From the NCBI GenBank assembly GCA_025965195.1, contig JAOPXK010000029.1, positions 1 through 64,000 on the forward strand: a stretch of 64,000 bases of DNA, read 5' to 3'. Under the pieces are notes generated by a model. That model was not told the origin of the DNA. It searched no databases and was given only the letters and a program-made list of their open reading frames with translations. Of the stretch, positions 1 to 64,000 are shown in pieces (the first letter of the stretch is position 1; each line of letters starts with the position of its first letter). Made by a program: the position numbers and the translations under genes. The stretch comes from Marmoricola sp. GTDB taxonomy: Bacteria > Actinomycetota > Actinomycetes > Propionibacteriales > Nocardioidaceae.

Positions 1-3000
1 AGTCGATGCCAAGCTCCTCGGAGGCGCGGAACACGTCGTCGTCGTTGTCGCGCATCTCGACGGCGAAGCCGTCGCTGGACAGCTCCTCGAAGTTCAGGCA
101 CAGCGACTGAAGTTCCTTCAGCAGGACATAGAACGACTCCGGGATGCCCGGCTCGGGGATGTTCTCGCCCTTGACGATGGCCTCGTAGACCTTCACGCGG
201 CCGAGGATGTCGTCGGACTTGATGGTCAGCAGTTCCTGCAGCGCGTACGCGGCGCCGTAGGCCTGCATGGCCCAGCACTCCATCTCGCCGAACCGCTGGC
301 CGCCGAACTGGGCCTTACCGCCCAGGGGCTGCTGCGTGATCATCGAGTACGGCCCGGTCGAGCGCGCGTGGATCTTGTCGTCGACCAGGTGGAGGAGCTT
401 CAGGATGTAGATGTAGCCGACGCTGACGGGCTTCGGGAACGGCTCACCGGAACGGCCATCGAGCAGGTTGGCCTTGCCGGATGCGCCGATCAGGCGAACG
501 CCATCGCGGGTCTTCAGGGTGGAGTCGAGCAGACCCGCGATCTCGGTCTCCCGCGCTCCGTCGAAGACGGGGGTCGCGACGTTGTTGCCCGGCGTGGAGG
601 AACGGGCCTCGTCGGAGAGGTTCTTGGCCCACTCCGGCTCGCCCTCGATGTCCCAGCCGGTCTTGGCGACCCACCCGAGGTGGGTCTCCAGGACCTGGCC
701 GACGTTCATCCGGCTGGGCACGCCCAGCGGGTTGAGCACGATGTCGACCGGGGTGCCGTCCTCGAGGAACGGCATGTCCTCCGGCGGGAGGATCTTGGCG
801 ATGACGCCCTTGTTGCCGTGCCGGCCGGCGAGCTTGTCGCCGTTCTGGATCTTGCGCTTCTGGGCGATGTAGACCCGGACCAGCTCGTTGACGCCGGGGG
901 GCAGCTCGTCGCCGTCCTCGCGGGAGAACACCCGGACGCCGATGACCTTGCCGTCGCCGCCATGGCTGACCTTGAGGGACGTGTCGCGAACCTCGCGGGC
1001 CTTCTCGCCGAAGATCGCCCGCAGCAGGCGCTCCTCGGGGGTCAGCTCGGTCTCGCCCTTCGGGGTCACCTTGCCGACGAGGATGTCACCAGTGGTGACC
1101 TCCGCACCGACCCGGATGATGCCGCGGTCGTCGAGGTCGGCGAGCAGGTCGTCACCGACGTTCGGGATGTCGCGGGTGATCTCCTCGGGGCCGAGCTTGG
1201 TGTCGCGGGCGTCGACCTCGTGCTCCTCGATGTGGATCGAGGTGAGGACGTCTTCCTGGACCAGTCGCTGGCTCAAGATGATGGCGTCTTCGTAGTTGAG
1301 GCCCTGCCACGGCATGAAGGCGACGAGCAGGTTCGTGCCGAGGGCCATCTCGCCCTCGTCGGTGCACGGACCGTCGGCGATCGGAGTCCCGACCTCCAGG
1401 CGGTCGCCCTCACTGACCAGCGGACGCTGGTTGATGCAGGTGCCCTGGTTGGAGCGCATGAACTTCTGCAGCCGGATCGTCCGGTAGGTGCCGTCGTCGT
1501 TCATCACTTCGACAGCGTCGGCCGAGACCGACTTGACCACACCGGCAGCCTCCGCGCAGACCACGTCACCGGCGTCGACCGCGGCGCGGTACTCCATGCC
1601 GGTGCCGACCAGCGGCGCGTCGCTCTTGATGAGCGGCACGGCCTGGCGCTGCATGTTGGCGCCCATCAGCGCACGGTTGGCGTCGTCGTGCTCGAGGAAC
1701 GGGATCAGCGCGGTTGCGACCGACACCATCTGGCGGGGCGAGACGTCCATGTACTCGACTTCTTCGCCCGGGATGTCGACGGTCTCGCCGCCACGGGTGC
1801 GCACCAGGACCAGGTCGTTGGCGAAGTGGTTGTCGGCGGTCAGCACGGCGTTGGCCTGTGCGATCACCTTCGAGTCCTCTTCGTCAGCGGTCAGGTAGTC
1901 GATCTGGTCGGTGACGCGACCGTTCTTGACCAGCCGGTACGGCGTCTCGACGAAACCGAACGGGTTGATCCGGCCGAACGACGCGAGCGAGCCGATCAGG
2001 CCGATGTTCGGGCCTTCAGGGGTCTCGATCGGGCACATGCGGCCGTAGTGCGACGGGTGCACGTCACGGACGTCCATCTGGGCGCGGTCGCGGGAGATAC
2101 CACCCGGGCCGAGAGCAGAGAGACGACGCTTGTGGGTCAGACCGGCGATCGGGTTGGTCTGGTCCATGAACTGCGAGAGCTGCGAGGTGCCGAAGAACTC
2201 CTTCAGCGCCGCCACGACCGGACGGATGTTGATCAGGGACTGCGGCGTGATGGCCTCGACGTCCTGGGTCGTCATCCGCTCACGGACAACCCGCTCCATC
2301 CGGGCAAGACCCGTGCGGAGCTGGTTCTGGATGAGCTCGCCGACCGTGCGCATCCGGCGGTTGCCGAAGTGGTCGATGTCGTCGGGACGGACCTCGATGG
2401 ACTCGTTGTGCGAGTCCTTGATCTCGTTGTTCTGCGCGTCGATCAGGTTGGTCTTGCCGGCGTGCAGCTGAACGATGTAGCGGATGGCGGCCACGATGTC
2501 GTCGGTGGTCAGCGTCTGCTGGTCGAAGGCCTCGTGGGTGCCGAGCTTCTTGTTGATCTTGTAGCGACCGACCTTCGCGAGGTCGTAGCGCTTCGGGTTG
2601 AAGTAGTAGTTCTGCAGCAGCGTCTGCGCAGCCTCACGCGTGGGCGGCTCGCCCGGGCGGAGCTTGCGGTAGATGTCGAGCAGCGCGTCGTCCTGGCCCG
2701 TGGTGTGGTCCTTCTCCAGGGTCAGCATCATCGACTCGTACTCGCCGAACTCCTCACGGATCTGCTCCTCGGTCCAGCCGAGGGCCTTGAGGAGCACCGT
2801 GACGTTCTGCTTGCGCTTGCGGTCGAGGCGGACGCCGACCATGTCGCGCTTGTCGATCTCGAACTCGAGCCAGGCACCGCGGGACGGGATCACCTTGGCG
2901 GTGAAGATGTCCTTGTCGGAGAGCTTGTCGGCCGTGCGCTCGAAATAGACACCGGGCGAACGCACGAGCTGCGACACCACGACACGCTCGGTGCCGTTGA

Positions 3001-3451
3001 TGATGAAGGTGCCCTTCTTGGTCATCATGGGGAAGTCGCCCATGAAGACCGTCTGGCCCTTGATCTCGCCGGTCTCACCGTTGGTGAACTCGGCCGAGAC
3101 GTACAGCGGGCGGGAGTACGTGAAGTCCTTGTCCTTGCACTCCTCCTCGGTGTACTTCGGGTCGAGGAAGACCGGGTTCTCGAAGGACAGGGACATGGTC
3201 TCCGAGAAGTCCTCGATCGGCGAGATCTCCTCGAAGATCTCGTGAAGTCCCGACTTCTCAGACAGGGTCTCGCCAGCCAACGCGAACTCTTCGACGCGAG
3301 CGGCGTACTTCTCGTTTCCGATCAGCCAGTCGAAGCTGTCGGTCTGGAGAGCAAGGAGCTGCGGAACCTCAAGGGGTTCGGAGATCTTGGCGAAGGAGAT
3401 ACGGCGGGGACTGGAAGTGGTGGTGCTGTTCTTGCTGCGCGAGGCGGCCAA
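1..3451 (-). CDS. rpoB: RNA polymerase beta subunit, 3' end cut by window edge
   Basis: This is the beta subunit of DNA-directed RNA polymerase, which forms the catalytic centre with beta-prime. About 1150 codons are visible, and the last residues seen (..[14 protein letters not shown]) lie close to the usual actinobacterial C-terminus, so only about ten residues are missing. The start is taken as the TTG at 3451, giving an N-terminus [12 protein letters not shown] like that of Streptomyces RpoB, with GGAAGG about 10 bases upstream. The rifampicin-binding cluster around 2120-2180 is wild-type-like ([12 protein letters not shown], then [13 protein letters not shown]); Thr in DQTNP replaces the Asn of Mycobacterium. 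An extra-long opposite-strand open frame here is only a shadow of this gene. The region upstream (3452-3717) must hold the rpoB promoter, but I could not place it. Confidence 0.98.
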
Positions 3452-3717
3452 GAGTGGAGGTCCTTCCGAGGCTCACTGTGATTGCGTCGTAGTCCCACCA
3501 CAAATCCAGCCACCGGGCAGGCAGGAAGCATTTGAGGGCAGACGCAAAGATGAAGAGTACCCCACGCGCACACGCAAACACAACAGCCAACTCCCGGCAA
3601 GACGGCCAGCGCTCGGCGGCCTGGATGCCCAGGGGCGGTTGATGCGTTCAGCATGGGCCCAACTGCGCCTCTGGTCAAGCACCGGACGGCACCGGATCGC
3701 CAGCAATCTGACCGGTC

Positions 3718-4584
3718 TCAGTAGCTGTTGATGTCTTCGATCAGCCAGTCGTTGCCGCTCTTGACCATCGTCGTGACCACCCGGTTCTGGAAGATCGTCG
3801 AGTCCTTGCCGGCCTTCTTGCTGACCTGGTTGACATAGACCAGCACCCGCACGCGATCCGGCTCGGCGTCGACCACGGCGGTGCCGAGCACGTTGGCGGT
3901 GACAACGGTCTTGGTGGTCACCGCCGGACCGGGCTTGCCGTCCTTGCCGACCTCGAGCAGCTTGTACGTCGGGAGGTACTGCTTGTTCCGGTACGTCGTG
4001 GTCATCAGCTTGCTCGCGGCCGCACGATCAGCGGCCATGTGCTGGTAGTCGTAGGACAGCACCTGGGTCATCGCCCGATCCGCGGCCGCAGGTGCCTCCG
4101 ACCTGGCGTCGGCGGTCTGGGAGTTCTGGTGGACCTTGATCCCGAAGACCGCCGCGACCACGACAGCCGCCACGGCCAGCAGCGGGAGCAGCCCGAGGGC
4201 GACGACCTTGTGCAGGGTGCCGACAGGTGTCCTCACCTCTGGCTGAACGGTGACCGGCGGGTCGTCGGTGGCCTCCACCGGCTCGGCGGCAGCAACCGGC
4301 TCTGCCTTCTTCAGGCTGATCTTCTTCGGCTTCGCCGCTCGCGCGGTCCCTGCGGGCGACCCGTTGGGGGCGCCCGACGACGCGGGGTCAGCCAGCTGGG
4401 CGTCGTAGGCCTTGCGCCGCTCCGGATCGAGCAGCACGTCGGCCGCGTCGTTGAACATCCGGAACTGGGTGTTGTTGCCGGAGCCGGGCTCGAACTTGTC
4501 GGTCGCAGCGCGCCAGGCCTTCTTGATCTGGTCGGCGGTCGCGCCGGGCTCGACGCCGAGGATGTCGTACCAGGTGGGGGTCAC
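3718..4584 (-). CDS. Mce-associated membrane protein with N-terminal J-like domain
   Basis: This 288-residue protein has a J-like domain at about residues 3-65 (WYDILGVEPGATADQIKKAW, then a helix ending PERRKAYDAQL), an Ala/Pro/Glu linker, one membrane helix near 130-150, and a C-terminal Mce-associated domain ending WLIEDINSY. The HPD tripeptide that J proteins use to stimulate Hsp70 is absent; the matching stretch reads DKFEPGSG. I chose the GTG at 4584 because GAAGGA lies about 8 bases upstream and it starts 11 bases after the stop of the preceding gene; an upstream in-frame start would overlap that gene by 34 bases. It is the last gene of the mce operon. The Mce link is inferred from position and the membrane-plus-C-terminal architecture. 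The loss of HPD argues against a normal co-chaperone role. Confidence 0.82.
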   Translation of the reverse strand: MTPTWYDILGVEPGATADQIKKAWRAATDKFEPGSGNNTQFRMFNDAADVLLDPERRKAYDAQLADPASSGAPNGSPAGTARAAKPKKISLKKAEPVAAAEPVEATDDPPVTVQPEVRTPVGTLHKVVALGLLPLLAVAAVVVAAVFGIKVHQNSQTADARSEAPAAADRAMTQVLSYDYQHMAADRAAASKLMTTTYRNKQYLPTYKLLEVGKDGKPGPAVTTKTVVTANVLGTAVVDAEPDRVRVLVYVNQVSKKAGKDSTIFQNRVVTTMVKSGNDWLIEDINSY

Positions 4585-4595
4585 GAACGAGTCCT

Positions 4596-5156
4596 TCAGT
4601 TCACCGGGGAGAAGTTGTCGACCAGCCACTTGCCGTCGACCTTGGTCATCGAGATCGTCCAGCGGAAGTGCCGCTGCTGGCTGCCGTAGTCGGACTTGAC
4701 CGTCGCGTCATGCACGACCAGGACGGTGGCCGAGTCACTGTCGGAGTCACCGATCCCGACGGCCAGCACCTTGCCGGTGCCGACCGCGTGGCCCTGGCTG
4801 TAGACCTTCTTGAAGGCGTCGAACTGGCTGCTGAAGTCCGTCTTGGCCTTGGTCGTCAGCAGCGCCGTGATGCCGTTGATGTAGGCGTCGAGCTTGGCGC
4901 CGTCGAAGTTGTCCATCCGGAGCGCGAACTGCTCGGCGGTCGCCTGCGCTCTCGCACGGTCCCGGTTCTGGGAGTCGTTGTCGCGCACCTTCAGCGCGAA
5001 CGTCACCGCCAGGACTGTCCCTGCCACCAGGATCAGCGCGCAGACGACGGCGATGATGTTCAGGGCGCGAGCACTGAACCTTGACGGGCGGGCAGGCTCC
5101 TCGGTCTCACCGGGACCTTCGATCCCCGTCTGGAGAGGATCGGCAGGATCAGCCAA
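4596..5156 (-). CDS. Mce-associated membrane protein
   Basis: This is a single-pass membrane protein of about 186 residues: a short Pro/Glu-rich cytoplasmic N-terminus, one helix (ALNIIAVVCALILVAGTVLA), then an extracytoplasmic alpha/beta domain ending GKWLVDNFSPVN. This layout is typical of Mce-associated (Mas/VirB8-like) proteins encoded behind mceF, which are thought to stabilise the Mce complex. The TTG at 5156 is preferred because AGGAG sits 8 bases upstream and the gene then begins 5 bases after the mceF stop. A GTG at 5198 would add 14 residues but overlap mceF by 37 bases, and it also has an AAGGA upstream, so the start is uncertain. Confidence 0.8.
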   Translation of the reverse strand: MADPADPLQTGIEGPGETEEPARPSRFSARALNIIAVVCALILVAGTVLAVTFALKVRDNDSQNRDRARAQATAEQFALRMDNFDGAKLDAYINGITALLTTKAKTDFSSQFDAFKKVYSQGHAVGTGKVLAVGIGDSDSDSATVLVVHDATVKSDYGSQQRHFRWTISMTKVDGKWLVDNFSPVN

Positions 5157-5161
5157 CTGGA

Positions 5162-6439
5162 TTACTCCTGGGACCCGAGGGGCTGGAGCATCATCCACTT
5201 GAACGAGTCCTTTCCGAAGAGCTGATTCGCACCGCCGTCGTACGCGACGTTTCCGTTGGGGTCCTGGTCACTCCAGGTCAGCTTGCCCGTGCCGTGATCG
5301 TACGTCGCCACCGGAGCCCGGTAGTCCGCGCCTGTGCGCGGAGCGTTCTGCGCCCCACGAGGGTCGGACTGGGTGGCAGCTTCGGTGCACGCAGCGTTGA
5401 CCTTCATCGGACGGTCGGCGAGGTCCTGGGGCGGCCGACGGTCGGTGCCGCCGTAACCGCCATGGCAGACCGCAGGCGTCTGGGTGAGGATCAGGCCGAA
5501 GTGGGCGTCGTAGCCGGTGGGGCCCTTGTCGACGACCGTGGTCGCGCCGGCCACCAGGTAGGGGTAGAGCACCAGGATCCGCTGGATGCCGGGGAGGTAC
5601 CTGACCGTCACCTGTTCGGTGGTGACCAGGTTGTTGATCAACGACCCGAGGTTCACCTTGTTGGTCTCGAGGAACGAGCGGAGCTCGCTGGCCGTGGCCG
5701 CGCCATTGTCGATGAGGACCTGCAGGTCCTTGTTGTGGGCCGCCAGGGTGCCGCTGAACAGCGCCAGGTCCTTGGAGAAGGTCCGGATCGCATCAGACTC
5801 GTCGTTCTGGGTGCCGAGGACCTTGTTCGCGTCCTTGATCAGCGCCGCGGTCACGTCGAAGTTGTCGTTCGCGGTCTTGATGAAGGAGTTCGACGTGTCG
5901 ATGATCTGGCCGAGGCTCTGGCCGGTGTCCTTGAAGGCAGCGCCGAACTCGTTGATCACGGTGCGCAGGTCGCCCTGCGGGACGGAGTTGACCAGGTTGT
6001 CGAGGTTGGTGAGGAGCTCGGTGGTCGAGACTGGCGTCTGGGTGTCGGCCGTCGCGATCTGTGAGCCGTCCTTGAGGTAGGGACCGGAGTCGACCTTCGG
6101 GTCGAGCTCGACGTACTGCTCACCGACGGCTGACTTGTTGCCGACCAGCGCCATCGTGTTGGCGGGGATCCTGCTCTGCGACTTGTCGATCGACAGCACG
6201 ACGTCGACGCCGTTCCTGGTCAGCTGCATGTCGGAGACCTGCCCGATGCTGACGCCGCGGTAGGTCACCTCGGCGCCGGTGAAGATACCGCCGGACTGGG
6301 AGAACTCCGCGTTGACCTTGTACGAGGAGTTGTAGAAGAGCCGGTCGAGACGGGCGTACCTGGCTCCGACGTACGACACCCCGACGAGCGTGATGAAGAT
6401 GAAGACCAGGAGCTGCTTCTTGGTGCGTGAGGTGATCAT
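5162..6439 (-). CDS. mceF: MCE family protein, MceF position
   Basis: This is the sixth Mce subunit, 425 residues. It has a cytoplasmic Arg/Lys N-terminus, one membrane anchor (LLVFIFITLVGVSYVGARY), then the MlaD/MCE domain at about residues 38-115 (VNAEFSQSGGIFTGAEVTYRG, VGEQYVELDP) and a long helical tail up to about residue 270 that forms the hydrophobic tunnel with MceA-E. The C-terminal 150 residues look soluble and low in helix. Its ATG overlaps the mceE stop by four bases (ATGA), so the two are translationally coupled. Being the sixth of six Mce genes in order behind the ATPase and YrbE genes makes the MceF assignment secure. Confidence 0.93.
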   Translation of the reverse strand: MITSRTKKQLLVFIFITLVGVSYVGARYARLDRLFYNSSYKVNAEFSQSGGIFTGAEVTYRGVSIGQVSDMQLTRNGVDVVLSIDKSQSRIPANTMALVGNKSAVGEQYVELDPKVDSGPYLKDGSQIATADTQTPVSTTELLTNLDNLVNSVPQGDLRTVINEFGAAFKDTGQSLGQIIDTSNSFIKTANDNFDVTAALIKDANKVLGTQNDESDAIRTFSKDLALFSGTLAAHNKDLQVLIDNGAATASELRSFLETNKVNLGSLINNLVTTEQVTVRYLPGIQRILVLYPYLVAGATTVVDKGPTGYDAHFGLILTQTPAVCHGGYGGTDRRPPQDLADRPMKVNAACTEAATQSDPRGAQNAPRTGADYRAPVATYDHGTGKLTWSDQDPNGNVAYDGGANQLFGKDSFKWMMLQPLGSQE

Positions 6440-7836
6440 GAGTTCGCTGCCACCCCCTGCAGCAGAAGCGTGCCGACGCCCGGGTCATAGCCGTAGGGGG
6501 CCATCCCGAACGGATCCTGTTGTTGTGGCGGCAGCTGATAGGCCGTCGGCGCGCGTCCGAGGCCCAGTCCGCCGAGGCCGAGACCACCGAGCAGGCCGCC
6601 GAGTCCGCCGCCGAGGTTCGGTGGCGAGATCGGCGGGATCGGAAGGTTGGGACCACTGTCGTCCCCGTTGCCGGGGCACAGCGGGTTGGCCGGAACCAGC
6701 GCACACAGCTTCTGGAGCACGTTGTCGTTGAGCGTCTTGCAGATCGCGGCGAGCGGCGTCTTCTCGCACTCCTTGATCAGGTCGTTGATGCTCGGGATGG
6801 CCGGCAGTGTCGGCAGACCCGGCAGCCCGGGGATGCCGTTCGCCAGGTTCAGGTCGAGCCGGATGGAGAGGTTCACGAAGTCGCCCATGTGCAGGTTGCG
6901 GGCGACCTGCGGGTCGCGGCCGACGGCTGCGTCGATGAACGGGTAGGTGAGCAGCACCTGCAGCGAGTCGGGGAGGTCCTGACCGGCCTTGGCGAACTCG
7001 CTGAGCACGGGCGAGAGCGACTGAAGGCTGTTGATCGTCGCCGCCTTCGATGCGGAGATCACCTGAACTCCGACCGAGCTGAGCTTGCTCAGCGACTGCA
7101 GCATCTTGACCAGGTCGTCACGCTGGCCGTTGATCGACTTGATCGCCCGAGGGAGGTTGTCGAGTGCCGACCGGATCGACCCGTCCTGCTTGCGCAGCTG
7201 TACGGCGAGCCGGTTCAGGTTGTCGAGGGCGAGCACGACCGAGGCCTTGCTCTGGTCGAGCTGGCCCATGAAGGAGTGGATCTGGTCGATCACGGACCGG
7301 ACGTCGGCCTCGCGACCACCGACCGCGTTGTTCAGCTCGCTGGCGATCGTCTTCAGCTGGCCGACGCCGCCGCCGTTGAGCAGCAGGGCCAGCGCACTGA
7401 GGACTTCCTCGACCTCGGGGTTGCGGCCGGTGCGGGACAGCGGGATGACGTCGCCGTTGCCGAGCTTGGTGCTGCTCGGGTTCGACGTCGGCCCGCTGAG
7501 CGACACGAACTTCTCACCGAGGAGACTGGTCTGCCTGATCTGGGCGATCGAGTTCGCCGGTAGGTCAGTGGTCTTCGGCAGCTCGACCGTCACGTCGGCG
7601 ATGTACCCGTTGAGCTTGATGTTCGAGACCTTGCCGACAGTGACGTCGTCGACCTTGACCGTCGACTGGGGCACCAGGTCGAGCACGTCACGGAACATGA
7701 TGTGCACCTTGATCGGGTTGCTTCCGACGTTGGCGCCACCGGGCAGGGACACGTCGTAGATCGAGCACCCGGTCGTCGCGAAGAGCGCGCCGACCAGGGT
7801 CAGGACGAGGGCGGTGATCCGTCGACTGCGTCGCAT
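6436..7836 (-). CDS. mceE: MCE family lipoprotein, MceE position
   Basis: This is the Mce subunit that is normally a lipoprotein (LprK-like). The 466-residue protein starts MRRSRRITALVLTL and has a lipobox FATTGC with the lipid-carrying Cys at residue 24. The MCE domain follows (VHIMFRDVLDLVPQSTVKVDD, LLGEKFVSL), then a helical region, then a Pro/Gly-rich tail (LPIPPISPPNLGGGLGGL) with several Cys residues. The chosen ATG at 7836 overlaps the mceD stop by one base (TGATG). An upstream in-frame extension of 40 Arg-rich residues is rejected because it would run into mceD and remove the signal peptide from the N-terminus. Confidence 0.94.
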   Translation of the reverse strand: MRRSRRITALVLTLVGALFATTGCSIYDVSLPGGANVGSNPIKVHIMFRDVLDLVPQSTVKVDDVTVGKVSNIKLNGYIADVTVELPKTTDLPANSIAQIRQTSLLGEKFVSLSGPTSNPSSTKLGNGDVIPLSRTGRNPEVEEVLSALALLLNGGGVGQLKTIASELNNAVGGREADVRSVIDQIHSFMGQLDQSKASVVLALDNLNRLAVQLRKQDGSIRSALDNLPRAIKSINGQRDDLVKMLQSLSKLSSVGVQVISASKAATINSLQSLSPVLSEFAKAGQDLPDSLQVLLTYPFIDAAVGRDPQVARNLHMGDFVNLSIRLDLNLANGIPGLPGLPTLPAIPSINDLIKECEKTPLAAICKTLNDNVLQKLCALVPANPLCPGNGDDSGPNLPIPPISPPNLGGGLGGLLGGLGLGGLGLGRAPTAYQLPPQQQDPFGMAPYGYDPGVGTLLLQGVAANS

Positions 7837-8999
7837 CACTTCACCAGCCCGGCGAGTGTGGGGTCGATCGGCTCGACGACACTGACGTGCTCTGCCCGCT
7901 TGCTGAGAGGTCCGGTGCGGCCCAGACCCTTCAGGGCGCCGGTGAGCACGCTGCACAGGCTCGAGCCGCCCGGTGCCTGGTCGATGATCCCGCAGAGGAC
8001 CGATGCCGGGTCGGTGGTCAGCTCGCTGACGACCTCACCGAGTGCTGCACGGGTGTCGAGGGTGCCCGTGGTCGGGTTGTACGCGAGCGAGAGGTTGTTG
8101 AGCGCGGCGGGCGCGTCCTTCAGGACCTCGTTGAGCTCGGTACGGCGCTTGACCAGGATCTGCGAGAGCGTGTTGAGCTTGCCGATGTTGCTGGTCAGCA
8201 AGGTCTTGTTCTCACTGACAAAGCCTCTGACCGAGGTCAGGGCGACGCCGAGGTTGTGCAGCGCCGCTCCCAGGTCCGCCCGCTCGTCGGCGAGCAGGAC
8301 GGAGCCCTGGGCCAGCGAGTCGGTGAACTTGCGGACCGTGGTGTCGTTGGTCGAGAGCTTGTTGACGAACTTCTCGATCTCGGTGGCCGAGCCGAAGAGC
8401 GCATTCTTGTTGTCGGCGAGGGTCTTGGTGAACTTGCCGAGGTTCTTGATCGTCTGGTTGAACTGCACGCCCTGGCCACCGAAGTTCTTCGCGGTCGAGT
8501 CGAGCAACCTGGTCAGCGCGCCGACACCATCGGTGCCGGGCGCATTGGCACCCTCGGGACCGAGCGCCTTGTCGAGGTCGTTCAGGCTGCCGAAGATCTC
8601 GTCCAGCTCGAGTGGGGTCGCGGTCCGGGCCAGGCCGAGGCGCGCGTTGTCGGCCAGCGTGGGACCGCTCTTGTAGACCGGCGTCAGCTGCACGTAGCGG
8701 TCGCCGACGATCGACGGCGAGATCACCACTGCCTTCGCGTCGGCGGGGACCTTGTACTTGTCGTCGTAGGAGATCTTCACGAGCACCTTGGTGCCGGAGG
8801 GAGTCACCGAGTCGACCTTGCCCACCGGGATCCCGAGGATGCGCACGTCGGAGCCCTTGTAGAGCGAGACGGTCCGCGGGAACTCGGCGGTGATCTCCCT
8901 GGTGCCGCCACCCGGCCAGAACACCCACGCGAGGCCCACGACGAGCGCGAGCGCGATGAGTCCGGCGATGAGCGGGTCGAGGCCCTTGATGAACTTCAT
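7836..8999 (-). CDS. mceD: MCE family protein, MceD position
   Basis: This is the fourth Mce subunit, 387 residues, beginning MKFIKGLDPLIAGLIALAL. One membrane anchor is followed by the MCE domain (ITAEFPRTVSLYKGSDVRILG, then PSIVGDRYVQLTP) and a long helical tail. It forms part of the periplasm- or cell-wall-spanning lipid channel of the Mce importer. The ATG at 8999 overlaps the mceC stop as ATGA, which decides the start over an in-frame GTG 17 codons upstream. Confidence 0.93.
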   Translation of the reverse strand: MKFIKGLDPLIAGLIALALVVGLAWVFWPGGGTREITAEFPRTVSLYKGSDVRILGIPVGKVDSVTPSGTKVLVKISYDDKYKVPADAKAVVISPSIVGDRYVQLTPVYKSGPTLADNARLGLARTATPLELDEIFGSLNDLDKALGPEGANAPGTDGVGALTRLLDSTAKNFGGQGVQFNQTIKNLGKFTKTLADNKNALFGSATEIEKFVNKLSTNDTTVRKFTDSLAQGSVLLADERADLGAALHNLGVALTSVRGFVSENKTLLTSNIGKLNTLSQILVKRRTELNEVLKDAPAALNNLSLAYNPTTGTLDTRAALGEVVSELTTDPASVLCGIIDQAPGGSSLCSVLTGALKGLGRTGPLSKRAEHVSVVEPIDPTLAGLVK

Positions 9000-9961
9000 C
9001 CGCCCAACCCCGGAACTGGTGGCAGGTTGGCGATCCAGGTGTCGAACCACGGACCGTTGCCGAGCGTGTTGGTGAAGACCCGGTAGAACGGAGCCAACAG
9101 CCGCAGGCTCTGGTCGAGGTTGTTCTGGTTCTTCAGCAACACGTTCGCCACAGACTGCAGATGCGTCAGCGCCGGCTTGAGGTCGGCACGCGACTCACTG
9201 ACCAGAGCCGTCAGCTGGATGGACAGGTTGCTCGTCGAGACCAGCAGTCGGTGAACCGCGTCGCGACGGCCGACGAGCGCGCGCAACAGGGTGTCGCCGT
9301 CCTTCATCAACGCGACGACGTCATCGTCACGGTTGGCAAGCGTGCCCGACACGGTGTGCAGGTTCTTCAACAAGCTGTTGAGCTGTGCGTCTCTCGCGGC
9401 AACGTTCGCAGAGAGGGCAGAAAGTCCCTTGAGCGTGCCCTGGAAGGCGGCCGGGGTGCCCTTGGTGGCCGCGGCCACCGTGTTGAGGGACTGCGCGAGC
9501 TGGCTGACGTTGATCTTCTCCGTGCGCTCGGCGAGGCCGCTGAACGCGTCCACGACGTCGAACGCCGATCTGGTGTGTGCGACCGGTATCTCCGAGCCCG
9601 TGGGGAGCTGACCGGGGCCCTTCGGCACCAGCGCCAGGAACATCGCCCCGAGCAGGGTCTTGACCTTGATCTCGGCGATCGTGTCCGTGCCGAACTTCGA
9701 GTCGGTCTTGAGCTTGAACTCCACCCGCACGTGGTCACCCTCGAGGCCGATGCCGGTCACCTTGCCGACGCGGACACCGGCGATGCGGACCTCGTCGTCG
9801 ACCTTCAGGCCGCTGCCCTCGGAGAAGGCTGCGTAGTACTTGTCGCCGCCGCCGATCAGGGGCAGGTCGCCGGCCTTGAAGGCCACCACCATCAGCATCG
9901 CGATGGTGGCCAGGCTGACGGCGCCGATGATCACGGGGTTCTTCTCACGGAAGCTGCTCAT
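8996..9961 (-). CDS. mceC: MCE family protein, MceC position
   Basis: This is the third Mce subunit, 321 residues. MSSFREKNPVIIGAVSL starts the cytoplasmic N-terminus and membrane anchor; the MCE domain follows (YYAAFSEGSGLKVDDEVRIAG, KTLLGAMFLALVP) and then helices typical of the tunnel-forming tail. The ATG at 9961 overlaps the mceB stop as ATGA. An alternative start four codons earlier would only lengthen the overlap. It is cotranscribed with the rest of the operon. Confidence 0.93.
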   Translation of the reverse strand: MSSFREKNPVIIGAVSLATIAMLMVVAFKAGDLPLIGGGDKYYAAFSEGSGLKVDDEVRIAGVRVGKVTGIGLEGDHVRVEFKLKTDSKFGTDTIAEIKVKTLLGAMFLALVPKGPGQLPTGSEIPVAHTRSAFDVVDAFSGLAERTEKINVSQLAQSLNTVAAATKGTPAAFQGTLKGLSALSANVAARDAQLNSLLKNLHTVSGTLANRDDDVVALMKDGDTLLRALVGRRDAVHRLLVSTSNLSIQLTALVSESRADLKPALTHLQSVANVLLKNQNNLDQSLRLLAPFYRVFTNTLGNGPWFDTWIANLPPVPGLGG

Positions 9962-10992
9962 GTGAGGTGGCACCTCGCTCCCCCGGTGTCGTCGGTGATC
10001 GGAAGGTAACTTCCGCCGGGCAGCTTGATCCGTCCCTGGAACTGGCAGAGGTAGAAGTTGAAGAACGAGCCGTAGATCGCCGTACGACCGATCTTGGTGA
10101 GCTTGATCGGCAGGATCTGCAGTGCCCGGTCGATCTCGTCCTTGCCCTTGTCGAGGTTGGTCGCGACACCACGCAGGCCCTTGACGTCCTGGACGAACGA
10201 CGGCCGGATCCCGGTGGCGAGATCGGCGGTCTGCTGGGTCAGGTTGGAGACCGAGTCGAGGGAGTCGAAGATGACGTTCCTGTCCTGGTTGAGACCGTGC
10301 AGGAAGGTCTTGAGCTGGACGATCAGGTCGGAGAACTGTGCATTGCGGCTGGTGAACGTCTTGAGTACGACGTTGAGGTTGTTGATCAGCGAGCCGATCA
10401 CCTGGTCGCGGTCGGCCAGCGTCTGGGTGATCGATGCCGTGCTCTGCAGCAGCCCTTCGAGGTTGCCGCCCTCACCCTGGAAGACCTGGATCAGCTCGTA
10501 GGAGAGCTTGTTGATGTCGGTCGGGCTCAGGGCGGCGAAGAGCGGCTTGAACCCGTTGAACAAGACGGTCAGGTCGAGGGCGGGCTGGGTGCGCGACATC
10601 GGGATCGTCGCGCCCGCCGGCAGTGGGGCGGTGTTGCCGGCACCCTCGGACACCGAGAGGTAGCGCTGGCCGACGAGGTTGCGGTAGCGGATCGCCACGT
10701 TGGAGGACTGCGTCACGATCGTCGACTTGGCGACGGAGAACTCGATCTCGGCACGCGTCCGGTCGATGATCTTCACGTTCTTGACGCTGCCGACCTTCAC
10801 ACCGGCGACGCGGATGTCATCGCCCTTGACCACGCCGGTGGCGTCGGTGAAGACCGCGTCATAGGTCCGGCTGGCCTGGAAGGTGAAGTTGCCGATCAGG
10901 ACGACGAGTACGCCGGTCGACAGGGTGGTCACGATGATGAAGATCATCAGCTTGACGAGGTCGCCAGAGGTGCGCTTGTCGAGGAACTTCAT
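9958..10992 (-). CDS. mceB: MCE family protein, MceB position
   Basis: This is the second Mce subunit, 344 residues, beginning MKFLDKRTSGDLVKLMIF. It has one membrane anchor, the MCE domain (YDAVFTDATGVVKGDDIRVAG, YRNLVGQRYLSV) and a helical tail rich in Leu/Asn/Gln, with a short C-terminal segment holding two Cys (FYLCQFQG, GGARCHLT) that could form a disulfide outside the membrane. Its ATG overlaps the mceA stop as ATGA. Confidence 0.94.
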   Translation of the reverse strand: MKFLDKRTSGDLVKLMIFIIVTTLSTGVLVVLIGNFTFQASRTYDAVFTDATGVVKGDDIRVAGVKVGSVKNVKIIDRTRAEIEFSVAKSTIVTQSSNVAIRYRNLVGQRYLSVSEGAGNTAPLPAGATIPMSRTQPALDLTVLFNGFKPLFAALSPTDINKLSYELIQVFQGEGGNLEGLLQSTASITQTLADRDQVIGSLINNLNVVLKTFTSRNAQFSDLIVQLKTFLHGLNQDRNVIFDSLDSVSNLTQQTADLATGIRPSFVQDVKGLRGVATNLDKGKDEIDRALQILPIKLTKIGRTAIYGSFFNFYLCQFQGRIKLPGGSYLPITDDTGGARCHLT

Positions 10993-12269
10993 CCGACACT
11001 CACCTTGGTCCCTGCCGCCAGCGGGCCGAAGAGCAGCGTGGTGATGTCGCCGACCTGGTCGATCGGAACGCCGAGCACTGGGGCGGTCAGCGAGTCGATC
11101 AGGTCCTTCGCGGCCTGGGTGCCACCGAAACCGCTGTTGGCGCCGGTCTGGGTCTGGTCGATGTCGGGTGCGGTGCGCTGGTTGTCACCACGGCCCAGGT
11201 TGTTGACCCCGTCGTTGAGGTTCGGGAGCCGCGTGACCGGGTGGTTGGGCAGGCCGGCGCAGTTCGGACCGGGGTCGCCGCCGTAGACCTGCTTGTCAGC
11301 CGCGGTGTAGCCGCGCGGCTGCGCCGGCAGGGTCTCCAGGGAGATGTGGAAGACGAAGCCCCGGAAGGTGCTGGCGAGCAGGGGCGCCTGGTTGGTGATG
11401 CCCTTGAGGAAACAGGGGAAGGTCGGCGAGTACCTCTTCAGCAGGGCGAGCTGCGGCTCCGCGAGCGTGCCCAGCTGGATGATGTTGTCGCCGTTGGCGT
11501 CGAGGAACTGCTTCGAGGTGTTCGAGAACGCGGTCACGTTGTTGAGGAAGTCGTGCAGCTTCGCCTGCCGGCTCACCAGGGTGTTGCCGGTCTTGACGGT
11601 GTTGCGCAGCGTTGCCGCGATCTCGGGCACCACGTCGGCGTACGTCGAGCTGACGGAGGAGAGCTTCTTGATGTCGTCGACGAACTGCGGGACCTGGGGG
11701 TTGAGCCGCTTGAGGTAGTCGTCGAGGGTCACGATGCTGTTGCCGAGCTCCGCGCCGCGGCCTTCGAGCGCGGTGGCGATCGCGTTCAGCGTGTAGTTGA
11801 GCTCAGCCGGCTGCACTGTGCGCAGCAGCGGGTAGATGTCGTTGAGGACCTGCTCGACCTCGACGGGCATCGCCGTCTGGGCGATCTTCGATCCGCTGTG
11901 CAATGCCAGCGCGTTGGGTGCGGCCGGGATGTTGAGCTCGACGTACTTCTCACCGAACAGGGTCTTCGGCAGGATCGAGGCCGTCACGTTGGACGGAATC
12001 TGGCCGATCTTGTCCGGCTTGATGCCGAGCGTCAGCTCCGCGCCGTTGGCGCCGGGCTTCGCGCTGAGGACCTCGCCGACGATGACCCCGCGGACCTTCA
12101 CGTCGGCGCGCTCGGGCAGGTTCAGGCCGACCGTGTCGGTGTGCAGTCCGACCTTGTCGAAGGACAGGAACGTCTGGGAGAAGACCGCGTTGACCAGCCA
12201 GACGCCGAAGACCAGCAGCCCGATGAAGATCAGGCCGAGGACCCGGTGCGTGAAAATCCGTTGGACCAT
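10989..12269 (-). CDS. mceA: MCE family protein, MceA position
   Basis: This is the first Mce subunit, 426 residues. After MVQRIFTHRVLGLIFIGLL it has one anchor, the MCE domain (LSFDKVGLHTDTVGLNL, KTLFGEKYVELNIPA), a helical tail and a C-terminal extension. The ATG at 12269 lies just after the YrbE stop. A TTG two codons earlier would make a TTGA overlap and is also possible, because the rest of this operon uses four-base overlaps. The substrate (sterol, fatty acid or another lipid) cannot be read from the sequence. Confidence 0.93.
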   Translation of the reverse strand: MVQRIFTHRVLGLIFIGLLVFGVWLVNAVFSQTFLSFDKVGLHTDTVGLNLPERADVKVRGVIVGEVLSAKPGANGAELTLGIKPDKIGQIPSNVTASILPKTLFGEKYVELNIPAAPNALALHSGSKIAQTAMPVEVEQVLNDIYPLLRTVQPAELNYTLNAIATALEGRGAELGNSIVTLDDYLKRLNPQVPQFVDDIKKLSSVSSTYADVVPEIAATLRNTVKTGNTLVSRQAKLHDFLNNVTAFSNTSKQFLDANGDNIIQLGTLAEPQLALLKRYSPTFPCFLKGITNQAPLLASTFRGFVFHISLETLPAQPRGYTAADKQVYGGDPGPNCAGLPNHPVTRLPNLNDGVNNLGRGDNQRTAPDIDQTQTGANSGFGGTQAAKDLIDSLTAPVLGVPIDQVGDITTLLFGPLAAGTKVSVG

Positions 12270-12271
12270 CG

Positions 12272-13099
12272 TCAACCAGCCAGCCTGACGGTGGTCGTCG
12301 AGCCCCAGATGGCCATGCTCAGGAACAGGTCGACGACGTTGATCGCCACGATCGACGTTCGCACTGCCCGGCCGACGGCGACACCCACACCGGCAGGTCC
12401 GCCGCTGGCGGTGTAGCCGTGATAGCAGTGGATCATGATCACCATCACGGCAAAGACCAGCACCTTGCCGAAGGACCAGAGCACGTCGCCCGGTGGCAGG
12501 AACAAGTTGAAGTAGTGGTCGTAGGTGCCCTTGCTCTGCCCGAAGAAACTGGTCACGACGAGCCGCGTTGCGAAGTACGACGACAACAGGCCGACGACGT
12601 ACAGCGGCGTGATCGCGATCAGTCCGGCAACCACCCGGGTGGTGACCAGGAACGGCATCGACGGGATGGCCATCACCTCGAGGGCGTCGACCTCCTCGGA
12701 GATCCGCATGGCGCCGAGCTGGGCGGTGAAGCCACAGCCGACGGTCGCGGCGAGTGCGATGCCGGCAATCAGCGGTGAGATCTCACGGGTGTTGAAGTAC
12801 GCCGACACGAAGCCGGAGAATGCCGCGGTGCCGATCTGGTTCAGGGCGGCATAACCCTGCAGACCGACCTCGGTGCCGGTGAAGAACGCCATCGCGGTGA
12901 TCACCCCGACCGTGCCGCCGATGACGGCGAGGGCGCCACTGCCGAGGGTGACCTCGGCAAGGAGACGCATGATCTCCTTGGGGTAGCGCTTGATGGATCG
13001 GGGCGTGGCCCTCAGCGCGCTCAGGTAGAACGCGAGCTCCTCGCCGAGGTTGTCGATCAGTCTCAGCGGGCGTTGGTAGACAGCTCTCAAGTCGGCCAT
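12272..13099 (-). CDS. yrbEB: YrbE/MlaE-type ABC permease, second subunit
   Basis: This is an integral membrane permease of the Mce importer, 275 residues. It has the MlaE core: an amphipathic N-terminal helix, a glycine-rich first helix (GSGALAVIGGTVGVITAM), the conserved cytoplasmic coupling segment AQLGAMRISEEVDALEVMAI that contacts the ATPase, and further helices ending in STTTVRLAG. It follows the first permease gene after a 4-base gap, and its stop lies next to the mceA start. With its paralogue it should form the heterodimeric transmembrane pore. Confidence 0.95.
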   Translation of the reverse strand: MADLRAVYQRPLRLIDNLGEELAFYLSALRATPRSIKRYPKEIMRLLAEVTLGSGALAVIGGTVGVITAMAFFTGTEVGLQGYAALNQIGTAAFSGFVSAYFNTREISPLIAGIALAATVGCGFTAQLGAMRISEEVDALEVMAIPSMPFLVTTRVVAGLIAITPLYVVGLLSSYFATRLVVTSFFGQSKGTYDHYFNLFLPPGDVLWSFGKVLVFAVMVIMIHCYHGYTASGGPAGVGVAVGRAVRTSIVAINVVDLFLSMAIWGSTTTVRLAG

Positions 13100-13103
13100 G
13101 ACG

Positions 13104-13889
13104 TCAACCTGTCTTTGGAGGCACGAGCTGGAAGTAGATCGCGCTCATGACGAAGTTGACGACGAAGAGCAACATGAAGGTGATGACCACGGACTCGTTG
13201 ACTGCGTCACCGACACCCTTCGGACCACCGCCCGCATTCATGCCCTTGTAACAGGCGACGATCGCAGCGATCAGACCGAACACCAGAGCCTTGGCCATGC
13301 CTTGCCAGAGGTCCGGTAGCTGGGCGAGCGCGGTGAAGCTCGCCAGATAGGCACCTGGCGTGCCGTCCTGGAGCACGACGTTGAAGAAGTAGCCACCCAT
13401 CACCCCGACGACACTGACCAGCCCGTTGAGGAAGACCGCGACGAGCATGCAGGCGAGCACACGGGGTACGACGAGCCGCTGGATCGGATCGATGCCGAGC
13501 ACCATCATCGCGTCGAGCTCTTCACGGATCTTGCGTGCGCCGAGGTCGGCCGCGATCGCCGAGCCACCAGCGCCGGCGATCAGCAGCGACGTCGCGATCG
13601 GGCCAGCCTCACGGACAACGGCCAGAACGGATGCCGAACCGGTGAACGACTGCGCACCGAACTGCTTGATCAGGCCGCCGACCTGGAGCGCGATGACGGC
13701 ACCGAACGGGATGGCGACCAGAGCCGTCGGCACGATCGTCACCGACGCGATGAACCAGGCTTGCTGGATGAACTCGCGCGTCTGAAAAGGACGCTTGAAG
13801 AGCGAGCGTCCGACGTCTAGCCCGAAGGCAAAGAGCTTGCCAGCTGTGCCAACTGGCGCAAGGACGCGGCTCGCCACCGCATTGGACAT
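13104..13889 (-). CDS. yrbEA: YrbE/MlaE-type ABC permease, first subunit
   Basis: This is the first permease subunit of the Mce importer, 261 residues. It has the MlaE fold with the coupling segment ADLGARKIREELDAMMVLGI and the GxG-rich helix VVREAGPIATSLLIAGAGG. The start ATG at 13889 lies 6 bases after the ATPase stop. The two YrbE proteins are paralogous and always occur as a pair in actinobacterial mce operons. Confidence 0.95.
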   Translation of the reverse strand: MSNAVASRVLAPVGTAGKLFAFGLDVGRSLFKRPFQTREFIQQAWFIASVTIVPTALVAIPFGAVIALQVGGLIKQFGAQSFTGSASVLAVVREAGPIATSLLIAGAGGSAIAADLGARKIREELDAMMVLGIDPIQRLVVPRVLACMLVAVFLNGLVSVVGVMGGYFFNVVLQDGTPGAYLASFTALAQLPDLWQGMAKALVFGLIAAIVACYKGMNAGGGPKGVGDAVNESVVITFMLLFVVNFVMSAIYFQLVPPKTG

Positions 13890-13895
13890 CTTGGC

Positions 13896-14849
13896 TCAGG
13901 CTCCGATGGTCATGTTCATGTCCTTGGCGAAGGAGCCAGGAGGAGGGGTCACGCCGTTGAGCTTGCACCATTCGCCCGGAGGACGCTGGCTGGCGCGCGG
14001 GATGCCGTTGGAGGGCTCCTGCTGCAACGGGATCGGGGGCAACGGAGGCAGCTCCATGTCCTTCTCCGCCTCAAGCTCGTCGGCGTCCTTCTCCTCGGAC
14101 ATGCCGATCGGGCCGACGACCTGGGCGTTCAGGAACTGGCGGACCACCGGCTCCTCGGAGGACAGCAGCATCTCGCGAGGACCGAACATCGCCAGGTGCT
14201 TGTGGTAGAGCAGGCCGATGTTGTCGGGCACCTTGCGGGCGGTGTTCACGTCGTGGGTGACGATCAGGAAGGTCGCGTTGATCTGCGCGTTGAGGTCGAT
14301 GATCAGCTGGTTCAGGAACGACGTACGCACGGGGTCGAGACCGGAGTCCGGCTCGTCGAAGAGCACGATCTCCGGGTCGAGGACCAGGCCGCGGGCGATG
14401 CCGGCACGCTTGCGCATGCCGCCGGAGATCTCGCCGGGTAGCTTGTCCTCGGTGCCGAGAAGACCGACCAGGTCCATCTTCTCCATCACGATCTTCTTGA
14501 TCTCCGACTCGGACTTCTTGGTGTGCTCGCGGAGCGGGAAGGCGACGTTGTCGTAGAGGTTCATCGAGCCGAACATCGCACCGTCCTGGAACAGCACGCC
14601 GAACAGCTTGCGGATCTCGTAGAGCTCCTTCTCGGGGCAGGACGCGATGTCGGTGCCCTCGATCATGATGCTGCCGTGGTCGGGCTTGAGAAGACCGATG
14701 AGCGTCTTGAGCAGCACCGACTTGCCGGTGCCGGAAGGACCGAGCATTACGCAGATCTCGCCCGCAGGGACCGTAAGGGTCACGTCGTGCCAGATGACCT
14801 GTTTGCCGAAGCTCTTGGTCAGATCCTTGATCTCGATCTCCACGCCCAT
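13896..14849 (-). CDS. mkl: Mce ABC transporter ATPase (Mkl/MlaF type)
   Basis: This is the ATPase that powers the Mce importer, 317 residues. Visible motifs are Walker A GPSGTGKS, Q-loop VLFQDGAM, the Mkl/MlaF-type signature SGGMRKRAGIARG, Walker B IVLFDEPDSGLDP and the H-loop IVTHD. About 85 residues follow the nucleotide-binding domain, rich in Glu and Pro, and probably dock on the permease. The ATG at 14849 has AGGGAG 8 bases upstream; an in-frame extension of 28 residues is not supported. It is the first gene of a ten-gene operon running to 3718. In many actinobacteria the ATPase is encoded away from mce, so this complete set is self-sufficient. Confidence 0.95.
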   Translation of the reverse strand: MGVEIEIKDLTKSFGKQVIWHDVTLTVPAGEICVMLGPSGTGKSVLLKTLIGLLKPDHGSIMIEGTDIASCPEKELYEIRKLFGVLFQDGAMFGSMNLYDNVAFPLREHTKKSESEIKKIVMEKMDLVGLLGTEDKLPGEISGGMRKRAGIARGLVLDPEIVLFDEPDSGLDPVRTSFLNQLIIDLNAQINATFLIVTHDVNTARKVPDNIGLLYHKHLAMFGPREMLLSSEEPVVRQFLNAQVVGPIGMSEEKDADELEAEKDMELPPLPPIPLQQEPSNGIPRASQRPPGEWCKLNGVTPPPGSFAKDMNMTIGA

Positions 14850-15073
14850 TTCGGCGACTCCCTTGTCAGACGACGTCCATCCCGAGCCGACGGACACGGA
14901 ATCCCTCGGCCACCCCCAGCCTCGTGGGTCCAACGAGGTAGCCGGGGGCTAAGTTACGCGACAGTATCGATCGCGTACACGAGTTGGGTACGGCATCTCA
15001 GAAAAACCTTCATCCCGTTGCCGCCGCGCTCCCGGTGCGTGCGGACGCCGACCGGCGGCACCGTCGCGAGACG

Positions 15074-15110
15074 ACGAACGGCCGACCCGGAAACCGGATC
15101 GGCCGTTCGT
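15074..15110 (-). terminator. Hairpin downstream of rplL, likely terminator
   Basis: Two 17-base arms (15074-15090 and 15094-15110) pair with one mismatch around a 3-base AAA loop. It lies about 100 bases after the rplL stop and 225 bases before the mkl start, so it probably ends the rplJL transcript and insulates it from the mce operon. There is no U-run after it, which is common for actinobacterial terminators. Confidence 0.65.
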
Positions 15111-15120
15111 GATGCTCTGA

Positions 15121-15180
15121 GTCACCCCGGGTCACCCCGGGTCACCCTGGGTCAATCTGGGGTGACCCTGTGACTCTGGG
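15121..15180. repeat. 10-base-period tandem repeat
   Basis: Consecutive 10-base units read GTCACCCCGG, GTCACCCCGG, GTCACCCTGG and GTCAATCTGG, followed by an inverted copy containing GGGTGACCC. The period equals about one helical turn. It lies between the rplL stop and the terminator-like hairpin. Confidence 0.85.
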
Positions 15181-15207
15181 GTCAGACAGCGGCGACAGCC
15201 GCGGTGG

Positions 15208-15597
15208 TCACTTGACCGTGACGGTGGCGCCGGCGCCCTCGAGGGCTTCCTTCGCCTTCTCGGCAGCTTCCTTCGTGACGTGCTCGAGGATCGCCTTCGG
15301 AGCGGCCTCGACGAGGTCCTTGGCTTCCTTGAGACCGAGGCTCGTGAGTGCACGAACCTCCTTGATCACGTTGATCTTCTTCTCGCCAGCGGCTTCGAGG
15401 ATGACGTCGAACTCGTCCTGCTCCTCAGCAGCCTCGGCACCGCCGGCGCCGCCGGCAGCGGGGGCAGCGGCAACGGCGACCGGAGCGGCCGCGGTGACGC
15501 CGAAGGTCTCTTCGAACTGCTTAACGAACTCGCTGAGCTCAAGGAGAGTCATCTCCTTGAAGGCCTCGAGCAGCTCGTCGGTGCTGAGCTTCGCCAT
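15208..15597 (-). CDS. rplL: 50S ribosomal protein L7/L12
   Basis: This is the stalk protein L7/L12 of the large ribosomal subunit, which recruits translation GTPases. The 129-residue protein has the N-terminal dimerisation domain ([21 protein letters not shown]), an Ala/Gly/Glu-rich hinge and the C-terminal domain ([33 protein letters not shown]). It lies 68 bases after rplJ on the same strand and is the second gene of the rplJL operon. Confidence 0.99.
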
Positions 15598-15665
15598 GGT
15601 GGCGTTCCCTTCTGTGGTCGGTCCGACGTACGTCGGAACCGGGGTTTCGGTGGGTGGTTGAGGCC

Positions 15666-16343
15666 TCAGGCCTCGGGTGTCTCCTCGGCCGCGGGGGCCT
15701 CAACAGCGTCGGTCGCTTCCGGAGCAGGCTCCTCGGCAACTTCCTCTGGGGTGGTCGCTGGGGTGACCTCCGCGATGTCCTCGGCCGGAGCAGCCGGCAC
15801 GCCGGCACCACCCTTGAGGATCGAGGGGTCCTGCTCCGCCTTCGCCTGCAGGGCGCCGGCGAGCCGGGCAGCCTGGGCGAGCGGGGCGTTGAGCAGGTAG
15901 ACGGCCTGGCTGAGGGACGCGAGCATTGCGCCCGCCATCTTGCCCAGCAGGACCTCGCGGGACTCGAGATCGGCCAGCTTGGCGATCTCCTTGGCGTCCA
16001 CCGAGGCTCCGTCGACGAAACCGCCCTTGATGACAAGAGCGGGGTTTGCCTTGGCGAAGTCACGCAGACCCTTGGCCGCTTCGACCACGTCGCCATTGAT
16101 GAAGGCGATGGCGGTCGGGCCGATGAGGAGGTCGTCGAAGCCTTCGACGCCCGCCTGTCCGGCAGCGATCTTGGTGAGCGTGTTCTTGACCACGGCATAG
16201 TTCGTGGTCTCGCCGAGAATCCGCCGCAGTTCCTGCAGCTGCTTCACGGTGAGACCGCGGTACTCGGTCAGCACAGCACCCGCGGAGTCGTTGAATGCGT
16301 CGACGATCTCCGCGACGGCTGCTGCCTTGTCTGGCCGCGCCAT
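15666..16343 (-). CDS. rplJ: 50S ribosomal protein L10
   Basis: This is L10, the base of the ribosomal stalk, which binds 23S rRNA and several L7/L12 dimers and represses its own operon by binding the mRNA leader. The first 170 residues match the family ([44 protein letters not shown]). A C-terminal tail of about 50 Ala/Pro/Glu residues (residues 175-225) extends beyond the usual length, as in several high-GC actinobacteria. GGAAGGAG precedes the ATG in the leader. Confidence 0.98.
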
Positions 16344-16480
16344 GGGTCTCCTTCCCTTTGCTCAGCACTGGAATGTGCTGGGCCCTCCGCAGGTTGCGGA
16401 GCGCCCGGGCCGGAGACCACGGCAGAAGAACCGTGCCAAATGAAAAACCGCCCAGCGCAAGAGGCACTGGGCGGGCGCGG
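16344..16480 (-). ncRNA. Putative L10 (rplJ) mRNA leader
   Basis: The minus-strand sequence before rplJ can form at least four hairpins in transcript order: CGCCCAGTGCC with its pair plus TTTTT (16443-16473), CACGG..CCGTG, CTCCGC..GCGGAG, and CAGCAC..GTGCTG just upstream of the GGAAGGAG ribosome site. Autoregulation by L10 binding to its leader is known for this operon in many bacteria. Assignment to the Rfam L10 leader family is by position and structure, not by a covariance search. Confidence 0.55.
16442..16473 (-). terminator. Intrinsic-terminator-like hairpin in the rplJ leader
   Basis: Read on the minus strand, arms at 16464-16473 and 16449-16458 pair (CGCCCAGTGC with GCGCTGGGCG) and are followed by GTTTTTC. 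No minus-strand gene lies within 1 kb upstream, so it is more likely an attenuator in the leader than an operon end. Confidence 0.5.
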
Positions 16481-16758
16481 CGCGATCTGATCCGATCGCT
16501 TGCTCACTCTGTGTCACCTGCGCAGGTCGCCCGCTGATGCGGAACGATTAGTCACACTCGAGGAGTACGACGACCGACGGTCTCTGGCTTCGGGATGAAC
16601 GATACGGGCACACCGGCGCACCGGCCAAATCGGCCGGACGACGGCCCACTCGCTCCGGCCGTCGAGTTGTCCCAATCCGGCTTCCGCGGGCGACTCTCGC
16701 GACTAGATTCGGCAACGCGTCGGGGTGGCGCCTCTCGGGCAAGCGGAGTGAGGATGTC
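16481..16758. promoter_or_regulatory. Divergent promoter region, rplJ / DUF5995 gene
   Basis: This interval lies between the rplJ leader and the divergently read gene at 16759. It must hold the rplJL promoter because the upstream rplKA transcript is separated from it by an opposite-strand gene. I found no convincing -35/-10 pair on either strand. Before the plus-strand start, GGAG and AGGA occur 4-10 bases upstream of the GTG. Confidence 0.4.
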
Positions 16759-17457
16759 GTGACTATCCCTGTGACCGAATGGACGAACGCACAGTCCATC
16801 GACGACGTACTCGACCGGATGGAAGCGATCGAGACGTCGTTGCCGGCTTCGGACGGGGTCGCGACCTTCAACCGGATGTACAACCAGGTGACCAAGCTCG
16901 TCCGGGACGCGGTGTCGCAACATCAGTTCGAGGCGGGCGAGTTCCTGGAGCGACTCGACGTCAACTTCGCGAACCTCTACTTCGCCGCGCACCAGGCCGA
17001 TCTCATGGGGACCGAGGTGCCACGGGCCTGGGCGCCGCTCTTCTTGGCCCGGGCCCGGCCCCACACGGTGCCGATCCAGTTCGCCTTCGCCGGCATGAAC
17101 GCGCACATCTCCCACGACCTGCCGTTCGCCGTGGTCACCACCTGCCAGGAGATGGGGGTCATCCCGCGAGAAGACAGTCCGGAGCACGTCGACTACACCG
17201 AGACCAACCGGGTGCTCGCCGAGGCGTCCGAGACGATCAAGGGCTGGTTCATCACCGGCGTGATGGCGCGGCTCGACCAGGCCACCGGCCCGGTCGACGA
17301 TGCGTTCGAGATGTTCGGCATCCACGCCGCCCGAAGCGCCGCTTGGGGAAGCGCCGAGATGCTGTGGCGGCTCAGCGACAATCCCCGGCTCGACGAACTG
17401 TTCCGCAGCGGCCTGAGCCGCAGCGTGGAGATGGCCAACCGCGGCATCTTGTTGTAG
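16759..17457 (+). CDS. DUF5995 family protein
   Basis: This 232-residue soluble protein has no signal peptide. It contains the helical DUF5995-like pattern: DGVATFNRMYNQVTKLV, EFLERLDVNFANLYFAA, a conserved INxHISHDLPFAV-type motif (here GMNAHISHDLPFAV) and a C-terminal WRxAExLWxLxD-type helix. The function of the family is not known. The conserved HxxHD-like residues suggest a metal site, which is inference. It is the only plus-strand gene inside the ribosomal protein block, splitting rplJL from rplKA. The GTG start has GGAG 10 bases upstream. Confidence 0.85.
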   Translation: MTIPVTEWTNAQSIDDVLDRMEAIETSLPASDGVATFNRMYNQVTKLVRDAVSQHQFEAGEFLERLDVNFANLYFAAHQADLMGTEVPRAWAPLFLARARPHTVPIQFAFAGMNAHISHDLPFAVVTTCQEMGVIPREDSPEHVDYTETNRVLAEASETIKGWFITGVMARLDQATGPVDDAFEMFGIHAARSAAWGSAEMLWRLSDNPRLDELFRSGLSRSVEMANRGILL

Positions 17458-17473
17458 CGCTCGCGAAAGCAAC

Positions 17474-17509
17474 CGGCCCGGCCACTCTCCGAGGAGAGGG
17501 ACCGGGCCG
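17474..17509. terminator. Bidirectional terminator hairpin
   Basis: An imperfect hairpin pairs CGGCCCGG (17474-17481) with CCGGGCCG (17502-17509) and CTCTCC with GGAGAG inside it. It lies in the 75-base gap between convergent genes (DUF5995 gene and rplA), so it can end both transcripts. Confidence 0.75.
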
Positions 17510-17532
17510 AAGCACGTGCAGTCAGGCTGTGA

Positions 17533-18246
17533 TCAGGACTCGTCCTCGGCCGCGACGTTCTTGGTGCGGGCCGGGTCGACCGGGACACCGGGGCCCATGG
17601 TCGTCGAGACGGTGATCTTCTTGATGTAGCGGCCCTTGGAGCTGTTGGGCTTGAGACGGAGCACCTCTTCGAGGGCAGTCGCGTAGTTCTCGGCGAGCTG
17701 GAGCTCGGAGAAGGACGCCTTGCCGATGATGAAGTGCAGGTTGGCGTGACGGTCCACGCGGAACTCGATCTTGCCGCCCTTGATGTCGTTGACGGCCTTC
17801 GCCACGTCAGCGGTGACCGTGCCGGTCTTCGGGTTCGGCATCAGGCCACGCGGGCCGAGGACGCGCCCGAGGCGGCCGACCTTGCCCATCATGTCGGGAG
17901 TGGCGACAACGGCGTCGAAGTCGGTCCAGCCGCCGTTGACCTTCTCGATGAGCTCGTCGCCACCGACGATGTCGGCGCCGGCTTCACGGGCGGCATCAGC
18001 CTTCTCGGCGTTTGCGAAGACCAGGACCCTGGCGGTCTTGCCGGTGCCGTGCGGAAGGATGACGGTGCCGCGCACCATCTGGTCGGCCTTGCGAGGGTCG
18101 ACACCCAGGCTCATGGCGATGTCGACGGTCTCGTCGAACTTCTTCTTCGAACCGCCCTTGGCGATCTTGATCGCGGTCAGCGGGGCATAGAGCTCGTTCT
18201 TGTCGAACTGCTCGGCCGCTGCGCGGTAGGTCTTGCTGCGCTGCAT
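17533..18246 (-). CDS. rplA: 50S ribosomal protein L1
   Basis: This is L1 of the ribosomal L1 stalk, which assists exit of tRNA from the E site and binds its own mRNA in many bacteria. The 237-residue protein carries the signature [20 protein letters not shown] and [17 protein letters not shown]. The C-terminus extends by an acidic tail (KNVAAEDES). It follows rplK with a 117-base gap that contains a palindromic repeat. Confidence 0.99.
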
Positions 18247-18330
18247 GTCTGGTCTCTTCTCTGTGTGTCCAGGTGTGGTCGATTTTCGAGCCAGCGCGGC
18301 TCTGCCACTACTTCTCTTGTGGTGCTGAAC

Positions 18331-18354
18331 GTGGTTTCGACTAGCTCAACCACC
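18331..18354. repeat. Palindromic REP-like element, copy 1
   Basis: The sequence GTGGTTTCGACTAGCTCAACC plus ACC forms a near-perfect palindrome lying between rplK and rplA. It matches elements at 21623 and 23273 in layout (GTGGT-TCGA-AGCTC-ACCACC). Confidence 0.75.
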
Positions 18355-18363
18355 GTTGGTCGA

Positions 18364-18792
18364 TCACTTCGTGGTGATGCCCATCGAGCGGGCAGTTCCC
18401 TCAATGATCTTCATGGCGGCGTCGATGTCGTTCGCGTTCAGGTCCGGCATCTTGGTCGTGGCGATCTCGCGGATCTGGTCCTTGGTCAGCTTGCCGACCT
18501 TGTCCTTCTGCGGGACGCCCGAGCCCTTGGCGACACCGGCAGCCTTCTTGATCATCTCGGCAGCCGGCGGCGTCTTGGTGATGAACGTGAACGAGCGGTC
18601 CTCGTAGATGGTGATCTCTACGGGGATGACGTTTCCGCGCATCGCCTCGGTGGCAGCGTTGTAGGCCTTGCAGAACTCCATGATGTTCACACCGTGGGGA
18701 CCGAGGGCGGTGCCCACGGGAGGTGCTGGAGTTGCCGCCCCGGCCTGCAGCTGCACCTTGACGAGCGCCGCAATCTTCTTCTTGGGAGGCAT
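18364..18792 (-). CDS. rplK: 50S ribosomal protein L11
   Basis: This is L11, which with 23S rRNA forms the GTPase-associated centre and is the thiostrepton target region. The 142-residue protein has the N-terminal Pro-rich motif ([19 protein letters not shown]) and the C-terminal signature [17 protein letters not shown]. It begins 60 bases after nusG. Confidence 0.99.
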
Positions 18793-18852
18793 TGTTTTCT
18801 AGGGTCCTTACTTACTTGTAGCCGTTGTGTATCTACTTTTTTGAGCTTGCGG

Positions 18853-19728
18853 TCAGACCTTCTGGATCTGGGTGAAGCTCAGCTCGACCGGGGTCTCCCG
18901 GCCGAAGATCTCGACGAGGGCCTTGACCCTCTGGGACTCCACGTTGATCTCGGTGATCGTGGCGTGGAGTGTGGCGAACGGACCGTCGACGACCATGACG
19001 GAGTCGGAGACGTCGAAGTCCGCAGTGGCGTACGTCTGGCGCGGCTTGGCCTTGGCCGGAGAACCGTCGGCGGTCTCGGCGGCCGCGGCGAGCGCGTCCA
19101 CCTCGGCCTGGACGGCGGGAGCCAGCATCGACTCGACCTCGTCGAGGCTCAGCGGCACCGGCTGGTGGCTGTGGCCGACGAAGCCGGTCACCGAAGGCGT
19201 ATGGCGTACGGCGGACCAGGACTCGTCGGTCAGGTCCATCCGGACCAGAACGTAACCGGGAAGAACGGTGCGGCGGACCAGCTTGCGCTGGCCGTTCTTG
19301 ATCTCCGCGACCTCTTCGGTGGGGACCACGATCTCGTGGATGTAGTCCTCCATGTTGAGCGAGATGACCCGGTTCTCGAGGTTGGCCTTCACCCTGTTCT
19401 CCATGCCGGAGTAGGTGTGCACGACAAACCAGTCGCCCGGCTTCTCGCGCAGGGCGGTGCGGAACTCCTCGAGCGGGTCGGCCTCGGCGGCTGCGTCCGC
19501 GGACGGCTCGCCCTCCTCGGCAGCGTCGCCGTCAGCTTCGGCAACCGGGGCGTCGTCCACCTCGGGCGCGTCTGCCTCGACCGACTCGTCGGCCTCGACC
19601 TCAGCGGTCGGTTCGTCGGCGGTCTCGTCGAGCTCGACCTCCGCGGAAGGCTCGACAGTCTCGTCAAGCTCGACCACCGATTCGTCGGCCTCGTGGGCCT
19701 CGGGCGATTCGTCGTACTGCTCCGACAC
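18853..19728 (-). CDS. nusG: Transcription elongation factor NusG with long acidic N-terminus
   Basis: NusG binds RNA polymerase and couples it with Rho or the ribosome. The 291-residue protein has an extension of about 97 residues made almost only of Glu, Asp, Ala, Val and Pro, then the NGN domain ([31 protein letters not shown]) and a C-terminal KOW domain ([16 protein letters not shown]). The GTG at 19728 is chosen because GGAG lies 5 bases upstream and the N-terminus ([11 protein letters not shown]) resembles actinobacterial NusG. A longer open frame upstream overlaps secE and is not credible. Residues 17-24 are encoded by a sequence resembling the REP element seen elsewhere. Confidence 0.97.
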
Positions 19729-19805
19729 GGTTACTCCGTCACCTTGCTCTACATCGATTGGCTGCTCATGGGCCCGCAGGTTGCGGGCCGGGTGGGACTG
19801 GTCCG

Positions 19806-20060
19806 TCAGGTCGAGGTCTTCGACCCGCCGAAGACGGCGAAGACCGCCTTGCCGAAGGCCAGGTCGAAGACAGACACGAACGCGATGAACACGAGCACGA
19901 AGACCATCACCACGCCGAAGTAGGTGACCAGTTCCTTCTGGGTCGGCCACACCACCTTGCGGAGCTCAGCAACCACCTGGCGATAGAACACGACCGGACT
20001 GGTGCGCTCGCGGTTGCGCCCGGAGCCCGACTTGGGCTTGACCGTGGGGCTGTCCGACAC
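19806..20060 (-). CDS. secE: Preprotein translocase subunit SecE
   Basis: This is the small essential clamp subunit of the SecYEG channel. The 84-residue single-pass form is typical of Gram-positive bacteria: a basic N-terminus, the conserved amphipathic motif [19 protein letters not shown], then one membrane helix. Start is a GTG at 20060 with AGGA just upstream. It is followed by nusG after 77 bases in the usual secE-nusG order. Confidence 0.98.
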
Positions 20061-20077
20061 GACGTCCTACTTCCTGA

Positions 20078-20121
20078 TCGGTGCTGATTCGGTGCTGGTT
20101 CGGTGCTGGTCTGGTGCTTCC
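20078..20121. repeat. 11-base tandem repeat upstream of secE
   Basis: Four consecutive 11-base units read TCGGTGCTGAT, TCGGTGCTGGT, TCGGTGCTGGT and CTGGTGCTTCC. They fill most of the gap between tRNA-Trp and the secE start, so they lie in the secE leader if the tRNA and secE are cotranscribed. Confidence 0.8.
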
Positions 20122-20148
20122 TGATTCGTTGCTGACCTGTGCTTCTTG

Positions 20149-20221
20149 CAGGGCACGAGGGACTTGAACCCCCAACCTTCGGTTTTGGAGACCGATGCTC
20201 TGCCAGTTGAGCTAGTGCCCT
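20149..20221 (-). tRNA. trnW: tRNA-Trp (CCA anticodon)
   Basis: A 73-base cloverleaf is seen on the minus strand: acceptor AGGGCAC pairs with GTGCCCT, D-arm TAGCTCAACTGGCAGAGCA, anticodon loop CTCCAAA with CCA, T-arm GGGGGTTCAAGTCCC, discriminator G. The 3' CCA is not encoded. trnW-secE-nusG is a conserved actinobacterial order. Confidence 0.97.
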
Positions 20222-20364
20222 TTGGGCCGTCCGCCATCTCATGCCGGGCGCGCCGGAAGAACAGTCCGGGCATGGCAATCAATGGTGAGAACCACCAAGG
20301 AGGGAGTGTACGGGGGAACCGAAGGTCAAGTCGAACCGGCGGAACCTCCACCCATGGCAGGCCG

Positions 20365-20402
20365 TTCAAAACCTGGTCGCAGGCACTTATACGATGAACC
20401 CA
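20365..20402 (+). promoter_or_regulatory. Putative promoter giving a leaderless aminotransferase mRNA
   Basis: TTCAAA (20365-20370) and TATACG (20388-20393) are separated by 17 bases, as in sigma-70-type promoters. Transcription would begin at about the ATG at 20402, and no Shine-Dalgarno sequence precedes that ATG, so a leaderless transcript is likely. Confidence 0.5.
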
Positions 20403-21622
20403 TGACCAGCGCCTCAAGTTCCCGCCCCCGCATCTCCGCCCGAGTTCGAGGGATCGCCGAGTCGGCGACGCTCAAGGTGGATGCGAAGGCGAAGGCGCTC
20501 AAGGCCGAGGGCCGCCCGGTGATCGGCTTCGGTGCCGGCGAGCCCGACTTCCCCAGTCCGGCAGCGGTCGTCGACGCCGCGATCGAGGCGTGCAGCGACC
20601 CGCAGAACCACCGGTACACCCCGGCCGGCGGCCTCCCCGTGCTCAAGGAGGCCATCGCCGACAAGACCCGTCGCGACAGTGGCTTCGACGTCCAGGCCTC
20701 GCAGGTGCTGGTCACCAACGGCGGCAAGCAGGCCGTCTACGAGGCGTTCGCGACGCTGCTCGACCCGGGCGACGAGGTGCTCCTGCCCGCGCCGTACTGG
20801 ACGACCTACCCCGAGGCCATCCGGCTTGCCGGCGGTGTCCCCGTCGAGGTGCTGGCCGACGAGACCCAGGACTACCTGGTCACCGTCGAGCAGCTGGAGG
20901 CGGCACGCACCGAGAAGACCAAGGTGCTGCTGTTCTGCTCGCCCTCCAACCCGACCGGCGCCGTCTACTCCCGGGAGCAGGTCACCGCGATCGGCAAGTG
21001 GGTCGAGGCCAACGACCTCTGGGTGGTCTGCGACGAGATCTACGAGCACCTGACGTACGACGGCCTCGAGGCGGTCTCGATGCCGGTCGCCGTCCCGGAG
21101 CTCGCGGACAACGCGATCATCGTCAACGGAGTCGCGAAGACCTACGCGATGACCGGCTGGCGGGTCGGCTGGATGATCGGCCCCGCCGACGTCATCAAGG
21201 CAGCAACCAACCTGCAGTCGCACGCCACGTCCAACGTCGCCAACGTCTCCCAGCGGGCTGCGCTGGCTGCCGTGTCCGGTGACCTCGACGACGTCGCGAT
21301 GATGCGAGTGGCCTTCGACCGCCGCCGCAAGACGATCGTGTCGATGCTCAACGAGATCGACGGCGTCATCTGCCCGGAGCCGAAGGGCGCGTTCTATGCC
21401 TACCCGTCGGTCAAGGGGCTGCTGGCCAGGGGCTTCCAGAATGCCTCCGGGGTCACCATCGACAACTCGGCCGACCTCGCCGAGATGATTCTGGACAAGG
21501 CCGAGGTGGCCGTGGTGCCGGGTGAGGCATTCGGGTCGCCCGGCTATCTGCGGCTCTCCTACGCGCTCGGGGACGAGGACCTGGTCGAAGGCATCACCCG
21601 CCTCCAGAAGCTCTTCGCCTGA
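20402..21622 (+). CDS. Pyridoxal phosphate-dependent aspartate aminotransferase
   Basis: This class I aminotransferase (406 residues) moves an amino group between aspartate and 2-oxoglutarate. Family motifs are [13 protein letters not shown] near residue 40, the glycine loop [23 protein letters not shown], the cofactor Asp/Tyr segment [14 protein letters not shown], the Schiff-base Lys in [17 protein letters not shown], and the Arg in LRLSYA that binds the substrate carboxylate. The ATG at 20402 is preferred over a longer in-frame extension because it gives the normal length and aligns with the putative promoter. Substrate preference between Asp and prephenate cannot be settled by eye. Confidence 0.93.
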
Positions 21623-21646
21623 GTGGTCTCGACAAGCTCGACCACC
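21623..21646. repeat. Palindromic REP-like element, copy 2
   Basis: GTGGTCTCGACAAGCTCGACC plus ACC forms a palindrome immediately after the aminotransferase stop. It overlaps the first eight codons of the adenosine deaminase frame. Confidence 0.8.
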
Positions 21647-22690
21647 GGGCCGAGTTCGAGCACCGGGGGGCATCGGGACCTGCTGACCCTGCCGAAGGCG
21701 CATCTGCATCTGCACTTCACCGGCTCCATGAGGCACGGAACCCTGCTCGAGCTCGCGAAGCGCGACGGCATCGTGCTGCCGGACGCCCTCGTCGAGGACT
21801 GGCCGCCGCAGCTCTCGGCCGCCGATGAGAAGGGCTGGTTCCGGTTCCAGCGGCTCTATGACGTGGCCAGGTCGGTGTTGCGCACCGAGGCCGACGTACG
21901 CCGGCTCGTCCACGAGGCCGCCGAGGACGACAAGCGGGACGGCGGCCGCTGGCTGGAGATCCAGGTCGACCCGAGCGGGTACGCCGCGAGGTTCGGCGGG
22001 ATCACCGCGTTCACCGACCTCGTCCTCGACGCCGTCAACGAGGCCTCCCGCGATGTCGGCATCGGGATGGCCGTCGTCATCGCGGCGAACCGGACCCGGC
22101 ATCCGCTCGACGCGCGCACGCTGGCCAGGCTGGCGGCGCAGTACGCCGATCGCGGCGTCATCGGCTTCGGTCTCTCCAACGACGAGCGCCGGGGTCGGAC
22201 GTCGGACTTCGCATCGGCTTTCCAGATCGCCGGGCGGGCCGGCCTGCTGCTGACACCGCACGGCGGCGAGCTCCTCGGACCGGAGTCGGTGAGGGTCTGC
22301 CTCGACGAGCTGCATGCCGACCGGCTCGGCCACGGCGTCCGCGTCACCGAAGATCCGAAGCTGCTCGATCGCGTTGTCTCCCAGGGAATTGCCCTGGAGA
22401 TCTGTCCGGTCTCGAACGTCGCTCTCGGCGTCTACTCCGACTTGACCTCGGTGCCCCTGCCCGAGCTGATGGCGGCCGGAGCGACGATCGCGCTCGGTGC
22501 CGATGACCCGTTGCTGTTCGGTTCGCAGCTGGCCGCGCAGTACGCCACGATGCGGGCCGCACACGAGCTGACCGACGTACAGCTGGCGGAGCTGGCGCGC
22601 TCCTCGATCCGGGCCTCGCGGGCGCCCGCCGATCACAAGATCAAGTGGAACGGCCAAATCGACGCCTGGTTGAGCACAATGTCCTCATGA
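21623..22690 (+). CDS. add: Adenosine deaminase family protein
   Basis: This metal-dependent amidohydrolase (up to 355 residues) would deaminate adenosine to inosine in purine salvage. Seen are the metal-binding HLHLHFTGS, the substrate-binding GFGLSNDERRG, HGGE, the catalytic His segment RLGHGVRV, ICPVSNVALGVY and GADDPLLFG. HFTGS replaces the HLDGA seen in classical adenosine deaminase, so the substrate may differ. The only normal start codon after the upstream stop is the GTG at 21623, which lies inside a REP-like repeat; the encoded MVSTSSTTG leader is not part of the enzyme fold. A start nearer LLTLPKAHLH (CTG) is therefore possible. Confidence 0.85.
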   Translation: MVSTSSTTGPSSSTGGHRDLLTLPKAHLHLHFTGSMRHGTLLELAKRDGIVLPDALVEDWPPQLSAADEKGWFRFQRLYDVARSVLRTEADVRRLVHEAAEDDKRDGGRWLEIQVDPSGYAARFGGITAFTDLVLDAVNEASRDVGIGMAVVIAANRTRHPLDARTLARLAAQYADRGVIGFGLSNDERRGRTSDFASAFQIAGRAGLLLTPHGGELLGPESVRVCLDELHADRLGHGVRVTEDPKLLDRVVSQGIALEICPVSNVALGVYSDLTSVPLPELMAAGATIALGADDPLLFGSQLAAQYATMRAAHELTDVQLAELARSSIRASRAPADHKIKWNGQIDAWLSTMSS

Positions 22691-23274
22691 GCAGCTACCC
22701 CGGCGAGGACAAGCCCACCGACCCGACCCCCGGCAAGCCCGAGGACGAGGCCGGTTACTGGGAGCAAAAGGCAGCCGAGGAGGCCGCGGCGGCACCAGCA
22801 GCGCCCGCGCCGACTCCGCCCAACCCGTATCCGTTCACACCGCCCAGCCCCGCCCCGGAGCCGCCGGTGGCGTTCAACCCCCAGAGCGGGTACGGCCAGG
22901 ACGCCGGACAGACCCCGTATGGCCAGCCCGGCAGCCCGGTCCCACCGGCGAACCCCTATGGCAGCTTCACCCCGACACGGCCGAACCACGACCAGGCGGG
23001 CCTCGCGCTCGGCCTGGGCATCGCCAGCGTGGCGGGCGGCATGGTCTGCTGCCTGCCCGTCCTTGCCGCGCCGTTCGCCTGGGCGATCGGACACCGCTCG
23101 TTGCGCGAGGTCCGCGCCGCCAACGGCCAGCTCGGAGGCGAGGGCATGGCCATGACCGGAATGGTCCTGGGCATCATCGGATCCGTCCTGCTGGCGCTCG
23201 CCGTGATCGCACTCATTGTCTTCGCGATCGTGCTGATCGCGACGGCGAGCACCAACGGCGGCACTGTCGTCTGA
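22687..23274 (+). CDS. DUF4190 membrane protein with Pro-rich N-terminus
   Basis: This is a 195-residue protein with a cytoplasmic N-terminal half rich in Pro, Gly and Tyr, and two membrane helices near residues 105-130 and 155-185 (IASVAGGMVCCLPVLAAPFA, GMVLGIIGSVLLALAVIA) separated by the motif GHRSLREVRA typical of DUF4190. Function is not known. Its ATG overlaps the deaminase stop as ATGA, so it is translationally coupled to it. Confidence 0.85.
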   Translation: MSSYPGEDKPTDPTPGKPEDEAGYWEQKAAEEAAAAPAAPAPTPPNPYPFTPPSPAPEPPVAFNPQSGYGQDAGQTPYGQPGSPVPPANPYGSFTPTRPNHDQAGLALGLGIASVAGGMVCCLPVLAAPFAWAIGHRSLREVRAANGQLGGEGMAMTGMVLGIIGSVLLALAVIALIVFAIVLIATASTNGGTVV

Positions 23275-23316
23275 ATCTCGACAAGCTCGATCACCAGTCC
23301 TGCTCGATCACCGGTC
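23273..23316. repeat. REP-like element, copy 3, in a convergent gap
   Basis: GAATCTCGACAAGCTCGATC followed by ACC matches the other copies, and a partial copy (GCTCGATCACCGG) follows 10 bases later. It fills the gap between convergent genes, where it could act as a terminator. Confidence 0.7.
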
Positions 23317-23331
23317 CTGCTGGGCAGCAGG

Positions 23332-24348
23332 TCAGAGCGAGCAGCCGACGAGGGTCGGCTCATTGACCAGGGTGATGCCGAACGCCAGCTGGACACCGTC
23401 GCGGATCTCATAGGCGAGCCGCAGCAGGTCGGCGGTCGAGGCGCCGCCCCGGTTGGTCAGCGCCAGGGTGTGCTTGGTGGAGAGACTCACCCGCTCGTTG
23501 CCGTAGCCCTTCGCGAAGCCGGCGTGCTCGATCAGCCAGGCGGCGCTCGTCTTGACCCGGCCGTCGGGTTGCGGCCAGGACGGCGCACCCTCAGGGAGCT
23601 GGGTGACATCGAGCACCGGGTTGGTGAAGAACGAACCGGCGCTCCAGGTGTCGTGGTCGGCGGGGTCCAGAACCATCCCCTTGCTGGCGCGGAGGGTGAG
23701 TACGGCGTCCCGCACGGCCATCGACGACGCCCGGCCGCCCGGCTCGACACCCAGGGCGCGAGCCAGCTCGGCGTACTCGACCGGCGCGCCCAGATCGCCC
23801 TGCCTGAACTGGAAGACGACCTCGAGGACGACGTACCGGGTGGGGTCTGCCTTGAACCTGCTGGTGCGGTAGCCGAAACCGCAGTCGGCCGCGGCGAACG
23901 TGCGCTGCTGCTTCTCGACGCGGTCCCAGCAGCGCACCGAGGCGATCGTCTGGGAGACCTCCTGGCCGTAGGCTCCGACGTTCTGGATCGGCGTCGAGCC
24001 GACCGAGCCGGGGATGCCCGCCAACGCCTCCACGCCGATCAGCTCGTGCTCGACGGCGTAGCCGACGAAGTCGTCCCAGGGTTCACCTGCAGCGACCACG
24101 ACCTCCACACCGCCGCAGACCTCGCCGCCGGTCCTGACGCCCGTCGTGCGAACCGCGACGACCCGGCCGCCGAAGCCCTGATCGCCGACCACCAGGTTGC
24201 TACCACCCGACAGCAGGAGCACCGAGGTGCCGGCTTCGTCCGCGCTGCGCACCGCGTCGACGAGCTCGGCCTCGGTGCTCGCAACGACGAACTCGGCAGC
24301 GGGGCCGCCGAGTCGCAGGGTCGTGTGGTCGGCGAGAAGCTCAGTCAA
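23332..24348 (-). CDS. murB: UDP-N-acetylmuramate dehydrogenase
   Basis: MurB reduces UDP-GlcNAc-enolpyruvate to UDP-MurNAc with NADPH and FAD, an essential peptidoglycan step. The 338-residue protein shows the FAD-binding segment LLSGGSNLVVGDQGF, GIPGSVGSTPIQNVGAYGQEV, the proton-donor Ser in SAGSFFTNPVL and the late Glu in LVNEPTLVG. Start is TTG at 24348, which overlaps the preceding dehydratase stop by 8 bases, consistent with coupling. murB next to MaoC-type genes is common in actinobacteria. Confidence 0.96.
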   Translation of the reverse strand: MTELLADHTTLRLGGPAAEFVVASTEAELVDAVRSADEAGTSVLLLSGGSNLVVGDQGFGGRVVAVRTTGVRTGGEVCGGVEVVVAAGEPWDDFVGYAVEHELIGVEALAGIPGSVGSTPIQNVGAYGQEVSQTIASVRCWDRVEKQQRTFAAADCGFGYRTSRFKADPTRYVVLEVVFQFRQGDLGAPVEYAELARALGVEPGGRASSMAVRDAVLTLRASKGMVLDPADHDTWSAGSFFTNPVLDVTQLPEGAPSWPQPDGRVKTSAAWLIEHAGFAKGYGNERVSLSTKHTLALTNRGGASTADLLRLAYEIRDGVQLAFGITLVNEPTLVGCSL

Positions 24349-24751
24349 CCCTGGTCCCGACCGAGATGGCCGCGAGAGGCATGCCGAGGACCTTCACTCC
24401 GTCGCAGGTGACCACGAGCGCGATCGTCGCCCGGCCGTCCTCGACGGACTTCACGGTGCCGTTGACGACCAGCTCTGCGCCGTCGGCGCCAGCGGGTACG
24501 ACGACCGGCTTGGTGAACTTCGCGCCGAACTCGACGACCTTGCCGGGAGCACCGGCCCAGACGTCGACAGCCCGGGCTGCGAGGGCAAGGGTGTACATCC
24601 CGTGCGCGATCACGCCGGGCAGCCCGACGCTGCGCGCGACCTCCTCGGACTGGTGGATCGGGTTCTGGTCACCACTCGCGGCGGCGTACGCCACCAGGTC
24701 GGAGCGGGTGATCCGGAACCGCTGCTCGGGAAGTACGTCGTCGATCTTCAT
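24341..24751 (-). CDS. MaoC-type dehydratase, HadB-like
   Basis: This is a single hot-dog domain of 136 residues with the hydratase-2 motif AAASGDQNPIHQSEEVARS followed by GLPGVIAHGMYTL. These Asp and His residues act on (3R)-hydroxyacyl thioesters. It pairs with the gene before it (ATGA overlap), which has an N-terminal-type hot-dog fold, as HadA/HadB do. In mycobacteria the pair serves mycolate elongation. Nocardioidaceae lack mycolates, so the role here is open. Confidence 0.9.
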   Translation of the reverse strand: MKIDDVLPEQRFRITRSDLVAYAAASGDQNPIHQSEEVARSVGLPGVIAHGMYTLALAARAVDVWAGAPGKVVEFGAKFTKPVVVPAGADGAELVVNGTVKSVEDGRATIALVVTCDGVKVLGMPLAAISVGTRVD

Positions 24752-25149
24752 GAGCCGCTCCGGTGGGCGAGCGTGGCCTTCGCCGTGCAGACCAGGTCGC
24801 CGGCGGCGTCGCGGACCGCACTCGAGGTGCCGATGATGTCGGTGCCTGCGATCTGGCGCAGGGTGTCGACGGTCAGCTCCGCAGTCAGCCGGTCGCCGAC
24901 CCGGACCGGGCGCTGGTAGACGAAGCGCTGCTCACCGTGGACGACGTTGTGCAGCTCGATGCCGACCGACGGATCGTCCATCAGGTCCTGCATCGCCGCG
25001 AACGCGACCACGATCGGAAACGTCGTCGGCACCGGATCGCCGGCTGAGTAGGGAGTCTGGGTCGCTGCCGCGAAGGCCGCGACCCCCTCCGCCGTCACGT
25101 CGTACGGCGACGTCGGCGGAAACGTCCGACCGGTCAGCGAGTCATCCAC
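24748..25149 (-). CDS. FAS1-like dehydratase, HadA-like
   Basis: This 133-residue hot-dog protein resembles the N-terminal MaoC-like domain (FPPTSPYDVTAEGVAAFAAA, HGEQRFVYQRPVRVGDRL). It lacks the DxNxxH catalytic motif, as expected for the structural partner of HadB. The GTG at 25149 has GGAGG six bases upstream; a GTG two codons earlier directly touches the GGAGG and is less likely. Together with the next gene it should form a heterodimeric (3R)-hydroxyacyl-thioester dehydratase. Confidence 0.88.
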   Translation of the reverse strand: MDDSLTGRTFPPTSPYDVTAEGVAAFAAATQTPYSAGDPVPTTFPIVVAFAAMQDLMDDPSVGIELHNVVHGEQRFVYQRPVRVGDRLTAELTVDTLRQIAGTDIIGTSSAVRDAAGDLVCTAKATLAHRSGS

Positions 25150-25232
25150 GGGCACCCTCCGACGCTAGCAGTGGCTCGACATGCGAAAAGGCGGCTCCCC
25201 CTGCAGGGGAAGCCGCCTGGAGACGCACTGGG

Positions 25233-25403
25233 TCAGCGGGTCTCGCGGTGCTCGGTGTGGGCGCGGCAACGCGGGCAGAACTTCTTCAGCTCCATGCGAT
25301 CCGGGTCGTTGCGCCGGTTCTTCTTGGTGATGTAGTTGCGCTCTTTGCAGTCGACGCACGCCAAAGTGATCTTGGGGCGAACATCTGAACTCTTGCTGGC
25401 CAC
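25233..25403 (-). CDS. rpmG: 50S ribosomal protein L33
   Basis: The 56-residue protein begins [19 protein letters not shown] from a GTG and contains the sequence [19 protein letters not shown] and ends HTEHRETR. Two CxxC pairs (CVDC and CPRC) mark the zinc-binding form of L33. It lies between tRNA-Met and the HadA-like gene, the conserved actinobacterial order. Confidence 0.97.
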
Positions 25404-25458
25404 TGGGTGCCTTCTTCCATACGGTGCGTCTTGGGTCCATCTTGGGTCGATCAGCGAG

Positions 25459-25532
25459 TAGCGGGGGCGGGACTCGAACCCGCGACACCACGATTATGAG
25501 CCGTGTGCTCTAACCACCTGAGCTACCCCGCC
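25459..25532 (-). tRNA. trnM: tRNA-Met (CAT anticodon)
   Basis: A 74-base cloverleaf on the minus strand: acceptor GGCGGGG pairs with CCCCGCT, D-arm TAGCTCAGGTGGTTAGAGCA, anticodon loop with CAT, T-arm GCGGGTTCGAGTCCCGC, discriminator A, no encoded CCA. The paired first base and normal D-arm point to the elongator tRNA. Confidence 0.95.
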
Positions 25533-25584
25533 AAGAGAACACAGATACCCGACCAGACATTCCGGTCGGGCCCTGCGAGCCCTG

Positions 25585-25657
25585 AGCCCCTTTACGGAAT
25601 CGAACCGAAGACCTTCTCCTTACCATGGAGACGCTCTACCGACTGAGCTAAAGGGGC
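25585..25657 (-). tRNA. trnT: tRNA-Thr (GGT anticodon)
   Basis: A 73-base cloverleaf on the minus strand: acceptor GCCCCTT pairs with AAGGGGC, D-arm TAGCTCAGTCGGTAGAGC, anticodon loop ATGGTAA carrying GGT, T-arm GGTTCGATTCC. It lies 52 bases upstream of tRNA-Met in the same direction. Confidence 0.95.
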
Positions 25658-25832
25658 GTAGCCATTTCTGACCGACGTGAAGAATACACAGGCTCCGGGG
25701 CATACATGAAATCGGATTCAACGGGTGCCTTCCACGCCGCTGTCGGCCCCTCCTCCGAGGGCCGGAAAGCACACTTCTCCACGTCGTTGGCCGCCTGACG
25801 ACCGAGCGTCCGGGAGCCGCTGGCCGCGAGCG

Positions 25833-26498
25833 CTACCTGGGGCTCCAGCTGGCAACGTGATAGGCCACACCGAAGGGTGCGCCGGTCCAGTGCACGGCAC
25901 CGGCGGCATCCGGCAGTGCGCCGGCGAGGACCTGCCAGGCCGCTCTTCCTGCGACCATCAGCTCGTCCGCGAGCTCGGTGTCGATGCCCCGAAGCGTCGC
26001 TGCGTCACCCTCGCGCAAGGCGTCGACGACCACCTCCTCGAACGGGGCCGCCCGCTCGTCGAGGGTGCCCGGGCCGCTCGGCAGATGGCGGGCCGAGCCA
26101 TCACCCACGACGAGCAGGGCGGTCAGCCCGGGCCGGGCAGCCAGCTGGACGCCGAGCGCGATCGCCTGGTCTGCGGGTGCGTCGTACCCGATGGGCTGGA
26201 TCGTCACCGGCAGGTCGTTCCCCACCTCGGACAGCAGCAGCTGGCCGACGCGGATGCTCAGCGAGTGCTCGGGAGCGGTGATCTCGGGCGACGACGCGTA
26301 GCCGTCGGTCCCTCCGACGATGACCACCTCGTCGGGTCCCGACCGCGCTCGACCACCCGCCTCACCTCGACCGGTCGAGACGAGCGCGGCGACGGCGGCC
26401 TGCGCGGCGCCACGAAGCTCCGCGATCGGATCACTCGCGCCGACGTACCCGGGAAGCAGGAGGAGTGGGCTCGGAACGAGAACGGCGCCGAGGATCAC
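25833..26498 (-). CDS. Class III extradiol dioxygenase B-like protein
   Basis: This 221-residue protein has a LigB-like pattern: MILGAVLVPSPLLLLPGYVG, then VVIVGGTDGYASS, LLVVGDGSARHLPSGPGTLDE and FEEVVVDALREGDAATL. Usual metal-binding His residues near the N-terminus of true dioxygenases are not obvious, so catalysis is doubtful. The GTG start directly follows the amidase stop (TGAGTG), so the two are coupled. Function is not known. Confidence 0.75.
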   Translation of the reverse strand: MILGAVLVPSPLLLLPGYVGASDPIAELRGAAQAAVAALVSTGRGEAGGRARSGPDEVVIVGGTDGYASSPEITAPEHSLSIRVGQLLLSEVGNDLPVTIQPIGYDAPADQAIALGVQLAARPGLTALLVVGDGSARHLPSGPGTLDERAAPFEEVVVDALREGDAATLRGIDTELADELMVAGRAAWQVLAGALPDAAGAVHWTGAPFGVAYHVASWSPR

Positions 26499-27932
26499 TC
26501 AGGCGTCCTGGATCCGGCGGAACGGCTGCGCTCGTTCGAGCTCGTAGGCGACCTCGAGCAACCGTGACTCGCGCCCGACCGGGGCAGCCAGCTGGATGCC
26601 GATCGGGACACCGTTCTTCGCGGCGCCCATCGGCAGTGAGATCGCCGGCTCGCCGGTGACGTTCTGGAGCGGAGCGAAGGAGTCGTAGCCGACGAGCTTG
26701 TCGATCATCAGCTTGCTCGGCTGGTTGGGGTTGAGATAGCCGATCTCGGGAGCGACCAGGGCGCACACCGGCGACAGCACGGTGTCGTAGGACCGGAAGA
26801 AGTTCGCGGACGTGCGTTGTGCGGCCCGCAACCGGACGATGGCCAGCGGCAGCCGGGCCGGGTTCCTGACCAGGCCGCCGGCCAGACCGCGCGTCACGTT
26901 GTCGCACCTGCGCGCCGAGAATGACGGAGCCAGGGTGACCTTGCCGGAGGCGAGCTGGGCGGCGGCGAGAAAGGCCCAGTAGGTGAGCAGGTCACCGATC
27001 AGCGACTGGGTGACCGGCGCCGCAACCTCCTCGACCTGGTGGCCGAGCGACTCGAGCAGCTCGGCGGTACGTCGTACCGTCGCAGCGGTCTCGTCGTCGG
27101 TCCTGCCGACGATCGAGTCGACCACCATTGCCACCCGCAGCCGCTTCCTGCCGGGACCGGTGACGTCTCCGATGGGAGGCAGCGCAGGGTTCCGGAACAC
27201 CTTCTCGGCCTCACGGAGGTAGGCAGCGGTGTCGCGCACCGTCCTGGAGACGGCGCCATCGGCGACGATGCGGACCGGCATCTGGTCCATGAGCTTGTCG
27301 GTCGGCACCCGGCCACGGCTCGGCTTCATCCCGACCAGCCCGTTGCAGGCCGCCGGGATCCGGATCGAGCCGCCGCCATCGGTCGCGTGCGCCAGCGGCA
27401 CCACCCCGGCCGCCACGAAGACCGACGACCCGGCACTCGAACCACCCGAGTCGTGATCGGTGTGCCACGGGTTGCGGACCGGTGGAAGTCGCGCATGCTC
27501 GCCGCTCGGGTTGAAGCCGAACTCCGAGAGCTGGGTCTTCCCGAGGTTGATGAAGCCCTGGGCGAAGTAGTTCCTGGCGAGTGCGCCGTCGGCCTTGGCC
27601 GGGCGCGCACGGTAGGTGTCGGTGCCCTGCTGGGTCGGCAGGCCCTCGACGTCGCAGTTGTCCTTGATGTAGGTCGGCATTCCGCCGAAGAACTCCCGCC
27701 CCGGGGTCTGGGCGCTCCGGCGGGCCCGGTCGAAATCGGCACACGCGAGCCCGTTGAGATCCGCGTTGACCTTCTCGGTGCGGTTGATCGCCGCTTCGAC
27801 GAGCTCGGCCGACGACACCCGGCCGGCCCTGAGCTCGGCGACCAGGCCGACGGCGTCGTGGTCGCCCAGCGCATCGTCGGTGAACGCGTGGACCCGGGTC
27901 TTGGGGCCTGACTCGATCTCGTGCACAGCCAT
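26499..27932 (-). CDS. Amidase signature family amidase
   Basis: This 477-residue enzyme hydrolyses an amide bond; its substrate cannot be told. It has the Ser-cisSer-Lys triad of the family: Lys in PTYIKDNCDVEG, the glycine/serine-rich DHDSGGSSAGSSVFVAAG, and the nucleophile Ser in DGGGSIRIPAACNGLVG. Residue numbers fit the family length. The ATG at 27932 (MAVHEIESG) is preferred over a TTG three codons upstream. No clear ribosome site is visible, so the start is less certain than the frame. Confidence 0.9.
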   Translation of the reverse strand: MAVHEIESGPKTRVHAFTDDALGDHDAVGLVAELRAGRVSSAELVEAAINRTEKVNADLNGLACADFDRARRSAQTPGREFFGGMPTYIKDNCDVEGLPTQQGTDTYRARPAKADGALARNYFAQGFINLGKTQLSEFGFNPSGEHARLPPVRNPWHTDHDSGGSSAGSSVFVAAGVVPLAHATDGGGSIRIPAACNGLVGMKPSRGRVPTDKLMDQMPVRIVADGAVSRTVRDTAAYLREAEKVFRNPALPPIGDVTGPGRKRLRVAMVVDSIVGRTDDETAATVRRTAELLESLGHQVEEVAAPVTQSLIGDLLTYWAFLAAAQLASGKVTLAPSFSARRCDNVTRGLAGGLVRNPARLPLAIVRLRAAQRTSANFFRSYDTVLSPVCALVAPEIGYLNPNQPSKLMIDKLVGYDSFAPLQNVTGEPAISLPMGAAKNGVPIGIQLAAPVGRESRLLEVAYELERAQPFRRIQDA

Positions 27933-27974
27933 GGCGAACAAACTAACGGGCCAGCTCCCCGCGCAGCCCGGAGG

Positions 27975-28700
27975 TCAGAGGATGAGAAGCAGGACGGGTA
28001 CGACGAGGCTGGTCGCCAACGCTGTCAAGGCCATCGAGAGTCCACTGAAGGCTCCTTCGCTGCGGCTCTCGTGCAGCGCTCGCGAGGTGCCGATGCCGTG
28101 GGAGGCCGCACCGAGGGCCAGGCCCCGTGCGCGCTCGTCACGTACGCCGATCCTGGTGAGCAGCCAGGGACCGGCGACGGCACCGGTGATGCCGGCGATG
28201 ATTGTCAGAACCGCTGTCAGGTTGGGGATTCCGCCGATCTGACCGGACACCGCGATCGACACCGGCGTGGTCGCCGCCTTCGGAGCCATCGTCAGCTGGA
28301 GCTGGTGGCTGCCACCGAACAACCGGGTGACCAGTACGCCGCTCGCGACCGACGCGACCGTTCCCGACAGCACGCCGAGAAGAACGGGCAGTGCGGATCG
28401 GCGTACCCGCTCCCACTCGTGATGCAGCGGCAACGCCAGCGCAACCGTTGCCGGGCCGAGCCAGAAACTGATGTATGACGCCCCGCCGACGTAGTCGTCG
28501 TAGGAGATGTCGAAGGTGAGCAGCACGGCGCTGATCAGCACGATCGCGATCAGCACCGGTTGGGCGAACGGGTTGCCGCCTGTCCGGACGAGGGCCAGCC
28601 GACCAAGCTTGTAGGCAACCAGGGTCAGCGTGATCCCGGCCAGCGGAGAGCTGATCAGCCAGTCCCAGGTCTCATGGGAGTGCAGTGTCATGGGCGTCAT
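27975..28700 (-). CDS. lrgB: LrgB/CidB-like membrane protein
   Basis: This 241-residue polytopic protein has the family motif ASHGIGTSRALHE and helices such as VLTIIAGITGAVAGPWLL. LrgB works with the holin-like LrgA in control of murein hydrolases and export of metabolic by-products. The ATG at 28700 overlaps the LrgA stop as ATGA, giving a two-gene operon. An upstream in-frame extension of Arg/Ala-rich residues is a shadow of lrgA. Confidence 0.9.
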   Translation of the reverse strand: MTPMTLHSHETWDWLISSPLAGITLTLVAYKLGRLALVRTGGNPFAQPVLIAIVLISAVLLTFDISYDDYVGGASYISFWLGPATVALALPLHHEWERVRRSALPVLLGVLSGTVASVASGVLVTRLFGGSHQLQLTMAPKAATTPVSIAVSGQIGGIPNLTAVLTIIAGITGAVAGPWLLTRIGVRDERARGLALGAASHGIGTSRALHESRSEGAFSGLSMALTALATSLVVPVLLLIL

Positions 28701-29044
28701 CGGCGGCGCACCCGCAACAGTGCCGTGACGGCAAGCCCGGTGACGGCCAGGCCGAACAACCACGAGAGCCAGAGGCCCGCCGCGAGCGGGACAGCGTTCA
28801 CCCGCAGCTGGTGGAGGTAGACGATCACGCCCACGCCGGCCGGGACGAACAACAGCTGCAGATGCCTGAGCAACAGCTCGGGCGCGCGCACCAGCGCATC
28901 GGTCTCCGACGGCCGGCGCAGGCGCAGCACGAGCAGGAAGACCAGCATCCCCACGACCGGACCGGGCACCTCGAGACCCGTCAGCCGGACGCCCAGCTCC
29001 CCTGCGAGCTGGCACGCCAGCAGCACGATCACCCCGTTCAGCAC
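28697..29044 (-). CDS. lrgA: LrgA/CidA-like holin-family protein
   Basis: This 115-residue protein has four membrane helices and the LrgA pattern EVPGPVVGMLVFLLVL and LLFVPAGVGVIVYL. The GTG start has AGGA 7 bases upstream. It is coupled to LrgB and read divergently from the MFS transporter gene. Confidence 0.9.
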   Translation of the reverse strand: MLNGVIVLLACQLAGELGVRLTGLEVPGPVVGMLVFLLVLRLRRPSETDALVRAPELLLRHLQLLFVPAGVGVIVYLHQLRVNAVPLAAGLWLSWLFGLAVTGLAVTALLRVRRR

Positions 29045-29139
29045 GGGACCATCCTGCCGGTTCGTGGCAGCTGCCGACTAACCTTGTGCAGTTGGCAACC
29101 ATCCCAGCGGCCCCCGCCGCCCGAGTTCAAGCAGGCTGC

Positions 29140-30834
29140 ATGAGCACCCCCACCAGCCCGGCCGAACACGGCGAGTACTCCCACAAGCAGATTCTGACGA
29201 TCCTGTCGGGCCTGATGATCGGGATGTTCCTCGGCGCGCTCGACCAGACCATCGTGAGTACGTCGATCCGCACGATCGCCGACGACCTGGACGGACTGTC
29301 GATCCAGGCCTGGGTCACGACGGCGTACCTGATCACCTCGACGATCGCGACGCCGATCTATGGAAAGCTCGGCGACCTCTACGGCCGCAAGAACCTGTTC
29401 CTGTTCGCGATCACCGTGTTCATCATCGGTTCAGCGGCCTGCTCGTTCGCCACCTCGATGTACATGCTTGCTGCCTTCCGTGCCTTCCAGGGCCTCGGTG
29501 CCGGCGGCCTCTTCACGCTGGCGCTGGCGATCGTCGGCGACATCGTGTCGCCGCGCGAGCGGGCCCGTTACACCGGCTACTTCATGGCTGTCTTCGGCAC
29601 TTCGAGCGTCGCCGGCCCGGTCATCGGCGGGTTCTTCGCGAACAGCACCTCCATCCTCGGGATCGCCGGCTGGCGCTGGGTCTTCCTGGTCAACGTGCCC
29701 ATCGGCATCGCCGGCCTCTTCGTGGTCAGCCGCACCCTGCACCTCCACTCCACCCGCCGCGCCGCCAGGATCGACTGGTGGGGTGCGGCAGCCCTCGTCG
29801 TCGCGCTGATCCCGTTGCTCACCGTCGCCGAGCAGGGCCGCGACTGGGGCTGGGCATCGGGACGCTCGCTCGCCTGTTTCGTGATCGGCGTCGCGGGCGT
29901 GGTCGGCTTCGTCCTCGCGGAGTGGCGGATGGGCGACAACGCCCTGATTCCCTTGCGGATCTTCAGGATCCGCGCGGCCGCAGTCACGATCGTGGCCAGC
30001 GTGATCGTCGGCATGGCGATGTTCGGTGGCATCACAGTGCTGCCGCTCTACATGCAGATCGTGCACGGCGCGACCCCGATGAAGGCCGGCCTGATGATGC
30101 TCCCGATGGTGGTCGGGATGATGTCGGCGTCGATCTTCGCCGGCCAGGTCACGTCGCGCACCGGCAAGATCCGGATCTTCCCGATCATCGGTTCGGCCTT
30201 CGCCACCGTGGCACTGCTGCTGCTCTCGCAGATCGGCGCGGACACCCACCTGGTGCTGGTGATGGCGGCCATGTTCATGTTCGGTCTCGGGCTCGGGCAG
30301 TGCATGCAGCCGCTCACGATCATCGTGCAGAACGCCGTACCCCCCAGCGAGATCGGCGTTGCGACCAGCTCGGCCACGTTCTTCCGCCAGCTCGGCGGCA
30401 CGCTCGGGGTCGCGGCCTTCCTGTCGATCCTGTTCAGCACGGTCGGTGACAACATCAAGACAGCGTTCAGCTCAGCCTCCAGGACGCCGGCCTTCAACCA
30501 GGCCCTGCACGACCCGACCCTGCTGTCCAACCCGACGAATGCCCAGGTGGCGCAAGGGCTGAAGCATCCGTCGTCCACTGGCGGGATCTTCGACTCGGTG
30601 CAGAACAACTCGTCGGTGATCAACAAGATGGCTGACGTCTTCGCGCATCCGTTCAAGGTCGGCTTCGCCCAGTCGATGGACTCGGTGTTCCTGATTGCCG
30701 GGTGCATCTCGGTGCTCGCGGTCGCCGTGCTCCTGCTGATGCCGAAGGTCGAGCTCAGGGCGACCTCGGCGAGCGCTGCTGCACGGGCGCAGGCGCAGGG
30801 CGTCGAGCCTCCCCCGGTGGACGTCGGGCTCTAG
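29140..30834 (+). CDS. MFS transporter, DHA2 (14-helix) drug exporter type
   Basis: This 564-residue proton-coupled exporter resembles EmrB/QacA. Seen are LDQTIVSTSIRTIADDL in helix 1, motif A GKLGDLYGRKNLF, the antiporter motif C region (FMAVFGTSSVAGPVIGGFF) and GWRWVFLVNVPIGI. Fourteen helices are suggested by the spacing of hydrophobic segments, with a large extracytoplasmic loop before the last helix. The ATG at 29140 has AGG upstream; an in-frame start 18 codons earlier is less likely. Substrate is not predictable. Confidence 0.93.
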   Translation: MSTPTSPAEHGEYSHKQILTILSGLMIGMFLGALDQTIVSTSIRTIADDLDGLSIQAWVTTAYLITSTIATPIYGKLGDLYGRKNLFLFAITVFIIGSAACSFATSMYMLAAFRAFQGLGAGGLFTLALAIVGDIVSPRERARYTGYFMAVFGTSSVAGPVIGGFFANSTSILGIAGWRWVFLVNVPIGIAGLFVVSRTLHLHSTRRAARIDWWGAAALVVALIPLLTVAEQGRDWGWASGRSLACFVIGVAGVVGFVLAEWRMGDNALIPLRIFRIRAAAVTIVASVIVGMAMFGGITVLPLYMQIVHGATPMKAGLMMLPMVVGMMSASIFAGQVTSRTGKIRIFPIIGSAFATVALLLLSQIGADTHLVLVMAAMFMFGLGLGQCMQPLTIIVQNAVPPSEIGVATSSATFFRQLGGTLGVAAFLSILFSTVGDNIKTAFSSASRTPAFNQALHDPTLLSNPTNAQVAQGLKHPSSTGGIFDSVQNNSSVINKMADVFAHPFKVGFAQSMDSVFLIAGCISVLAVAVLLLMPKVELRATSASAAARAQAQGVEPPPVDVGL

Positions 30835-30839
30835 GGCCG

Positions 30840-31433
30840 CTAACCGTCCCAGTGACCCGAGACTCCGCGGCGGAAGCACCCGACGAGATGGGTGTCGACC
30901 AGGCCGGTCGCCTCCATCAACGCGTGCACCGTCGTTGGACCGACGAAGCCGAATCCCCTTTTGCGCAAGGCCTTTGAGAGCGCGGCGGACTCGGCCGAGA
31001 TGGTCGGCACCTCTCCGCTGACCTCGGGCGCCGGAGTCGCGGCGGGCCGGAATCCTTCGACCAGGGTCTCGAGGCCGCCGTCCTCCCGCAACGCGATCGT
31101 GGCGTGCGCATTCTTGCGGGTCGCCTCGATCTTGGCGCGGTTGCGGACGATCCCCTTGTCCTCCATCAGCCGGTCGGCGTCAGCGTCCGTCATCAATGCG
31201 ATCCGGTCCACGTCGAAGCCGTGGAAGGCCGCACGGAAGTTCTCGCGCTTGTTCAGGATCGTCAGCCAGGACAAGCCGGCCTGGAAGCCCTCGAGGCAGA
31301 GCCGTTCGAAGAGCGCGTTCTCACCGACGACCGGGACGCCCCACTCGGTGTCGTGGTAGTCACGCATCACTCCGGCCGTGCTGCCCCACGGACAGCGCGC
31401 GACTCCGTCCTCGCCGGCGACCGGGCCAGTCAC
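30840..31433 (-). CDS. tag: DNA-3-methyladenine glycosylase I
   Basis: Tag removes 3-methyladenine from alkylated DNA. The 197-residue protein begins near RCPWGSTAGVMRDYHDTEWGVP and carries the zinc residues of the family (Cys in RCPWG, His in YHDTEWG, His/Cys in DTHLVGCF) and the catalytic segment FEALGLSWLTIL-like FQAGLSWLTILNKR. The GTG start overlaps the pirin stop by four bases (GTGA). It converges with the MFS gene, with only 5 bases between stops. Confidence 0.95.
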   Translation of the reverse strand: MTGPVAGEDGVARCPWGSTAGVMRDYHDTEWGVPVVGENALFERLCLEGFQAGLSWLTILNKRENFRAAFHGFDVDRIALMTDADADRLMEDKGIVRNRAKIEATRKNAHATIALREDGGLETLVEGFRPAATPAPEVSGEVPTISAESAALSKALRKRGFGFVGPTTVHALMEATGLVDTHLVGCFRRGVSGHWDG

Positions 31434-32335
31434 GCGCGCGACTTCAAGCGGGCGTTCGGCAGCATCGGAGCAGGGATCGGTGCGCGTGGATCAGCGTCCG
31501 GCAGAGCAAACCTTTCGGACGTGCCCTTCTCGAGAAGTACCTGCCACTGTTGGCGAAACTCGATGATCTCCTCGTGACTGCGGCCGATGAAGTTCCACCA
31601 CATCACGATCTCCTCACCGAACGGCTCGCCGCCGAGGACGAGCAGTCGGGCCGCGCCACGCGAGGTGATCTTGAGCCGGTGTTCGCCGGGCGCGACGTAC
31701 GCCAGGGAGTTCCGGGCCGCCGGGACGTCGTTGACCGTGACGTCGCCGGCGTCGACCAGCACACCGTATTCGTAGGACTCATCCGTCGGGAGCACGACCG
31801 TGGTCGGAAGGTCGAGCCGGAGCTCGGCTCCGAAGAGCGCGCTGTGGGTGGTCACCGGCGAGCTCTGGCCGAGCATCTCGCCGAGGAAGACCCGCAGCGA
31901 CCAGCCCTGCTCCTGCGCCGCTTCGGGTGCGTAGTGCTCGAAGGCCGGCGCCACCTGGCGAGCGCCGTCCGGGAGGGCGAGCCACAGCTGAGCGCCGTGC
32001 AGCATCCTCGTGTCGGGTGTGGAGTACTCCGAGTGGCTGATCCCGCGACCGGCAGTCATCAGGTTCATCTCCCCCGGCAGCACCATCGCGTGGTTCCCGG
32101 CGCTGTCACGGTGCTCGATCTCGCCCTCGAAGAGCCAGCTCACCGTCTGCAGACCGGTATGAGGGTGCGCCGCGACGCTCATCCCGTCCTGGGTGGTCAC
32201 GTCGTTGGGACCGTAGTGGTCGACGAAGCACCAGGCGCCGACGAACGTGCGGCCACGTTGCGGCAGGGTCCGGCGTACGGTCATCGCGCGCTGGCCACCC
32301 AGTGGGACCTCTCGGGGAAGCAGGATCTCGGTCAC
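31430..32335 (-). CDS. Pirin family protein
   Basis: Pirins are bicupin iron proteins; some have quercetinase activity. The 301-residue protein has the N-terminal cupin metal motif DHYGPND..HPHTGLQTVSWLFEGE with three His and one Glu, and the C-terminal pirin domain (GGEPFGEEIVMWWNFIGRS). The GTG at 32335 (MTEILLPREVPLGG) is preferred because upstream in-frame codons would be encoded by the long inverted repeat at 32368. It is coupled to tag. Confidence 0.9.
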   Translation of the reverse strand: MTEILLPREVPLGGQRAMTVRRTLPQRGRTFVGAWCFVDHYGPNDVTTQDGMSVAAHPHTGLQTVSWLFEGEIEHRDSAGNHAMVLPGEMNLMTAGRGISHSEYSTPDTRMLHGAQLWLALPDGARQVAPAFEHYAPEAAQEQGWSLRVFLGEMLGQSSPVTTHSALFGAELRLDLPTTVVLPTDESYEYGVLVDAGDVTVNDVPAARNSLAYVAPGEHRLKITSRGAARLLVLGGEPFGEEIVMWWNFIGRSHEEIIEFRQQWQVLLEKGTSERFALPDADPRAPIPAPMLPNARLKSRA

Positions 32336-32367
32336 CCGACCAGCCTGCCACGGGGCCAGAGTTTTCT

Positions 32368-32441
32368 CAGGGTATGAAGGGAAACCTCCTCTTCGCACGT
32401 GAAACGACGTGTGCGAAGAGGAGGTTTGGGTTCATACCCTG
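32368..32441. terminator. Long hairpin (34-base arms) between helicase and pirin genes
   Basis: Two arms of about 33 bases (32368-32400 and 32409-32441) are inverted copies apart from a GGG/CCC-type mismatch block near the base and small mismatches near the loop. It starts 10 bases after the helicase stop. It should end the helicase transcript but is much longer than needed. No U-run follows on the minus strand. Confidence 0.75.
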
Positions 32442-32450
32442 GGAAAGCGG

Positions 32451-33944
32451 TCAGCGGCTGCGACGGCTCCCGCTGAACGATGCGGCGCTGTGCGGCCGCG
32501 AGGAGGACGACGCCGCGGTGGAGGCGGAGCGAGCCGGACGGCTGCGCTGACCCTGACCGCCGCCGGTGCCGGTACTGGTGCCCTGACCGGATGCCTTGGG
32601 CTGGCCCTGGCCACGTCCACGGCCCTGACCCTGGCCCTGCGGCGCGCCCTGGGAACGGCCACGACCGCGGCCACGACCGTTGCCACCACCATTACCGCCG
32701 CCGTTGCCGCCGCCGTTGCGGTTGCCGGATCCCTGCGGGTTCGGCTCATTGCTGGGGATGCCGCCCGCGACGAGGATCCGCTCGCCCGGAGCAAGCTCCT
32801 GGAGCATCGGGTGGCTCGCGCCGGTGATCCGGGTAGTCGTCGGGTTGATGCCGGCTGCACGGGTCAGGGCGCGAACGTCCTTGACCTGGTCATCGGTCAT
32901 CAGCGTGATCACGGTGCCCTCGGCACCCGCTCGCGCCGTACGACCGGAGCGGTGCAGGTATGCCTTGTGCTCGGTCGGCGGGTCAGCGTGTACGACGAGC
33001 GCGACGTCATCGACGTGGATGCCCCGCGCCGCGATGTCGGTCGCGACGAGCGTGGTCGCCTTGCCGGAGTGGAACATCTCCATGTTGCGCGTGCGGGCGT
33101 TCTGGCCGAGGTTGCCGTGCAGCTCGACCGTGGGAACGCCACGTGAGTTGAGCTGGCGAGCAAGGGCCTTGGCGCCGTGCTTGGTGCGGGTGAAGACAAC
33201 CGTGCGACCGGGAGCGCTCGCAAGGTCGGCGAGCACGGCGACGCGCTGGTCGCGGTGCAGGTGGAAGACGTGGTGGCTCATCGTCGAGATCGGCGACTGG
33301 GCCGAGTCGGCCTCGTGGGTGACCGGGTTGACGAGGAACTTCTTCACGATCACGTTGACGCCGGCATCCAGCGTCGCTGAGAACAGCAGTCGCTGGCCGT
33401 TGCGCGGCGTCTGCTCGAGCAACCGGCGTACCGACGGAAGGAAGCCGAGGTCGGCCATGTGGTCAGCCTCGTCGAGCACGGTGACCTCGACATTGCCGAG
33501 GTCACAGGCACCCTGGTTGATCAGGTCCTCGAGCCGGCCGGGGCAGGCGATCAGGATGTCGACGCCCCTGCGGAGCGCGTTGACCTGCGGCTGCTGACCG
33601 ACACCACCGAAGACGGTGCGCGTGGTCATGCCGGCGGCGTCAGCGAGGGGCTTGAGGGCCGCCTCGATCTGACCGACGAGCTCACGGGTCGGTGCCAGGA
33701 TCAGCGCACGAGGCGCCTTGGGGGCGGGACGACGGTTGGAAGCTGCGAGCCGGGCGACGACGGGCAGCAGGAAGGCGTAGGTCTTGCCGGAGCCGGTGCG
33801 ACCGCGTCCGAGGACGTCGCGACCGGCAAGGGAATCGGGGAGAGTGGCGGCCTGGATCGGGGTCGGGACCACGATGCCGAGATCGGCGATGACGCCGGTC
33901 AGGTTTGCGGGCACGCCAAGGACATCAAAAGCATTGCTGGACAA
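32451..33944 (-). CDS. DEAD-box RNA helicase with Gly/Arg/Gln-rich tail
   Basis: This 497-residue helicase has the Q motif PTPIQAATLPDSL, motif I GRTGSGKT, PTRELVGQIE, DEAD (VLDEADHMADLGF), SAT (LLFSATLD), and motif VI HRSGRTARAG. Residues 405-497 form a low-complexity tail of GGGN, GRGRGR and QGQGQG repeats, ending Ser/Arg-rich, which should bind RNA non-specifically. Such proteins assist ribosome assembly or cold growth. The TTG start at 33944 has no good ribosome site, so the start is uncertain. Confidence 0.93.
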   Translation of the reverse strand: MSSNAFDVLGVPANLTGVIADLGIVVPTPIQAATLPDSLAGRDVLGRGRTGSGKTYAFLLPVVARLAASNRRPAPKAPRALILAPTRELVGQIEAALKPLADAAGMTTRTVFGGVGQQPQVNALRRGVDILIACPGRLEDLINQGACDLGNVEVTVLDEADHMADLGFLPSVRRLLEQTPRNGQRLLFSATLDAGVNVIVKKFLVNPVTHEADSAQSPISTMSHHVFHLHRDQRVAVLADLASAPGRTVVFTRTKHGAKALARQLNSRGVPTVELHGNLGQNARTRNMEMFHSGKATTLVATDIAARGIHVDDVALVVHADPPTEHKAYLHRSGRTARAGAEGTVITLMTDDQVKDVRALTRAAGINPTTTRITGASHPMLQELAPGERILVAGGIPSNEPNPQGSGNRNGGGNGGGNGGGNGRGRGRGRSQGAPQGQGQGRGRGQGQPKASGQGTSTGTGGGQGQRSRPARSASTAASSSSRPHSAASFSGSRRSR

Positions 33945-34148
33945 AGGAATTCACTATCTGTGGGTTTGTCTCACCACAGCCATGACGCTCGAGAGTCCCG
34001 AGCGAAAGAAGAGGGCAGGTGTGGAGCTGCATTGCTGCGACACACCGTCAGGACCGAGGTAAGACTGAACGCCCCTGATGCCTCAACTCTAGTGCATTGC
34101 TCCCACTTGCCTGACCGTTTCGCGTCCGGTCGGCCTGTGACCTCGGCC

Positions 34149-35456
34149 TCACCTGCTCGGCGCGCGGGACTGCTCTGCCCAGAGGTCCGGGTCATCGGCC
34201 TTGAGCCTGGCCCGGGCCCTGCGTCGGTAACGCCAGATCTGCACGAGCCCGATCGACCAGAGCAGGTACTGGAAGCTCATCGCCCAGCGGAAGGCGCTCG
34301 GCGAGTAGTCGTTGCCACCGCCGGGTGTCTTCCAGTCCAGGATCAGGCCGATCGCCACGACGAGCACCAGGCTCGCGTAGAACCCGCCCTGGTTGATGAT
34401 TCCGGTCGCGCTGGCGAGCCGGTGGGCCGGGTTCGACGTACGCCCGAGGTCGAAGCCGATCATCGAGGCCGGTCCCCCGACGCCCGTGACGACGACGAGC
34501 ACGACGAGCAGCCACAGCGGCGCGTCGCCGCGCCAGCTGAGTACGACGGTCCACACCGCCACGATCGAGAGCACGATGGTCAGCACCAGCGTCGACCGAT
34601 GCCAGGGCCGCACGGTGATCCGCCAGCCGAGAGCCGGGCCCGCGCACATCACCGCCACCACCATGATCGTCAACAACAGGCCAGCGGTGTCCTTGCTCTG
34701 TCCCTCGCCGCGGACGAAGAACGGGTAGCCCCAGAGCAGGCCGAGAGTGGTCGCACTGAACTGCGTCGAGAAGTGCATCCAGAACCCCAGCCGGGTGCCG
34801 GGGTGCTCCCACGACGCAGCGAGGCTGGTGCGGATGTCGGACACGGAGAGGGTCGGGCCGCGCAACGATCTCGAGCCGGGCGCGTCGTGGACGACGAGCA
34901 GCAGCGCGATCACCAGCACGATGCCGAGCGACGCGGCGAGAAGGTAGGCCTTGGTCCAGCCGAGGTGCGACAGTGCGATCGTCATCGGGACGGCCGCGAT
35001 GATCGCGCCGGCCTGCCCGATGACACCGGTCAGCTGGGTGATCACCGGGATGCGGCGAGGCGCGAACCAGGTGTTGACCAGCCGGAGCACGCATACGAAC
35101 GTCATCGCGTCGCCCAGCCCGACGAAGAACCTGGCAAGGAGGGCAAGCAGGTAGGTGTCGGAGAACGCGAAGCCCGCTTGGGCGAACGTGAGAATCGTGG
35201 CGCCGACCAGCAGCACGTTGCGCGGGCCGAACCGGTCGACCAGCAGACCGACTGGAATCTGCATCCCGGCGTACACGAGCAGCTGAAGCATCGTGAACGT
35301 GGAGAGCTGCGCCGCACTGATGTGGAAGCGGTCCGTTGCCGCCAGCCCGGCGACGGCGAGCGAGGATCGGTGGAACACGGCGAGCAGGTAGACCAGCAAC
35401 CCGACGATCCAGATGCTGATCGCCTGCTTCAGTCGTCGCTCCGCAGGCTGGCTCAC
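34149..35456 (-). CDS. MFS transporter
   Basis: This is a 435-residue transporter with 12 predicted helices. Seen are a first helix IWIVGLLVYLLAVFHRSSL, motif A GLLVDRFGPRNVLL and a helix 4-5 region typical of the superfamily (ARFFVGLGDAMTFVCVL). The C-terminus is Arg-rich (YRRRARARLKA). Start is a GTG at 35456 (MSQPAERRLKQ). Substrate is not predictable; some relatives are annotated as nitrate or organic anion carriers. Confidence 0.9.
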   Translation of the reverse strand: MSQPAERRLKQAISIWIVGLLVYLLAVFHRSSLAVAGLAATDRFHISAAQLSTFTMLQLLVYAGMQIPVGLLVDRFGPRNVLLVGATILTFAQAGFAFSDTYLLALLARFFVGLGDAMTFVCVLRLVNTWFAPRRIPVITQLTGVIGQAGAIIAAVPMTIALSHLGWTKAYLLAASLGIVLVIALLLVVHDAPGSRSLRGPTLSVSDIRTSLAASWEHPGTRLGFWMHFSTQFSATTLGLLWGYPFFVRGEGQSKDTAGLLLTIMVVAVMCAGPALGWRITVRPWHRSTLVLTIVLSIVAVWTVVLSWRGDAPLWLLVVLVVVTGVGGPASMIGFDLGRTSNPAHRLASATGIINQGGFYASLVLVVAIGLILDWKTPGGGNDYSPSAFRWAMSFQYLLWSIGLVQIWRYRRRARARLKADDPDLWAEQSRAPSR

Positions 35457-35504
35457 CCGGACAGTCTAGGAATCCCGGGCCCACCTCGTGGCACCGTGGT
35501 CGGT

Positions 35505-36113
35505 GTGAAAACCATCTCCTCTGCCCTGACCCTGGTCGACTGGCGCACCCGGGTGGCAACCCTCTATGCAGCAGTCCGCGCCGAGACCGATCCAGCCGAG
35601 GGCCATCGCGTCTGGCGCGAGGGCAGGCACGAGCTCTTCGCCACGCACCCACAGAGCCCGACCGCCGCCGTTCCCGAGCTACGCGAGTCCGGGGTCGAGT
35701 ACTGGCCCTATGACCCGGCGCTGCGGTTCACCGTGCCCGTGCTCGACGCCGAGCCCGACGAGCGGGAGGTCGACGGCGGCGACGACGGCTCCGTGCTGAT
35801 GCAGCGCATCGGCCGGGTCGAGCTCCCCGATCCCGTGGGCGGCAGCCTCGACGTGTGGTGGCTGCACCAGTACGCCGGCGGGATCTTCGTCCCGATGCGC
35901 GATGGTACGGCGGGAGCCGGGAGCTATGGCGCCGGCCGCTACCTACTCGACACCGCGAAGAGTGCCTGGCTCGGGGGTGACGAGTACTCGCTCGTGCTCG
36001 ACCTGAACTTCGCCTACCACCCGTCGTGCCGCTACGACTATCGCTGGCGGTGTCCGCTCGCGCCGGCGGGCAACACGATCACGACCCGGGTCGAGGCCGG
36101 CGAGAAACTCTAG
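35505..36113 (+). CDS. DUF1684 domain-containing protein
   Basis: This 202-residue soluble protein has the DUF1684 pattern: TLVDWRTRVATLYAAVR, WREGRHELFATHPQSP, and the C-terminal DLNFAYHPSCRYDYRWRCP with LAPAGNTI. Function is not known. Start is taken as the GTG at 35505 (MKTISSALTL); a GTG three codons earlier is possible. It lies head-to-head with the MFS gene at 35456 and converges with the acyl-CoA dehydrogenase gene after 17 bases. Confidence 0.9.
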   Translation: MKTISSALTLVDWRTRVATLYAAVRAETDPAEGHRVWREGRHELFATHPQSPTAAVPELRESGVEYWPYDPALRFTVPVLDAEPDEREVDGGDDGSVLMQRIGRVELPDPVGGSLDVWWLHQYAGGIFVPMRDGTAGAGSYGAGRYLLDTAKSAWLGGDEYSLVLDLNFAYHPSCRYDYRWRCPLAPAGNTITTRVEAGEKL

Positions 36114-36130
36114 GCGGCTCTGACCCCGGG

Positions 36131-37306
36131 TCAGCGGAAGGCCGACTCGCCCGTCAGCGCCTGGCCGATGACCAGCTGGTGCACCTCGGTGGTGCCCTCG
36201 TAGGTCAGCACGGACTCCAGGTTGTTGGCATGCCGGATGATCGAGTGTTCGAGCGTGATACCCGCTGCGCCGAGGATCGTCCTGCATTCGCGCGCGATCG
36301 CGATCGCCTCACGGACGTTGTTGAGCTTGCCGAGGCTGACTTGCTCGGGTCGCAGCCTGCCCTCATCCTTGAGTCGGCCGAGGTGCAGGGCGAGCAACAT
36401 CCCCTTGCCGAGCTCGAGTGTCATGTCGGCGAGTTTCGCCTGTGTCAGCTGGAAGCTGGCGAGCTTACGGTCGAAGATGTCGCGTTGCCCGGCGTACTCG
36501 ATAGCGGCCTGGAGGCAGTCCCTCGCGGCACCCATCGAGCCGAAGATCAGCCCGAACCGTGCCTCGGTCAGACACGACAGCGGACCGGCAAGGCCGACCG
36601 CCTCCGGCAGCAGGGCATCGGCCGGCAGCCGTACGCCGTCGAGCACCAGCTCGCTCGTGACGGACGCCCGCATCGACATCTTCTTCTTGATCTCGGGTGC
36701 GCTGAACCCGGGTGTCGCCGTCGGGACGACAAACCCGCGGACGCCCTCCTCGGTGCGCGCCCACACCACCGCAACATCGGCGATCGACCCGTTGGTGATC
36801 CACATCTTGGTGCCGTCGAGGACCCAGTCGTCTCCGTCACGGCGAGCCCGCGTCCGCATGCCACCGGGGTTCGACCCGAAGTCCGACTCGGTGAGCCCGA
36901 AGCAGCCGAGTGCCTCGCCCGTCGCCATCCGCGGCAGCCATTCGTCCTTCTGGGCATCCGATCCGTGCTTCCAGATCGCGTACATCGCCAGGCTGCCCTG
37001 TACGGACACCAGCGACCGGATGCCTGAGTCGCCGGCTTCGAGCTCCAGGCACGCGAGCCCGTAGGCCGTCGTACTCGTGCCGGCGCAGCCGTAGCCGGTG
37101 AGGTGCATTCCCAGCACACCAAGGGATCCGAGCTCGAGGGCGAGGTCGCGCACCGGCGCCTTGCCGGCCTCGAACCAGTCCGCGATCGAGGGCCGGATCC
37201 GGTCGTCGACGAACTTCCGGACGGTCGCCGCGATCGCGCCGTCCTCCTCGCCGATCAGGGAGTCGGTGTCGAACAGGCCGAGGGGTGTCTGCGGCGTGGT
37301 TGCCAT
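36131..37306 (-). CDS. Acyl-CoA dehydrogenase, glutaryl-CoA dehydrogenase-like
   Basis: This 391-residue flavoprotein removes hydrogen from an acyl-CoA. FAD-site motifs are CFGLTESDFGSNPGG and WVLDGTKMWITNG; the catalytic Glu lies in LTYEGTTEVHQLVIG. This C-terminal form, together with ELGKGMLLALHL and AGITLEHSIIRHANNLESV, resembles glutaryl-CoA dehydrogenase, which also decarboxylates. It is the last gene of the GntR-associated cluster. Confidence 0.88.
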   Translation of the reverse strand: MATTPQTPLGLFDTDSLIGEEDGAIAATVRKFVDDRIRPSIADWFEAGKAPVRDLALELGSLGVLGMHLTGYGCAGTSTTAYGLACLELEAGDSGIRSLVSVQGSLAMYAIWKHGSDAQKDEWLPRMATGEALGCFGLTESDFGSNPGGMRTRARRDGDDWVLDGTKMWITNGSIADVAVVWARTEEGVRGFVVPTATPGFSAPEIKKKMSMRASVTSELVLDGVRLPADALLPEAVGLAGPLSCLTEARFGLIFGSMGAARDCLQAAIEYAGQRDIFDRKLASFQLTQAKLADMTLELGKGMLLALHLGRLKDEGRLRPEQVSLGKLNNVREAIAIARECRTILGAAGITLEHSIIRHANNLESVLTYEGTTEVHQLVIGQALTGESAFR

Positions 37307-37339
37307 GATGTTTCCCTTTCAGTGGAAGGCGATTGCGGG

Positions 37340-38545
37340 TCAGCCGACGTACTGCGGCACGCGGCCGAGCTCCTCGCGGGCAATAGAACGACGATGAACC
37401 GCGTCCGGGCCGTCGACGATCCTCAGGACCCGCGCCCATGCGTAGAAGGCCGCCAGTGGGGTGTCGTCGCTGACTCCGGCGGCACCGAAGATCTCGATCG
37501 CGCGGTCGATGACGGCAGTCGCCATGGCCGGCGCCGCCACCTTGATCGCGGCGATCTCGGTCCGGGCACCCTTTGCCCCGACCGTGTCGATCAGCCAGGC
37601 GGTCTTGTAGACCAGCAACCTGGCCTGGTCGATGTCGATGCGTGACTGGGCGATCAGGTCCCGGACGACGCCCTGCTCGACCAGCGGCTGCCCGAAGGCG
37701 ACCCGCGACTTCGCACGATCGACCATCAGCGCGAGGGCACGCTCGGCCATCCCGATCGCCCTCATCGCGTGGTGGATCCGTCCGGGCCCGAGCCGGGCCT
37801 GGGAGATCATGAACCCGTCACCCTCCCCTGCCAGCAGGTTCGAGGCGGGAACGCGGACGTCGCGGAACACGACCTCGGAGTGGCCGTGCTGGTCCTGGTA
37901 GCCGAAGATCGGCAGGTGCCGCTTGATCTCCAGCCCCTCGGCAGCACGCGGGACGAGGACCATCGACTGTTGCCGATGCGATGGCAGCGACGGATCGGTC
38001 TTTCCCATCACGATGAAGACCTGGCAGCGCTCGTCGGCGACGCCGCTGATCCACCACTTGTGCCCGTTGATCACATAGTCGGTCCCGTCACGGACGATCT
38101 GGGTGGCGATGTTGGTGGCGTCGGAGGAGGCAACCTCCGGCTCCGTCATCGCGAACGCCGACCGGATCTCGCCACTGAGCAGCGGGTCGAGCCACCGCGC
38201 CTTCTGCTCGTCCGTGCCGAAAAGATGCAACGTCTCCATGTTGCCGGTGTCGGGTGCCTGGCAGTTGATCGCCTCGGGCGCGATGACGGGCGACCAGCCG
38301 GTGATCTCGGCGACGGCTGCGTACTCCACGTTGGCGAGGCCGGAGAGCGACGGCAGGAAGAGGTTCCACAGGCCTCGGCCGCGGGCCTCGGCCTTCAGCT
38401 CCTCGATGACGGGCGGAGTGGCGTGCGGTCCGTGTACGGCGAGGTGGTCCGACCACGTCTTCTCGGCAGGAAAGACGCGCTCTCGCATGAAGTCCCACAT
38501 CCTCGCGCAGGTGTCCTCCGCCTTCGGCGACAGTGCAAAGTCCAT
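37340..38545 (-). CDS. Acyl-CoA dehydrogenase, ACAD10/ACAD11 type
   Basis: This 401-residue acyl-CoA dehydrogenase has AFAMTEPEVASSDATNI, the FAD segment WWISGVADERC, and a C-terminal RVLRIVDGPDAVHRRSIA instead of the usual YEGT motif. That form is typical of ACAD10/11 dehydrogenases, which sit beside an aminoglycoside-phosphotransferase-like partner, as here (4 bases away). ATG at 38545 gives the normal length; further upstream codons belong to the preceding gene. Known members act on 4-hydroxy or methyl-branched acyl-CoAs. Confidence 0.9.
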   Translation of the reverse strand: MDFALSPKAEDTCARMWDFMRERVFPAEKTWSDHLAVHGPHATPPVIEELKAEARGRGLWNLFLPSLSGLANVEYAAVAEITGWSPVIAPEAINCQAPDTGNMETLHLFGTDEQKARWLDPLLSGEIRSAFAMTEPEVASSDATNIATQIVRDGTDYVINGHKWWISGVADERCQVFIVMGKTDPSLPSHRQQSMVLVPRAAEGLEIKRHLPIFGYQDQHGHSEVVFRDVRVPASNLLAGEGDGFMISQARLGPGRIHHAMRAIGMAERALALMVDRAKSRVAFGQPLVEQGVVRDLIAQSRIDIDQARLLVYKTAWLIDTVGAKGARTEIAAIKVAAPAMATAVIDRAIEIFGAAGVSDDTPLAAFYAWARVLRIVDGPDAVHRRSIAREELGRVPQYVG

Positions 38546-38549
38546 CAGT

Positions 38550-39578
38550 TCAGCCTTTCTCGATCCGCAACAAGCCTGTCTCTGCCAGTCTCTGGACCTC
38601 GTCCCCGAGATCTCCGAAGTCCTGTCCGGCCATCGCCCCGGCCGCGACCCGACTCGCAATTCCCTGAGTGACCGCCGCGAACTTGAAGTGGGCGAACGCC
38701 TCGTAGAAGGCAAGGTCGTCGAGACCTGCACCGGTTTGTGCCTCGTAGCGCCGCGCCAGGTAGTCGCTGCCCGGAAAGCCCGCCTGCCGGGTCACCCTCG
38801 GTGTCAGCCTCGGGCCTTCGCTACCGGGGCGGCCCCAGTAGAACAGCAGCATCGCGAGGTCGGTGAGCGGATCGCCCAGCGTGGAGAGCTCCCAGTCGAG
38901 TACGGCGGCAACGCGCGCCGGATCGTCGATCCCCATCAGGCAGTTGTCGAGCCGGAAGTCGCCATGGACGATCGTCTCCCCCGGGTGTGCCGGCGCCTTC
39001 ACGGCCAGCTGTCGAGCGAGCTCCTCCATCTCCGGAAGGACCTGGTCGGTCGCCTGCTCGGACTGCGCCCGCCACCGCCGGATCTGGCGGGCGAGGAAGC
39101 CCTGCGGCCGACCGAAGTCCGCCAGGCCCACCTCTGCTGGGGCGACGGCATGGAGATCGACCAGCGTGTCGACCAGGACGTTGGCGATAGCGGTCTTCTC
39201 CTCGACGGTGTCCGCATAGCCCGCCGGCAAGCCGTCGCGGATCACATGACCCTCGACCTTGCTCATCACGTAACCCGGCACGCCCGTCAGCTCGCCGTCG
39301 TCCGTCAGCAGCACGGTCGGCACCGGGACGGCCGTGCCGGCCAGGCGGCGGATCACCCGGGCTTCGCGACCCATGTCGTGCGCGCTGGGCAACAGCCCGG
39401 CCGAAGGCGGCCGGCGATAGATGACTGTCCCGGCCGCCGAGTGCAGTTCGAAGGTGAGGTTGGACTTGCCACCCGCGATCAGCGTTGCCCGAGAGGAACG
39501 CCAGCCCTCGTCACCGGTCTGTTCGGCGAGGAGCGTGCCGAGGAGCTCGAGCGGCACCAGGCCCTCGGTGTCCTGCAT
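38550..39578 (-). CDS. APH-fold phosphotransferase, ACAD10/11 partner
   Basis: This 342-residue protein kinase-like enzyme has the catalytic loop HGDFRLDNCLM with Asp and Asn, the metal Asp in LDWELSTLGDPLTDLAML, and an N-terminal glycine-rich region LIAGGKSNLTFEL. In ACAD10/11 this domain is fused to the dehydrogenase and phosphorylates a 4-hydroxyacyl-CoA before elimination. Here it is separate. ATG at 39578 overlaps the SDR stop by one base. Confidence 0.9.
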   Translation of the reverse strand: MQDTEGLVPLELLGTLLAEQTGDEGWRSSRATLIAGGKSNLTFELHSAAGTVIYRRPPSAGLLPSAHDMGREARVIRRLAGTAVPVPTVLLTDDGELTGVPGYVMSKVEGHVIRDGLPAGYADTVEEKTAIANVLVDTLVDLHAVAPAEVGLADFGRPQGFLARQIRRWRAQSEQATDQVLPEMEELARQLAVKAPAHPGETIVHGDFRLDNCLMGIDDPARVAAVLDWELSTLGDPLTDLAMLLFYWGRPGSEGPRLTPRVTRQAGFPGSDYLARRYEAQTGAGLDDLAFYEAFAHFKFAAVTQGIASRVAAGAMAGQDFGDLGDEVQRLAETGLLRIEKG

Positions 39579-40333
39579 CAGACCCCGCCGGTGAGCGTGA
39601 CGCCGCCATCGAGGACCAGCACCTGACCGGTCACCCAGGCGGCATCGTGGGAGAGCAGAAAGCTGACGGCGCCGGCGATGTCCTCGGGAGTGCCGAGGCG
39701 TTCGAGCGGATACTGCGCCGCGACCTCGGCCTCGCGGCCTTCGTACAACGCCGAGGCGAACCTTGTCTTCACCACGGCCGGCGCGACGCCGTTGACCCGC
39801 ACGTTGGGGGCCAGCTCGACGGCCAGCTCCTGCGTCAGGTGCGAGAGCATCGCCTTGCTCGCTCCGTAGAAGCCGATGCCTACGGCCGGGCGCAGCGCGG
39901 CAACCGAGGACAGGTTGACGATCGAGCCGCCGTGCTCGGCCATCCACGCGCGATGGACCTGCTGGGTCCACGACAGGGCAGCGAGCGCGTTCACCTCGAA
40001 GATCTTGCGGGCAGCGTCGAGCGGCAGGTCGATGATCGGGCCGTAGACGGGGTTCGTCCCGGCGTTGTTCACCAGCATGTCGATGCTGCCGAACGCCTCC
40101 AGCGTGCGGGCCACGGCCCGGGCCTGATGCTCGAGATCGTCCGCCCGTCCCGCTACGGCGATGGCACGTTCAGGACCACCGAGCGCGTGTACGGCGTCCT
40201 CGAGGACGTCGGCATGTCTGGCCGTGACGCAGACCCGGGCACCCTCGGCCACCAGTCGTTGGGCGATCGCGAGCCCGATCCCTCGGCTGCCACCGGTGAC
40301 GATCGCCACGGCACCGTCGAACGAGTGCGTCAT
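39578..40333 (-). CDS. SDR family oxidoreductase
   Basis: This 251-residue NAD(P)-dependent enzyme has the Rossmann motif TGGSRGIG, NNAG, and the intact catalytic Ser-Tyr-Lys (NLSSVAAL then FYGASKAM). The substrate is probably a hydroxy- or keto-acyl-CoA because of its neighbours. Its start overlaps the GntR stop (ATGA). Confidence 0.9.
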   Translation of the reverse strand: MTHSFDGAVAIVTGGSRGIGLAIAQRLVAEGARVCVTARHADVLEDAVHALGGPERAIAVAGRADDLEHQARAVARTLEAFGSIDMLVNNAGTNPVYGPIIDLPLDAARKIFEVNALAALSWTQQVHRAWMAEHGGSIVNLSSVAALRPAVGIGFYGASKAMLSHLTQELAVELAPNVRVNGVAPAVVKTRFASALYEGREAEVAAQYPLERLGTPEDIAGAVSFLLSHDAAWVTGQVLVLDGGVTLTGGV

Positions 40334-41022
40334 TTCCCACGCCCTGTCGAATCGTCGGACTCCTCATCCCAGAAGCCACGTGACCTCAGAAGGGAGACGG
40401 TCAGGGCGCCGCTGCTCTCGAAGTGCCGCCGGACAGCCTCAGCGGCGGCCGAAGCGTCACGGGCCCGCAAGGCATCGACGATCTCCTGGTGCTCACGATG
40501 CGCGGTGCCCTCACAGCCCTCGGCGTACTCGAAGAACTTCGCCGGCATCGAGCCGGCCAGCAACCGGATCACCGAACGCAGCCGCCTCGACCCACTCTTG
40601 TTGATGCGTCGATGCAGCTCGTCGTTGAGACGGTCGAGCTCGGCAGCGTCGGAGACCGAGCGCATCCGGGTCACCAGCGTCGCGAGCTCGTCCACATCGG
40701 CCTCGGAGAGCTCGCCAGCGGCGATCTCCGCCGACATCGCGGAGACCGCGCCGAAGATCTTGAAGTGGTCCTCGATGTCGGCTTCCGTCAGGGTGGCAAC
40801 GAAGGTTCCGCGCCGGGGTACCGACACGAGCAGTCCCTCGACCTCGAGCGAGATCAGCGCTTCGCGCACCGGCAGCTTGCTGACGCCCGCCGCCTCGGCG
40901 ACGGCGTCCTGGTCGACCCTGGACCCTGGCCGCAGCCGGCCCGCAAAGATCTCCTCGCGAAGGTGCGCAGCGATCTCCTGGTTGAGGTTCGCTCGTCCAG
41001 CAGGACGTCGTACAGGGGTCAT
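40330..41022 (-). CDS. GntR family regulator, FadR/FCD subfamily
   Basis: This 230-residue repressor has an N-terminal winged helix (IFAGRLRPGSRVDQDAVAEA, then VSKLPVREALISLEVEGLL) and a C-terminal FCD-type helical domain that probably binds an acyl-CoA or organic acid. ATG at 41022 lies one base after the crotonase stop. It sits inside the operon it likely controls; an AT-rich operator candidate lies upstream at about 41830. Confidence 0.93.
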   Translation of the reverse strand: MTPVRRPAGRANLNQEIAAHLREEIFAGRLRPGSRVDQDAVAEAAGVSKLPVREALISLEVEGLLVSVPRRGTFVATLTEADIEDHFKIFGAVSAMSAEIAAGELSEADVDELATLVTRMRSVSDAAELDRLNDELHRRINKSGSRRLRSVIRLLAGSMPAKFFEYAEGCEGTAHREHQEIVDALRARDASAAAEAVRRHFESSGALTVSLLRSRGFWDEESDDSTGRGK

Positions 41023-41023
41023 G

Positions 41024-41812
41024 TCAGGCCTTTGTCGTTGCACGAGTGAAGTCCGGCTCGCGATGTTCGAGGAACGCACGGCGGCCCTCTTCCGGATAGC
41101 CACTCTGGGCGTTCAGCGCGGCGGTCATCAACTCCGTGTCCAGCGCCTGGTCGAAAGTGAGCGACTCACCTTCCCGGAGCAGCCGTTTGCTGAGGGCCAC
41201 GGTCTCCGCCGGGTGCCGGACGATGCTCCGGGAGAGGCCCACCGCCACCGACTCGGCGGCGCCGGGCCCCGTCACCTGGGCGACGAGGCCATGTCCGTGC
41301 AGCTCCTGTGCGGAGACAGATCGCCCGCTGAGCAGCAGCTCGGCGACGAACTGTGTGCCCAGTGCGCGTTGCAGGCGCCACCAGCCGCCGCCGTCCGGCG
41401 GAACGCCTCGTCCGAGGAACGGTGCCGCGAACACTGCATCCTCCGCCGCCACCACGAAGTCGCACGCCAGGGCCAGCGACCAGCCGATGCCGACGGCGTG
41501 ACCCTCGACAGCGGCGATCACCGGAAAGGACAGCGTCCGAATTCGCTTGAGGGTCACGTGCGCAGAGGCCACCCGCTGGTGGCTCGCGAACGACCCCAGC
41601 CCACCGGCGCCGTCGTCCTTGAGATCTCCGCCGGAACAGAAGGTGCCGCCCTGGCCGACCAGAACGGCCGCTCGACAGCCTTCCTGCTCGAGGGCATCAA
41701 CCGCGGCCAGCAGCTCTGGCCAGGTCTGGGTGCCGGCCGCATTGCGTACCTCTGGGCGACACAGCCTGATCACGGCGACATCCTCGGAGCGCTCCACGAC
41801 AACGACCGGCAC
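41024..41812 (-). CDS. Enoyl-CoA hydratase/isomerase family protein
   Basis: This 262-residue crotonase-fold protein has the oxyanion-hole regions FCSGGDLKD and EGHAVGIGWSLALACDF. The two Glu of true hydratases are not present: the first position lies in AAPFLGRG and the second reads PPDGGG with Asp. It may therefore be an isomerase or another crotonase-type enzyme. It is the first gene of the minus-strand cluster running to 36131. Confidence 0.88.
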   Translation of the reverse strand: MPVVVVERSEDVAVIRLCRPEVRNAAGTQTWPELLAAVDALEQEGCRAAVLVGQGGTFCSGGDLKDDGAGGLGSFASHQRVASAHVTLKRIRTLSFPVIAAVEGHAVGIGWSLALACDFVVAAEDAVFAAPFLGRGVPPDGGGWWRLQRALGTQFVAELLLSGRSVSAQELHGHGLVAQVTGPGAAESVAVGLSRSIVRHPAETVALSKRLLREGESLTFDQALDTELMTAALNAQSGYPEEGRRAFLEHREPDFTRATTKA

Positions 41813-41925
41813 GAGTGGTCCCTTCTATGATTTCTGATATCTTATTTTATAGTCTAGTCCTTCGTCACTCGTCTGGTCAGCCGATACGCCCTGCCCGGAC
41901 CGCCGTCTTCGCCAAGGAGCAACAG
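41813..41925. promoter_or_regulatory. AT-rich divergent promoter and operator candidate
   Basis: The block 41826-41856 is very AT-rich against a GC-rich background and contains GATATC plus TATAGT (41848-41853) on the plus strand and TATAAA-type sequence on the minus strand. It lies between the crotonase and FabG-like genes, so it probably holds both promoters and the operator for the nearby GntR protein. Confidence 0.5.
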
Positions 41926-42666
41926 ATGCTGCTGTCCAACCGCCGGGTTCTCGTCACCGGCGCAGGTCGTGGCCTCGGCCACGCGATCGCCCGGCTCTTC
42001 GCTAGTGAGGGCGCCTCGGTGGTCCTCGCGGACATGGACGGCGACGCGGCTGCCAGGGGCGCAGCCGAGATCTCGGCCGCCGGCGGGTCTGCGACAGCGA
42101 CCCGATGCGACGTGACGAAGCAGGACGAGGTCGTCGCCGCGGTGCAGCTCTGCGATGCGACGTACGGCGGCCTGGACATCATGGTCAACAACGCCGGCGT
42201 CACCCGGGACAAGACGATGCGCAAGATGACGCTCGAGGACTTCCGCTTCGTGATCGACGTCAACCTGGTCGGCACCTGGCTCGGGACGCGCGAAGCAGGG
42301 CTCTTCATGCGCGAGCACGGCGGTGGCTCGATCATCAACATGTCGTCGACGTCGGGAAAGGTCGGCAACCCCGGCCAGACCAACTACAGCGCCGCAAAAG
42401 CCGGGATCGTCGGCCTGACCAAGGCTGCGGCGAAGGAGCTCGCGCCGTTCGGCGTCCGGGTGAACTGTCTCCAGCCCGGTGTCATCCGGACGGACATGAC
42501 GGCCCTGATGCCGCCGGAGATCATGGCGAGCAAGATCAAGGAAGTCCCGCTGGGCCGGGTCGGCGAGCCCCTCGACGTCGCCAACGCCGCACTGTTCCTG
42601 GCGTCCGATCTCTCCACCTACCTGACCGGTCAGGCCATCGAGGTGACGGGCGGACGCAGCATGTGA
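41926..42666 (+). CDS. SDR family oxidoreductase, FabG-like
   Basis: This 246-residue protein shows TGAGRGLGHA, NNAGVTRDKTM, NMSSTSGKVG and NYSAAKAGIVGLT with the complete Ser-Tyr-Lys triad. It matches beta-ketoacyl-ACP/CoA reductases. ATG at 41926 has AAGGAG six bases upstream, which decides the start over an in-frame codon 37 residues earlier. It is read divergently from the crotonase-GntR operon and may share its regulator. Confidence 0.92.
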   Translation: MLLSNRRVLVTGAGRGLGHAIARLFASEGASVVLADMDGDAAARGAAEISAAGGSATATRCDVTKQDEVVAAVQLCDATYGGLDIMVNNAGVTRDKTMRKMTLEDFRFVIDVNLVGTWLGTREAGLFMREHGGGSIINMSSTSGKVGNPGQTNYSAAKAGIVGLTKAAAKELAPFGVRVNCLQPGVIRTDMTALMPPEIMASKIKEVPLGRVGEPLDVANAALFLASDLSTYLTGQAIEVTGGRSM

Positions 42667-42681
42667 GCAGCAGGTGAACGG

Positions 42682-43854
42682 TCAGCGCGACCGTCCACCC
42701 GGCACGTCCCGATCTCCTCGCTCGAGAGAGTCCCGCGCAGCGGGCGCGGCGATCGCGACGATCCGGCGCGCACGTTCGGCGGCGTCGCAGCCACGAAGGT
42801 CCGCAACCCCGTGCTCGGTCACGACGAGGTCCACATCGGACCGGCCCGTCGAGACGGTGTCGACCCGACGAACGATGCTGGAGCGACCCGCATGCTCCGA
42901 GCGCAGCGCGATGACCGACAGTCCGTTGGGGTTGCAGGATGCGCCGGCGCAGAAGTCGGGGTGCCCACCGATGCCTGCCACGTGCCGTCCGCGGACGCTC
43001 TCGACGTTGACCGAGCCGTCGAGGTCCACTTGCAGCGCGGTGTTGATCGCGACGAACCTCGGCAGCGAGACCAGCCTGCCGAGGTCGTGCGTCTCCTCGA
43101 TCGGACGGATTCGGAGATCGCCCTCGGCCGCCATCGTGGTCAGCTCCGGGCTACCCCAGAGGTAGGTGGCCGTCGCATCGCCGATCAACAGCCCCCGGTC
43201 CGAGAGCCGGATCAGGGCATCGGTGGCGAGGCCGCTCCACACCCGGACCGGATGCGGGATCACCTCGATGATCGCGTCCGCGATCGCGCCCGGACCGTAC
43301 TGGATCGTGGCGCCGCTCGGGATCAGCGCGGCAACCAGCTCACCGATGATCCGGTCCTCGCGGGTGGCCTCAGCTCGTGCCGGCGGCCCGTCTGCGAACT
43401 CAACGGTCTCGGCCCCGATGACCTGTCCGGCGATCTCCGGGCCGCCGAGGTCAGGCGCGTCCGGGTCGACCAGCACGAGTACGCCGCAGCGAGCCAGCCG
43501 TGCGGCCACGTGTGCCCACCCGATGCTTCCCGCATAGGTGAACCCCGAGCCGCGGGGTCGCCCCCGCACCACCAGGTAGTCCGGGCGCAGGGCCGCACCG
43601 AGCAGTCTGGGCAGCGAGGCGTACCGCACCGGGAGGTAGCCGACGGCGCCACGCTCGATGTGCGGCCGGAGTGCGTAGCCACCCATGATGCAGCGCGCGG
43701 AGTGCTCGGCCAGGTCGTGCAGCCAAGGCACGTCCTGGAGCACCCAGCCGAGCAGCAGGTCGGCGTCGGACACACCCAGCCGCTCGAAGGCGACCGGTGG
43801 TGAGTAGAGCGGAGTGCCGGAACCGTCGGCGTACGCAACGAGCGGACGAGGCAC
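42682..43854 (-). CDS. Acetyl-CoA hydrolase/transferase family protein
   Basis: This 390-residue protein belongs to the class I CoA-transferase group (cat1/4-hydroxybutyrate CoA-transferase-like). Seen are GGPEIAGQVIGAE, IQYGPGAIADAI, DLGRLVSLPRFVAINTALQVDL and VTEHGVADLRG. It may move CoA from acetyl- or succinyl-CoA to an acid, or hydrolyse a product CoA ester. It is the last gene of the mutase operon; a GTG at 43854 is the likely start. Confidence 0.85.
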   Translation of the reverse strand: MPRPLVAYADGSGTPLYSPPVAFERLGVSDADLLLGWVLQDVPWLHDLAEHSARCIMGGYALRPHIERGAVGYLPVRYASLPRLLGAALRPDYLVVRGRPRGSGFTYAGSIGWAHVAARLARCGVLVLVDPDAPDLGGPEIAGQVIGAETVEFADGPPARAEATREDRIIGELVAALIPSGATIQYGPGAIADAIIEVIPHPVRVWSGLATDALIRLSDRGLLIGDATATYLWGSPELTTMAAEGDLRIRPIEETHDLGRLVSLPRFVAINTALQVDLDGSVNVESVRGRHVAGIGGHPDFCAGASCNPNGLSVIALRSEHAGRSSIVRRVDTVSTGRSDVDLVVTEHGVADLRGCDAAERARRIVAIAAPAARDSLERGDRDVPGGRSR

Positions 43855-43892
43855 GGGCTCGCCCTACCGGTCCAACGAGGTGAACGAACCCA

Positions 43893-45104
43893 CTAGGCGA
43901 CTCGCTCCCAGATCGCCGCCAGCCCCTGGCCACCACCGATACACATCGTCTCGAGACCGTAGCGCACCTCGCGGCGCTGCATCTCCCGCGCGAGGGTGGC
44001 GAGCATCCGGGTGCCAGTGGCACCGACGGGATGGCCGAGTGAGATGCCGGAGCCGTGGACGTTGGTGCGAAGCAGGTCCTCGTCGGTGAACTTCCACTCG
44101 CGCATCACCGCGAGCGCCTGCGAGGCAAACGCTTCGTTGAGCTCGATGAGATCCATGTCGGCCAGCGTCAGCCCGGCACGCTCGAGAGCATGCTCGGTGG
44201 CGGGCACCGGACCGATCCCCATCACGTTCGGCGCGACGCCGGCGACGCTCCAGGAGACCAGCCGCACCAGCGGGCGCAGCCCATGTTGCTCGGCGATCTC
44301 GGCGGTGGTCACCAGGCACATCGCGGCACCGTCGTTCTGTCCGCTCGCGTTGCCTGCGGTCACGGTGGCCTCCGGGTCGGAGGCCCCCAGCATTGGCTTG
44401 AGCCGGGCGAGCGCCTCGACAGTGGAGTCGGCGCGCGGGTGCTCGTCGGTGTCGTGCACCGACTCGCCCTTCGGTGTCTTCACCGAGGTCGGGATGATCT
44501 CCTCGGCGAAGACGCCGGACTGCTGCGCCGCAACCGCACGGCGGTGGGACTCGACGGACAGCTCGTCCTGCTCCTCACGTGGGATCGCGTAGGTACGACG
44601 CAGGTTCTCTGCGGTCTCGAGCATGCCGCCGGGCACCGGGAAGTTCTTGCCGCCGGCCGTGGTGCGGCCCCGGACGAGCCCGTCATGCATGCGTACGCCG
44701 CCGAGGCCGGCGCCCCACCGCATGTCCGTTGAGAAGAACGCAGCATTGCTCATGCTCTCGGTGCCTCCGGCAACGACGATGTCGTTCGCGCCGGTCTGCA
44801 CAGCCATGATCGCGTTGATCACCGACTGCAGGCCCGAGCCGCAGCGCCGATCGACGTGGCTGCCGCAGGCGGTCACCGCAAGCCCGGAATCGAGCGCCAC
44901 GACCCTGCCGATCGCGGGGGCGTCGCTGGTGCCGTAGCAGTGACCGAGGATGACATCCTCGATCAGCTCCGGGTCGATGCCGGTCCTGGCCAGCAACCCA
45001 CCCAGCGCGCTCACTCCGAGCTCGACCGCGGTCAGCTCCCTGAACATGCCGCCGTAGCGGCCGATCGGGGTCCGGACCGGTTCACAGATCACTACATCGC
45101 GCAC
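43893..45104 (-). CDS. Acetyl-CoA acetyltransferase (thiolase)
   Basis: This 403-residue thiolase cleaves a 3-ketoacyl-CoA with CoA. The nucleophile Cys88 is in DRRCGSGLQ, the His lies in GHPVGATG and the second Cys in CIGGGQG. GTG at 45104 has GAGAGGA about 7 bases upstream, which favours it over an upstream in-frame ATG. It lies 38 bases upstream of the CoA-transferase gene and would supply the final cleavage of the pathway. Confidence 0.95.
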   Translation of the reverse strand: MRDVVICEPVRTPIGRYGGMFRELTAVELGVSALGGLLARTGIDPELIEDVILGHCYGTSDAPAIGRVVALDSGLAVTACGSHVDRRCGSGLQSVINAIMAVQTGANDIVVAGGTESMSNAAFFSTDMRWGAGLGGVRMHDGLVRGRTTAGGKNFPVPGGMLETAENLRRTYAIPREEQDELSVESHRRAVAAQQSGVFAEEIIPTSVKTPKGESVHDTDEHPRADSTVEALARLKPMLGASDPEATVTAGNASGQNDGAAMCLVTTAEIAEQHGLRPLVRLVSWSVAGVAPNVMGIGPVPATEHALERAGLTLADMDLIELNEAFASQALAVMREWKFTDEDLLRTNVHGSGISLGHPVGATGTRMLATLAREMQRREVRYGLETMCIGGGQGLAAIWERVA

Positions 45105-45156
45105 GGCTGAGTCCTCTCCTCGGTTCGGATACGGCACTGGTCGCGGGCCGGACGCG

Positions 45157-46596
45157 TCATCGGCTGCTGGCTGCCTGGACCTGGTTCATGAAGTCGGCGG
45201 TCGACAACGTGTTCGCCGTCCAGGCGCCGAACGTCTCAAGCAGTGCCGCCGCGGTCGCGGCATCCTTCACCTCGGTGATGTTGGCGAGGAACTTCTTCTC
45301 CAGCAGGTCGGTCGGCAGCGGCTTCATCGGGTCGCCTCCGACCATGGTGGGCAGGAACTTCTCCAGCCGCTCACCGGCCTTCGTCTCGACGATGACGCGT
45401 GCAGCGAAGCAGTCCAGCCGTCCGGGCAGGTTGCCCTGGTCCTCGACCGGGAGCGGCTCGAACGTCGTCACCGCGAGCAACCGCTGGATCTCCGGGTTGG
45501 TGACCGCCTCTGCAGTGAAGTCGGCCACGGTCGGGGCGCCTCGCTTCATCGCTGTCACGGCAACGGCGTACTGGTTGCTGAACTTCGACTGCAGGTCGGT
45601 CACCGGGAAGGCGCGGTCGGTGTGCGGCATCCGGCGCGGGTGGTTGTAGATCTCGACCTTGGCGATCTCCTCTGAGCTCAGGTCGTGCTCGGCGGAGATC
45701 TCGCGCATTGCGTCGATCGCCGCGTGCGTGCTGCCACAGCAGGCATAGAGCTTGAAGACGATGCCGGGCATCACCATGTTCCAGGCACTGCCCAAGGTCG
45801 AGACCGCGGACCAGTCGATGTCATTGGTGCCGTTGTAGACATGCGGGTAGGAATGGCCGCCGGTGAAGACCTCCGGGTTGGCGACGACGCCGCCCTGGGC
45901 GAGCCGGGCAGCCTGTACGCCGTTGCTGGCGGCGAAGCCGACCTGTCCTGACTTCATGAAGGTGCCGAAGTTGCCCTTGATCCCGGAAGAGAAGGACGAG
46001 GCGATTCCGAGGGCGCTGACCGCCTGCTCGACACTGAGACCGAGCAGCCGCGCCGCTGCCGCGGTCGCACCGAAGATGCCGAGCGTCGCGGTCGGGTGCC
46101 AGCCGCGCTCGTAGTGGACATGGTGCAAGCCGCGGCCGATGACGCTGGCGACCTCGACGCCGATCACGTAGGCCGCGAGCACCTCGGAGCCGCTGGAGCC
46201 GAGCTCCTCGCCGAGGGAGAGCACCGCCGGGAGCACCGCGGCCGTCGGGTGTCCGCGCAGGGCATCGTGGCAGTCGTCGTAGTCGAGGATGTGGCCGGCG
46301 ACGCTGTTGGCGTACGCCGAGGCTTCCGGGGCGAGCTTCTGCTCCAGGCCGATGACCGTGGTCCGGCCGGGCGCATAGGTCTCGGCGACGTACTTGAGGA
46401 GCGGCTGCATCTCCCGCTCACGCGCACCGAGTACGGCGCACCCGAGCATGTCGAGGGCGCCACGGGCGGCGGCTGCCATGACCTCGGCCGGGATGTCCGG
46501 GCTCGCGGTCCCGACGACGAACTGGGCCATCGCTTCCAGTGGGTTGTCGTGGACCTCGGCCGACGCGCTGTCCGTCTTCTCCGTGGTGATCGTCAT
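45157..46596 (-). CDS. MmgE/PrpD family protein
   Basis: This 479-residue protein belongs to the family of 2-methylcitrate dehydratase and cis-aconitate decarboxylase. Seen are LDYDDCHDALRGHPTAAVLPA, GWHPTATLGIFGATAAAARLLG and LYACCGSTHAAIDAM. The reaction here is unknown; family members add or remove water or CO2 on branched di- or tricarboxylates. Its ATG overlaps the GTPase stop as ATGA, so it is part of the same operon. Confidence 0.92.
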   Translation of the reverse strand: MTITTEKTDSASAEVHDNPLEAMAQFVVGTASPDIPAEVMAAAARGALDMLGCAVLGAREREMQPLLKYVAETYAPGRTTVIGLEQKLAPEASAYANSVAGHILDYDDCHDALRGHPTAAVLPAVLSLGEELGSSGSEVLAAYVIGVEVASVIGRGLHHVHYERGWHPTATLGIFGATAAAARLLGLSVEQAVSALGIASSFSSGIKGNFGTFMKSGQVGFAASNGVQAARLAQGGVVANPEVFTGGHSYPHVYNGTNDIDWSAVSTLGSAWNMVMPGIVFKLYACCGSTHAAIDAMREISAEHDLSSEEIAKVEIYNHPRRMPHTDRAFPVTDLQSKFSNQYAVAVTAMKRGAPTVADFTAEAVTNPEIQRLLAVTTFEPLPVEDQGNLPGRLDCFAARVIVETKAGERLEKFLPTMVGGDPMKPLPTDLLEKKFLANITEVKDAATAAALLETFGAWTANTLSTADFMNQVQAASSR

Positions 46597-47582
46597 GCTT
46601 CTACGCCTCTTCCCTCAGTGATCCTGGACAGGACTTCCCTGACGACGTCGTCGGGGTCCTGCTTTCCGGCCGCGCAGGCCTCGATCGCGGGCATCCAGTC
46701 GTGCTGGGCCCGGGCGCTGTTCTCGACGTTCTCGACCAATGACTGCAGGACAAGCCGTTCCACGGTGCGAGTCCACGACTCCTGCCGCGTCATCGCGGTC
46801 TGTACGGGCCAGTCACGAAGTGCCTGCACCAGACCGTGCATCTCGGGGGTGTCCGGATTTCTGGCCTGCACGCTGTGCACGCGGCGCCCGGGCGGGATCC
46901 CGTGGCGTGCGCCCTGCCGGGCAACCACCCCTCGGAGCTGGGCGGCGAACTCCTTGGCACCGGGCCGATCGGACTTGTTGACGACGAACAGGTCAGCCCA
47001 CTCCATCAGGCCGGCCTTGAGCATCTGGATCACGTCGCCACTGTCCGGGTTGAGCACCAGGACCAGGCAGTCGACGATCTCGCGTACGCCGATGTCGCCC
47101 TGGCCTGCTCCCGCCGTCTCGACGATCACCGGGTCCAGGGCGATGTTCTCGAACGCGGAGACGATCGCGCCCAGATGGCGGCTCATCGCTCCTTGCGAGC
47201 CGCGCGCCGCCACGCTTCGCAGGTAGAGCCGACGTGCCCGATCCGAGTGACCGGGCTCCTGGTCGTGGTCGTAGAGCCGGAACCGGTCCCCGAGCAGCGC
47301 ACCGCCGGTGAGCTCGCTGCTCGGGTCGACCGCGACGGCCCCGACACGGGTGTGCCCCGGCCACGTGGAAGCGAGCGCAGACACGAGTGTGCTCTTCCCT
47401 GCGCCCGCTGCTCCTGTGATGCCGATCCGGGTGGACACGACATCGGGATCAGCGGCGCTGATCCTTCTTCCGAGCTCGGAGAGTGCACCCCAGTCGTCGT
47501 TCTCCACGGCCGAGATGAACTTCGCGAGCGCCGTGTCCGAGCCCGACTGCGCGGCGTCGAGCACGGAGTCCCAACGAGGCAC
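46593..47582 (-). CDS. MeaB-type GTPase, mutase chaperone
   Basis: MeaB loads adenosylcobalamin on and protects methylmalonyl-CoA mutase. The 329-residue protein has the P-loop GITGAAGAGKST, switch segment VAVDPSSELTGGALLGD, VETAGAGQGDIGV and base-recognition NKSD. GTG at 47582 shares one base with the CoA-transferase stop (TAGTG), and gives the normal length. Presence beside the B12 subunit supports a dedicated mutase system, as in the hcm and mcm loci of other bacteria. Confidence 0.93.
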   Translation of the reverse strand: MPRWDSVLDAAQSGSDTALAKFISAVENDDWGALSELGRRISAADPDVVSTRIGITGAAGAGKSTLVSALASTWPGHTRVGAVAVDPSSELTGGALLGDRFRLYDHDQEPGHSDRARRLYLRSVAARGSQGAMSRHLGAIVSAFENIALDPVIVETAGAGQGDIGVREIVDCLVLVLNPDSGDVIQMLKAGLMEWADLFVVNKSDRPGAKEFAAQLRGVVARQGARHGIPPGRRVHSVQARNPDTPEMHGLVQALRDWPVQTAMTRQESWTRTVERLVLQSLVENVENSARAQHDWMPAIEACAAGKQDPDDVVREVLSRITEGRGVEA

Positions 47583-48811
47583 TACACGACACCGGAGGTT
47601 CGGAGCTCCGCGAACTCGTCGGCATCGAGTCCGAGGCCCTGGAGGACGGCCTCGGTGTGCTCGCCGATGATCGGTGGAGAGGAGTAGGTCTGGTTGAACC
47701 CGGTCATCTTGACGGGGTTCCCGACGAACTTCAGCTTGTCGCCGAGCGTGTGCTCGATCTCGATGACCATGTCGCGGTGCAGGACCTGCGGGTCGGCGAG
47801 GGCCTCGTCGAGACTGTTGACACGGGCGTAGCCGAGGTCGGCCTCCTCCAGCCTCCGGCACCACTCCTCACTGGGCCGCTTGGCGAACTCGTCCTCGACG
47901 ATCTGGTGCAGCTCGACACCGTTCCCGGCCCGCTGACGGGAGTCCTCGAACTTCGGGAGGTGCTGGAGATCGGTGCGGTCCAGCGCGCGGCACAGCTTGC
48001 CCCACGGGATCTGGTCGGTCACTGCGATGATCACGTAGCGGTCGTCGGAGCACTTGAAGGCGCCGTACGTCGGGCTGTGGCCGCCCGATCCCTGCGGGCC
48101 GGGGATGGCGCCGTCGAGGAAGTAGTAGGCGGAGAAGTACGGGATCATCGCGATCTGCCCGTCGAGCAGGGACAGGTCGATCTCGGTGGCCTCGGTCGTG
48201 CCTGCGTTGCGGCCCTGGATCGCGGACAGGATCGAGATTGCCGCCCACATCCCGCCGGCCAGGTCGCCCAGCGGGATGCCCGCCCGGACCGGCGACCGTC
48301 CGGGCTCGCCCGTCATGCTCATCCCGCCCGACAGGGCCTGGACCACGAGGTCGACTCCGGGGCGCTTGGAATATGGGCCCGTCTGGCCGAACGACGTCAG
48401 CGACGCGAAGATCAGCGACGGGTTGACCTTGCGGAGGTCTTCGAACCCGACGCCGAGCCGGGGCATCACCCCGGCCCGGAAGTTGTTGAAGACCACGTCG
48501 GCTCCCGAGACCAGCTCGTTGAAGAGCTCCTTGCCGCGCTCGGTCTTGAGGTTGAGCGTCATGCTCCGCTTGTTGCGGTTCAGTGCCATGTAGTGCGCGT
48601 CTTGGTCCTTGTAGTAGTGACGCGTGAAGCCGCCCGGGTCGTAGCCACCGTTGGAGCCGGTTGCCTCGACCTTGATCACGCTGGCACCGAGGTCGGCCAG
48701 GATCAGCGTGCAGAACGGTCCGGCAAGGTGCCAGGACATGTCCACGATCTTCACCCCGTTCAAGGGGCCCTCGACCGGGCTGGACCAGATGCTGTTGTCT
48801 TTGTCCGTCAT
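47582..48811 (-). CDS. Type III CoA-transferase (CaiB/BaiF family)
   Basis: This 409-residue protein transfers CoA between carboxylic acids. Family marks are VKIVDMSWHLAGPFCTLILADLG near the N-terminus, VIKVEATGSNGG, LNLKTERGKELF and the catalytic Asp in IPLGDLAGGMW. ATG at 48811 overlaps the B12-subunit stop. It is the likely activator of the imported acid. Donor and acceptor cannot be predicted. Confidence 0.93.
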   Translation of the reverse strand: MTDKDNSIWSSPVEGPLNGVKIVDMSWHLAGPFCTLILADLGASVIKVEATGSNGGYDPGGFTRHYYKDQDAHYMALNRNKRSMTLNLKTERGKELFNELVSGADVVFNNFRAGVMPRLGVGFEDLRKVNPSLIFASLTSFGQTGPYSKRPGVDLVVQALSGGMSMTGEPGRSPVRAGIPLGDLAGGMWAAISILSAIQGRNAGTTEATEIDLSLLDGQIAMIPYFSAYYFLDGAIPGPQGSGGHSPTYGAFKCSDDRYVIIAVTDQIPWGKLCRALDRTDLQHLPKFEDSRQRAGNGVELHQIVEDEFAKRPSEEWCRRLEEADLGYARVNSLDEALADPQVLHRDMVIEIEHTLGDKLKFVGNPVKMTGFNQTYSSPPIIGEHTEAVLQGLGLDADEFAELRTSGVV

Positions 48812-49269
48812 GACTGACGAGCTCTCCTCTTGGCGGTTGCGGCCAGCAATTGAGTGGCGATGTCGTTGACTGATGAGCCCTGTCCGAAGATGTGCGAGAC
48901 GCCTGCGTCGAGCAGCTGTTGCTGGTCCTCGGGCGGGATCAGTCCGCCCACGATCACGAGGATGTCGGCGCCGGACTCGCGCACGCGGTCGAGGACGTCG
49001 TTCACAAAACCCTTGTGTCCGCCGGCGAGGCTGCTGATGCCGATGACATCCGCGTCCTCCTGGACGGCCGCCTGCACGATCTGTTCCGGCGTACGACGCA
49101 GGCCGAGGTAGACGACCTCGAAACCCGCCTCGCGAAGGCCGAGCACGACGACGTGAGCGCCCCGTTCGTGTGCGTCCAGACCGCCCTTGGCAAAGATCAT
49201 CCGGACCGGGCCACCCGGCAGAACCTCGCCGCCCGTTGACTCGTTCACGGTCGATGCGGTGTTCGACAT
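48808..49269 (-). CDS. Cobalamin-binding mutase small subunit
   Basis: This 153-residue protein is a B12-binding domain of the methylmalonyl-CoA mutase C-terminal type. The base-off motif is DAHERGA with axial His34, followed by GISSLAGGHKG and VGGLIPPEDQQQLLDAGV. The N-terminal 20 residues are disordered-looking. It would complete the large subunit encoded two genes upstream, with the crotonase between them. Confidence 0.94.
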   Translation of the reverse strand: MSNTASTVNESTGGEVLPGGPVRMIFAKGGLDAHERGAHVVVLGLREAGFEVVYLGLRRTPEQIVQAAVQEDADVIGISSLAGGHKGFVNDVLDRVRESGADILVIVGGLIPPEDQQQLLDAGVSHIFGQGSSVNDIATQLLAATAKRRARQS

Positions 49270-49271
49270 CG

Positions 49272-50081
49272 TCAGGAACCCTCCTTTCTTGTGGTGGAGA
49301 ATGCCTCCACGGCTGCCTTGCGCTCATCACTGTTGACCGACCGCTGCCGCAGCGCGTCGAGCGGCTCCCAGAACTCCGGGCCGCGATCGGCCGTCTTGCT
49401 GAAGGCGTCCACGATGTGCTTGTGGGCTTGCACAGCGGTAGCGCTCTCCGGCTTGTAGTCGGCCCAGTCCGCGACGGCACTCATCAGGTCGTCGCGGTCC
49501 GCGACGAGCTGGACGATTCCCGCCAGCAAGGCCTGGTCGGCCTCGAACTGGCGTCCCAGCGCGAACAGCTGCTTGGTGACGGTCGGGCCGAGCACGTCCA
49601 CGAACCGCTCGATGGCCCGCGGCCGGTAGACCGTCCCGATCCTGATGGCCGGGACCCCGAAGCGGCTCTGCGGCGTCGCGAAGCGGAAGTCGCAGGACAT
49701 CGCCAGATCCATGCCGGCGCCCAGGCAGTAGCCGTCGACGACCGCGATGGTCGGCTTCGGGCAGTCCCGCAGTACGCCGGTCGCGGTCTCGAGGGGAGCG
49801 CCCTTGTGGGCGTCGGCGCCGAGGGCACGCAGCACCTTGAGGTCGAAGCCCGACGAGAACGACCGGCCGCCCGCGCCGAGGACGGCCACCAGCCGGACGT
49901 CAGGCCTGGCGGCGACATCGGAGACCACCTCGGCCAAGGTCTTCAACAGGCTCGGCGTCAGCGCGTTGAGCGCTCCGGAACGGTTGAGGACGCATTCCAG
50001 GACACCGTCCTGCACGGACCAGAGCAGCTCCTCCTCGGAGCCGTCGTGGCCGTTGACGGGTCCATCCGATGGTGCGGTCAC
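49272..50081 (-). CDS. Enoyl-CoA hydratase/isomerase family protein
   Basis: This 269-residue crotonase-fold protein has oxyanion-hole regions RSFSSGFDLK and GYCLGAGMDLAMSCDF. The positions of the catalytic Glu pair read VPAIRIG and VYRPRA, so neither Glu is present; a hydratase reaction is unlikely. It lies between the two mutase subunits and overlaps the large-subunit stop as GTGA, so it probably acts directly on the mutase substrate or product. That last step is inference. Confidence 0.88.
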   Translation of the reverse strand: MTAPSDGPVNGHDGSEEELLWSVQDGVLECVLNRSGALNALTPSLLKTLAEVVSDVAARPDVRLVAVLGAGGRSFSSGFDLKVLRALGADAHKGAPLETATGVLRDCPKPTIAVVDGYCLGAGMDLAMSCDFRFATPQSRFGVPAIRIGTVYRPRAIERFVDVLGPTVTKQLFALGRQFEADQALLAGIVQLVADRDDLMSAVADWADYKPESATAVQAHKHIVDAFSKTADRGPEFWEPLDALRQRSVNSDERKAAVEAFSTTRKEGS

Positions 50082-51844
50082 TGGGTGTACACCCCTTCAC
50101 CGAACACATCGCGCAGCGTGTCGCAGATCTCGCCGATGGTGGCGTATGCAAGCGCACAGTCCATGAGCGCAGGAATCAGGTTCACTGCCTCGTTTTCGGC
50201 GGTGGTCCGGAGCACGCTCAGCGTCCGCTGCACGGCCTCGTCGTCGCGCTCCCTGCGAAGCTCCTTGAGAGCGGCAACCTGCCTCACCTCGGCGCTCTCC
50301 AGGAGGACCTGGTCGTACTCCGACGTGCGCTGGATGTCGACGGTGATCTCGCCCGGACCGTTGAAGGCGTTGACACCGACCCAGACGTCCTCGCCGCTCT
50401 CCATCCGCGCCTGCGACTGCCAGGCCGACTGCGCGATCCGGCTCATGTAGTAGCCACTCTCAACGGCGACGACTGCACCACCCAGGTCCTCGACGCGCTT
50501 GAGCTCCTCGAGGGTCTCGGCCTCGATCTGGTCGGTCAGCGACTCGAGGACGTAGGAGCCCGCGAACGGGTCCAGGTAGTGGGAGGCCCCGGCCTCGTGC
50601 TGGATGATCCTGGCGACGTCGCGCGAGATCTGCTGGGCCTCGATGCTGTGCCCCAGCCCGAGAGGCTCGTCGAACGGGTGTCCGCCAGAGATCTCGCCGC
50701 TGGCAAAGGTCTGAATGAGCGCTTCGATGCTGGCGCGGACGATGTTGTTGGCCGGGCGCTGCGCCGACATCAGGAGGTAGGCGTTGCCCCATGCGTGCTC
50801 GCCGCCCCTGAGCATGCAGGTCCGGTCGTCCTTGGCGCCGAAGTCCTCGCGCATGATCCGGGCCCAGATCCGCCGTGCGGCCCGTGGTGCCGCCAGACCG
50901 TACATGAAGTCCAGTCCGGTGTGGCCGAATCCCCGGAAGGTGAAGCGCTTCACGAACCGGTCGACGTCCAGACCGGCGTCGATGCCCAGCTGGACATAGG
51001 CCTTGGCGTTGGCGAAGGAGAACGCAAAGCCCTCGGGGGTCGTGGCGCCGGCGTACCGGATGTGCTCGGCGCAGATGCTGATCGGGTTGGACAGCGGCAT
51101 GTGCTCGTCCATGAACGTAATGACGTCACGGACCAGTCGCATCGAGGGAGCTGCCGGGAAGATGTACTGCCCACGACCGCAGTACTCCTTGAGGATGTCG
51201 TTCTGCGGTGTGCAGCGCAGCTTGCTCCACGGCACTCCCTGCTTGGTCGCCAGCGCGCAGTAGAAGGCGACGTACACGATCGCCGGCGCGTTGATGGTCC
51301 AGTTGGTGCCGACCTTGTCGATGCCGTTCTCGCCGGCGAACGCCTCGTAGACGATCTCGAAGTCCCGGAGGCTGTCGATCGCCACGCCGACGCGGCCGAC
51401 CTCCCCGCGCGACCTCGGGTCGTCGGAGTCCCAGCCGAGCTGGCTGGGCAGGTCGGATGCGATGTTCGCGCCACCGCTGCGCATTCCGTCATCGCGCATC
51501 CGGATGTAGTAGTCCCGGCAGTCCTCCGACGTGCCGAAGCCGGAGTAGCGGCCGGCCCGGTGGATGCGGGTGTCGCCCTCCTCCTTCAGCGCCCTGGTCG
51601 GGTACAGCCAGGACGTGAAGGGGTACTCCCCCGGCAGGCCGATGTCGCGCACATAGTCGAGGTCCTCGATGGCGTTCGGGGTCACCGGCGTCGAGTCGAC
51701 ATCCTCGATGTTCATGCCGAGCTTCCGCAGCGCCTTCGGGAGGGTCTCGCCCTGCCACCGCGCGACCGCATCATCGATCCTGGCGTGTTCCTTGGATGTG
51801 TTACCGGACGGCGTCGTCGTGCCGTCGGTCGGTGTGTCCACCAC
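50078..51844 (-). CDS. Adenosylcobalamin-dependent acyl-CoA mutase, large subunit
   Basis: This 588-residue protein matches the TIM-barrel part of methylmalonyl-CoA mutase: TPQNDILKEYCGRGQYIFPAAP..SMR, AGATTPEGFAFSFANA, FGHTGLDFMYGLAA-like region and QQISRDVARIIQHEAGASHYLDPFAG. Compared with MCM, the Tyr after the YPT motif is Ala (YPTRAL), the Arg next to ILKE is kept (CGRGQ), the Tyr before His is Glu (SICAEHIR) and the His is kept. This differs from the MCM, ICM and HCM patterns I know. The B12 domain is on a separate protein. GTG at 51844 has GGAG six bases upstream; TTG four codons earlier is possible. Confidence 0.9.
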   Translation of the reverse strand: MVDTPTDGTTTPSGNTSKEHARIDDAVARWQGETLPKALRKLGMNIEDVDSTPVTPNAIEDLDYVRDIGLPGEYPFTSWLYPTRALKEEGDTRIHRAGRYSGFGTSEDCRDYYIRMRDDGMRSGGANIASDLPSQLGWDSDDPRSRGEVGRVGVAIDSLRDFEIVYEAFAGENGIDKVGTNWTINAPAIVYVAFYCALATKQGVPWSKLRCTPQNDILKEYCGRGQYIFPAAPSMRLVRDVITFMDEHMPLSNPISICAEHIRYAGATTPEGFAFSFANAKAYVQLGIDAGLDVDRFVKRFTFRGFGHTGLDFMYGLAAPRAARRIWARIMREDFGAKDDRTCMLRGGEHAWGNAYLLMSAQRPANNIVRASIEALIQTFASGEISGGHPFDEPLGLGHSIEAQQISRDVARIIQHEAGASHYLDPFAGSYVLESLTDQIEAETLEELKRVEDLGGAVVAVESGYYMSRIAQSAWQSQARMESGEDVWVGVNAFNGPGEITVDIQRTSEYDQVLLESAEVRQVAALKELRRERDDEAVQRTLSVLRTTAENEAVNLIPALMDCALAYATIGEICDTLRDVFGEGVYTQ

Positions 51845-51928
51845 TGCAAGCTCCAATCAGGTGCCGTTCCTCTGCGGTGGCGGAGGACCGGTCGGGGTGC
51901 GAACGGGTCGTTCAGGTCTGTCGTGGTG

Positions 51929-53413
51929 CTAGTGGTGCATGAACCCTGGTAGCCAGGTGGCGATGCCGGGGATCAGGGCGACGAGGATCAGCGCCAGCAA
52001 AAGGGTGAGCGCGAACGGGAGCGCGCCGAGCAGGATCTCCGAGAGCGGGATGTCGGGTCTGATGCCACGCATCACATAGAGGTTGATGCCGACGGGCGGG
52101 TGCACCGCTCCGATCTCCATGCTCATCACGAGCAGGATCCCGAACCAGATCAGGTCGATGTTCATCGCCGTGATCAGGGGAAGCAGGATCGGCATCACGG
52201 TCAGGATCACCGAGGTGGCGTCGAGGAAGCAGCCGAGCAGGAGGAGGAGCACGATCGTGACAGCCACGAACATGCCCTTGCTCAAGCCCCAGCCGTTGAG
52301 CATGTCCGCGAAGGACTGCGGGACCTGACCGAGGGAGGCCGCCGTTGCGAAGATTCCGGCCCCAGCGATGATCGCGAGGATCATCCCGCCCATCTGTACC
52401 GCGTCCTTGATCGAGTTCCCGATCTCGCTCCAGCCGAGTCTGCGCCGGATGACGCCGATCACGATGCCGTACACGACTCCGACTGCGGCCGCCTCGACCG
52501 GAGTCAGATAGCCCAGGTAGATGCCACCAAGCACCAGCGGGATGACGAACAGCGACGGGATCACGCCCCAATGGACCGAAGGCAGGTCGTACGTCGAGTC
52601 GCTGGGCGGTGTCGGCAGCTCCAGGTTGTCCCTCCCGGCCGCGCCGTCGATGGTGGGAGCCGCAAGCGTGAGCACGCTGCTTCCGCCGGAAGAGTGGTGG
52701 GAGGCACCGGCACCGACGGCCGCGGCGACGGCAGGTTGCTTCGCACTGCGCCTTCCGGAGCGTCGGTCTGAAGGCGCCTGCGTCGCAACGCGTGCCGCCT
52801 TCGACAGGACCGCCCGGCTGCGCAGCTCGATGTACATCACGTAGCTGCACATCAGCACGACGATCAGGACGCCCGGCAGGATGCCAGCCGTGAACAGCTT
52901 TCCGACCGAGGTGTTCGTGACGAACCCGTAGAGGATCAGGACCCCGCTCGGCGGGATCAGGATTCCAAGGGTTCCTGCGCAGACCAGTGCTCCGGTCGCC
53001 TGACGCCTGGGTACGCCGCGACGCAGCATCTCTGGCAACGCGGTGCCACCGACGGTGGCAACGGTTGCGGAGCTGGATCCCGACACGGTCGCGAACCCGG
53101 CGGCGGTCACGATCCCGGCGATGGTCAGTCCACCTGGCAGCCAGCGCAGCAAGCGCTGCGCCAGGTCGAACAGGTCGGTGGCGATCCCGCACTTGACCAG
53201 TACCTGCGCCATCATCATGTAGAGCGGGATCGCCGCCAGCACAGGGTTCGACAACGTCGTGGACACGGAGTTGGAGATGGCCAGGGAGCCGGCCGACAGG
53301 CTGCCGTACTGAAGCACGATGCCGACAGCGCCACCGAATCCCAGCGAGACGGCAATGGGGGCGCCGATCAGCAGTCCAACCAGGACCGTGACGAACATCA
53401 GAGTGACGATCAT
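51929..53413 (-). CDS. dctM: TRAP transporter large permease DctM with long loop insertion
   Basis: This is the 12-helix TRAP permease. It has conserved VSGSSSATVATVGGTALPEM, GTLGILIPPSGVLILYG and MEIGAVHPPVGINLYV. The usual length is about 425 residues; here 494 because residues about 198-282 form a Ser/Arg/Ala-rich cytoplasmic insertion between helices. It drives sodium-coupled uptake of an organic acid. Its ATG overlaps the dctQ stop. Confidence 0.93.
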   Translation of the reverse strand: MIVTLMFVTVLVGLLIGAPIAVSLGFGGAVGIVLQYGSLSAGSLAISNSVSTTLSNPVLAAIPLYMMMAQVLVKCGIATDLFDLAQRLLRWLPGGLTIAGIVTAAGFATVSGSSSATVATVGGTALPEMLRRGVPRRQATGALVCAGTLGILIPPSGVLILYGFVTNTSVGKLFTAGILPGVLIVVLMCSYVMYIELRSRAVLSKAARVATQAPSDRRSGRRSAKQPAVAAAVGAGASHHSSGGSSVLTLAAPTIDGAAGRDNLELPTPPSDSTYDLPSVHWGVIPSLFVIPLVLGGIYLGYLTPVEAAAVGVVYGIVIGVIRRRLGWSEIGNSIKDAVQMGGMILAIIAGAGIFATAASLGQVPQSFADMLNGWGLSKGMFVAVTIVLLLLLGCFLDATSVILTVMPILLPLITAMNIDLIWFGILLVMSMEIGAVHPPVGINLYVMRGIRPDIPLSEILLGALPFALTLLLALILVALIPGIATWLPGFMHH

Positions 53414-53946
53414 GCTTCATACACCTTGGGCTTGGGTTGAGAAGTGAGTAGTACGGCGAGCCACAGCAGGGCGCCGAGCGGGACGGCGATCTGCATGGGC
53501 CACACCGCCCAGTTGAGGGTGTCCAGGGTCCGCTCGTGACTCTGGATCGAGTCCTGGGCCTGCTGCCATCCGGTCCAGAGCAGCAGGATGAGGAAGGCGG
53601 AGACCATCGTGAGACGCAGGACGCCGAAGATCACCTGGGCCGACTTCCAGGGCATCCACCGGTTCAGGGCGATGCCCGCGTCGATGTGCGCCCTGCGGGC
53701 TTCGGTGTACGCCGCAGCCATGACGCCGAGCCACACTCCGGCGAAGCCGGCGAGCTCGAACGCCGAGTTGACCGGGTAGTTCACCACCCGTGCGAAGGCC
53801 GTCACCAGGTTGGCCGCAGCGACGGTCAGCAGGGCGACCGCACCGCCGAGGAGCGAGAGGCGGCGAGCTCCCGTCCCGAGTGCCTCGGACGCGCGAATCC
53901 CGATCTGCAGGTTGCTACGCCTCCCGGCGTCTCCTGTACTGGTCAT
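53410..53946 (-). CDS. dctQ: TRAP transporter small permease DctQ
   Basis: This 178-residue protein has four membrane helices (LSLLGGAVALLTVAAANLVTA..., GFAGVWLGVMAAAYTEAR, SAFLILLLWTGW, IAVPLGALLWLAVLL) as DctQ does. ATG at 53946 has GGAGGGG six bases upstream, which is better than the upstream in-frame start. It lies between dctP and dctM. Confidence 0.9.
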   Translation of the reverse strand: MTSTGDAGRRSNLQIGIRASEALGTGARRLSLLGGAVALLTVAAANLVTAFARVVNYPVNSAFELAGFAGVWLGVMAAAYTEARRAHIDAGIALNRWMPWKSAQVIFGVLRLTMVSAFLILLLWTGWQQAQDSIQSHERTLDTLNWAVWPMQIAVPLGALLWLAVLLTSQPKPKVYEA

Positions 53947-54055
53947 CCCAAACCCCTCCGGTCCCTCTCCGGTCCCTCTCCGGGGACGGTCGGTCGTGCA
54001 CCGTTGTGCCGAGAGGCATCGGCGCGCCCGAGCGACGCCGGCGCCCTCCTTGTCG

Positions 54056-55096
54056 TCAGCCTGCGTTGTTGTAGTCGTCAATCAGCTTCTGGCCGTTGGG
54101 GCCGGCGGTCTTCAGCCAGTCGGTGGTCATGAACGCGAGGTCCGTCTTCCACGTCTCGGCCTCGGCGCCCTCGACGTTGTAGACGGTTGCCCCATCCGCC
54201 TTCGCCTGGTCTTCGTACTTCGTGTAGTCCGGCGTGATGGCTGCGAACTCGTCCTTCTCGGTGGCCTTGACCGCGTCGGTGATCGTGGTCCGCTGCGCGT
54301 CGGTCAGGCCGTTCCACCACTTCAGGTTGGCCATCATCGGGTAGATCGCGATGCTGTTCCTGACGCTGGTGATGTTCTTGGCGACCTCGTCCCACTTGCG
54401 GGAGACGATCGAGTCGATACCGGACGTGGCGCCGTCGATCTGACCGCGCTGCAGGCCCGTGTAGACGTCTGCCGAGTCCATCTCGATGCCCTGGGCTCCG
54501 AAGTGGTCGTACATGTCACCGGAGATCGCATCGTTGGCCCGCAACCGCAGGCCCTTGAGATCCTCAGGGGTCTTGACCATGTGCTTGGTGTCGGCGAAGT
54601 CTCCGCCGAACCCGTAGAGAGCCCAGCCCACGATGTGAGCTCCGTGCTTCTCCAGGAGCGCGTTGACGTCGGTGCCGAACTGTCCGTCGACCGCCTTCAA
54701 CGCCTGGTCCGGGTTGTCGATCAGGTAGGGCAGTTCGTCGATGTTCAGCGACGGCTCGACGGAGCTCCACCGGTGCAGGCTGGTCGTACCCATGTCAACG
54801 GATCCGTTGGCGAGCGCGCTCTGCATCTGGTCCTCGGTGAACAGCGATCCGGCGCCGTAGTACTTGACCTTGATCTTGCCGCCGCTCTGGATCTGCTTGA
54901 TCGCAGCCGCCGTCGCGATCGAGGAAGCGTTGGTCTCGGGCAACGTCCCGGCCCACTTGATGGTCAGGCTTCCGCCCGAGCTTCCGCCCGAGCCTCCACC
55001 GCATGCGGCCACGAGAACGACGGGCGCGACTGCGGCCAAGCTGAGGCTGAGACGCCATCTGCGGCCCGGAGACCCCTTGGGAGCGATCATGTTCAT
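54056..55096 (-). CDS. dctP: TRAP transporter substrate-binding lipoprotein DctP
   Basis: This 346-residue lipoprotein has a twin-arginine-containing signal (GRRWRLSLSLAAV) and lipobox VAAC with lipid Cys32, then a DctP fold: IKWAGTLPETNASS, MGTTSLHRWSSVEP, MVKTPEDLKGLRLRAND with the Arg that usually holds a substrate carboxylate, and GLQRGQIDGATSGIDSI. It would capture the organic acid that the mutase pathway uses. Confidence 0.93.
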   Translation of the reverse strand: MNMIAPKGSPGRRWRLSLSLAAVAPVVLVAACGGGSGGSSGGSLTIKWAGTLPETNASSIATAAAIKQIQSGGKIKVKYYGAGSLFTEDQMQSALANGSVDMGTTSLHRWSSVEPSLNIDELPYLIDNPDQALKAVDGQFGTDVNALLEKHGAHIVGWALYGFGGDFADTKHMVKTPEDLKGLRLRANDAISGDMYDHFGAQGIEMDSADVYTGLQRGQIDGATSGIDSIVSRKWDEVAKNITSVRNSIAIYPMMANLKWWNGLTDAQRTTITDAVKATEKDEFAAITPDYTKYEDQAKADGATVYNVEGAEAETWKTDLAFMTTDWLKTAGPNGQKLIDDYNNAG

Positions 55097-55185
55097 GCCT
55101 TTCAGGAGCAGTTAGTGAGAAGAGTTGGAAGTCGAGGAATCCGAGATGGTGCCGCCTGACTGGACTGCGGTGGGTCGACCTGCTC

Positions 55186-55950
55186 CTAGGGCATGATGAT
55201 TCCGCCGTTCACATGGAGGGTCTGCCCGGTGACGTACTCCGCGTCGAGCAGGTAGGTGCAGGCGCGGGCAATGTCCTCACTGCGGCCGAGCCTGCGGAGC
55301 GGGATCTTGTCGAGGCGGGAGTCGGCCTCCCAGTTCGGGTACCACTCCTTGGGTCGCGACGTGTCGATGAATGACGGCACGACCAGGTTGACCCGGATGT
55401 TGTCCGGTCCGAGCTCGAGGGCCAATGACTTGGTGAGACCCATCAAGCCGGCCTTCACCGAGGAACCGTGGATCCGCTTGGCCATCCCGACGTGACCGTC
55501 ACGGCCGCCGATGTTGATCACCAGGCCGGCACCGTTCTGGATCATTCCCGGCACCACTGCCTGGGTCAGCACGAAGGGTCCGGTGAGTCCGACGCCGATC
55601 ACCCAGTTCCATTCCTCCAGTGAGGTCTCGAGGAACGGGGTGTGCGGTCGGACCGCCGCGTTGTTGACGAGGACGTCGACCGGGCCAAGCTCCTTCTCAA
55701 CGAGGCGTGCGGCGTCCACCGCCTCCTCGGGTACGCCGACGTCGGCCTGTACATACATGGCCCGGCCACCCATCGCTTCGATCTCGCGGACCACTGCCTC
55801 GCCCTCGGTCCGGTTCGAGCGGCTGTTGACTGCGACGGCCAGTCCGACGCGAGCAAAGTCGAGAGCGATCGCACGGCCGATGTTGCGGCCGGCGCCGGTC
55901 ACCAGCGCAACGCGCTTCTCCGGCTGGGACGAGAGGTTTTCGCTCTCCAT
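55186..55950 (-). CDS. SDR-fold protein lacking the canonical Ser/Tyr
   Basis: This 254-residue protein has the Rossmann motif TGAGRNIGRA and NNAAVRPH, but the catalytic region reads INIGGRDGH and IHGSSVKAG. Thus the usual Ser is Gly and the residue four before Lys is Gly rather than Tyr; only Lys and perhaps the nearby His are kept. It is the first gene of the minus-strand operon. ATG at 55950 is preferred to TTG at 55962, where GGAG touches the start. Confidence 0.88.
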   Translation of the reverse strand: MESENLSSQPEKRVALVTGAGRNIGRAIALDFARVGLAVAVNSRSNRTEGEAVVREIEAMGGRAMYVQADVGVPEEAVDAARLVEKELGPVDVLVNNAAVRPHTPFLETSLEEWNWVIGVGLTGPFVLTQAVVPGMIQNGAGLVINIGGRDGHVGMAKRIHGSSVKAGLMGLTKSLALELGPDNIRVNLVVPSFIDTSRPKEWYPNWEADSRLDKIPLRRLGRSEDIARACTYLLDAEYVTGQTLHVNGGIIMP

Positions 55951-55988
55951 CGTGTTGATCAACTCCTTGGCTCAGCCCTCGGGCTGCG

Positions 55989-56042
55989 TTGTCCGGACGA
56001 TGTCCGGCGAGGTCCAGCGATGTCCCGCGATGTCCCGCGAAC
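55989..56042. repeat. 10-base-period tandem repeat in divergent control region
   Basis: Consecutive 10-base units read TTGTCCGGAC, GATGTCCGGC, GAGGTCCAGC, GATGTCCCGC and GATGTCCCGC. Every unit shares GTCC at the same helical face. It lies 40 bases upstream of the SDR start. Confidence 0.8.
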
Positions 56043-56151
56043 GTCGTGGTCCCTTGCAGGACTGGACGTCTTGGCTCATCGGATGTCGGCGAGAGGTTCG
56101 CGGATTCGCGCTTCGGCTCTCGATGAGAGCAACCTTGTGCGACATTCGAAT

Positions 56152-56169
56152 CCTTGTCAAGAGACAAGG
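56152..56169. promoter_or_regulatory. Perfect palindrome, TetR-type operator candidate
   Basis: CCTTGTC and GACAAGG are separated by AAGA, giving a perfect 7-base inverted repeat in the divergent promoter region. The size and symmetry fit a TetR-dimer operator, and a TetR gene lies at 58646. A related half-site (ACCTTGTGC) is 20 bases upstream. Confidence 0.5.
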
Positions 56170-56349
56170 CACATGATTCTTGAGTAGATGTTCACGACCC
56201 GCGTCAAATCGCTCGAAGGTCTGGTTCCCGCGTAAATACGGCGATATCGCGATGCGGGCGGTGTTAGCCGAGTCACTTTCGAGATTCGCCGGAAGAATCC
56301 TTGGCAACCATCCTTGCTACTCAACAAGTTTTGTGGCTACTCTCTGCCC

Positions 56350-57489
56350 GTGAGATTCGAACCAACCGAGTTGACGCCCCAGGAGCTTGAGCTCCAGCGT
56401 GGGGCGCGGGCATTTCTGCGCGATGCGCTGCCCCAAGGCAGCTACGAGCCCGGGCTCGGGATGGACTCGGGCAGGGACGCCGCGTTCTCCCAACAGCTCG
56501 CCAAGTACGGCTGGATCGGCGTCGCCATCCCGACTGAGTACGGCGGGCGCAACGGCACCGCCGTCGACCGGTTCGTGATCACCGAGGAGCTGCTCCGGTC
56601 GGGAGCACCCGTCACCCACCACTGGGTCGCCGATCGTCAGACCGCGCCGCTGTTGCTCAAGTTCGGCACCGAGGAGCAGAAGCGCCGCTTCCTGCCCGCC
56701 ATCGCCAGCGCCGAGATCTCCTTCTGTATCGGCATGAGCGAGCACGAGGCCGGCAGCGACCTGACTGCCGTCCGAACCAGCGCCACGCGCACCGACGGCG
56801 GCTGGCTGCTCAACGGCACCAAGGTCTGGACCAGCAACGCGATGGACAGCGACTGGTTCGTGATCCTCTGCCGGACCGGCACCGACCCCGACGACCGCCA
56901 CGCCGGCCTCAGCCAGTTCCTCGTCGACCTGCGCACTGAGGGCGTGACACGTTCGCCCATCCCGTTCCTCGATCCGAGCACGCATTTCGCCGAGGTCCTG
57001 CTCGACAACGTGCTGGTGCCCGACGACTGTGTTCTCGGCGTCATCGGGCAGGGCTGGGTCCAGAACACCAACGAGCTCGCCTACGAGCGGGGCGGTCCCG
57101 ACCGCTGGTTGTCGACGTACGGCCTGGTCGAGGCGTTCATCCGCGAATATCCGGAGGAGGCCAAGGCCGAACAGCCGGCACAGGTCATCGGCGAGATCGT
57201 GGCGAAGTACTGGGCGCTGCGGCGGCTCTCGCTCTCGGTCGCCCGAAGCATCGACCGGAAGGAGGCCCCGGCTGCCGAGTCCGCGCTGGTCAAGGAGATG
57301 GGGACCCGCTTCGAGCAGGACGTGATCATCGCGCTCCAGTGCCTGCTGGACGTGGAACCCCGATCCACCTCGGCGTCAGTCTTCGAACGGCTGCTGAGCC
57401 GGGCCATCCTGAGCGGCCCGTCCTTCACCATCCGCGGTGGCACCATCGAGATACTTCGGTCCGTTGCGATGAAGGGTCTGGTCCTATGA
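56350..57489 (+). CDS. Acyl-CoA dehydrogenase, large partner of pair 1
   Basis: This 379-residue flavoprotein has CIGMSEHEAGSDLTAVR, WLLNGTKVWTSNAM and a C-terminus FTIRGGTIEILRSVAMK. The Glu of the YEGT-type motif is replaced by Gly (RGGT), as in heteromeric actinobacterial FadE enzymes. It is coupled to the next gene by ATGA. GTG at 56350 (MRFEPTELTPQE) is favoured over an upstream ATG whose product would carry an unrelated leader. Confidence 0.9.
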   Translation: MRFEPTELTPQELELQRGARAFLRDALPQGSYEPGLGMDSGRDAAFSQQLAKYGWIGVAIPTEYGGRNGTAVDRFVITEELLRSGAPVTHHWVADRQTAPLLLKFGTEEQKRRFLPAIASAEISFCIGMSEHEAGSDLTAVRTSATRTDGGWLLNGTKVWTSNAMDSDWFVILCRTGTDPDDRHAGLSQFLVDLRTEGVTRSPIPFLDPSTHFAEVLLDNVLVPDDCVLGVIGQGWVQNTNELAYERGGPDRWLSTYGLVEAFIREYPEEAKAEQPAQVIGEIVAKYWALRRLSLSVARSIDRKEAPAAESALVKEMGTRFEQDVIIALQCLLDVEPRSTSASVFERLLSRAILSGPSFTIRGGTIEILRSVAMKGLVL

Positions 57490-58580
57490 CGCCGACCCAT
57501 GCGGAACTGAACGAGCTCGAGCAGACGGCGAACACCCTCTTCGTCGACCTGTGCACTCCGGCGTCGGCGGCAGCAGCCGAGACCGACGGCTGGCACCCGC
57601 GCCTGTGGGCGGCGATCGACCAGGCCGGCTTCACCGATGTGTCGGTTCCCGAGGAGCGCGGTGGCGCCGGTGGTACGCCGGCCGAAGCACTGGCGATCCT
57701 GCGAGCGGCAGGAAGATCGGCGGCCGCCGTACCGCTTGCGGAGACCGGGCTGATGGCCGGCCAGCTGCTCACGGCAGCAGGTCTGGATCTTCCCCTCGGC
57801 GTTCGGATCGTGGTTCCTCCGGCCGGCGCCGACGAGCTGGTGCTCGAAGGCGACCAGCTGAGCGGAACGGCAAGAGGGCTCGCCTGGGGCCGGCACGCGA
57901 GCTGGATCGTGGTGCTTCTCCCTCGAGACGGCGAGAACCTGGTGGCAGTGCTGCCCGGGCCTGCGCTCGAGATGACCACTGGCGTCTCTGTCGTGGCTGA
58001 CGTGAACCTTGCCGGTGAGCCACGCGACGACCTGACCTTCGACCACGTCCCGGTCGCCCGGAAGTCCCTCGCGCCTGTCGGAACGGACCCCGGCGCCCTG
58101 CAGCTCCTCGGCGCCGCCGGACGCGCCGCGATGATGGCCGGGGCGCTCAGCTCGATGGCCGATCTCACGCTGCGCTACACCCGCCAGCGGAAGCAGTTCG
58201 GGAAGCCGGTCTCGTCGTTCCAGTCCGTGCAACAGCATCTCGTCACGTTGCACCAGCAGGCGGCGCTCGTGTCCGCAGCGGTCGACGGAATGCTGACCGC
58301 GATCTCCAACGGGCCGGCTCCCTTCGAGATCGCCGCGGCGAAACTGCTCGCGAACCAGGCGGCGGTCGCCGCCACCAGGGCAGCTCATCAGGCACATGGC
58401 GCGATCGGGATGACGCAGGAGTACCAGCTCCATCAGTTCAGCCGTCGGCTCTGGTCGTGGCGCGCGGAGTACGGCAACGACCGCTACTGGTCGAGCCGGC
58501 TCGGGAGCGGCGTCGCCAGTGCAGGTCCGGATGCGCTCTACCCGACGATCACGGCCGGATCAGCGGCGATGACCCCATGA
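57486..58580 (+). CDS. Acyl-CoA dehydrogenase, small partner of pair 1
   Basis: This 364-residue protein has an N-terminal helical domain (DVSVPEERGGAGGTPAEAL), a shortened middle domain and a C-terminal domain with YTRQRKQFGKPVSSFQSVQ and HQAHGAIGMTQEYQLHQFS. It matches the second subunit of heteromeric acyl-CoA dehydrogenases such as the FadE28-FadE29 kind. ATGA overlap with the first subunit supports equal expression. Confidence 0.9.
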   Translation: MTPTHAELNELEQTANTLFVDLCTPASAAAAETDGWHPRLWAAIDQAGFTDVSVPEERGGAGGTPAEALAILRAAGRSAAAVPLAETGLMAGQLLTAAGLDLPLGVRIVVPPAGADELVLEGDQLSGTARGLAWGRHASWIVVLLPRDGENLVAVLPGPALEMTTGVSVVADVNLAGEPRDDLTFDHVPVARKSLAPVGTDPGALQLLGAAGRAAMMAGALSSMADLTLRYTRQRKQFGKPVSSFQSVQQHLVTLHQQAALVSAAVDGMLTAISNGPAPFEIAAAKLLANQAAVAATRAAHQAHGAIGMTQEYQLHQFSRRLWSWRAEYGNDRYWSSRLGSGVASAGPDALYPTITAGSAAMTP

Positions 58581-58645
58581 CGACCAGGGAACCTGTCGGC
58601 ACGCTTCACCCTGTCCACCTCGTGAAGGTGGGCAAGGATGAGGCC

Positions 58646-59443
58646 ATGACCAAACCAGACAAGGCCACCCGCCGAGCCACCGTCGCGCAGATGAAGATGG
58701 TTGACGCTGCCATGGACTTGATCTCCGAGGGCGGCCTTGCCCTGGCGACGCTGGCCCGCGTCGGCGAGCGCGCCGGCTACAGCCGCGGCCTTGCCGACTA
58801 TCACTTCGGTTCGAAGTCAGAACTTGTCGAGCAGGTCGTCCACGTCATCGCGGAGACCTGGACCGGGTCCCTGGTCGAGCGAGGGTTGCCGGCGATGCGC
58901 GGCATTGAGGCCCTGGCAGCTTTGGTCGACACCTACCTCGAACGGCTGAGCGAGGACCCGCGCTACAACCAGGTCCTCTACATTCTCGCGGGCGAGTCCG
59001 TCACGGTCACTCCCGAGATCAGGGCCAAGGTCGCCCGCCATGACGAGTCCTTCCGTCGCCTGATCCGGCGCTGGGTGATCGAGGCCCAGGTCGACGGAGC
59101 GCTGCGGCCGGACGTCGATCCCGTCAAGGCCTCCGTTCTCATCGAAGGCCTCCTCCGAGGGGTGTGCATGCAATGGTTGCTGGCGCCGACGGCCTTCGCG
59201 CCCACCGACATGACGTCGTACATCCTTGACGCGATCGTCGGTGGACTCGGCAGCCCGTCCGGTGTCGTCCAGGCGCTGCGTCGTCGACCGGCACCGGTCC
59301 AGGACCCTGAGGATTCCGCCCGCGACGACTCGGCCATTCGCTCCGACGGCACCAAGGCTCTCGCGAAGGCCGCGCCTCGCCCGAAGACGGCGAGGACCAA
59401 CGGCCAGCCGCCGCCCCGACCTCCCGACAAGCACCAACCGTGA
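58646..59443 (+). CDS. TetR family transcriptional regulator
   Basis: This 265-residue regulator has the helix-turn-helix LATLARVGERAGYSRGLAD with YHFGSKSELV after it, and a C-terminal helical domain for ligand binding. About 40 residues at the end are basic, Pro- and Ala-rich. ATG at 58646 has AAGGA 7 bases upstream. An ATG at 58577 would overlap the preceding stop as ATGA and add 23 residues. It is probably the repressor of the flanking acyl-CoA genes. Confidence 0.9.
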   Translation: MTKPDKATRRATVAQMKMVDAAMDLISEGGLALATLARVGERAGYSRGLADYHFGSKSELVEQVVHVIAETWTGSLVERGLPAMRGIEALAALVDTYLERLSEDPRYNQVLYILAGESVTVTPEIRAKVARHDESFRRLIRRWVIEAQVDGALRPDVDPVKASVLIEGLLRGVCMQWLLAPTAFAPTDMTSYILDAIVGGLGSPSGVVQALRRRPAPVQDPEDSARDDSAIRSDGTKALAKAAPRPKTARTNGQPPPRPPDKHQP

Positions 59444-59519
59444 CGGCACGCCGGGTCCGCCTTCATCCAGCCATCACGGGAACCAGCCACGAGCGGTCCG
59501 TACGCCCTGGCTGCGGCTC

Positions 59520-60782
59520 ATGAGTCGTACCGACCAGGGGGCCTCGCTCCGCTCCTTGATGATCCCCGTGTACGCACCGGGGATTCTCCTGGGCACCGCG
59601 CAGGGCGCGATCATCCCCTTCACTCCGCTGACGGCGACCAGCCTCGGAGCCACGGTTGCCATCGCAGGTCTGATCACGGCAGCACGTGGGCTCGGCACGA
59701 TGGCATTCGACATCCCTGCCGGACGGCTGATGGCTCGTGTCGGCGACCGCCGGGCGATGCTGCTCGGCACGGTCACGATGTTCATCTCTCTCGTCGGCAG
59801 CGCGCTGAGCCCGAACGCACTCGTCTTCGGGCTGTTCACCGTGCTCTACGGCTGCGCCTGGGCGATCTGGATGCTCAGCCGGATGACCTACATCAGTGCG
59901 GTCGTCGCGCCGCTGATGCGGGGCCGCGCCTTGTCCGCGCTCGGAGCGACCTCGAGGGTCGGCGCTCTGGCCGGTCCGCTCGCCGGAGCCCTGATCGCAC
60001 ACGCCATGGGTCTGAGCGATGTCTTCTACCTGGCAGCCGCCCTCACCGTGCTCGGCGGAGCCTGTTTCATGTTTGGCCCGGAGCACGACCTGCGGAGGGG
60101 TGACCAGCACGCGCGGGTGAGCATCAAGTCGGTCGTCTCCGCCTCGCCCAAGACCTTCGCCGTCATCGGCAGCGGGTCCCTGATGGTCAGCGCCATGCGA
60201 GGCAGCCGGCAGATCGTGATCCCCTTGTGGGGAGAGCATGTCGGTCTCAGTCCATCGACCATCGGCGTGATCTTCGGTATCTCCGCAGCGGCCGACCTGC
60301 TCGTGTCGTACCCGGCCGGGGTGCTCTCGGACAGGTGGGACCGCAGGGCAGCAGCCGTGCCGTGCCTGGCCTTGCTCGGGCTCGGGCAGATCGGCCTTCT
60401 GACGACGTCCACCCTGATCGGCGTGACCATTGCCTCCCTGGTCATGGGCATCGGCAACGGGTTCGGCAGCGGCATCGTGATGACGCTGGGCACCGACCTC
60501 GCACCCGAACGCGGCAGGGCCCAGTTCCTCGCGGTGTGGCGACTCGTCAGCGACACGGGCCTGACGGCGGGACCCTTCTTCCTCTCGGCAGTCGCCGCCG
60601 TCCTCAGCTTCACCACCGGGGCTGTCGCCCTGGGCGCGATGGCGGTCGGAGCCGCCGTGATGTTCCAGCGCAGCGAGCTGCTCAAGGGCCCGTCGACCGA
60701 TGCGGTGCCACAGGCGCTCGACCCCGCAACCGCGCCACCCCCGGACACTCCGGTGTCCGAGGAGCCAAGCCTCGAGCACTGA
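59520..60782 (+). CDS. MFS transporter
   Basis: This 420-residue carrier has twelve predicted helices, motif A forms GRLMARVGDRRAMLL and GVLSDRWDRRAAA, and a Pro-rich C-terminal tail (DPATAPPPDTPVSEEP). It lies between the TetR gene and the second dehydrogenase set, so it may export an intermediate or import a substrate. The ATG at 59520 (MSRTDQGASLR) is favoured because upstream in-frame sequence overlaps the TetR gene. Confidence 0.88.
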   Translation: MSRTDQGASLRSLMIPVYAPGILLGTAQGAIIPFTPLTATSLGATVAIAGLITAARGLGTMAFDIPAGRLMARVGDRRAMLLGTVTMFISLVGSALSPNALVFGLFTVLYGCAWAIWMLSRMTYISAVVAPLMRGRALSALGATSRVGALAGPLAGALIAHAMGLSDVFYLAAALTVLGGACFMFGPEHDLRRGDQHARVSIKSVVSASPKTFAVIGSGSLMVSAMRGSRQIVIPLWGEHVGLSPSTIGVIFGISAAADLLVSYPAGVLSDRWDRRAAAVPCLALLGLGQIGLLTTSTLIGVTIASLVMGIGNGFGSGIVMTLGTDLAPERGRAQFLAVWRLVSDTGLTAGPFFLSAVAAVLSFTTGAVALGAMAVGAAVMFQRSELLKGPSTDAVPQALDPATAPPPDTPVSEEPSLEH

Positions 60783-60836
60783 CCACCTCCGGAGCGAGAT
60801 CTCCGGGTTCCACGAAAGAGAGAGGAGTACGCCCCA

Positions 60837-61601
60837 ATGGGTGATGTTTCGTACGAGTTGACCGACACCGTGGCTCTGATCACCGTGTCTTCCCCAGAGG
60901 TCCGCAACGGGCTGACGCCTCCGATGGCTGAGTCGCTGATTGCCATCTGCGATGAGATCAACGCCAACCAGACCGTCACCGCCGCTGTCATCCGAGGCGC
61001 TGACGGCACGTTCTGCTCAGGCGCGGACACGCGCGAGTGGACCGTGATGCTCGACCCCGCCTCCGAGATCGCCTACCAACAGACGACGACCGTGTACGGC
61101 GCGTTCGTCCGCTTCGGCAACCTGCAGGTACCCACCATCGCCGCCGTACGCGGAGCTGCCGTCGGAGCCGGCCTCAACCTCGCGCTGGCCGCAGACGTCC
61201 GGGTCTGCGCCGACAACGCCCGGCTGATCGCAGGTTTCGGCCGCGCCGGAATCCACCCGGGTGGCGGGTTCTTCACGCTCATCGGCCGCACCGGTGCCCG
61301 GGAGTCCGCTGCCGCCCTCGGCCTGTTCAACCAGGAGATGTCCGGCCAGCAGGCAGCGGCCTGTGGCGTGGCCTGGGACTCGGTGCCCGATGGCGAGGTC
61401 GAGGAGAGGGCCCTTGCCCTGGCGCGCGGTGCGACCAGCGACCCCGTTCTCGGCCGAATGACGTTGAAGTCCTTCCGCGAGGAGCTCGGCCCCCCGGCAG
61501 TCAGCTGGCCGGCGGCCCTGGAGATGGAGCGCGGCGCCCAGATGTGGTCACAGCGGAAGCGGGCCGCACTCGCAGCACAGGCCGAGGAGATGTCGTCGTG
61601 A
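60837..61601 (+). CDS. Enoyl-CoA hydratase/isomerase family protein
   Basis: This 254-residue crotonase-fold protein has oxyanion-hole regions FCSGADTRE and RGAAVGAGLNLALAADV. The first Glu position reads GFGRAGI and the second HPGGGF, so the Glu pair of hydratases is absent. GAGGAG lies about 9 bases before the ATG. It is coupled to the next dehydrogenase gene (GTGA). Confidence 0.9.
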   Translation: MGDVSYELTDTVALITVSSPEVRNGLTPPMAESLIAICDEINANQTVTAAVIRGADGTFCSGADTREWTVMLDPASEIAYQQTTTVYGAFVRFGNLQVPTIAAVRGAAVGAGLNLALAADVRVCADNARLIAGFGRAGIHPGGGFFTLIGRTGARESAAALGLFNQEMSGQQAAACGVAWDSVPDGEVEERALALARGATSDPVLGRMTLKSFREELGPPAVSWPAALEMERGAQMWSQRKRAALAAQAEEMSS

Positions 61602-62761
61602 CCACGACAGCGACCGCGCCACTCGTGGCTGCGGACCTGGTCACCGAACTGCGCAAGGAGGTTCGCGCCTTCATCCAGAGCTGGTGGTCCAGGAAGGGCT
61701 TCGCGCCCGGGCTGGGAATGAACGCGACGCACTCACCGGAGTTCTCGCTCGAGCTCGCGCAGCGAGGGTGGGTCGGGATGGCGATCCCCACCCAGTACGG
61801 AGGCCGCGGGTCGACCACCGTCGAGCGCTTCGTGGTGGCCGAGGAACTCCTGGCGGCCGGCGCCCCCGTCGGTGCGCACTGGGTTGCCGAGCGTCAGACG
61901 GCACCTACGCTCCTGGTCTTCGGCACCGAGGCCCAGCGTCAGCTGTTCCTCCCCCGGATTGCAGAAGGCAGGTGCTTCTTCTCGATCGGGCTCTCCGAAC
62001 CCGACTCGGGATCGGACCTGGCCTCGGTGCGCACCACCGCCCGCCGCGTCGATGGCGGCTGGCTGGTGAACGGGACGAAGATCTGGACCAGCGGAGCCCA
62101 TCGCAACCACTTCTTCGTGGTGCTCTGCCGCACGCGGCCCCTGGCCGACGACCGGCACGAGGGCCTCTCCCAGCTCATCGTCGATCTCAAGGCACCGGGT
62201 CTGCGGATCAGCCCGATCAAGCTGCTCAACGGATCGCATCACTTCAACGAGGTCGCCTTCACCGACGTCTTCGTCCCCGACGACATGCTCCTCGGCGAGG
62301 AAGGCAGTGGCTGGACCCAGATCACGTCGGAGCTGGCTCACGAGCGCTCCGGGCCGGATCGCTTCATGAGCACCTATCCGTTGCTGGAACAGCTGCTCCG
62401 CGACCGCGCGACGGACGTCGAACCGGCCTATCTGAACGAGACGGTCGGTCGGCTGACGGCGAGGTACTGGATGATCCGGCAGTTGTCCCTGGCCGTGGCC
62501 CATGCGATCGACCGGGGTGGCTCGACCTCTGTCCAGGCCGCGATCGTGAAGGACCTGGGCACGACCTTCGAGCAGGATGTCGTGGCGTCGATCCAGGCGC
62601 TCCTCGAGCTCGATCCCGACCCGACGGCGGACTCGCTGTTCGAGCGACAGCTCGCGGAGGCGACCCTGATCTCCCCGTCGTACACCATCCGCGGAGGCAC
62701 GACCGAAGTCCTGCGTTCGGTCGCCGCAAAGGCGCTGAGGAGTACCCACCATGTCCGATAA
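61598..62761 (+). CDS. Acyl-CoA dehydrogenase, large partner of pair 2
   Basis: This 387-residue protein is a close paralogue of the dehydrogenase at 56350: SIGLSEPDSGSDLASVR, WLVNGTKIWTSGA and YTIRGGTTEVLRSVAAK. The shared RGGT motif shows the same loss of the usual catalytic Glu. GTG at 61598 overlaps the crotonase stop. The next gene overlaps it by 11 bases. Confidence 0.92.
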   Translation: MTTTATAPLVAADLVTELRKEVRAFIQSWWSRKGFAPGLGMNATHSPEFSLELAQRGWVGMAIPTQYGGRGSTTVERFVVAEELLAAGAPVGAHWVAERQTAPTLLVFGTEAQRQLFLPRIAEGRCFFSIGLSEPDSGSDLASVRTTARRVDGGWLVNGTKIWTSGAHRNHFFVVLCRTRPLADDRHEGLSQLIVDLKAPGLRISPIKLLNGSHHFNEVAFTDVFVPDDMLLGEEGSGWTQITSELAHERSGPDRFMSTYPLLEQLLRDRATDVEPAYLNETVGRLTARYWMIRQLSLAVAHAIDRGGSTSVQAAIVKDLGTTFEQDVVASIQALLELDPDPTADSLFERQLAEATLISPSYTIRGGTTEVLRSVAAKALRSTHHVR

Positions 62762-63872
62762 CGAGCTCGAACCCATCCTCGCTGGAATGCTCTCCGACCA
62801 TTGCGGTCCGGACCAGCGAAGGCGCGACGAGAACGGCGAGTGGTGCGGCGAGCTCTGGGCTCTCCTCGACAGCGCCGGTGTCACCTCGCTGTCCAACCCC
62901 GAGGAGCTCGGCGGGCAGGGCGGCGAGCTGGAGGACGCCTGCCTGGTGCTCCGCCTTGCTGGCCGCAGCGCAGTTCCGCTCCCGCTTGCGGAGCACGGAT
63001 TCCTTGCCGGGTGGATGCTCTCGCGGAGCGGCGTTCCGATCCCCGACGGCGTACTGACTGTTGGCGTCGACCCGGCTCCCGACTTGCGGCTGCGCTCGAC
63101 CGCGGGAGGCTGGAGGGTGAAGGGGACGGTACGCCGCGTGCCATGGGCGCGGCACGCGGACTGGCTCGTCGCGTTCGCGGCCACGGCCGATGGTCCTCGG
63201 GTTGTCGCGATCCCGCTGTCCGAGGAGATGATCACCCACGGCACCAACCTCGCCGGCGAGGCGCGCGATGCAGTCGAGTTCGACGACGTCCCCGTGAACG
63301 ATGCTCTTGTTGCTCGCCCAGGAGAGGGCGTCGACGCCGAGTCGTTCCGCCTCCGGGGCGCGCTGACGCGGGGCCTGCTGATGTCCGGTGCACTCGAGCA
63401 CGTGGTCAAGCTGACGGTCGAGTACGCCTGGGTCCGCCACCAGTTCGGGCGGCCGATCGCGAACTTCCAGGCGGTGCAACAGCATCTCGTCCGGCTCAAC
63501 GCGGAAAGCACCGCTGCCGGCCTCGCCGTACAGTCCGCAGTCGCACGTCATGCCTCGGGAGATCCGGCACGGTTCGAGCTGGCGGCGGCCAAGCAGCTGA
63601 CGAGCCACGCAGCGACCCTTGCCACCGCGTTGGCCCACCAGGTCCATGGGGCGATCGGCATGACCGAGGAGTATGAGCTGCAGCAGTACACCCGGCGGCT
63701 GATGTCCTGGCGCCAGGAGTTCGGGTCGTCCCGGTTCTGGGCAGCCCGTATCGGTGAGCAGGTGGTGGCTGGCGGCGCCGACCTGCTGTGGCCGCGGATC
63801 TCCGACACGATGAACGGCCGCGACGGACTCGAGTCCCTCAGAGCCGGCCAGCAGCCCGCCAGCGTGGGATGA
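62751..63872 (+). CDS. Acyl-CoA dehydrogenase, small partner of pair 2
   Basis: This 373-residue protein is a paralogue of the one at 57486: LSNPEELGGQGGELEDA, YAWVRHQFGRPIANFQAVQ and HQVHGAIGMTEEYELQQYT. It should form a heteromer with the product of 61598. The start overlaps the preceding gene by 11 bases, and the stop overlaps the thioesterase gene as ATGA. Confidence 0.92.
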   Translation: MSDNELEPILAGMLSDHCGPDQRRRDENGEWCGELWALLDSAGVTSLSNPEELGGQGGELEDACLVLRLAGRSAVPLPLAEHGFLAGWMLSRSGVPIPDGVLTVGVDPAPDLRLRSTAGGWRVKGTVRRVPWARHADWLVAFAATADGPRVVAIPLSEEMITHGTNLAGEARDAVEFDDVPVNDALVARPGEGVDAESFRLRGALTRGLLMSGALEHVVKLTVEYAWVRHQFGRPIANFQAVQQHLVRLNAESTAAGLAVQSAVARHASGDPARFELAAAKQLTSHAATLATALAHQVHGAIGMTEEYELQQYTRRLMSWRQEFGSSRFWAARIGEQVVAGGADLLWPRISDTMNGRDGLESLRAGQQPASVG

Positions 63873-64000
63873 CGCCGCTGCCCACCGTCGACGAGGTGAG
63901 GATGCTCCCGGCCACGTTGACGACCGCCGTCGAGGAGGAGTTCATCGACGAGAACGGGCACATGAACATCCGGCACTACGTCCGGCTCGAGGCCAAGGGT
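63869..64000 (+). CDS. Hot-dog thioesterase family protein, 5' part
   Basis: Only the first 44 codons are visible before the window ends. The sequence starts MTPLPTVDEVRMLPATL and has EFIDENGHMNIRHYV, the N-terminal motif of 4-hydroxybenzoyl-CoA-type thioesterases with a catalytic Asp/Glu-His-Asn context. It is coupled to the dehydrogenase gene (ATGA) and would release a free acid from CoA. Confidence 0.7.
   Translation, partial: MTPLPTVDEVRMLPATLTTAVEEEFIDENGHMNIRHYVRLEAKG

What the first reader, a model, noticed from the sequence alone, without database searches (positions are those of the whole stretch)
42682..64000. Undescribed B12-mutase catabolic island with TRAP uptake
One minus-strand operon joins a TRAP transporter, a B12 mutase in two subunits, MeaB, a type III CoA-transferase, MmgE/PrpD, two crotonase/SDR proteins, thiolase and a CoA-transferase. 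Divergent genes give two dehydrogenase pairs. The sequence shows the gene set and couplings. The inferred pathway is uptake of a branched organic acid, CoA transfer, carbon-skeleton rearrangement, oxidation and thiolysis. I know no characterised pathway with this exact set.
Basis: partly seen in the sequence, partly recalled or inferred. Interest (0 to 1): 0.8.

Follow-up and report, generated by a model that had tools for sequence, protein, structure and literature searches.

The report
Bacterial operon for branched succinate breakdown
This stretch of an actinobacterial genome carries a gene set that most likely imports a side-chain-bearing succinate and breaks it down with the same vitamin B12 rearrangement that oil-degrading anaerobes use on their alkylsuccinates, and comparing the two points to a candidate for an enzyme missing from the oil pathway.

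Summary
In detail: 42682-55962 (minus) is one tightly packed operon (SDR, TRAP DctP/Q/M, B12 mutase large subunit, crotonase, B12 subunit, type III CoA-transferase, MeaB, MmgE/PrpD, thiolase, second CoA-transferase), with two acyl-CoA dehydrogenase pairs divergent. It is not a pathway without precedent. The mutase falls in a strongly supported clade that includes mutases encoded near (1-methylalkyl)succinate synthase (MasD) in anaerobes. MmgE/PrpD lies by clade mutases in 46 of 73 loci and by 0 of 27 other mutases. The window's PrpD resembles iminodisuccinate epimerase, not 2-methylcitrate dehydratase, and keeps the His/Tyr pair of the two-base epimerases. Best reading: TRAP import of a 2-substituted succinate, epimerisation of the free acid, CoA transfer, B12 rearrangement to a substituted malonyl-CoA, decarboxylation by the crotonase, beta-oxidation, thiolysis. 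No glycyl-radical enzyme was found in this genome, so the diacid is probably scavenged. The side chain is unknown. By-product: MmgE/PrpD is a concrete candidate for the epimerase of anaerobic alkane degradation that a 2025 paper still calls unknown. Everything is sequence inference; no activity was measured.

The parts
55186..55962 (-). SDR (FabG-like), proposed 3-hydroxyacyl-CoA dehydrogenase
   Evidence: Pfam adh_short_C2 6.4e-50; NCBIfam FabG-like 209.4 bits, below its cut-off 222
54056..55096 (-). TRAP periplasmic binding protein DctP
   Evidence: Pfam DctP 1e-49; 95 distinct solved sequences matched, best 4p47
53410..54081 (-). TRAP DctQ
   Evidence: Pfam DctQ 5.1e-13; start codon uncertain
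51929..53413 (-). TRAP DctM
   Evidence: Pfam DctM 4.4e-86
50078..51856 (-). B12 acyl-CoA mutase large subunit (MutL), substituted succinyl-CoA mutase clade
   Evidence: Pfam 7.9e-123; trees; MCM positions Tyr89/Arg207/His244 (numbers and roles recalled) kept as Y104/R228/H265
49272..50081 (-). crotonase ECH1, proposed substituted-malonyl-CoA decarboxylase
   Evidence: Pfam ECH_1 1.4e-32; Tyr152 aligns with ScpB Tyr140; positions of the two hydratase Glu (recalled) read D125 and A145
48808..49269 (-). B12-binding small subunit, DxHxxG motif (DAHERG)
   Evidence: TIGR00640 138.6 bits, cut-off 57.45; sequence
47582..48811 (-). type III (CaiB) CoA-transferase
   Evidence: Pfam CoA_transf_3 1.9e-108 (scanned as a longer open frame); best NCBIfam succinate--glutarate CoA-transferase 249 bits, cut-off 750
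46593..47582 (-). MeaB-type GTPase
   Evidence: Pfam MeaB 3e-47; GTG start overlaps the CaiB stop
45157..46596 (-). MmgE/PrpD protein, proposed 2-substituted-succinate epimerase
   Evidence: phmmer: IDS-epimerase 206 bits vs 2-methylcitrate dehydratase 29.5; Foldseek rank 1 2hp3; His116/Tyr162 kept
43893..45137 (-). thiolase
   Evidence: PRK06205 665 bits, over its cut-off 551
42682..43854 (-). acetyl-CoA hydrolase/transferase-like CoA-transferase, proposed CoA recycling
   Evidence: Pfam AcetylCoA_hyd_C 2.9e-34; NCBIfam matches far below cut-offs, best 84.6 bits of 674.8
56314..57489 (+). acyl-CoA dehydrogenase subunit ACAD1 (RGG in place of YEG)
57486..58580 (+). acyl-CoA dehydrogenase subunit ACAD2
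58679..59443 (+). TetR regulator (start approximate)
59430..60782 (+). MFS transporter (start approximate)
60837..61601 (+). second crotonase ECH2, possible hydratase
61598..62761 (+). acyl-CoA dehydrogenase subunit ACAD3 (RGG motif; start approximate); 52% identical to ACAD1
   Evidence: frame read, sequence, comparison; Actinomadura homologue 50% in its mutase locus
62751..63872 (+). acyl-CoA dehydrogenase subunit ACAD4; 43% identical to ACAD2

Best explanation
An operon for uptake and aerobic catabolism of a 2-substituted succinate R-CH(COOH)-CH2-COOH. The TRAP transporter imports the diacid; the MmgE/PrpD protein epimerises C2 of the free acid so that both stereoisomers can be used; the CaiB transferase moves CoA onto it, probably from succinyl-CoA; the B12 mutase (MutL plus B12 subunit, guarded by MeaB) rearranges the substituted succinyl-CoA to the (R-CH2)malonyl-CoA; crotonase ECH1 decarboxylates this to R-CH2-CH2-CO-CoA; acyl-CoA dehydrogenase pairs, a hydratase (ECH2 or another), the SDR and the thiolase carry out beta-oxidation; the second CoA-transferase may regenerate succinyl-CoA. 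Shown from sequence: the gene set, the packing, the mutase clade, the PrpD type, the conserved residues, no glycyl-radical enzyme found in the held genome. Inferred: every reaction, the order of steps, the substrate class and that the host uses oxygen. R is not known.
For: Mutase clade: SH-aLRT 100 in a 96-row tree and 100/100 in a 42-row bootstrap tree, holding the window, Conexibacter (65%) and Actinomadura (62%) mutases with the rows whose loci carry a glycyl-radical enzyme (16 of 16 and 9 of 9); three of those enzymes were compared with solved structures and match MasD 9o8u at 1061-1445 bits against 481-531 for BssA. Carboxylate-binding Tyr/Arg/His positions kept. PrpD by 46 of 73 clade mutases vs 0 of 27 controls; CaiB 18 of 73 vs 0 of 27. 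PrpD: IDS-epimerase best by sequence and fold; two-base His/Tyr in the window, in 40 of 43 clade-linked PrpDs and in 16 of 16 from glycyl-radical-enzyme loci. MmgE/PrpD proteins of the itaconate cluster were shown to be (S)-(R)-methylsuccinate isomerases acting on the free acid only (PMC12290011, passages). ECH1 keeps the tyrosine aligned with ScpB Tyr140 and has Asp/Ala at the two hydratase Glu positions. E. coli scpA/argK/scpB/scpC is a four-gene precedent for mutase, MeaB-type GTPase, crotonase decarboxylase and CoA-transferase. Chloroflexota L071 carries CoA-transferase, crotonase, CaiB, B12, MutL, ACAD, PrpD, thiolase and SDRs, and its genome gave no PF02901 match.
Against: No activity or substrate is measured. 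The three-member actinobacterial mutase group lies on a long branch beside, not inside, the part of the clade with the glycyl-radical-enzyme loci, and differs at two active-site positions (MCM Tyr243 and Glu247 equivalents are E264 and Y268). The held Actinomadura and L116 loci have no PrpD match and the Conexibacter PrpD has Arg where the second base Tyr should be. In the PrpD tree the window's PrpD groups with L176 from a relative and the mutase-linked PrpDs are not one clade. The His/Tyr pair also occurs in Bacillus IRG1, whose function PMC12290011 calls undetermined, so it does not prove epimerase activity. ECH1 is only 25% identical to ScpB and scores higher with hydratases. The second CoA-transferase matches its families weakly.
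Confidence: 0.66

Rival explanations
1. The substrate is an aryl- or aminoaryl-succinate, by analogy with the indoleacetate (Iaa) route: phenylsuccinyl-CoA transferase, two-subunit benzylmalonyl-CoA mutase, decarboxylating dehydrogenase.
For: The iaa route (PMC8360864, passages and two sections) has the same sequence CoA-transferase, mutase GH, substituted malonyl-CoA. The Conexibacter relative has hydantoinase A/B genes in front of its mutase, which would fit ring opening of a lactam or imide to a substituted succinate.
Against: None of the six acyl-CoA dehydrogenases examined in the window contains the string GGG of IaaF (ACAD1 and ACAD3 read RGG at the motif). The Conexibacter HyuA/HyuB queries found nothing in the window; the only own-genome HyuA match lies on another contig at 39%. 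Whether IaaG lies in this mutase clade could not be tested, as no IaaG sequence was reached.
Confidence: 0.15
2. The substrate is methylsuccinate itself: epimerised, activated, rearranged to ethylmalonyl-CoA, decarboxylated to butyryl-CoA and oxidised to two acetyl-CoA.
For: The chemistry closes with exactly these genes, and MmgE/PrpD methylsuccinate isomerases are established (PMC12290011).
Against: The window mutase carries a five-residue and a one-residue insertion relative to MCM next to conserved active-site motifs, and its clade is linked to alkylsuccinate synthases; two acyl-CoA dehydrogenase pairs suggest a bulkier chain (inference). The known methylsuccinate isomerases are 96.2% in Pseudomonadota and always beside methylsuccinyl-CoA dehydrogenase genes (PMC12290011). 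No ethylmalonyl-CoA mutase reference was in the trees.
Confidence: 0.1
3. An ordinary propionate/methylmalonyl or 2-methylcitrate module beside an unrelated TRAP system.
For: Mutase, MeaB and PrpD are names from propionate metabolism.
Against: The window mutase is at most 37% identical to the other mutases matched in its own genome and lies outside the MCM group; PrpD scores 29.5 bits with 2-methylcitrate dehydratase against 206 with IDS-epimerase; the genes are packed in one operon.
Confidence: 0.05

Closest known systems
Downstream module of (1-methylalkyl)succinate / alkylsuccinate (mas/ass) clusters of anaerobic alkane degraders
   Same: Mutase clade, B12 subunit, MeaB-type GTPase and MmgE/PrpD; published ass cluster 1 of Desulfoglaeba lists mutase L/S, an 'LAO/AO transport' gene (the name of the MeaB model TIGR00750) and MmgE/PrpD (PMC7180275)
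   Different: No glycyl-radical synthase found in the window's genome; CaiB CoA-transferase, where 22 of 73 clade loci have a relative of an AMP ligase; TRAP uptake (DctM in 3 of 73); a crotonase between the mutase subunits and paired ACADs
Indoleacetate (iaa) pathway, IaaL / IaaGH / IaaF (PMC8360864)
   Same: CoA transfer to a substituted succinate, two-subunit B12 mutase, substituted malonyl-CoA
   Different: No IaaF-type GGG dehydrogenase and no hydantoinase found in the window; TRAP and PrpD present
Methylsuccinate isomerase branch of the itaconate cluster (PMC12290011, PMC9875883)
   Same: MmgE/PrpD protein that isomerises a 2-substituted succinate; CoA-transferase; acyl-CoA dehydrogenase
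   Different: That route dehydrogenates to mesaconyl-CoA and uses a lyase; no B12 mutase in the cluster described
E. coli Sbm operon scpA-argK-scpB-scpC
   Same: Mutase, MeaB-type GTPase, crotonase decarboxylase, CoA-transferase side by side
   Different: Methylmalonyl-CoA mutase in one chain; no uptake system, PrpD, thiolase or SDR in the stretch shown

Membership tests
Alkylsuccinyl-CoA mutase clade of mas/ass clusters | Mutase groups with mutases encoded near MasD/AssA | tested here: met
   one clade at 100 and 100/100; but the window's three-member group is beside, not inside, the part holding the linked loci
Alkylsuccinyl-CoA mutase clade of mas/ass clusters | Residues binding the substrate carboxylate (Tyr89, Arg207, His244 of MCM; numbers and roles recalled) | tested here: met
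   Y104, R228, H265
Alkylsuccinyl-CoA mutase clade of mas/ass clusters | Activity on a (1-methylalkyl)succinyl-CoA | not testable with these tools
   Needs enzyme assays
mas/ass pathway as a whole | Glycyl-radical (alkyl)succinate synthase | tested here: not met
   0 PF02901 matches in the own genome (98.12% complete); so the operon is not filed as a mas/ass pathway
Two-base epimerases of MmgE/PrpD | Catalytic His (IDS-epimerase His99) and Tyr (Tyr145) | tested here: met
   His116 and Tyr162; residue roles from PMC12290011 and PMC7347537 (passages). Bacillus IRG1, of undetermined function, has the pair too
Two-base epimerases of MmgE/PrpD | Epimerase activity on a free 2-substituted succinate | not testable with these tools
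   Needs enzyme assays
2-methylcitrate dehydratase (PrpD) | Clear match to the curated models | tested here: not met
   39.5 bits (cut-off 575), 31.7 (458), 30.3 (950); 29.5 bits
Indoleacetate (iaa) operon | IaaF with GGG in place of YEG | tested here: not met
   RGG in ACAD1 and ACAD3; no GGG string in any of the six window ACADs examined
Indoleacetate (iaa) operon | Mutase groups with IaaG | not tested
   No IaaG sequence was reached with the tools used
Methylmalonyl-CoA decarboxylase (ScpB) type crotonase | ScpB Tyr140 kept, hydratase Glu pair absent | tested here: met
   catalytic roles of these residues are recalled
Methylmalonyl-CoA decarboxylase (ScpB) type crotonase | Match over the curated cut-off | tested here: not met
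   PRK11423 100.3 bits against a cut-off of 257; so ECH1 is not filed as a member, only proposed to work like one

The most novel reading that the evidence does not exclude
The MmgE/PrpD proteins encoded beside this mutase clade are epimerases of 2-substituted succinates. In anaerobic alkane degraders they are then the epimerase that makes the second (1-methylalkyl)succinate diastereomer and that a 2025 paper calls unknown; in the window the same kind of enzyme serves an aerobic actinobacterium that scavenges such diacids from outside with a TRAP transporter.
Probability: 0.5. Interest if true: 0.78.

Novelty: new variant of a known kind. Interest (0 to 1): 0.6.

Why it matters
If right, the carbon-skeleton rearrangement known from anaerobic hydrocarbon metabolism also works in actinobacteria that lack the hydrocarbon-activating enzyme and probably breathe oxygen, so alkyl- or arylsuccinates in the environment would have an aerobic sink. 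It also gives a specific, readily tested candidate (MmgE/PrpD) for the epimerase proposed by Jarling et al. 2012 (as cited in PMC3653055) and still called unknown in 2025 (PMC12358834), in place of the alpha-methylacyl-CoA racemase that was reported missing from Atribacteria bins and from n-alkane-degrading Smithella draft genomes (PMC6776118).

Tried and rejected
Rejected: plain propionate metabolism (PrpD and mutase both outside those families). Kept only as a rival: indoleacetate pathway (no GGG dehydrogenase, no hydantoinase found in the window). Plasmid collection: 421 records matched the mutase, all under 60% identity; the 25 listed lie at 35-40%. Rfam found nothing in 34000-64000. TRAP ligand: the top DctP matches are generically named, with sialic acid and isethionate binders lower down, so no substrate was read from it. 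The AlphaFold model of the mutase was too poor to compare pockets (mean pLDDT 64.8) and was not searched. PrpD tree: tried to show one mutase-linked PrpD lineage; it was not one clade (5 changes of label against a shuffled mean of about 10), and long branches make it unsure. Literature (open-licence PMC only): PrpD, succinate synthase, n-alkane, epimeri, at least three of four: three papers, none holding PrpD; MmgE with alkylsuccinate: two papers, passages read, one listing MmgE/PrpD only as an ancillary gene, one where the term matched only a software name; five synonyms for alkylsuccinyl-/alkylmalonyl-CoA: 18 papers, 15 listed, titles mostly on polyketides; aerobic/Actinobacteria/alkylsuccinate terms: 25 papers, 12 listed, none with a title on this pathway; further listings, of which only the papers cited were opened.


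Full report
What is there. Twelve minus-strand genes run from 55962 to 42682: SDR, DctP, DctQ, DctM, mutase large subunit, crotonase, B12 subunit, CaiB CoA-transferase, MeaB, MmgE/PrpD, thiolase, acetyl-CoA hydrolase/transferase-like protein. Gaps between neighbours are -26 to +89 nt and six of eleven junctions overlap. On the plus strand follow two acyl-CoA dehydrogenase pairs, a TetR regulator, an MFS transporter and a second crotonase (ACAD3 read). The window lies in a 3.97 Mb, 200-contig draft genome, 98.12% complete. A same-family genome in the search (G026, contig of 19153 bases) appears to be the record titled Propionibacteriales bacterium (L116, contig of the same length), so the host is probably in that order; this, and that it breathes oxygen, is inference.

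How common. Of 294 genomes of the same family, two (the own genome and G026 at 46% identity) have a mutase at E up to 1e-110; of 396 genomes of the phylum, 18, the own one included, have one at E up to 1e-115. The distribution is patchy.

Mutase. In a 96-row tree rooted on MCM (34 gathered rows and the E. coli locus duplicate were left out beforehand as near-copies, fragments or surplus outgroups) the window, Conexibacter and Actinomadura form one group (100) inside a 70-row clade (100) that also holds all 16 rows marked as having a glycyl-radical enzyme in the locus. A 42-row subset with bootstraps gives 100/100 for the three and 100/100 for the 29-row clade. The three are joined, with L079, to the part holding the linked loci at 94/98, not placed within it. 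The glycyl-radical enzymes were found by BLAST with six such proteins in 16 of the 79 named loci, 0.7 to about 8 kb from the mutase by the coordinates; with one of these queries and a looser limit, in 17 of 73 clade loci, of which 14 match at 54-74% (L108 at 44%), L110 at 31% and L089 only as an end fragment. Three (L133, L092, L095) were compared with solved structures and match MasD, (1-methylalkyl)succinate synthase, at 1276, 1061 and 1445 bits against 481-531 for benzylsuccinate synthase; the other 14 were not tested in this way. The window mutase keeps the Tyr, Arg and His positions that bind the substrate's carboxylate in MCM (recalled), so a dicarboxylate CoA ester is expected. Most clade rows displayed have TPQND where MCM has TIQND, with inserted residues near conserved active-site motifs; the window, Conexibacter and Actinomadura alone among the rows displayed have AEHxRYAG for GYHxxEAG.

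Neighbourhood statistics. Six of the 79 named loci (L138-L143) fell outside the clade and were dropped before counting. In the remaining 73, MmgE/PrpD lies in 46 (in 45 of them within 4 kb of the mutase), B12 subunit in 43, MeaB 33, crotonase 30, AMP ligase 22, CaiB 18, glycyl-radical enzyme 17, DctM 3, DctP 3. In 27 control loci around other mutases (20 from the same order or nearer, 7 from the phylum; four shorter than 15 kb) PrpD, CaiB, TRAP and glycyl-radical enzyme are in 0, B12 subunit in 14, MeaB in 8. Left out of both counts: L057, whose mutase branches just below the clade and which does have PrpD, and the unnamed phylum loci L045-L056, at least some of which duplicate named ones. Of the six dropped loci four have CaiB. 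Many clade loci are short, so their counts are lower bounds; some queries came from the counted loci, and the loci are not independent. PF02901 gave no match in the own genome nor in 8 of 36 genomes behind 40 loci, among them Conexibacter, Actinomadura, Syntrophorhabdus PtaU1.Bin058, Chloroflexota JZ-1 and L116 (completeness of these is not told). Two of those repeat parts of the window's design: the Syntrophorhabdus locus L088 has DctP, DctM, mutase and PrpD in a row, and L071 has CoA-transferase, crotonase, CaiB, B12, mutase, ACAD, PrpD, thiolase and SDR.

MmgE/PrpD. The best solved relative is iminodisuccinate epimerase (206 bits), then Bacillus IRG1 (184), cis-aconitate decarboxylase (121) and 2-methylcitrate dehydratase (29.5). 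The AlphaFold model (mean pLDDT 80.2) gives the epimerase first in Foldseek (TM 0.80/0.86), decarboxylases close behind (0.74-0.76 by query), dehydratases lower. The epimerases' second base, a tyrosine (IDS-epimerase Tyr145; absent from mammalian decarboxylase but present in Bacillus IRG1, whose function is now called undetermined; PMC7347537 and PMC12290011, passages), is Tyr162 here. It is kept in 40 of 43 clade-linked PrpDs that passed a length filter and in 16 of 16 from loci with a glycyl-radical enzyme; in 11 PrpDs taken from relatives' genomes, whose neighbourhoods were not examined, it is kept in 4; the His is in all 43 and all 11. The exceptions are L091, L093 (Phe) and L065 (Arg), the last being one of the window's two closest relatives. 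MmgE/PrpD proteins of the itaconate cluster were shown in 2025 to be (S)-(R)-methylsuccinate isomerases that act on free acids and not CoA esters (PMC12290011, passages and one section), as growth data had suggested (PMC9875883, passages). Papers on alkane degraders infer an epimerase between activation and rearrangement (PMC4561516, PMC3653055, passages); one from 2025 speaks of an unknown epimerase as one possibility, the other being an unselective synthase (PMC12358834, passage). An alpha-methylacyl-CoA racemase was suggested and found missing from Atribacteria and Smithella, which its authors took to mean that it may not be needed (PMC6776118, passages). One genome note lists MmgE/PrpD beside the mutase in an ass cluster without a function (PMC7180275, passages). 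I found no paper in the held library that joins the two. Against a simple transfer: PMC4561516 argues that epimerisation should follow CoA-thioester formation, while the characterised isomerase acts only on free acids.

Decarboxylation and beta-oxidation. ECH1 sits between the mutase subunits here, in Conexibacter, in Actinomadura and in L116. It has Tyr152 aligned with E. coli ScpB Tyr140, and Asp125 and Ala145 where hydratases have two glutamates (roles recalled); overall it is 25% identical to ScpB and matches hydratases better (92.6 against 67.7 bits), so this step is an inference. ACAD1 and ACAD3 are 52% identical with RGG in place of YEG, each followed by a partner subunit (ACAD2 and ACAD4, 43% identical); an Actinomadura pair (50% and 31%) lies in its mutase locus. 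IaaF has GGG (PMC8360864), which none of six window ACADs has, so the decarboxylating dehydrogenase of the indoleacetate route is not present by that test.

Mobility. In Conexibacter the cluster lies between two identical inverted 1655-bp copies carrying the same transposase (L065 2399-4053 and 18704-20358), which looks like a composite transposon and fits horizontal spread.

Verdict. The island is best described as a scavenging operon for a 2-substituted succinate, a new variant of the succinate-rearrangement pathways of anaerobic alkane and indoleacetate degraders. The substrate's side chain cannot be read from the sequence. The more general result is the candidate for the missing epimerase, which is directly testable.

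Noticed in passing
L065 2399-4053 and 18704-20358: Conexibacter sp. DBS9H8 carries its mutase/CaiB/PrpD/hydantoinase cluster between two identical inverted 1655-bp insertion-sequence copies with the same transposase, like a composite transposon; the left copy reaches into the first bases of the open frame called HyuA.
   Followed up: partly
window 55987-56037: Five imperfect 10-bp copies of CGATGTCCNG, nearly in tandem, just upstream of the SDR gene in the divergent promoter region, perhaps an operator.
   Followed up: no
window 36131-42666: More acyl-CoA metabolism genes beside the island: two acyl-CoA dehydrogenases, an APH-family kinase-like protein, two SDRs, a GntR regulator and a crotonase.
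   Followed up: no
L052 11161-13392, L055 2119-3939, L071 5095-7236: A radical SAM protein with a PDZ domain (in L052 and L055 with a weak, sub-cut-off DUF512 match) is encoded beside or between the mutase subunits in Actinomycetota and Chloroflexota loci of this clade; role unknown.
   Followed up: no
G026 (27 matches): One same-family genome has 27 MmgE/PrpD matches; the other 57 genomes searched have 0 to 4 each. Perhaps a specialist on dicarboxylic acids.
   Followed up: no
L069, L070, L081, L085: One small Chloroflexota genome bin (CSMAG_1153, by record titles) holds at least four mutases of this clade on different contigs; no PF02901 match was found in that genome (G711).
   Followed up: no
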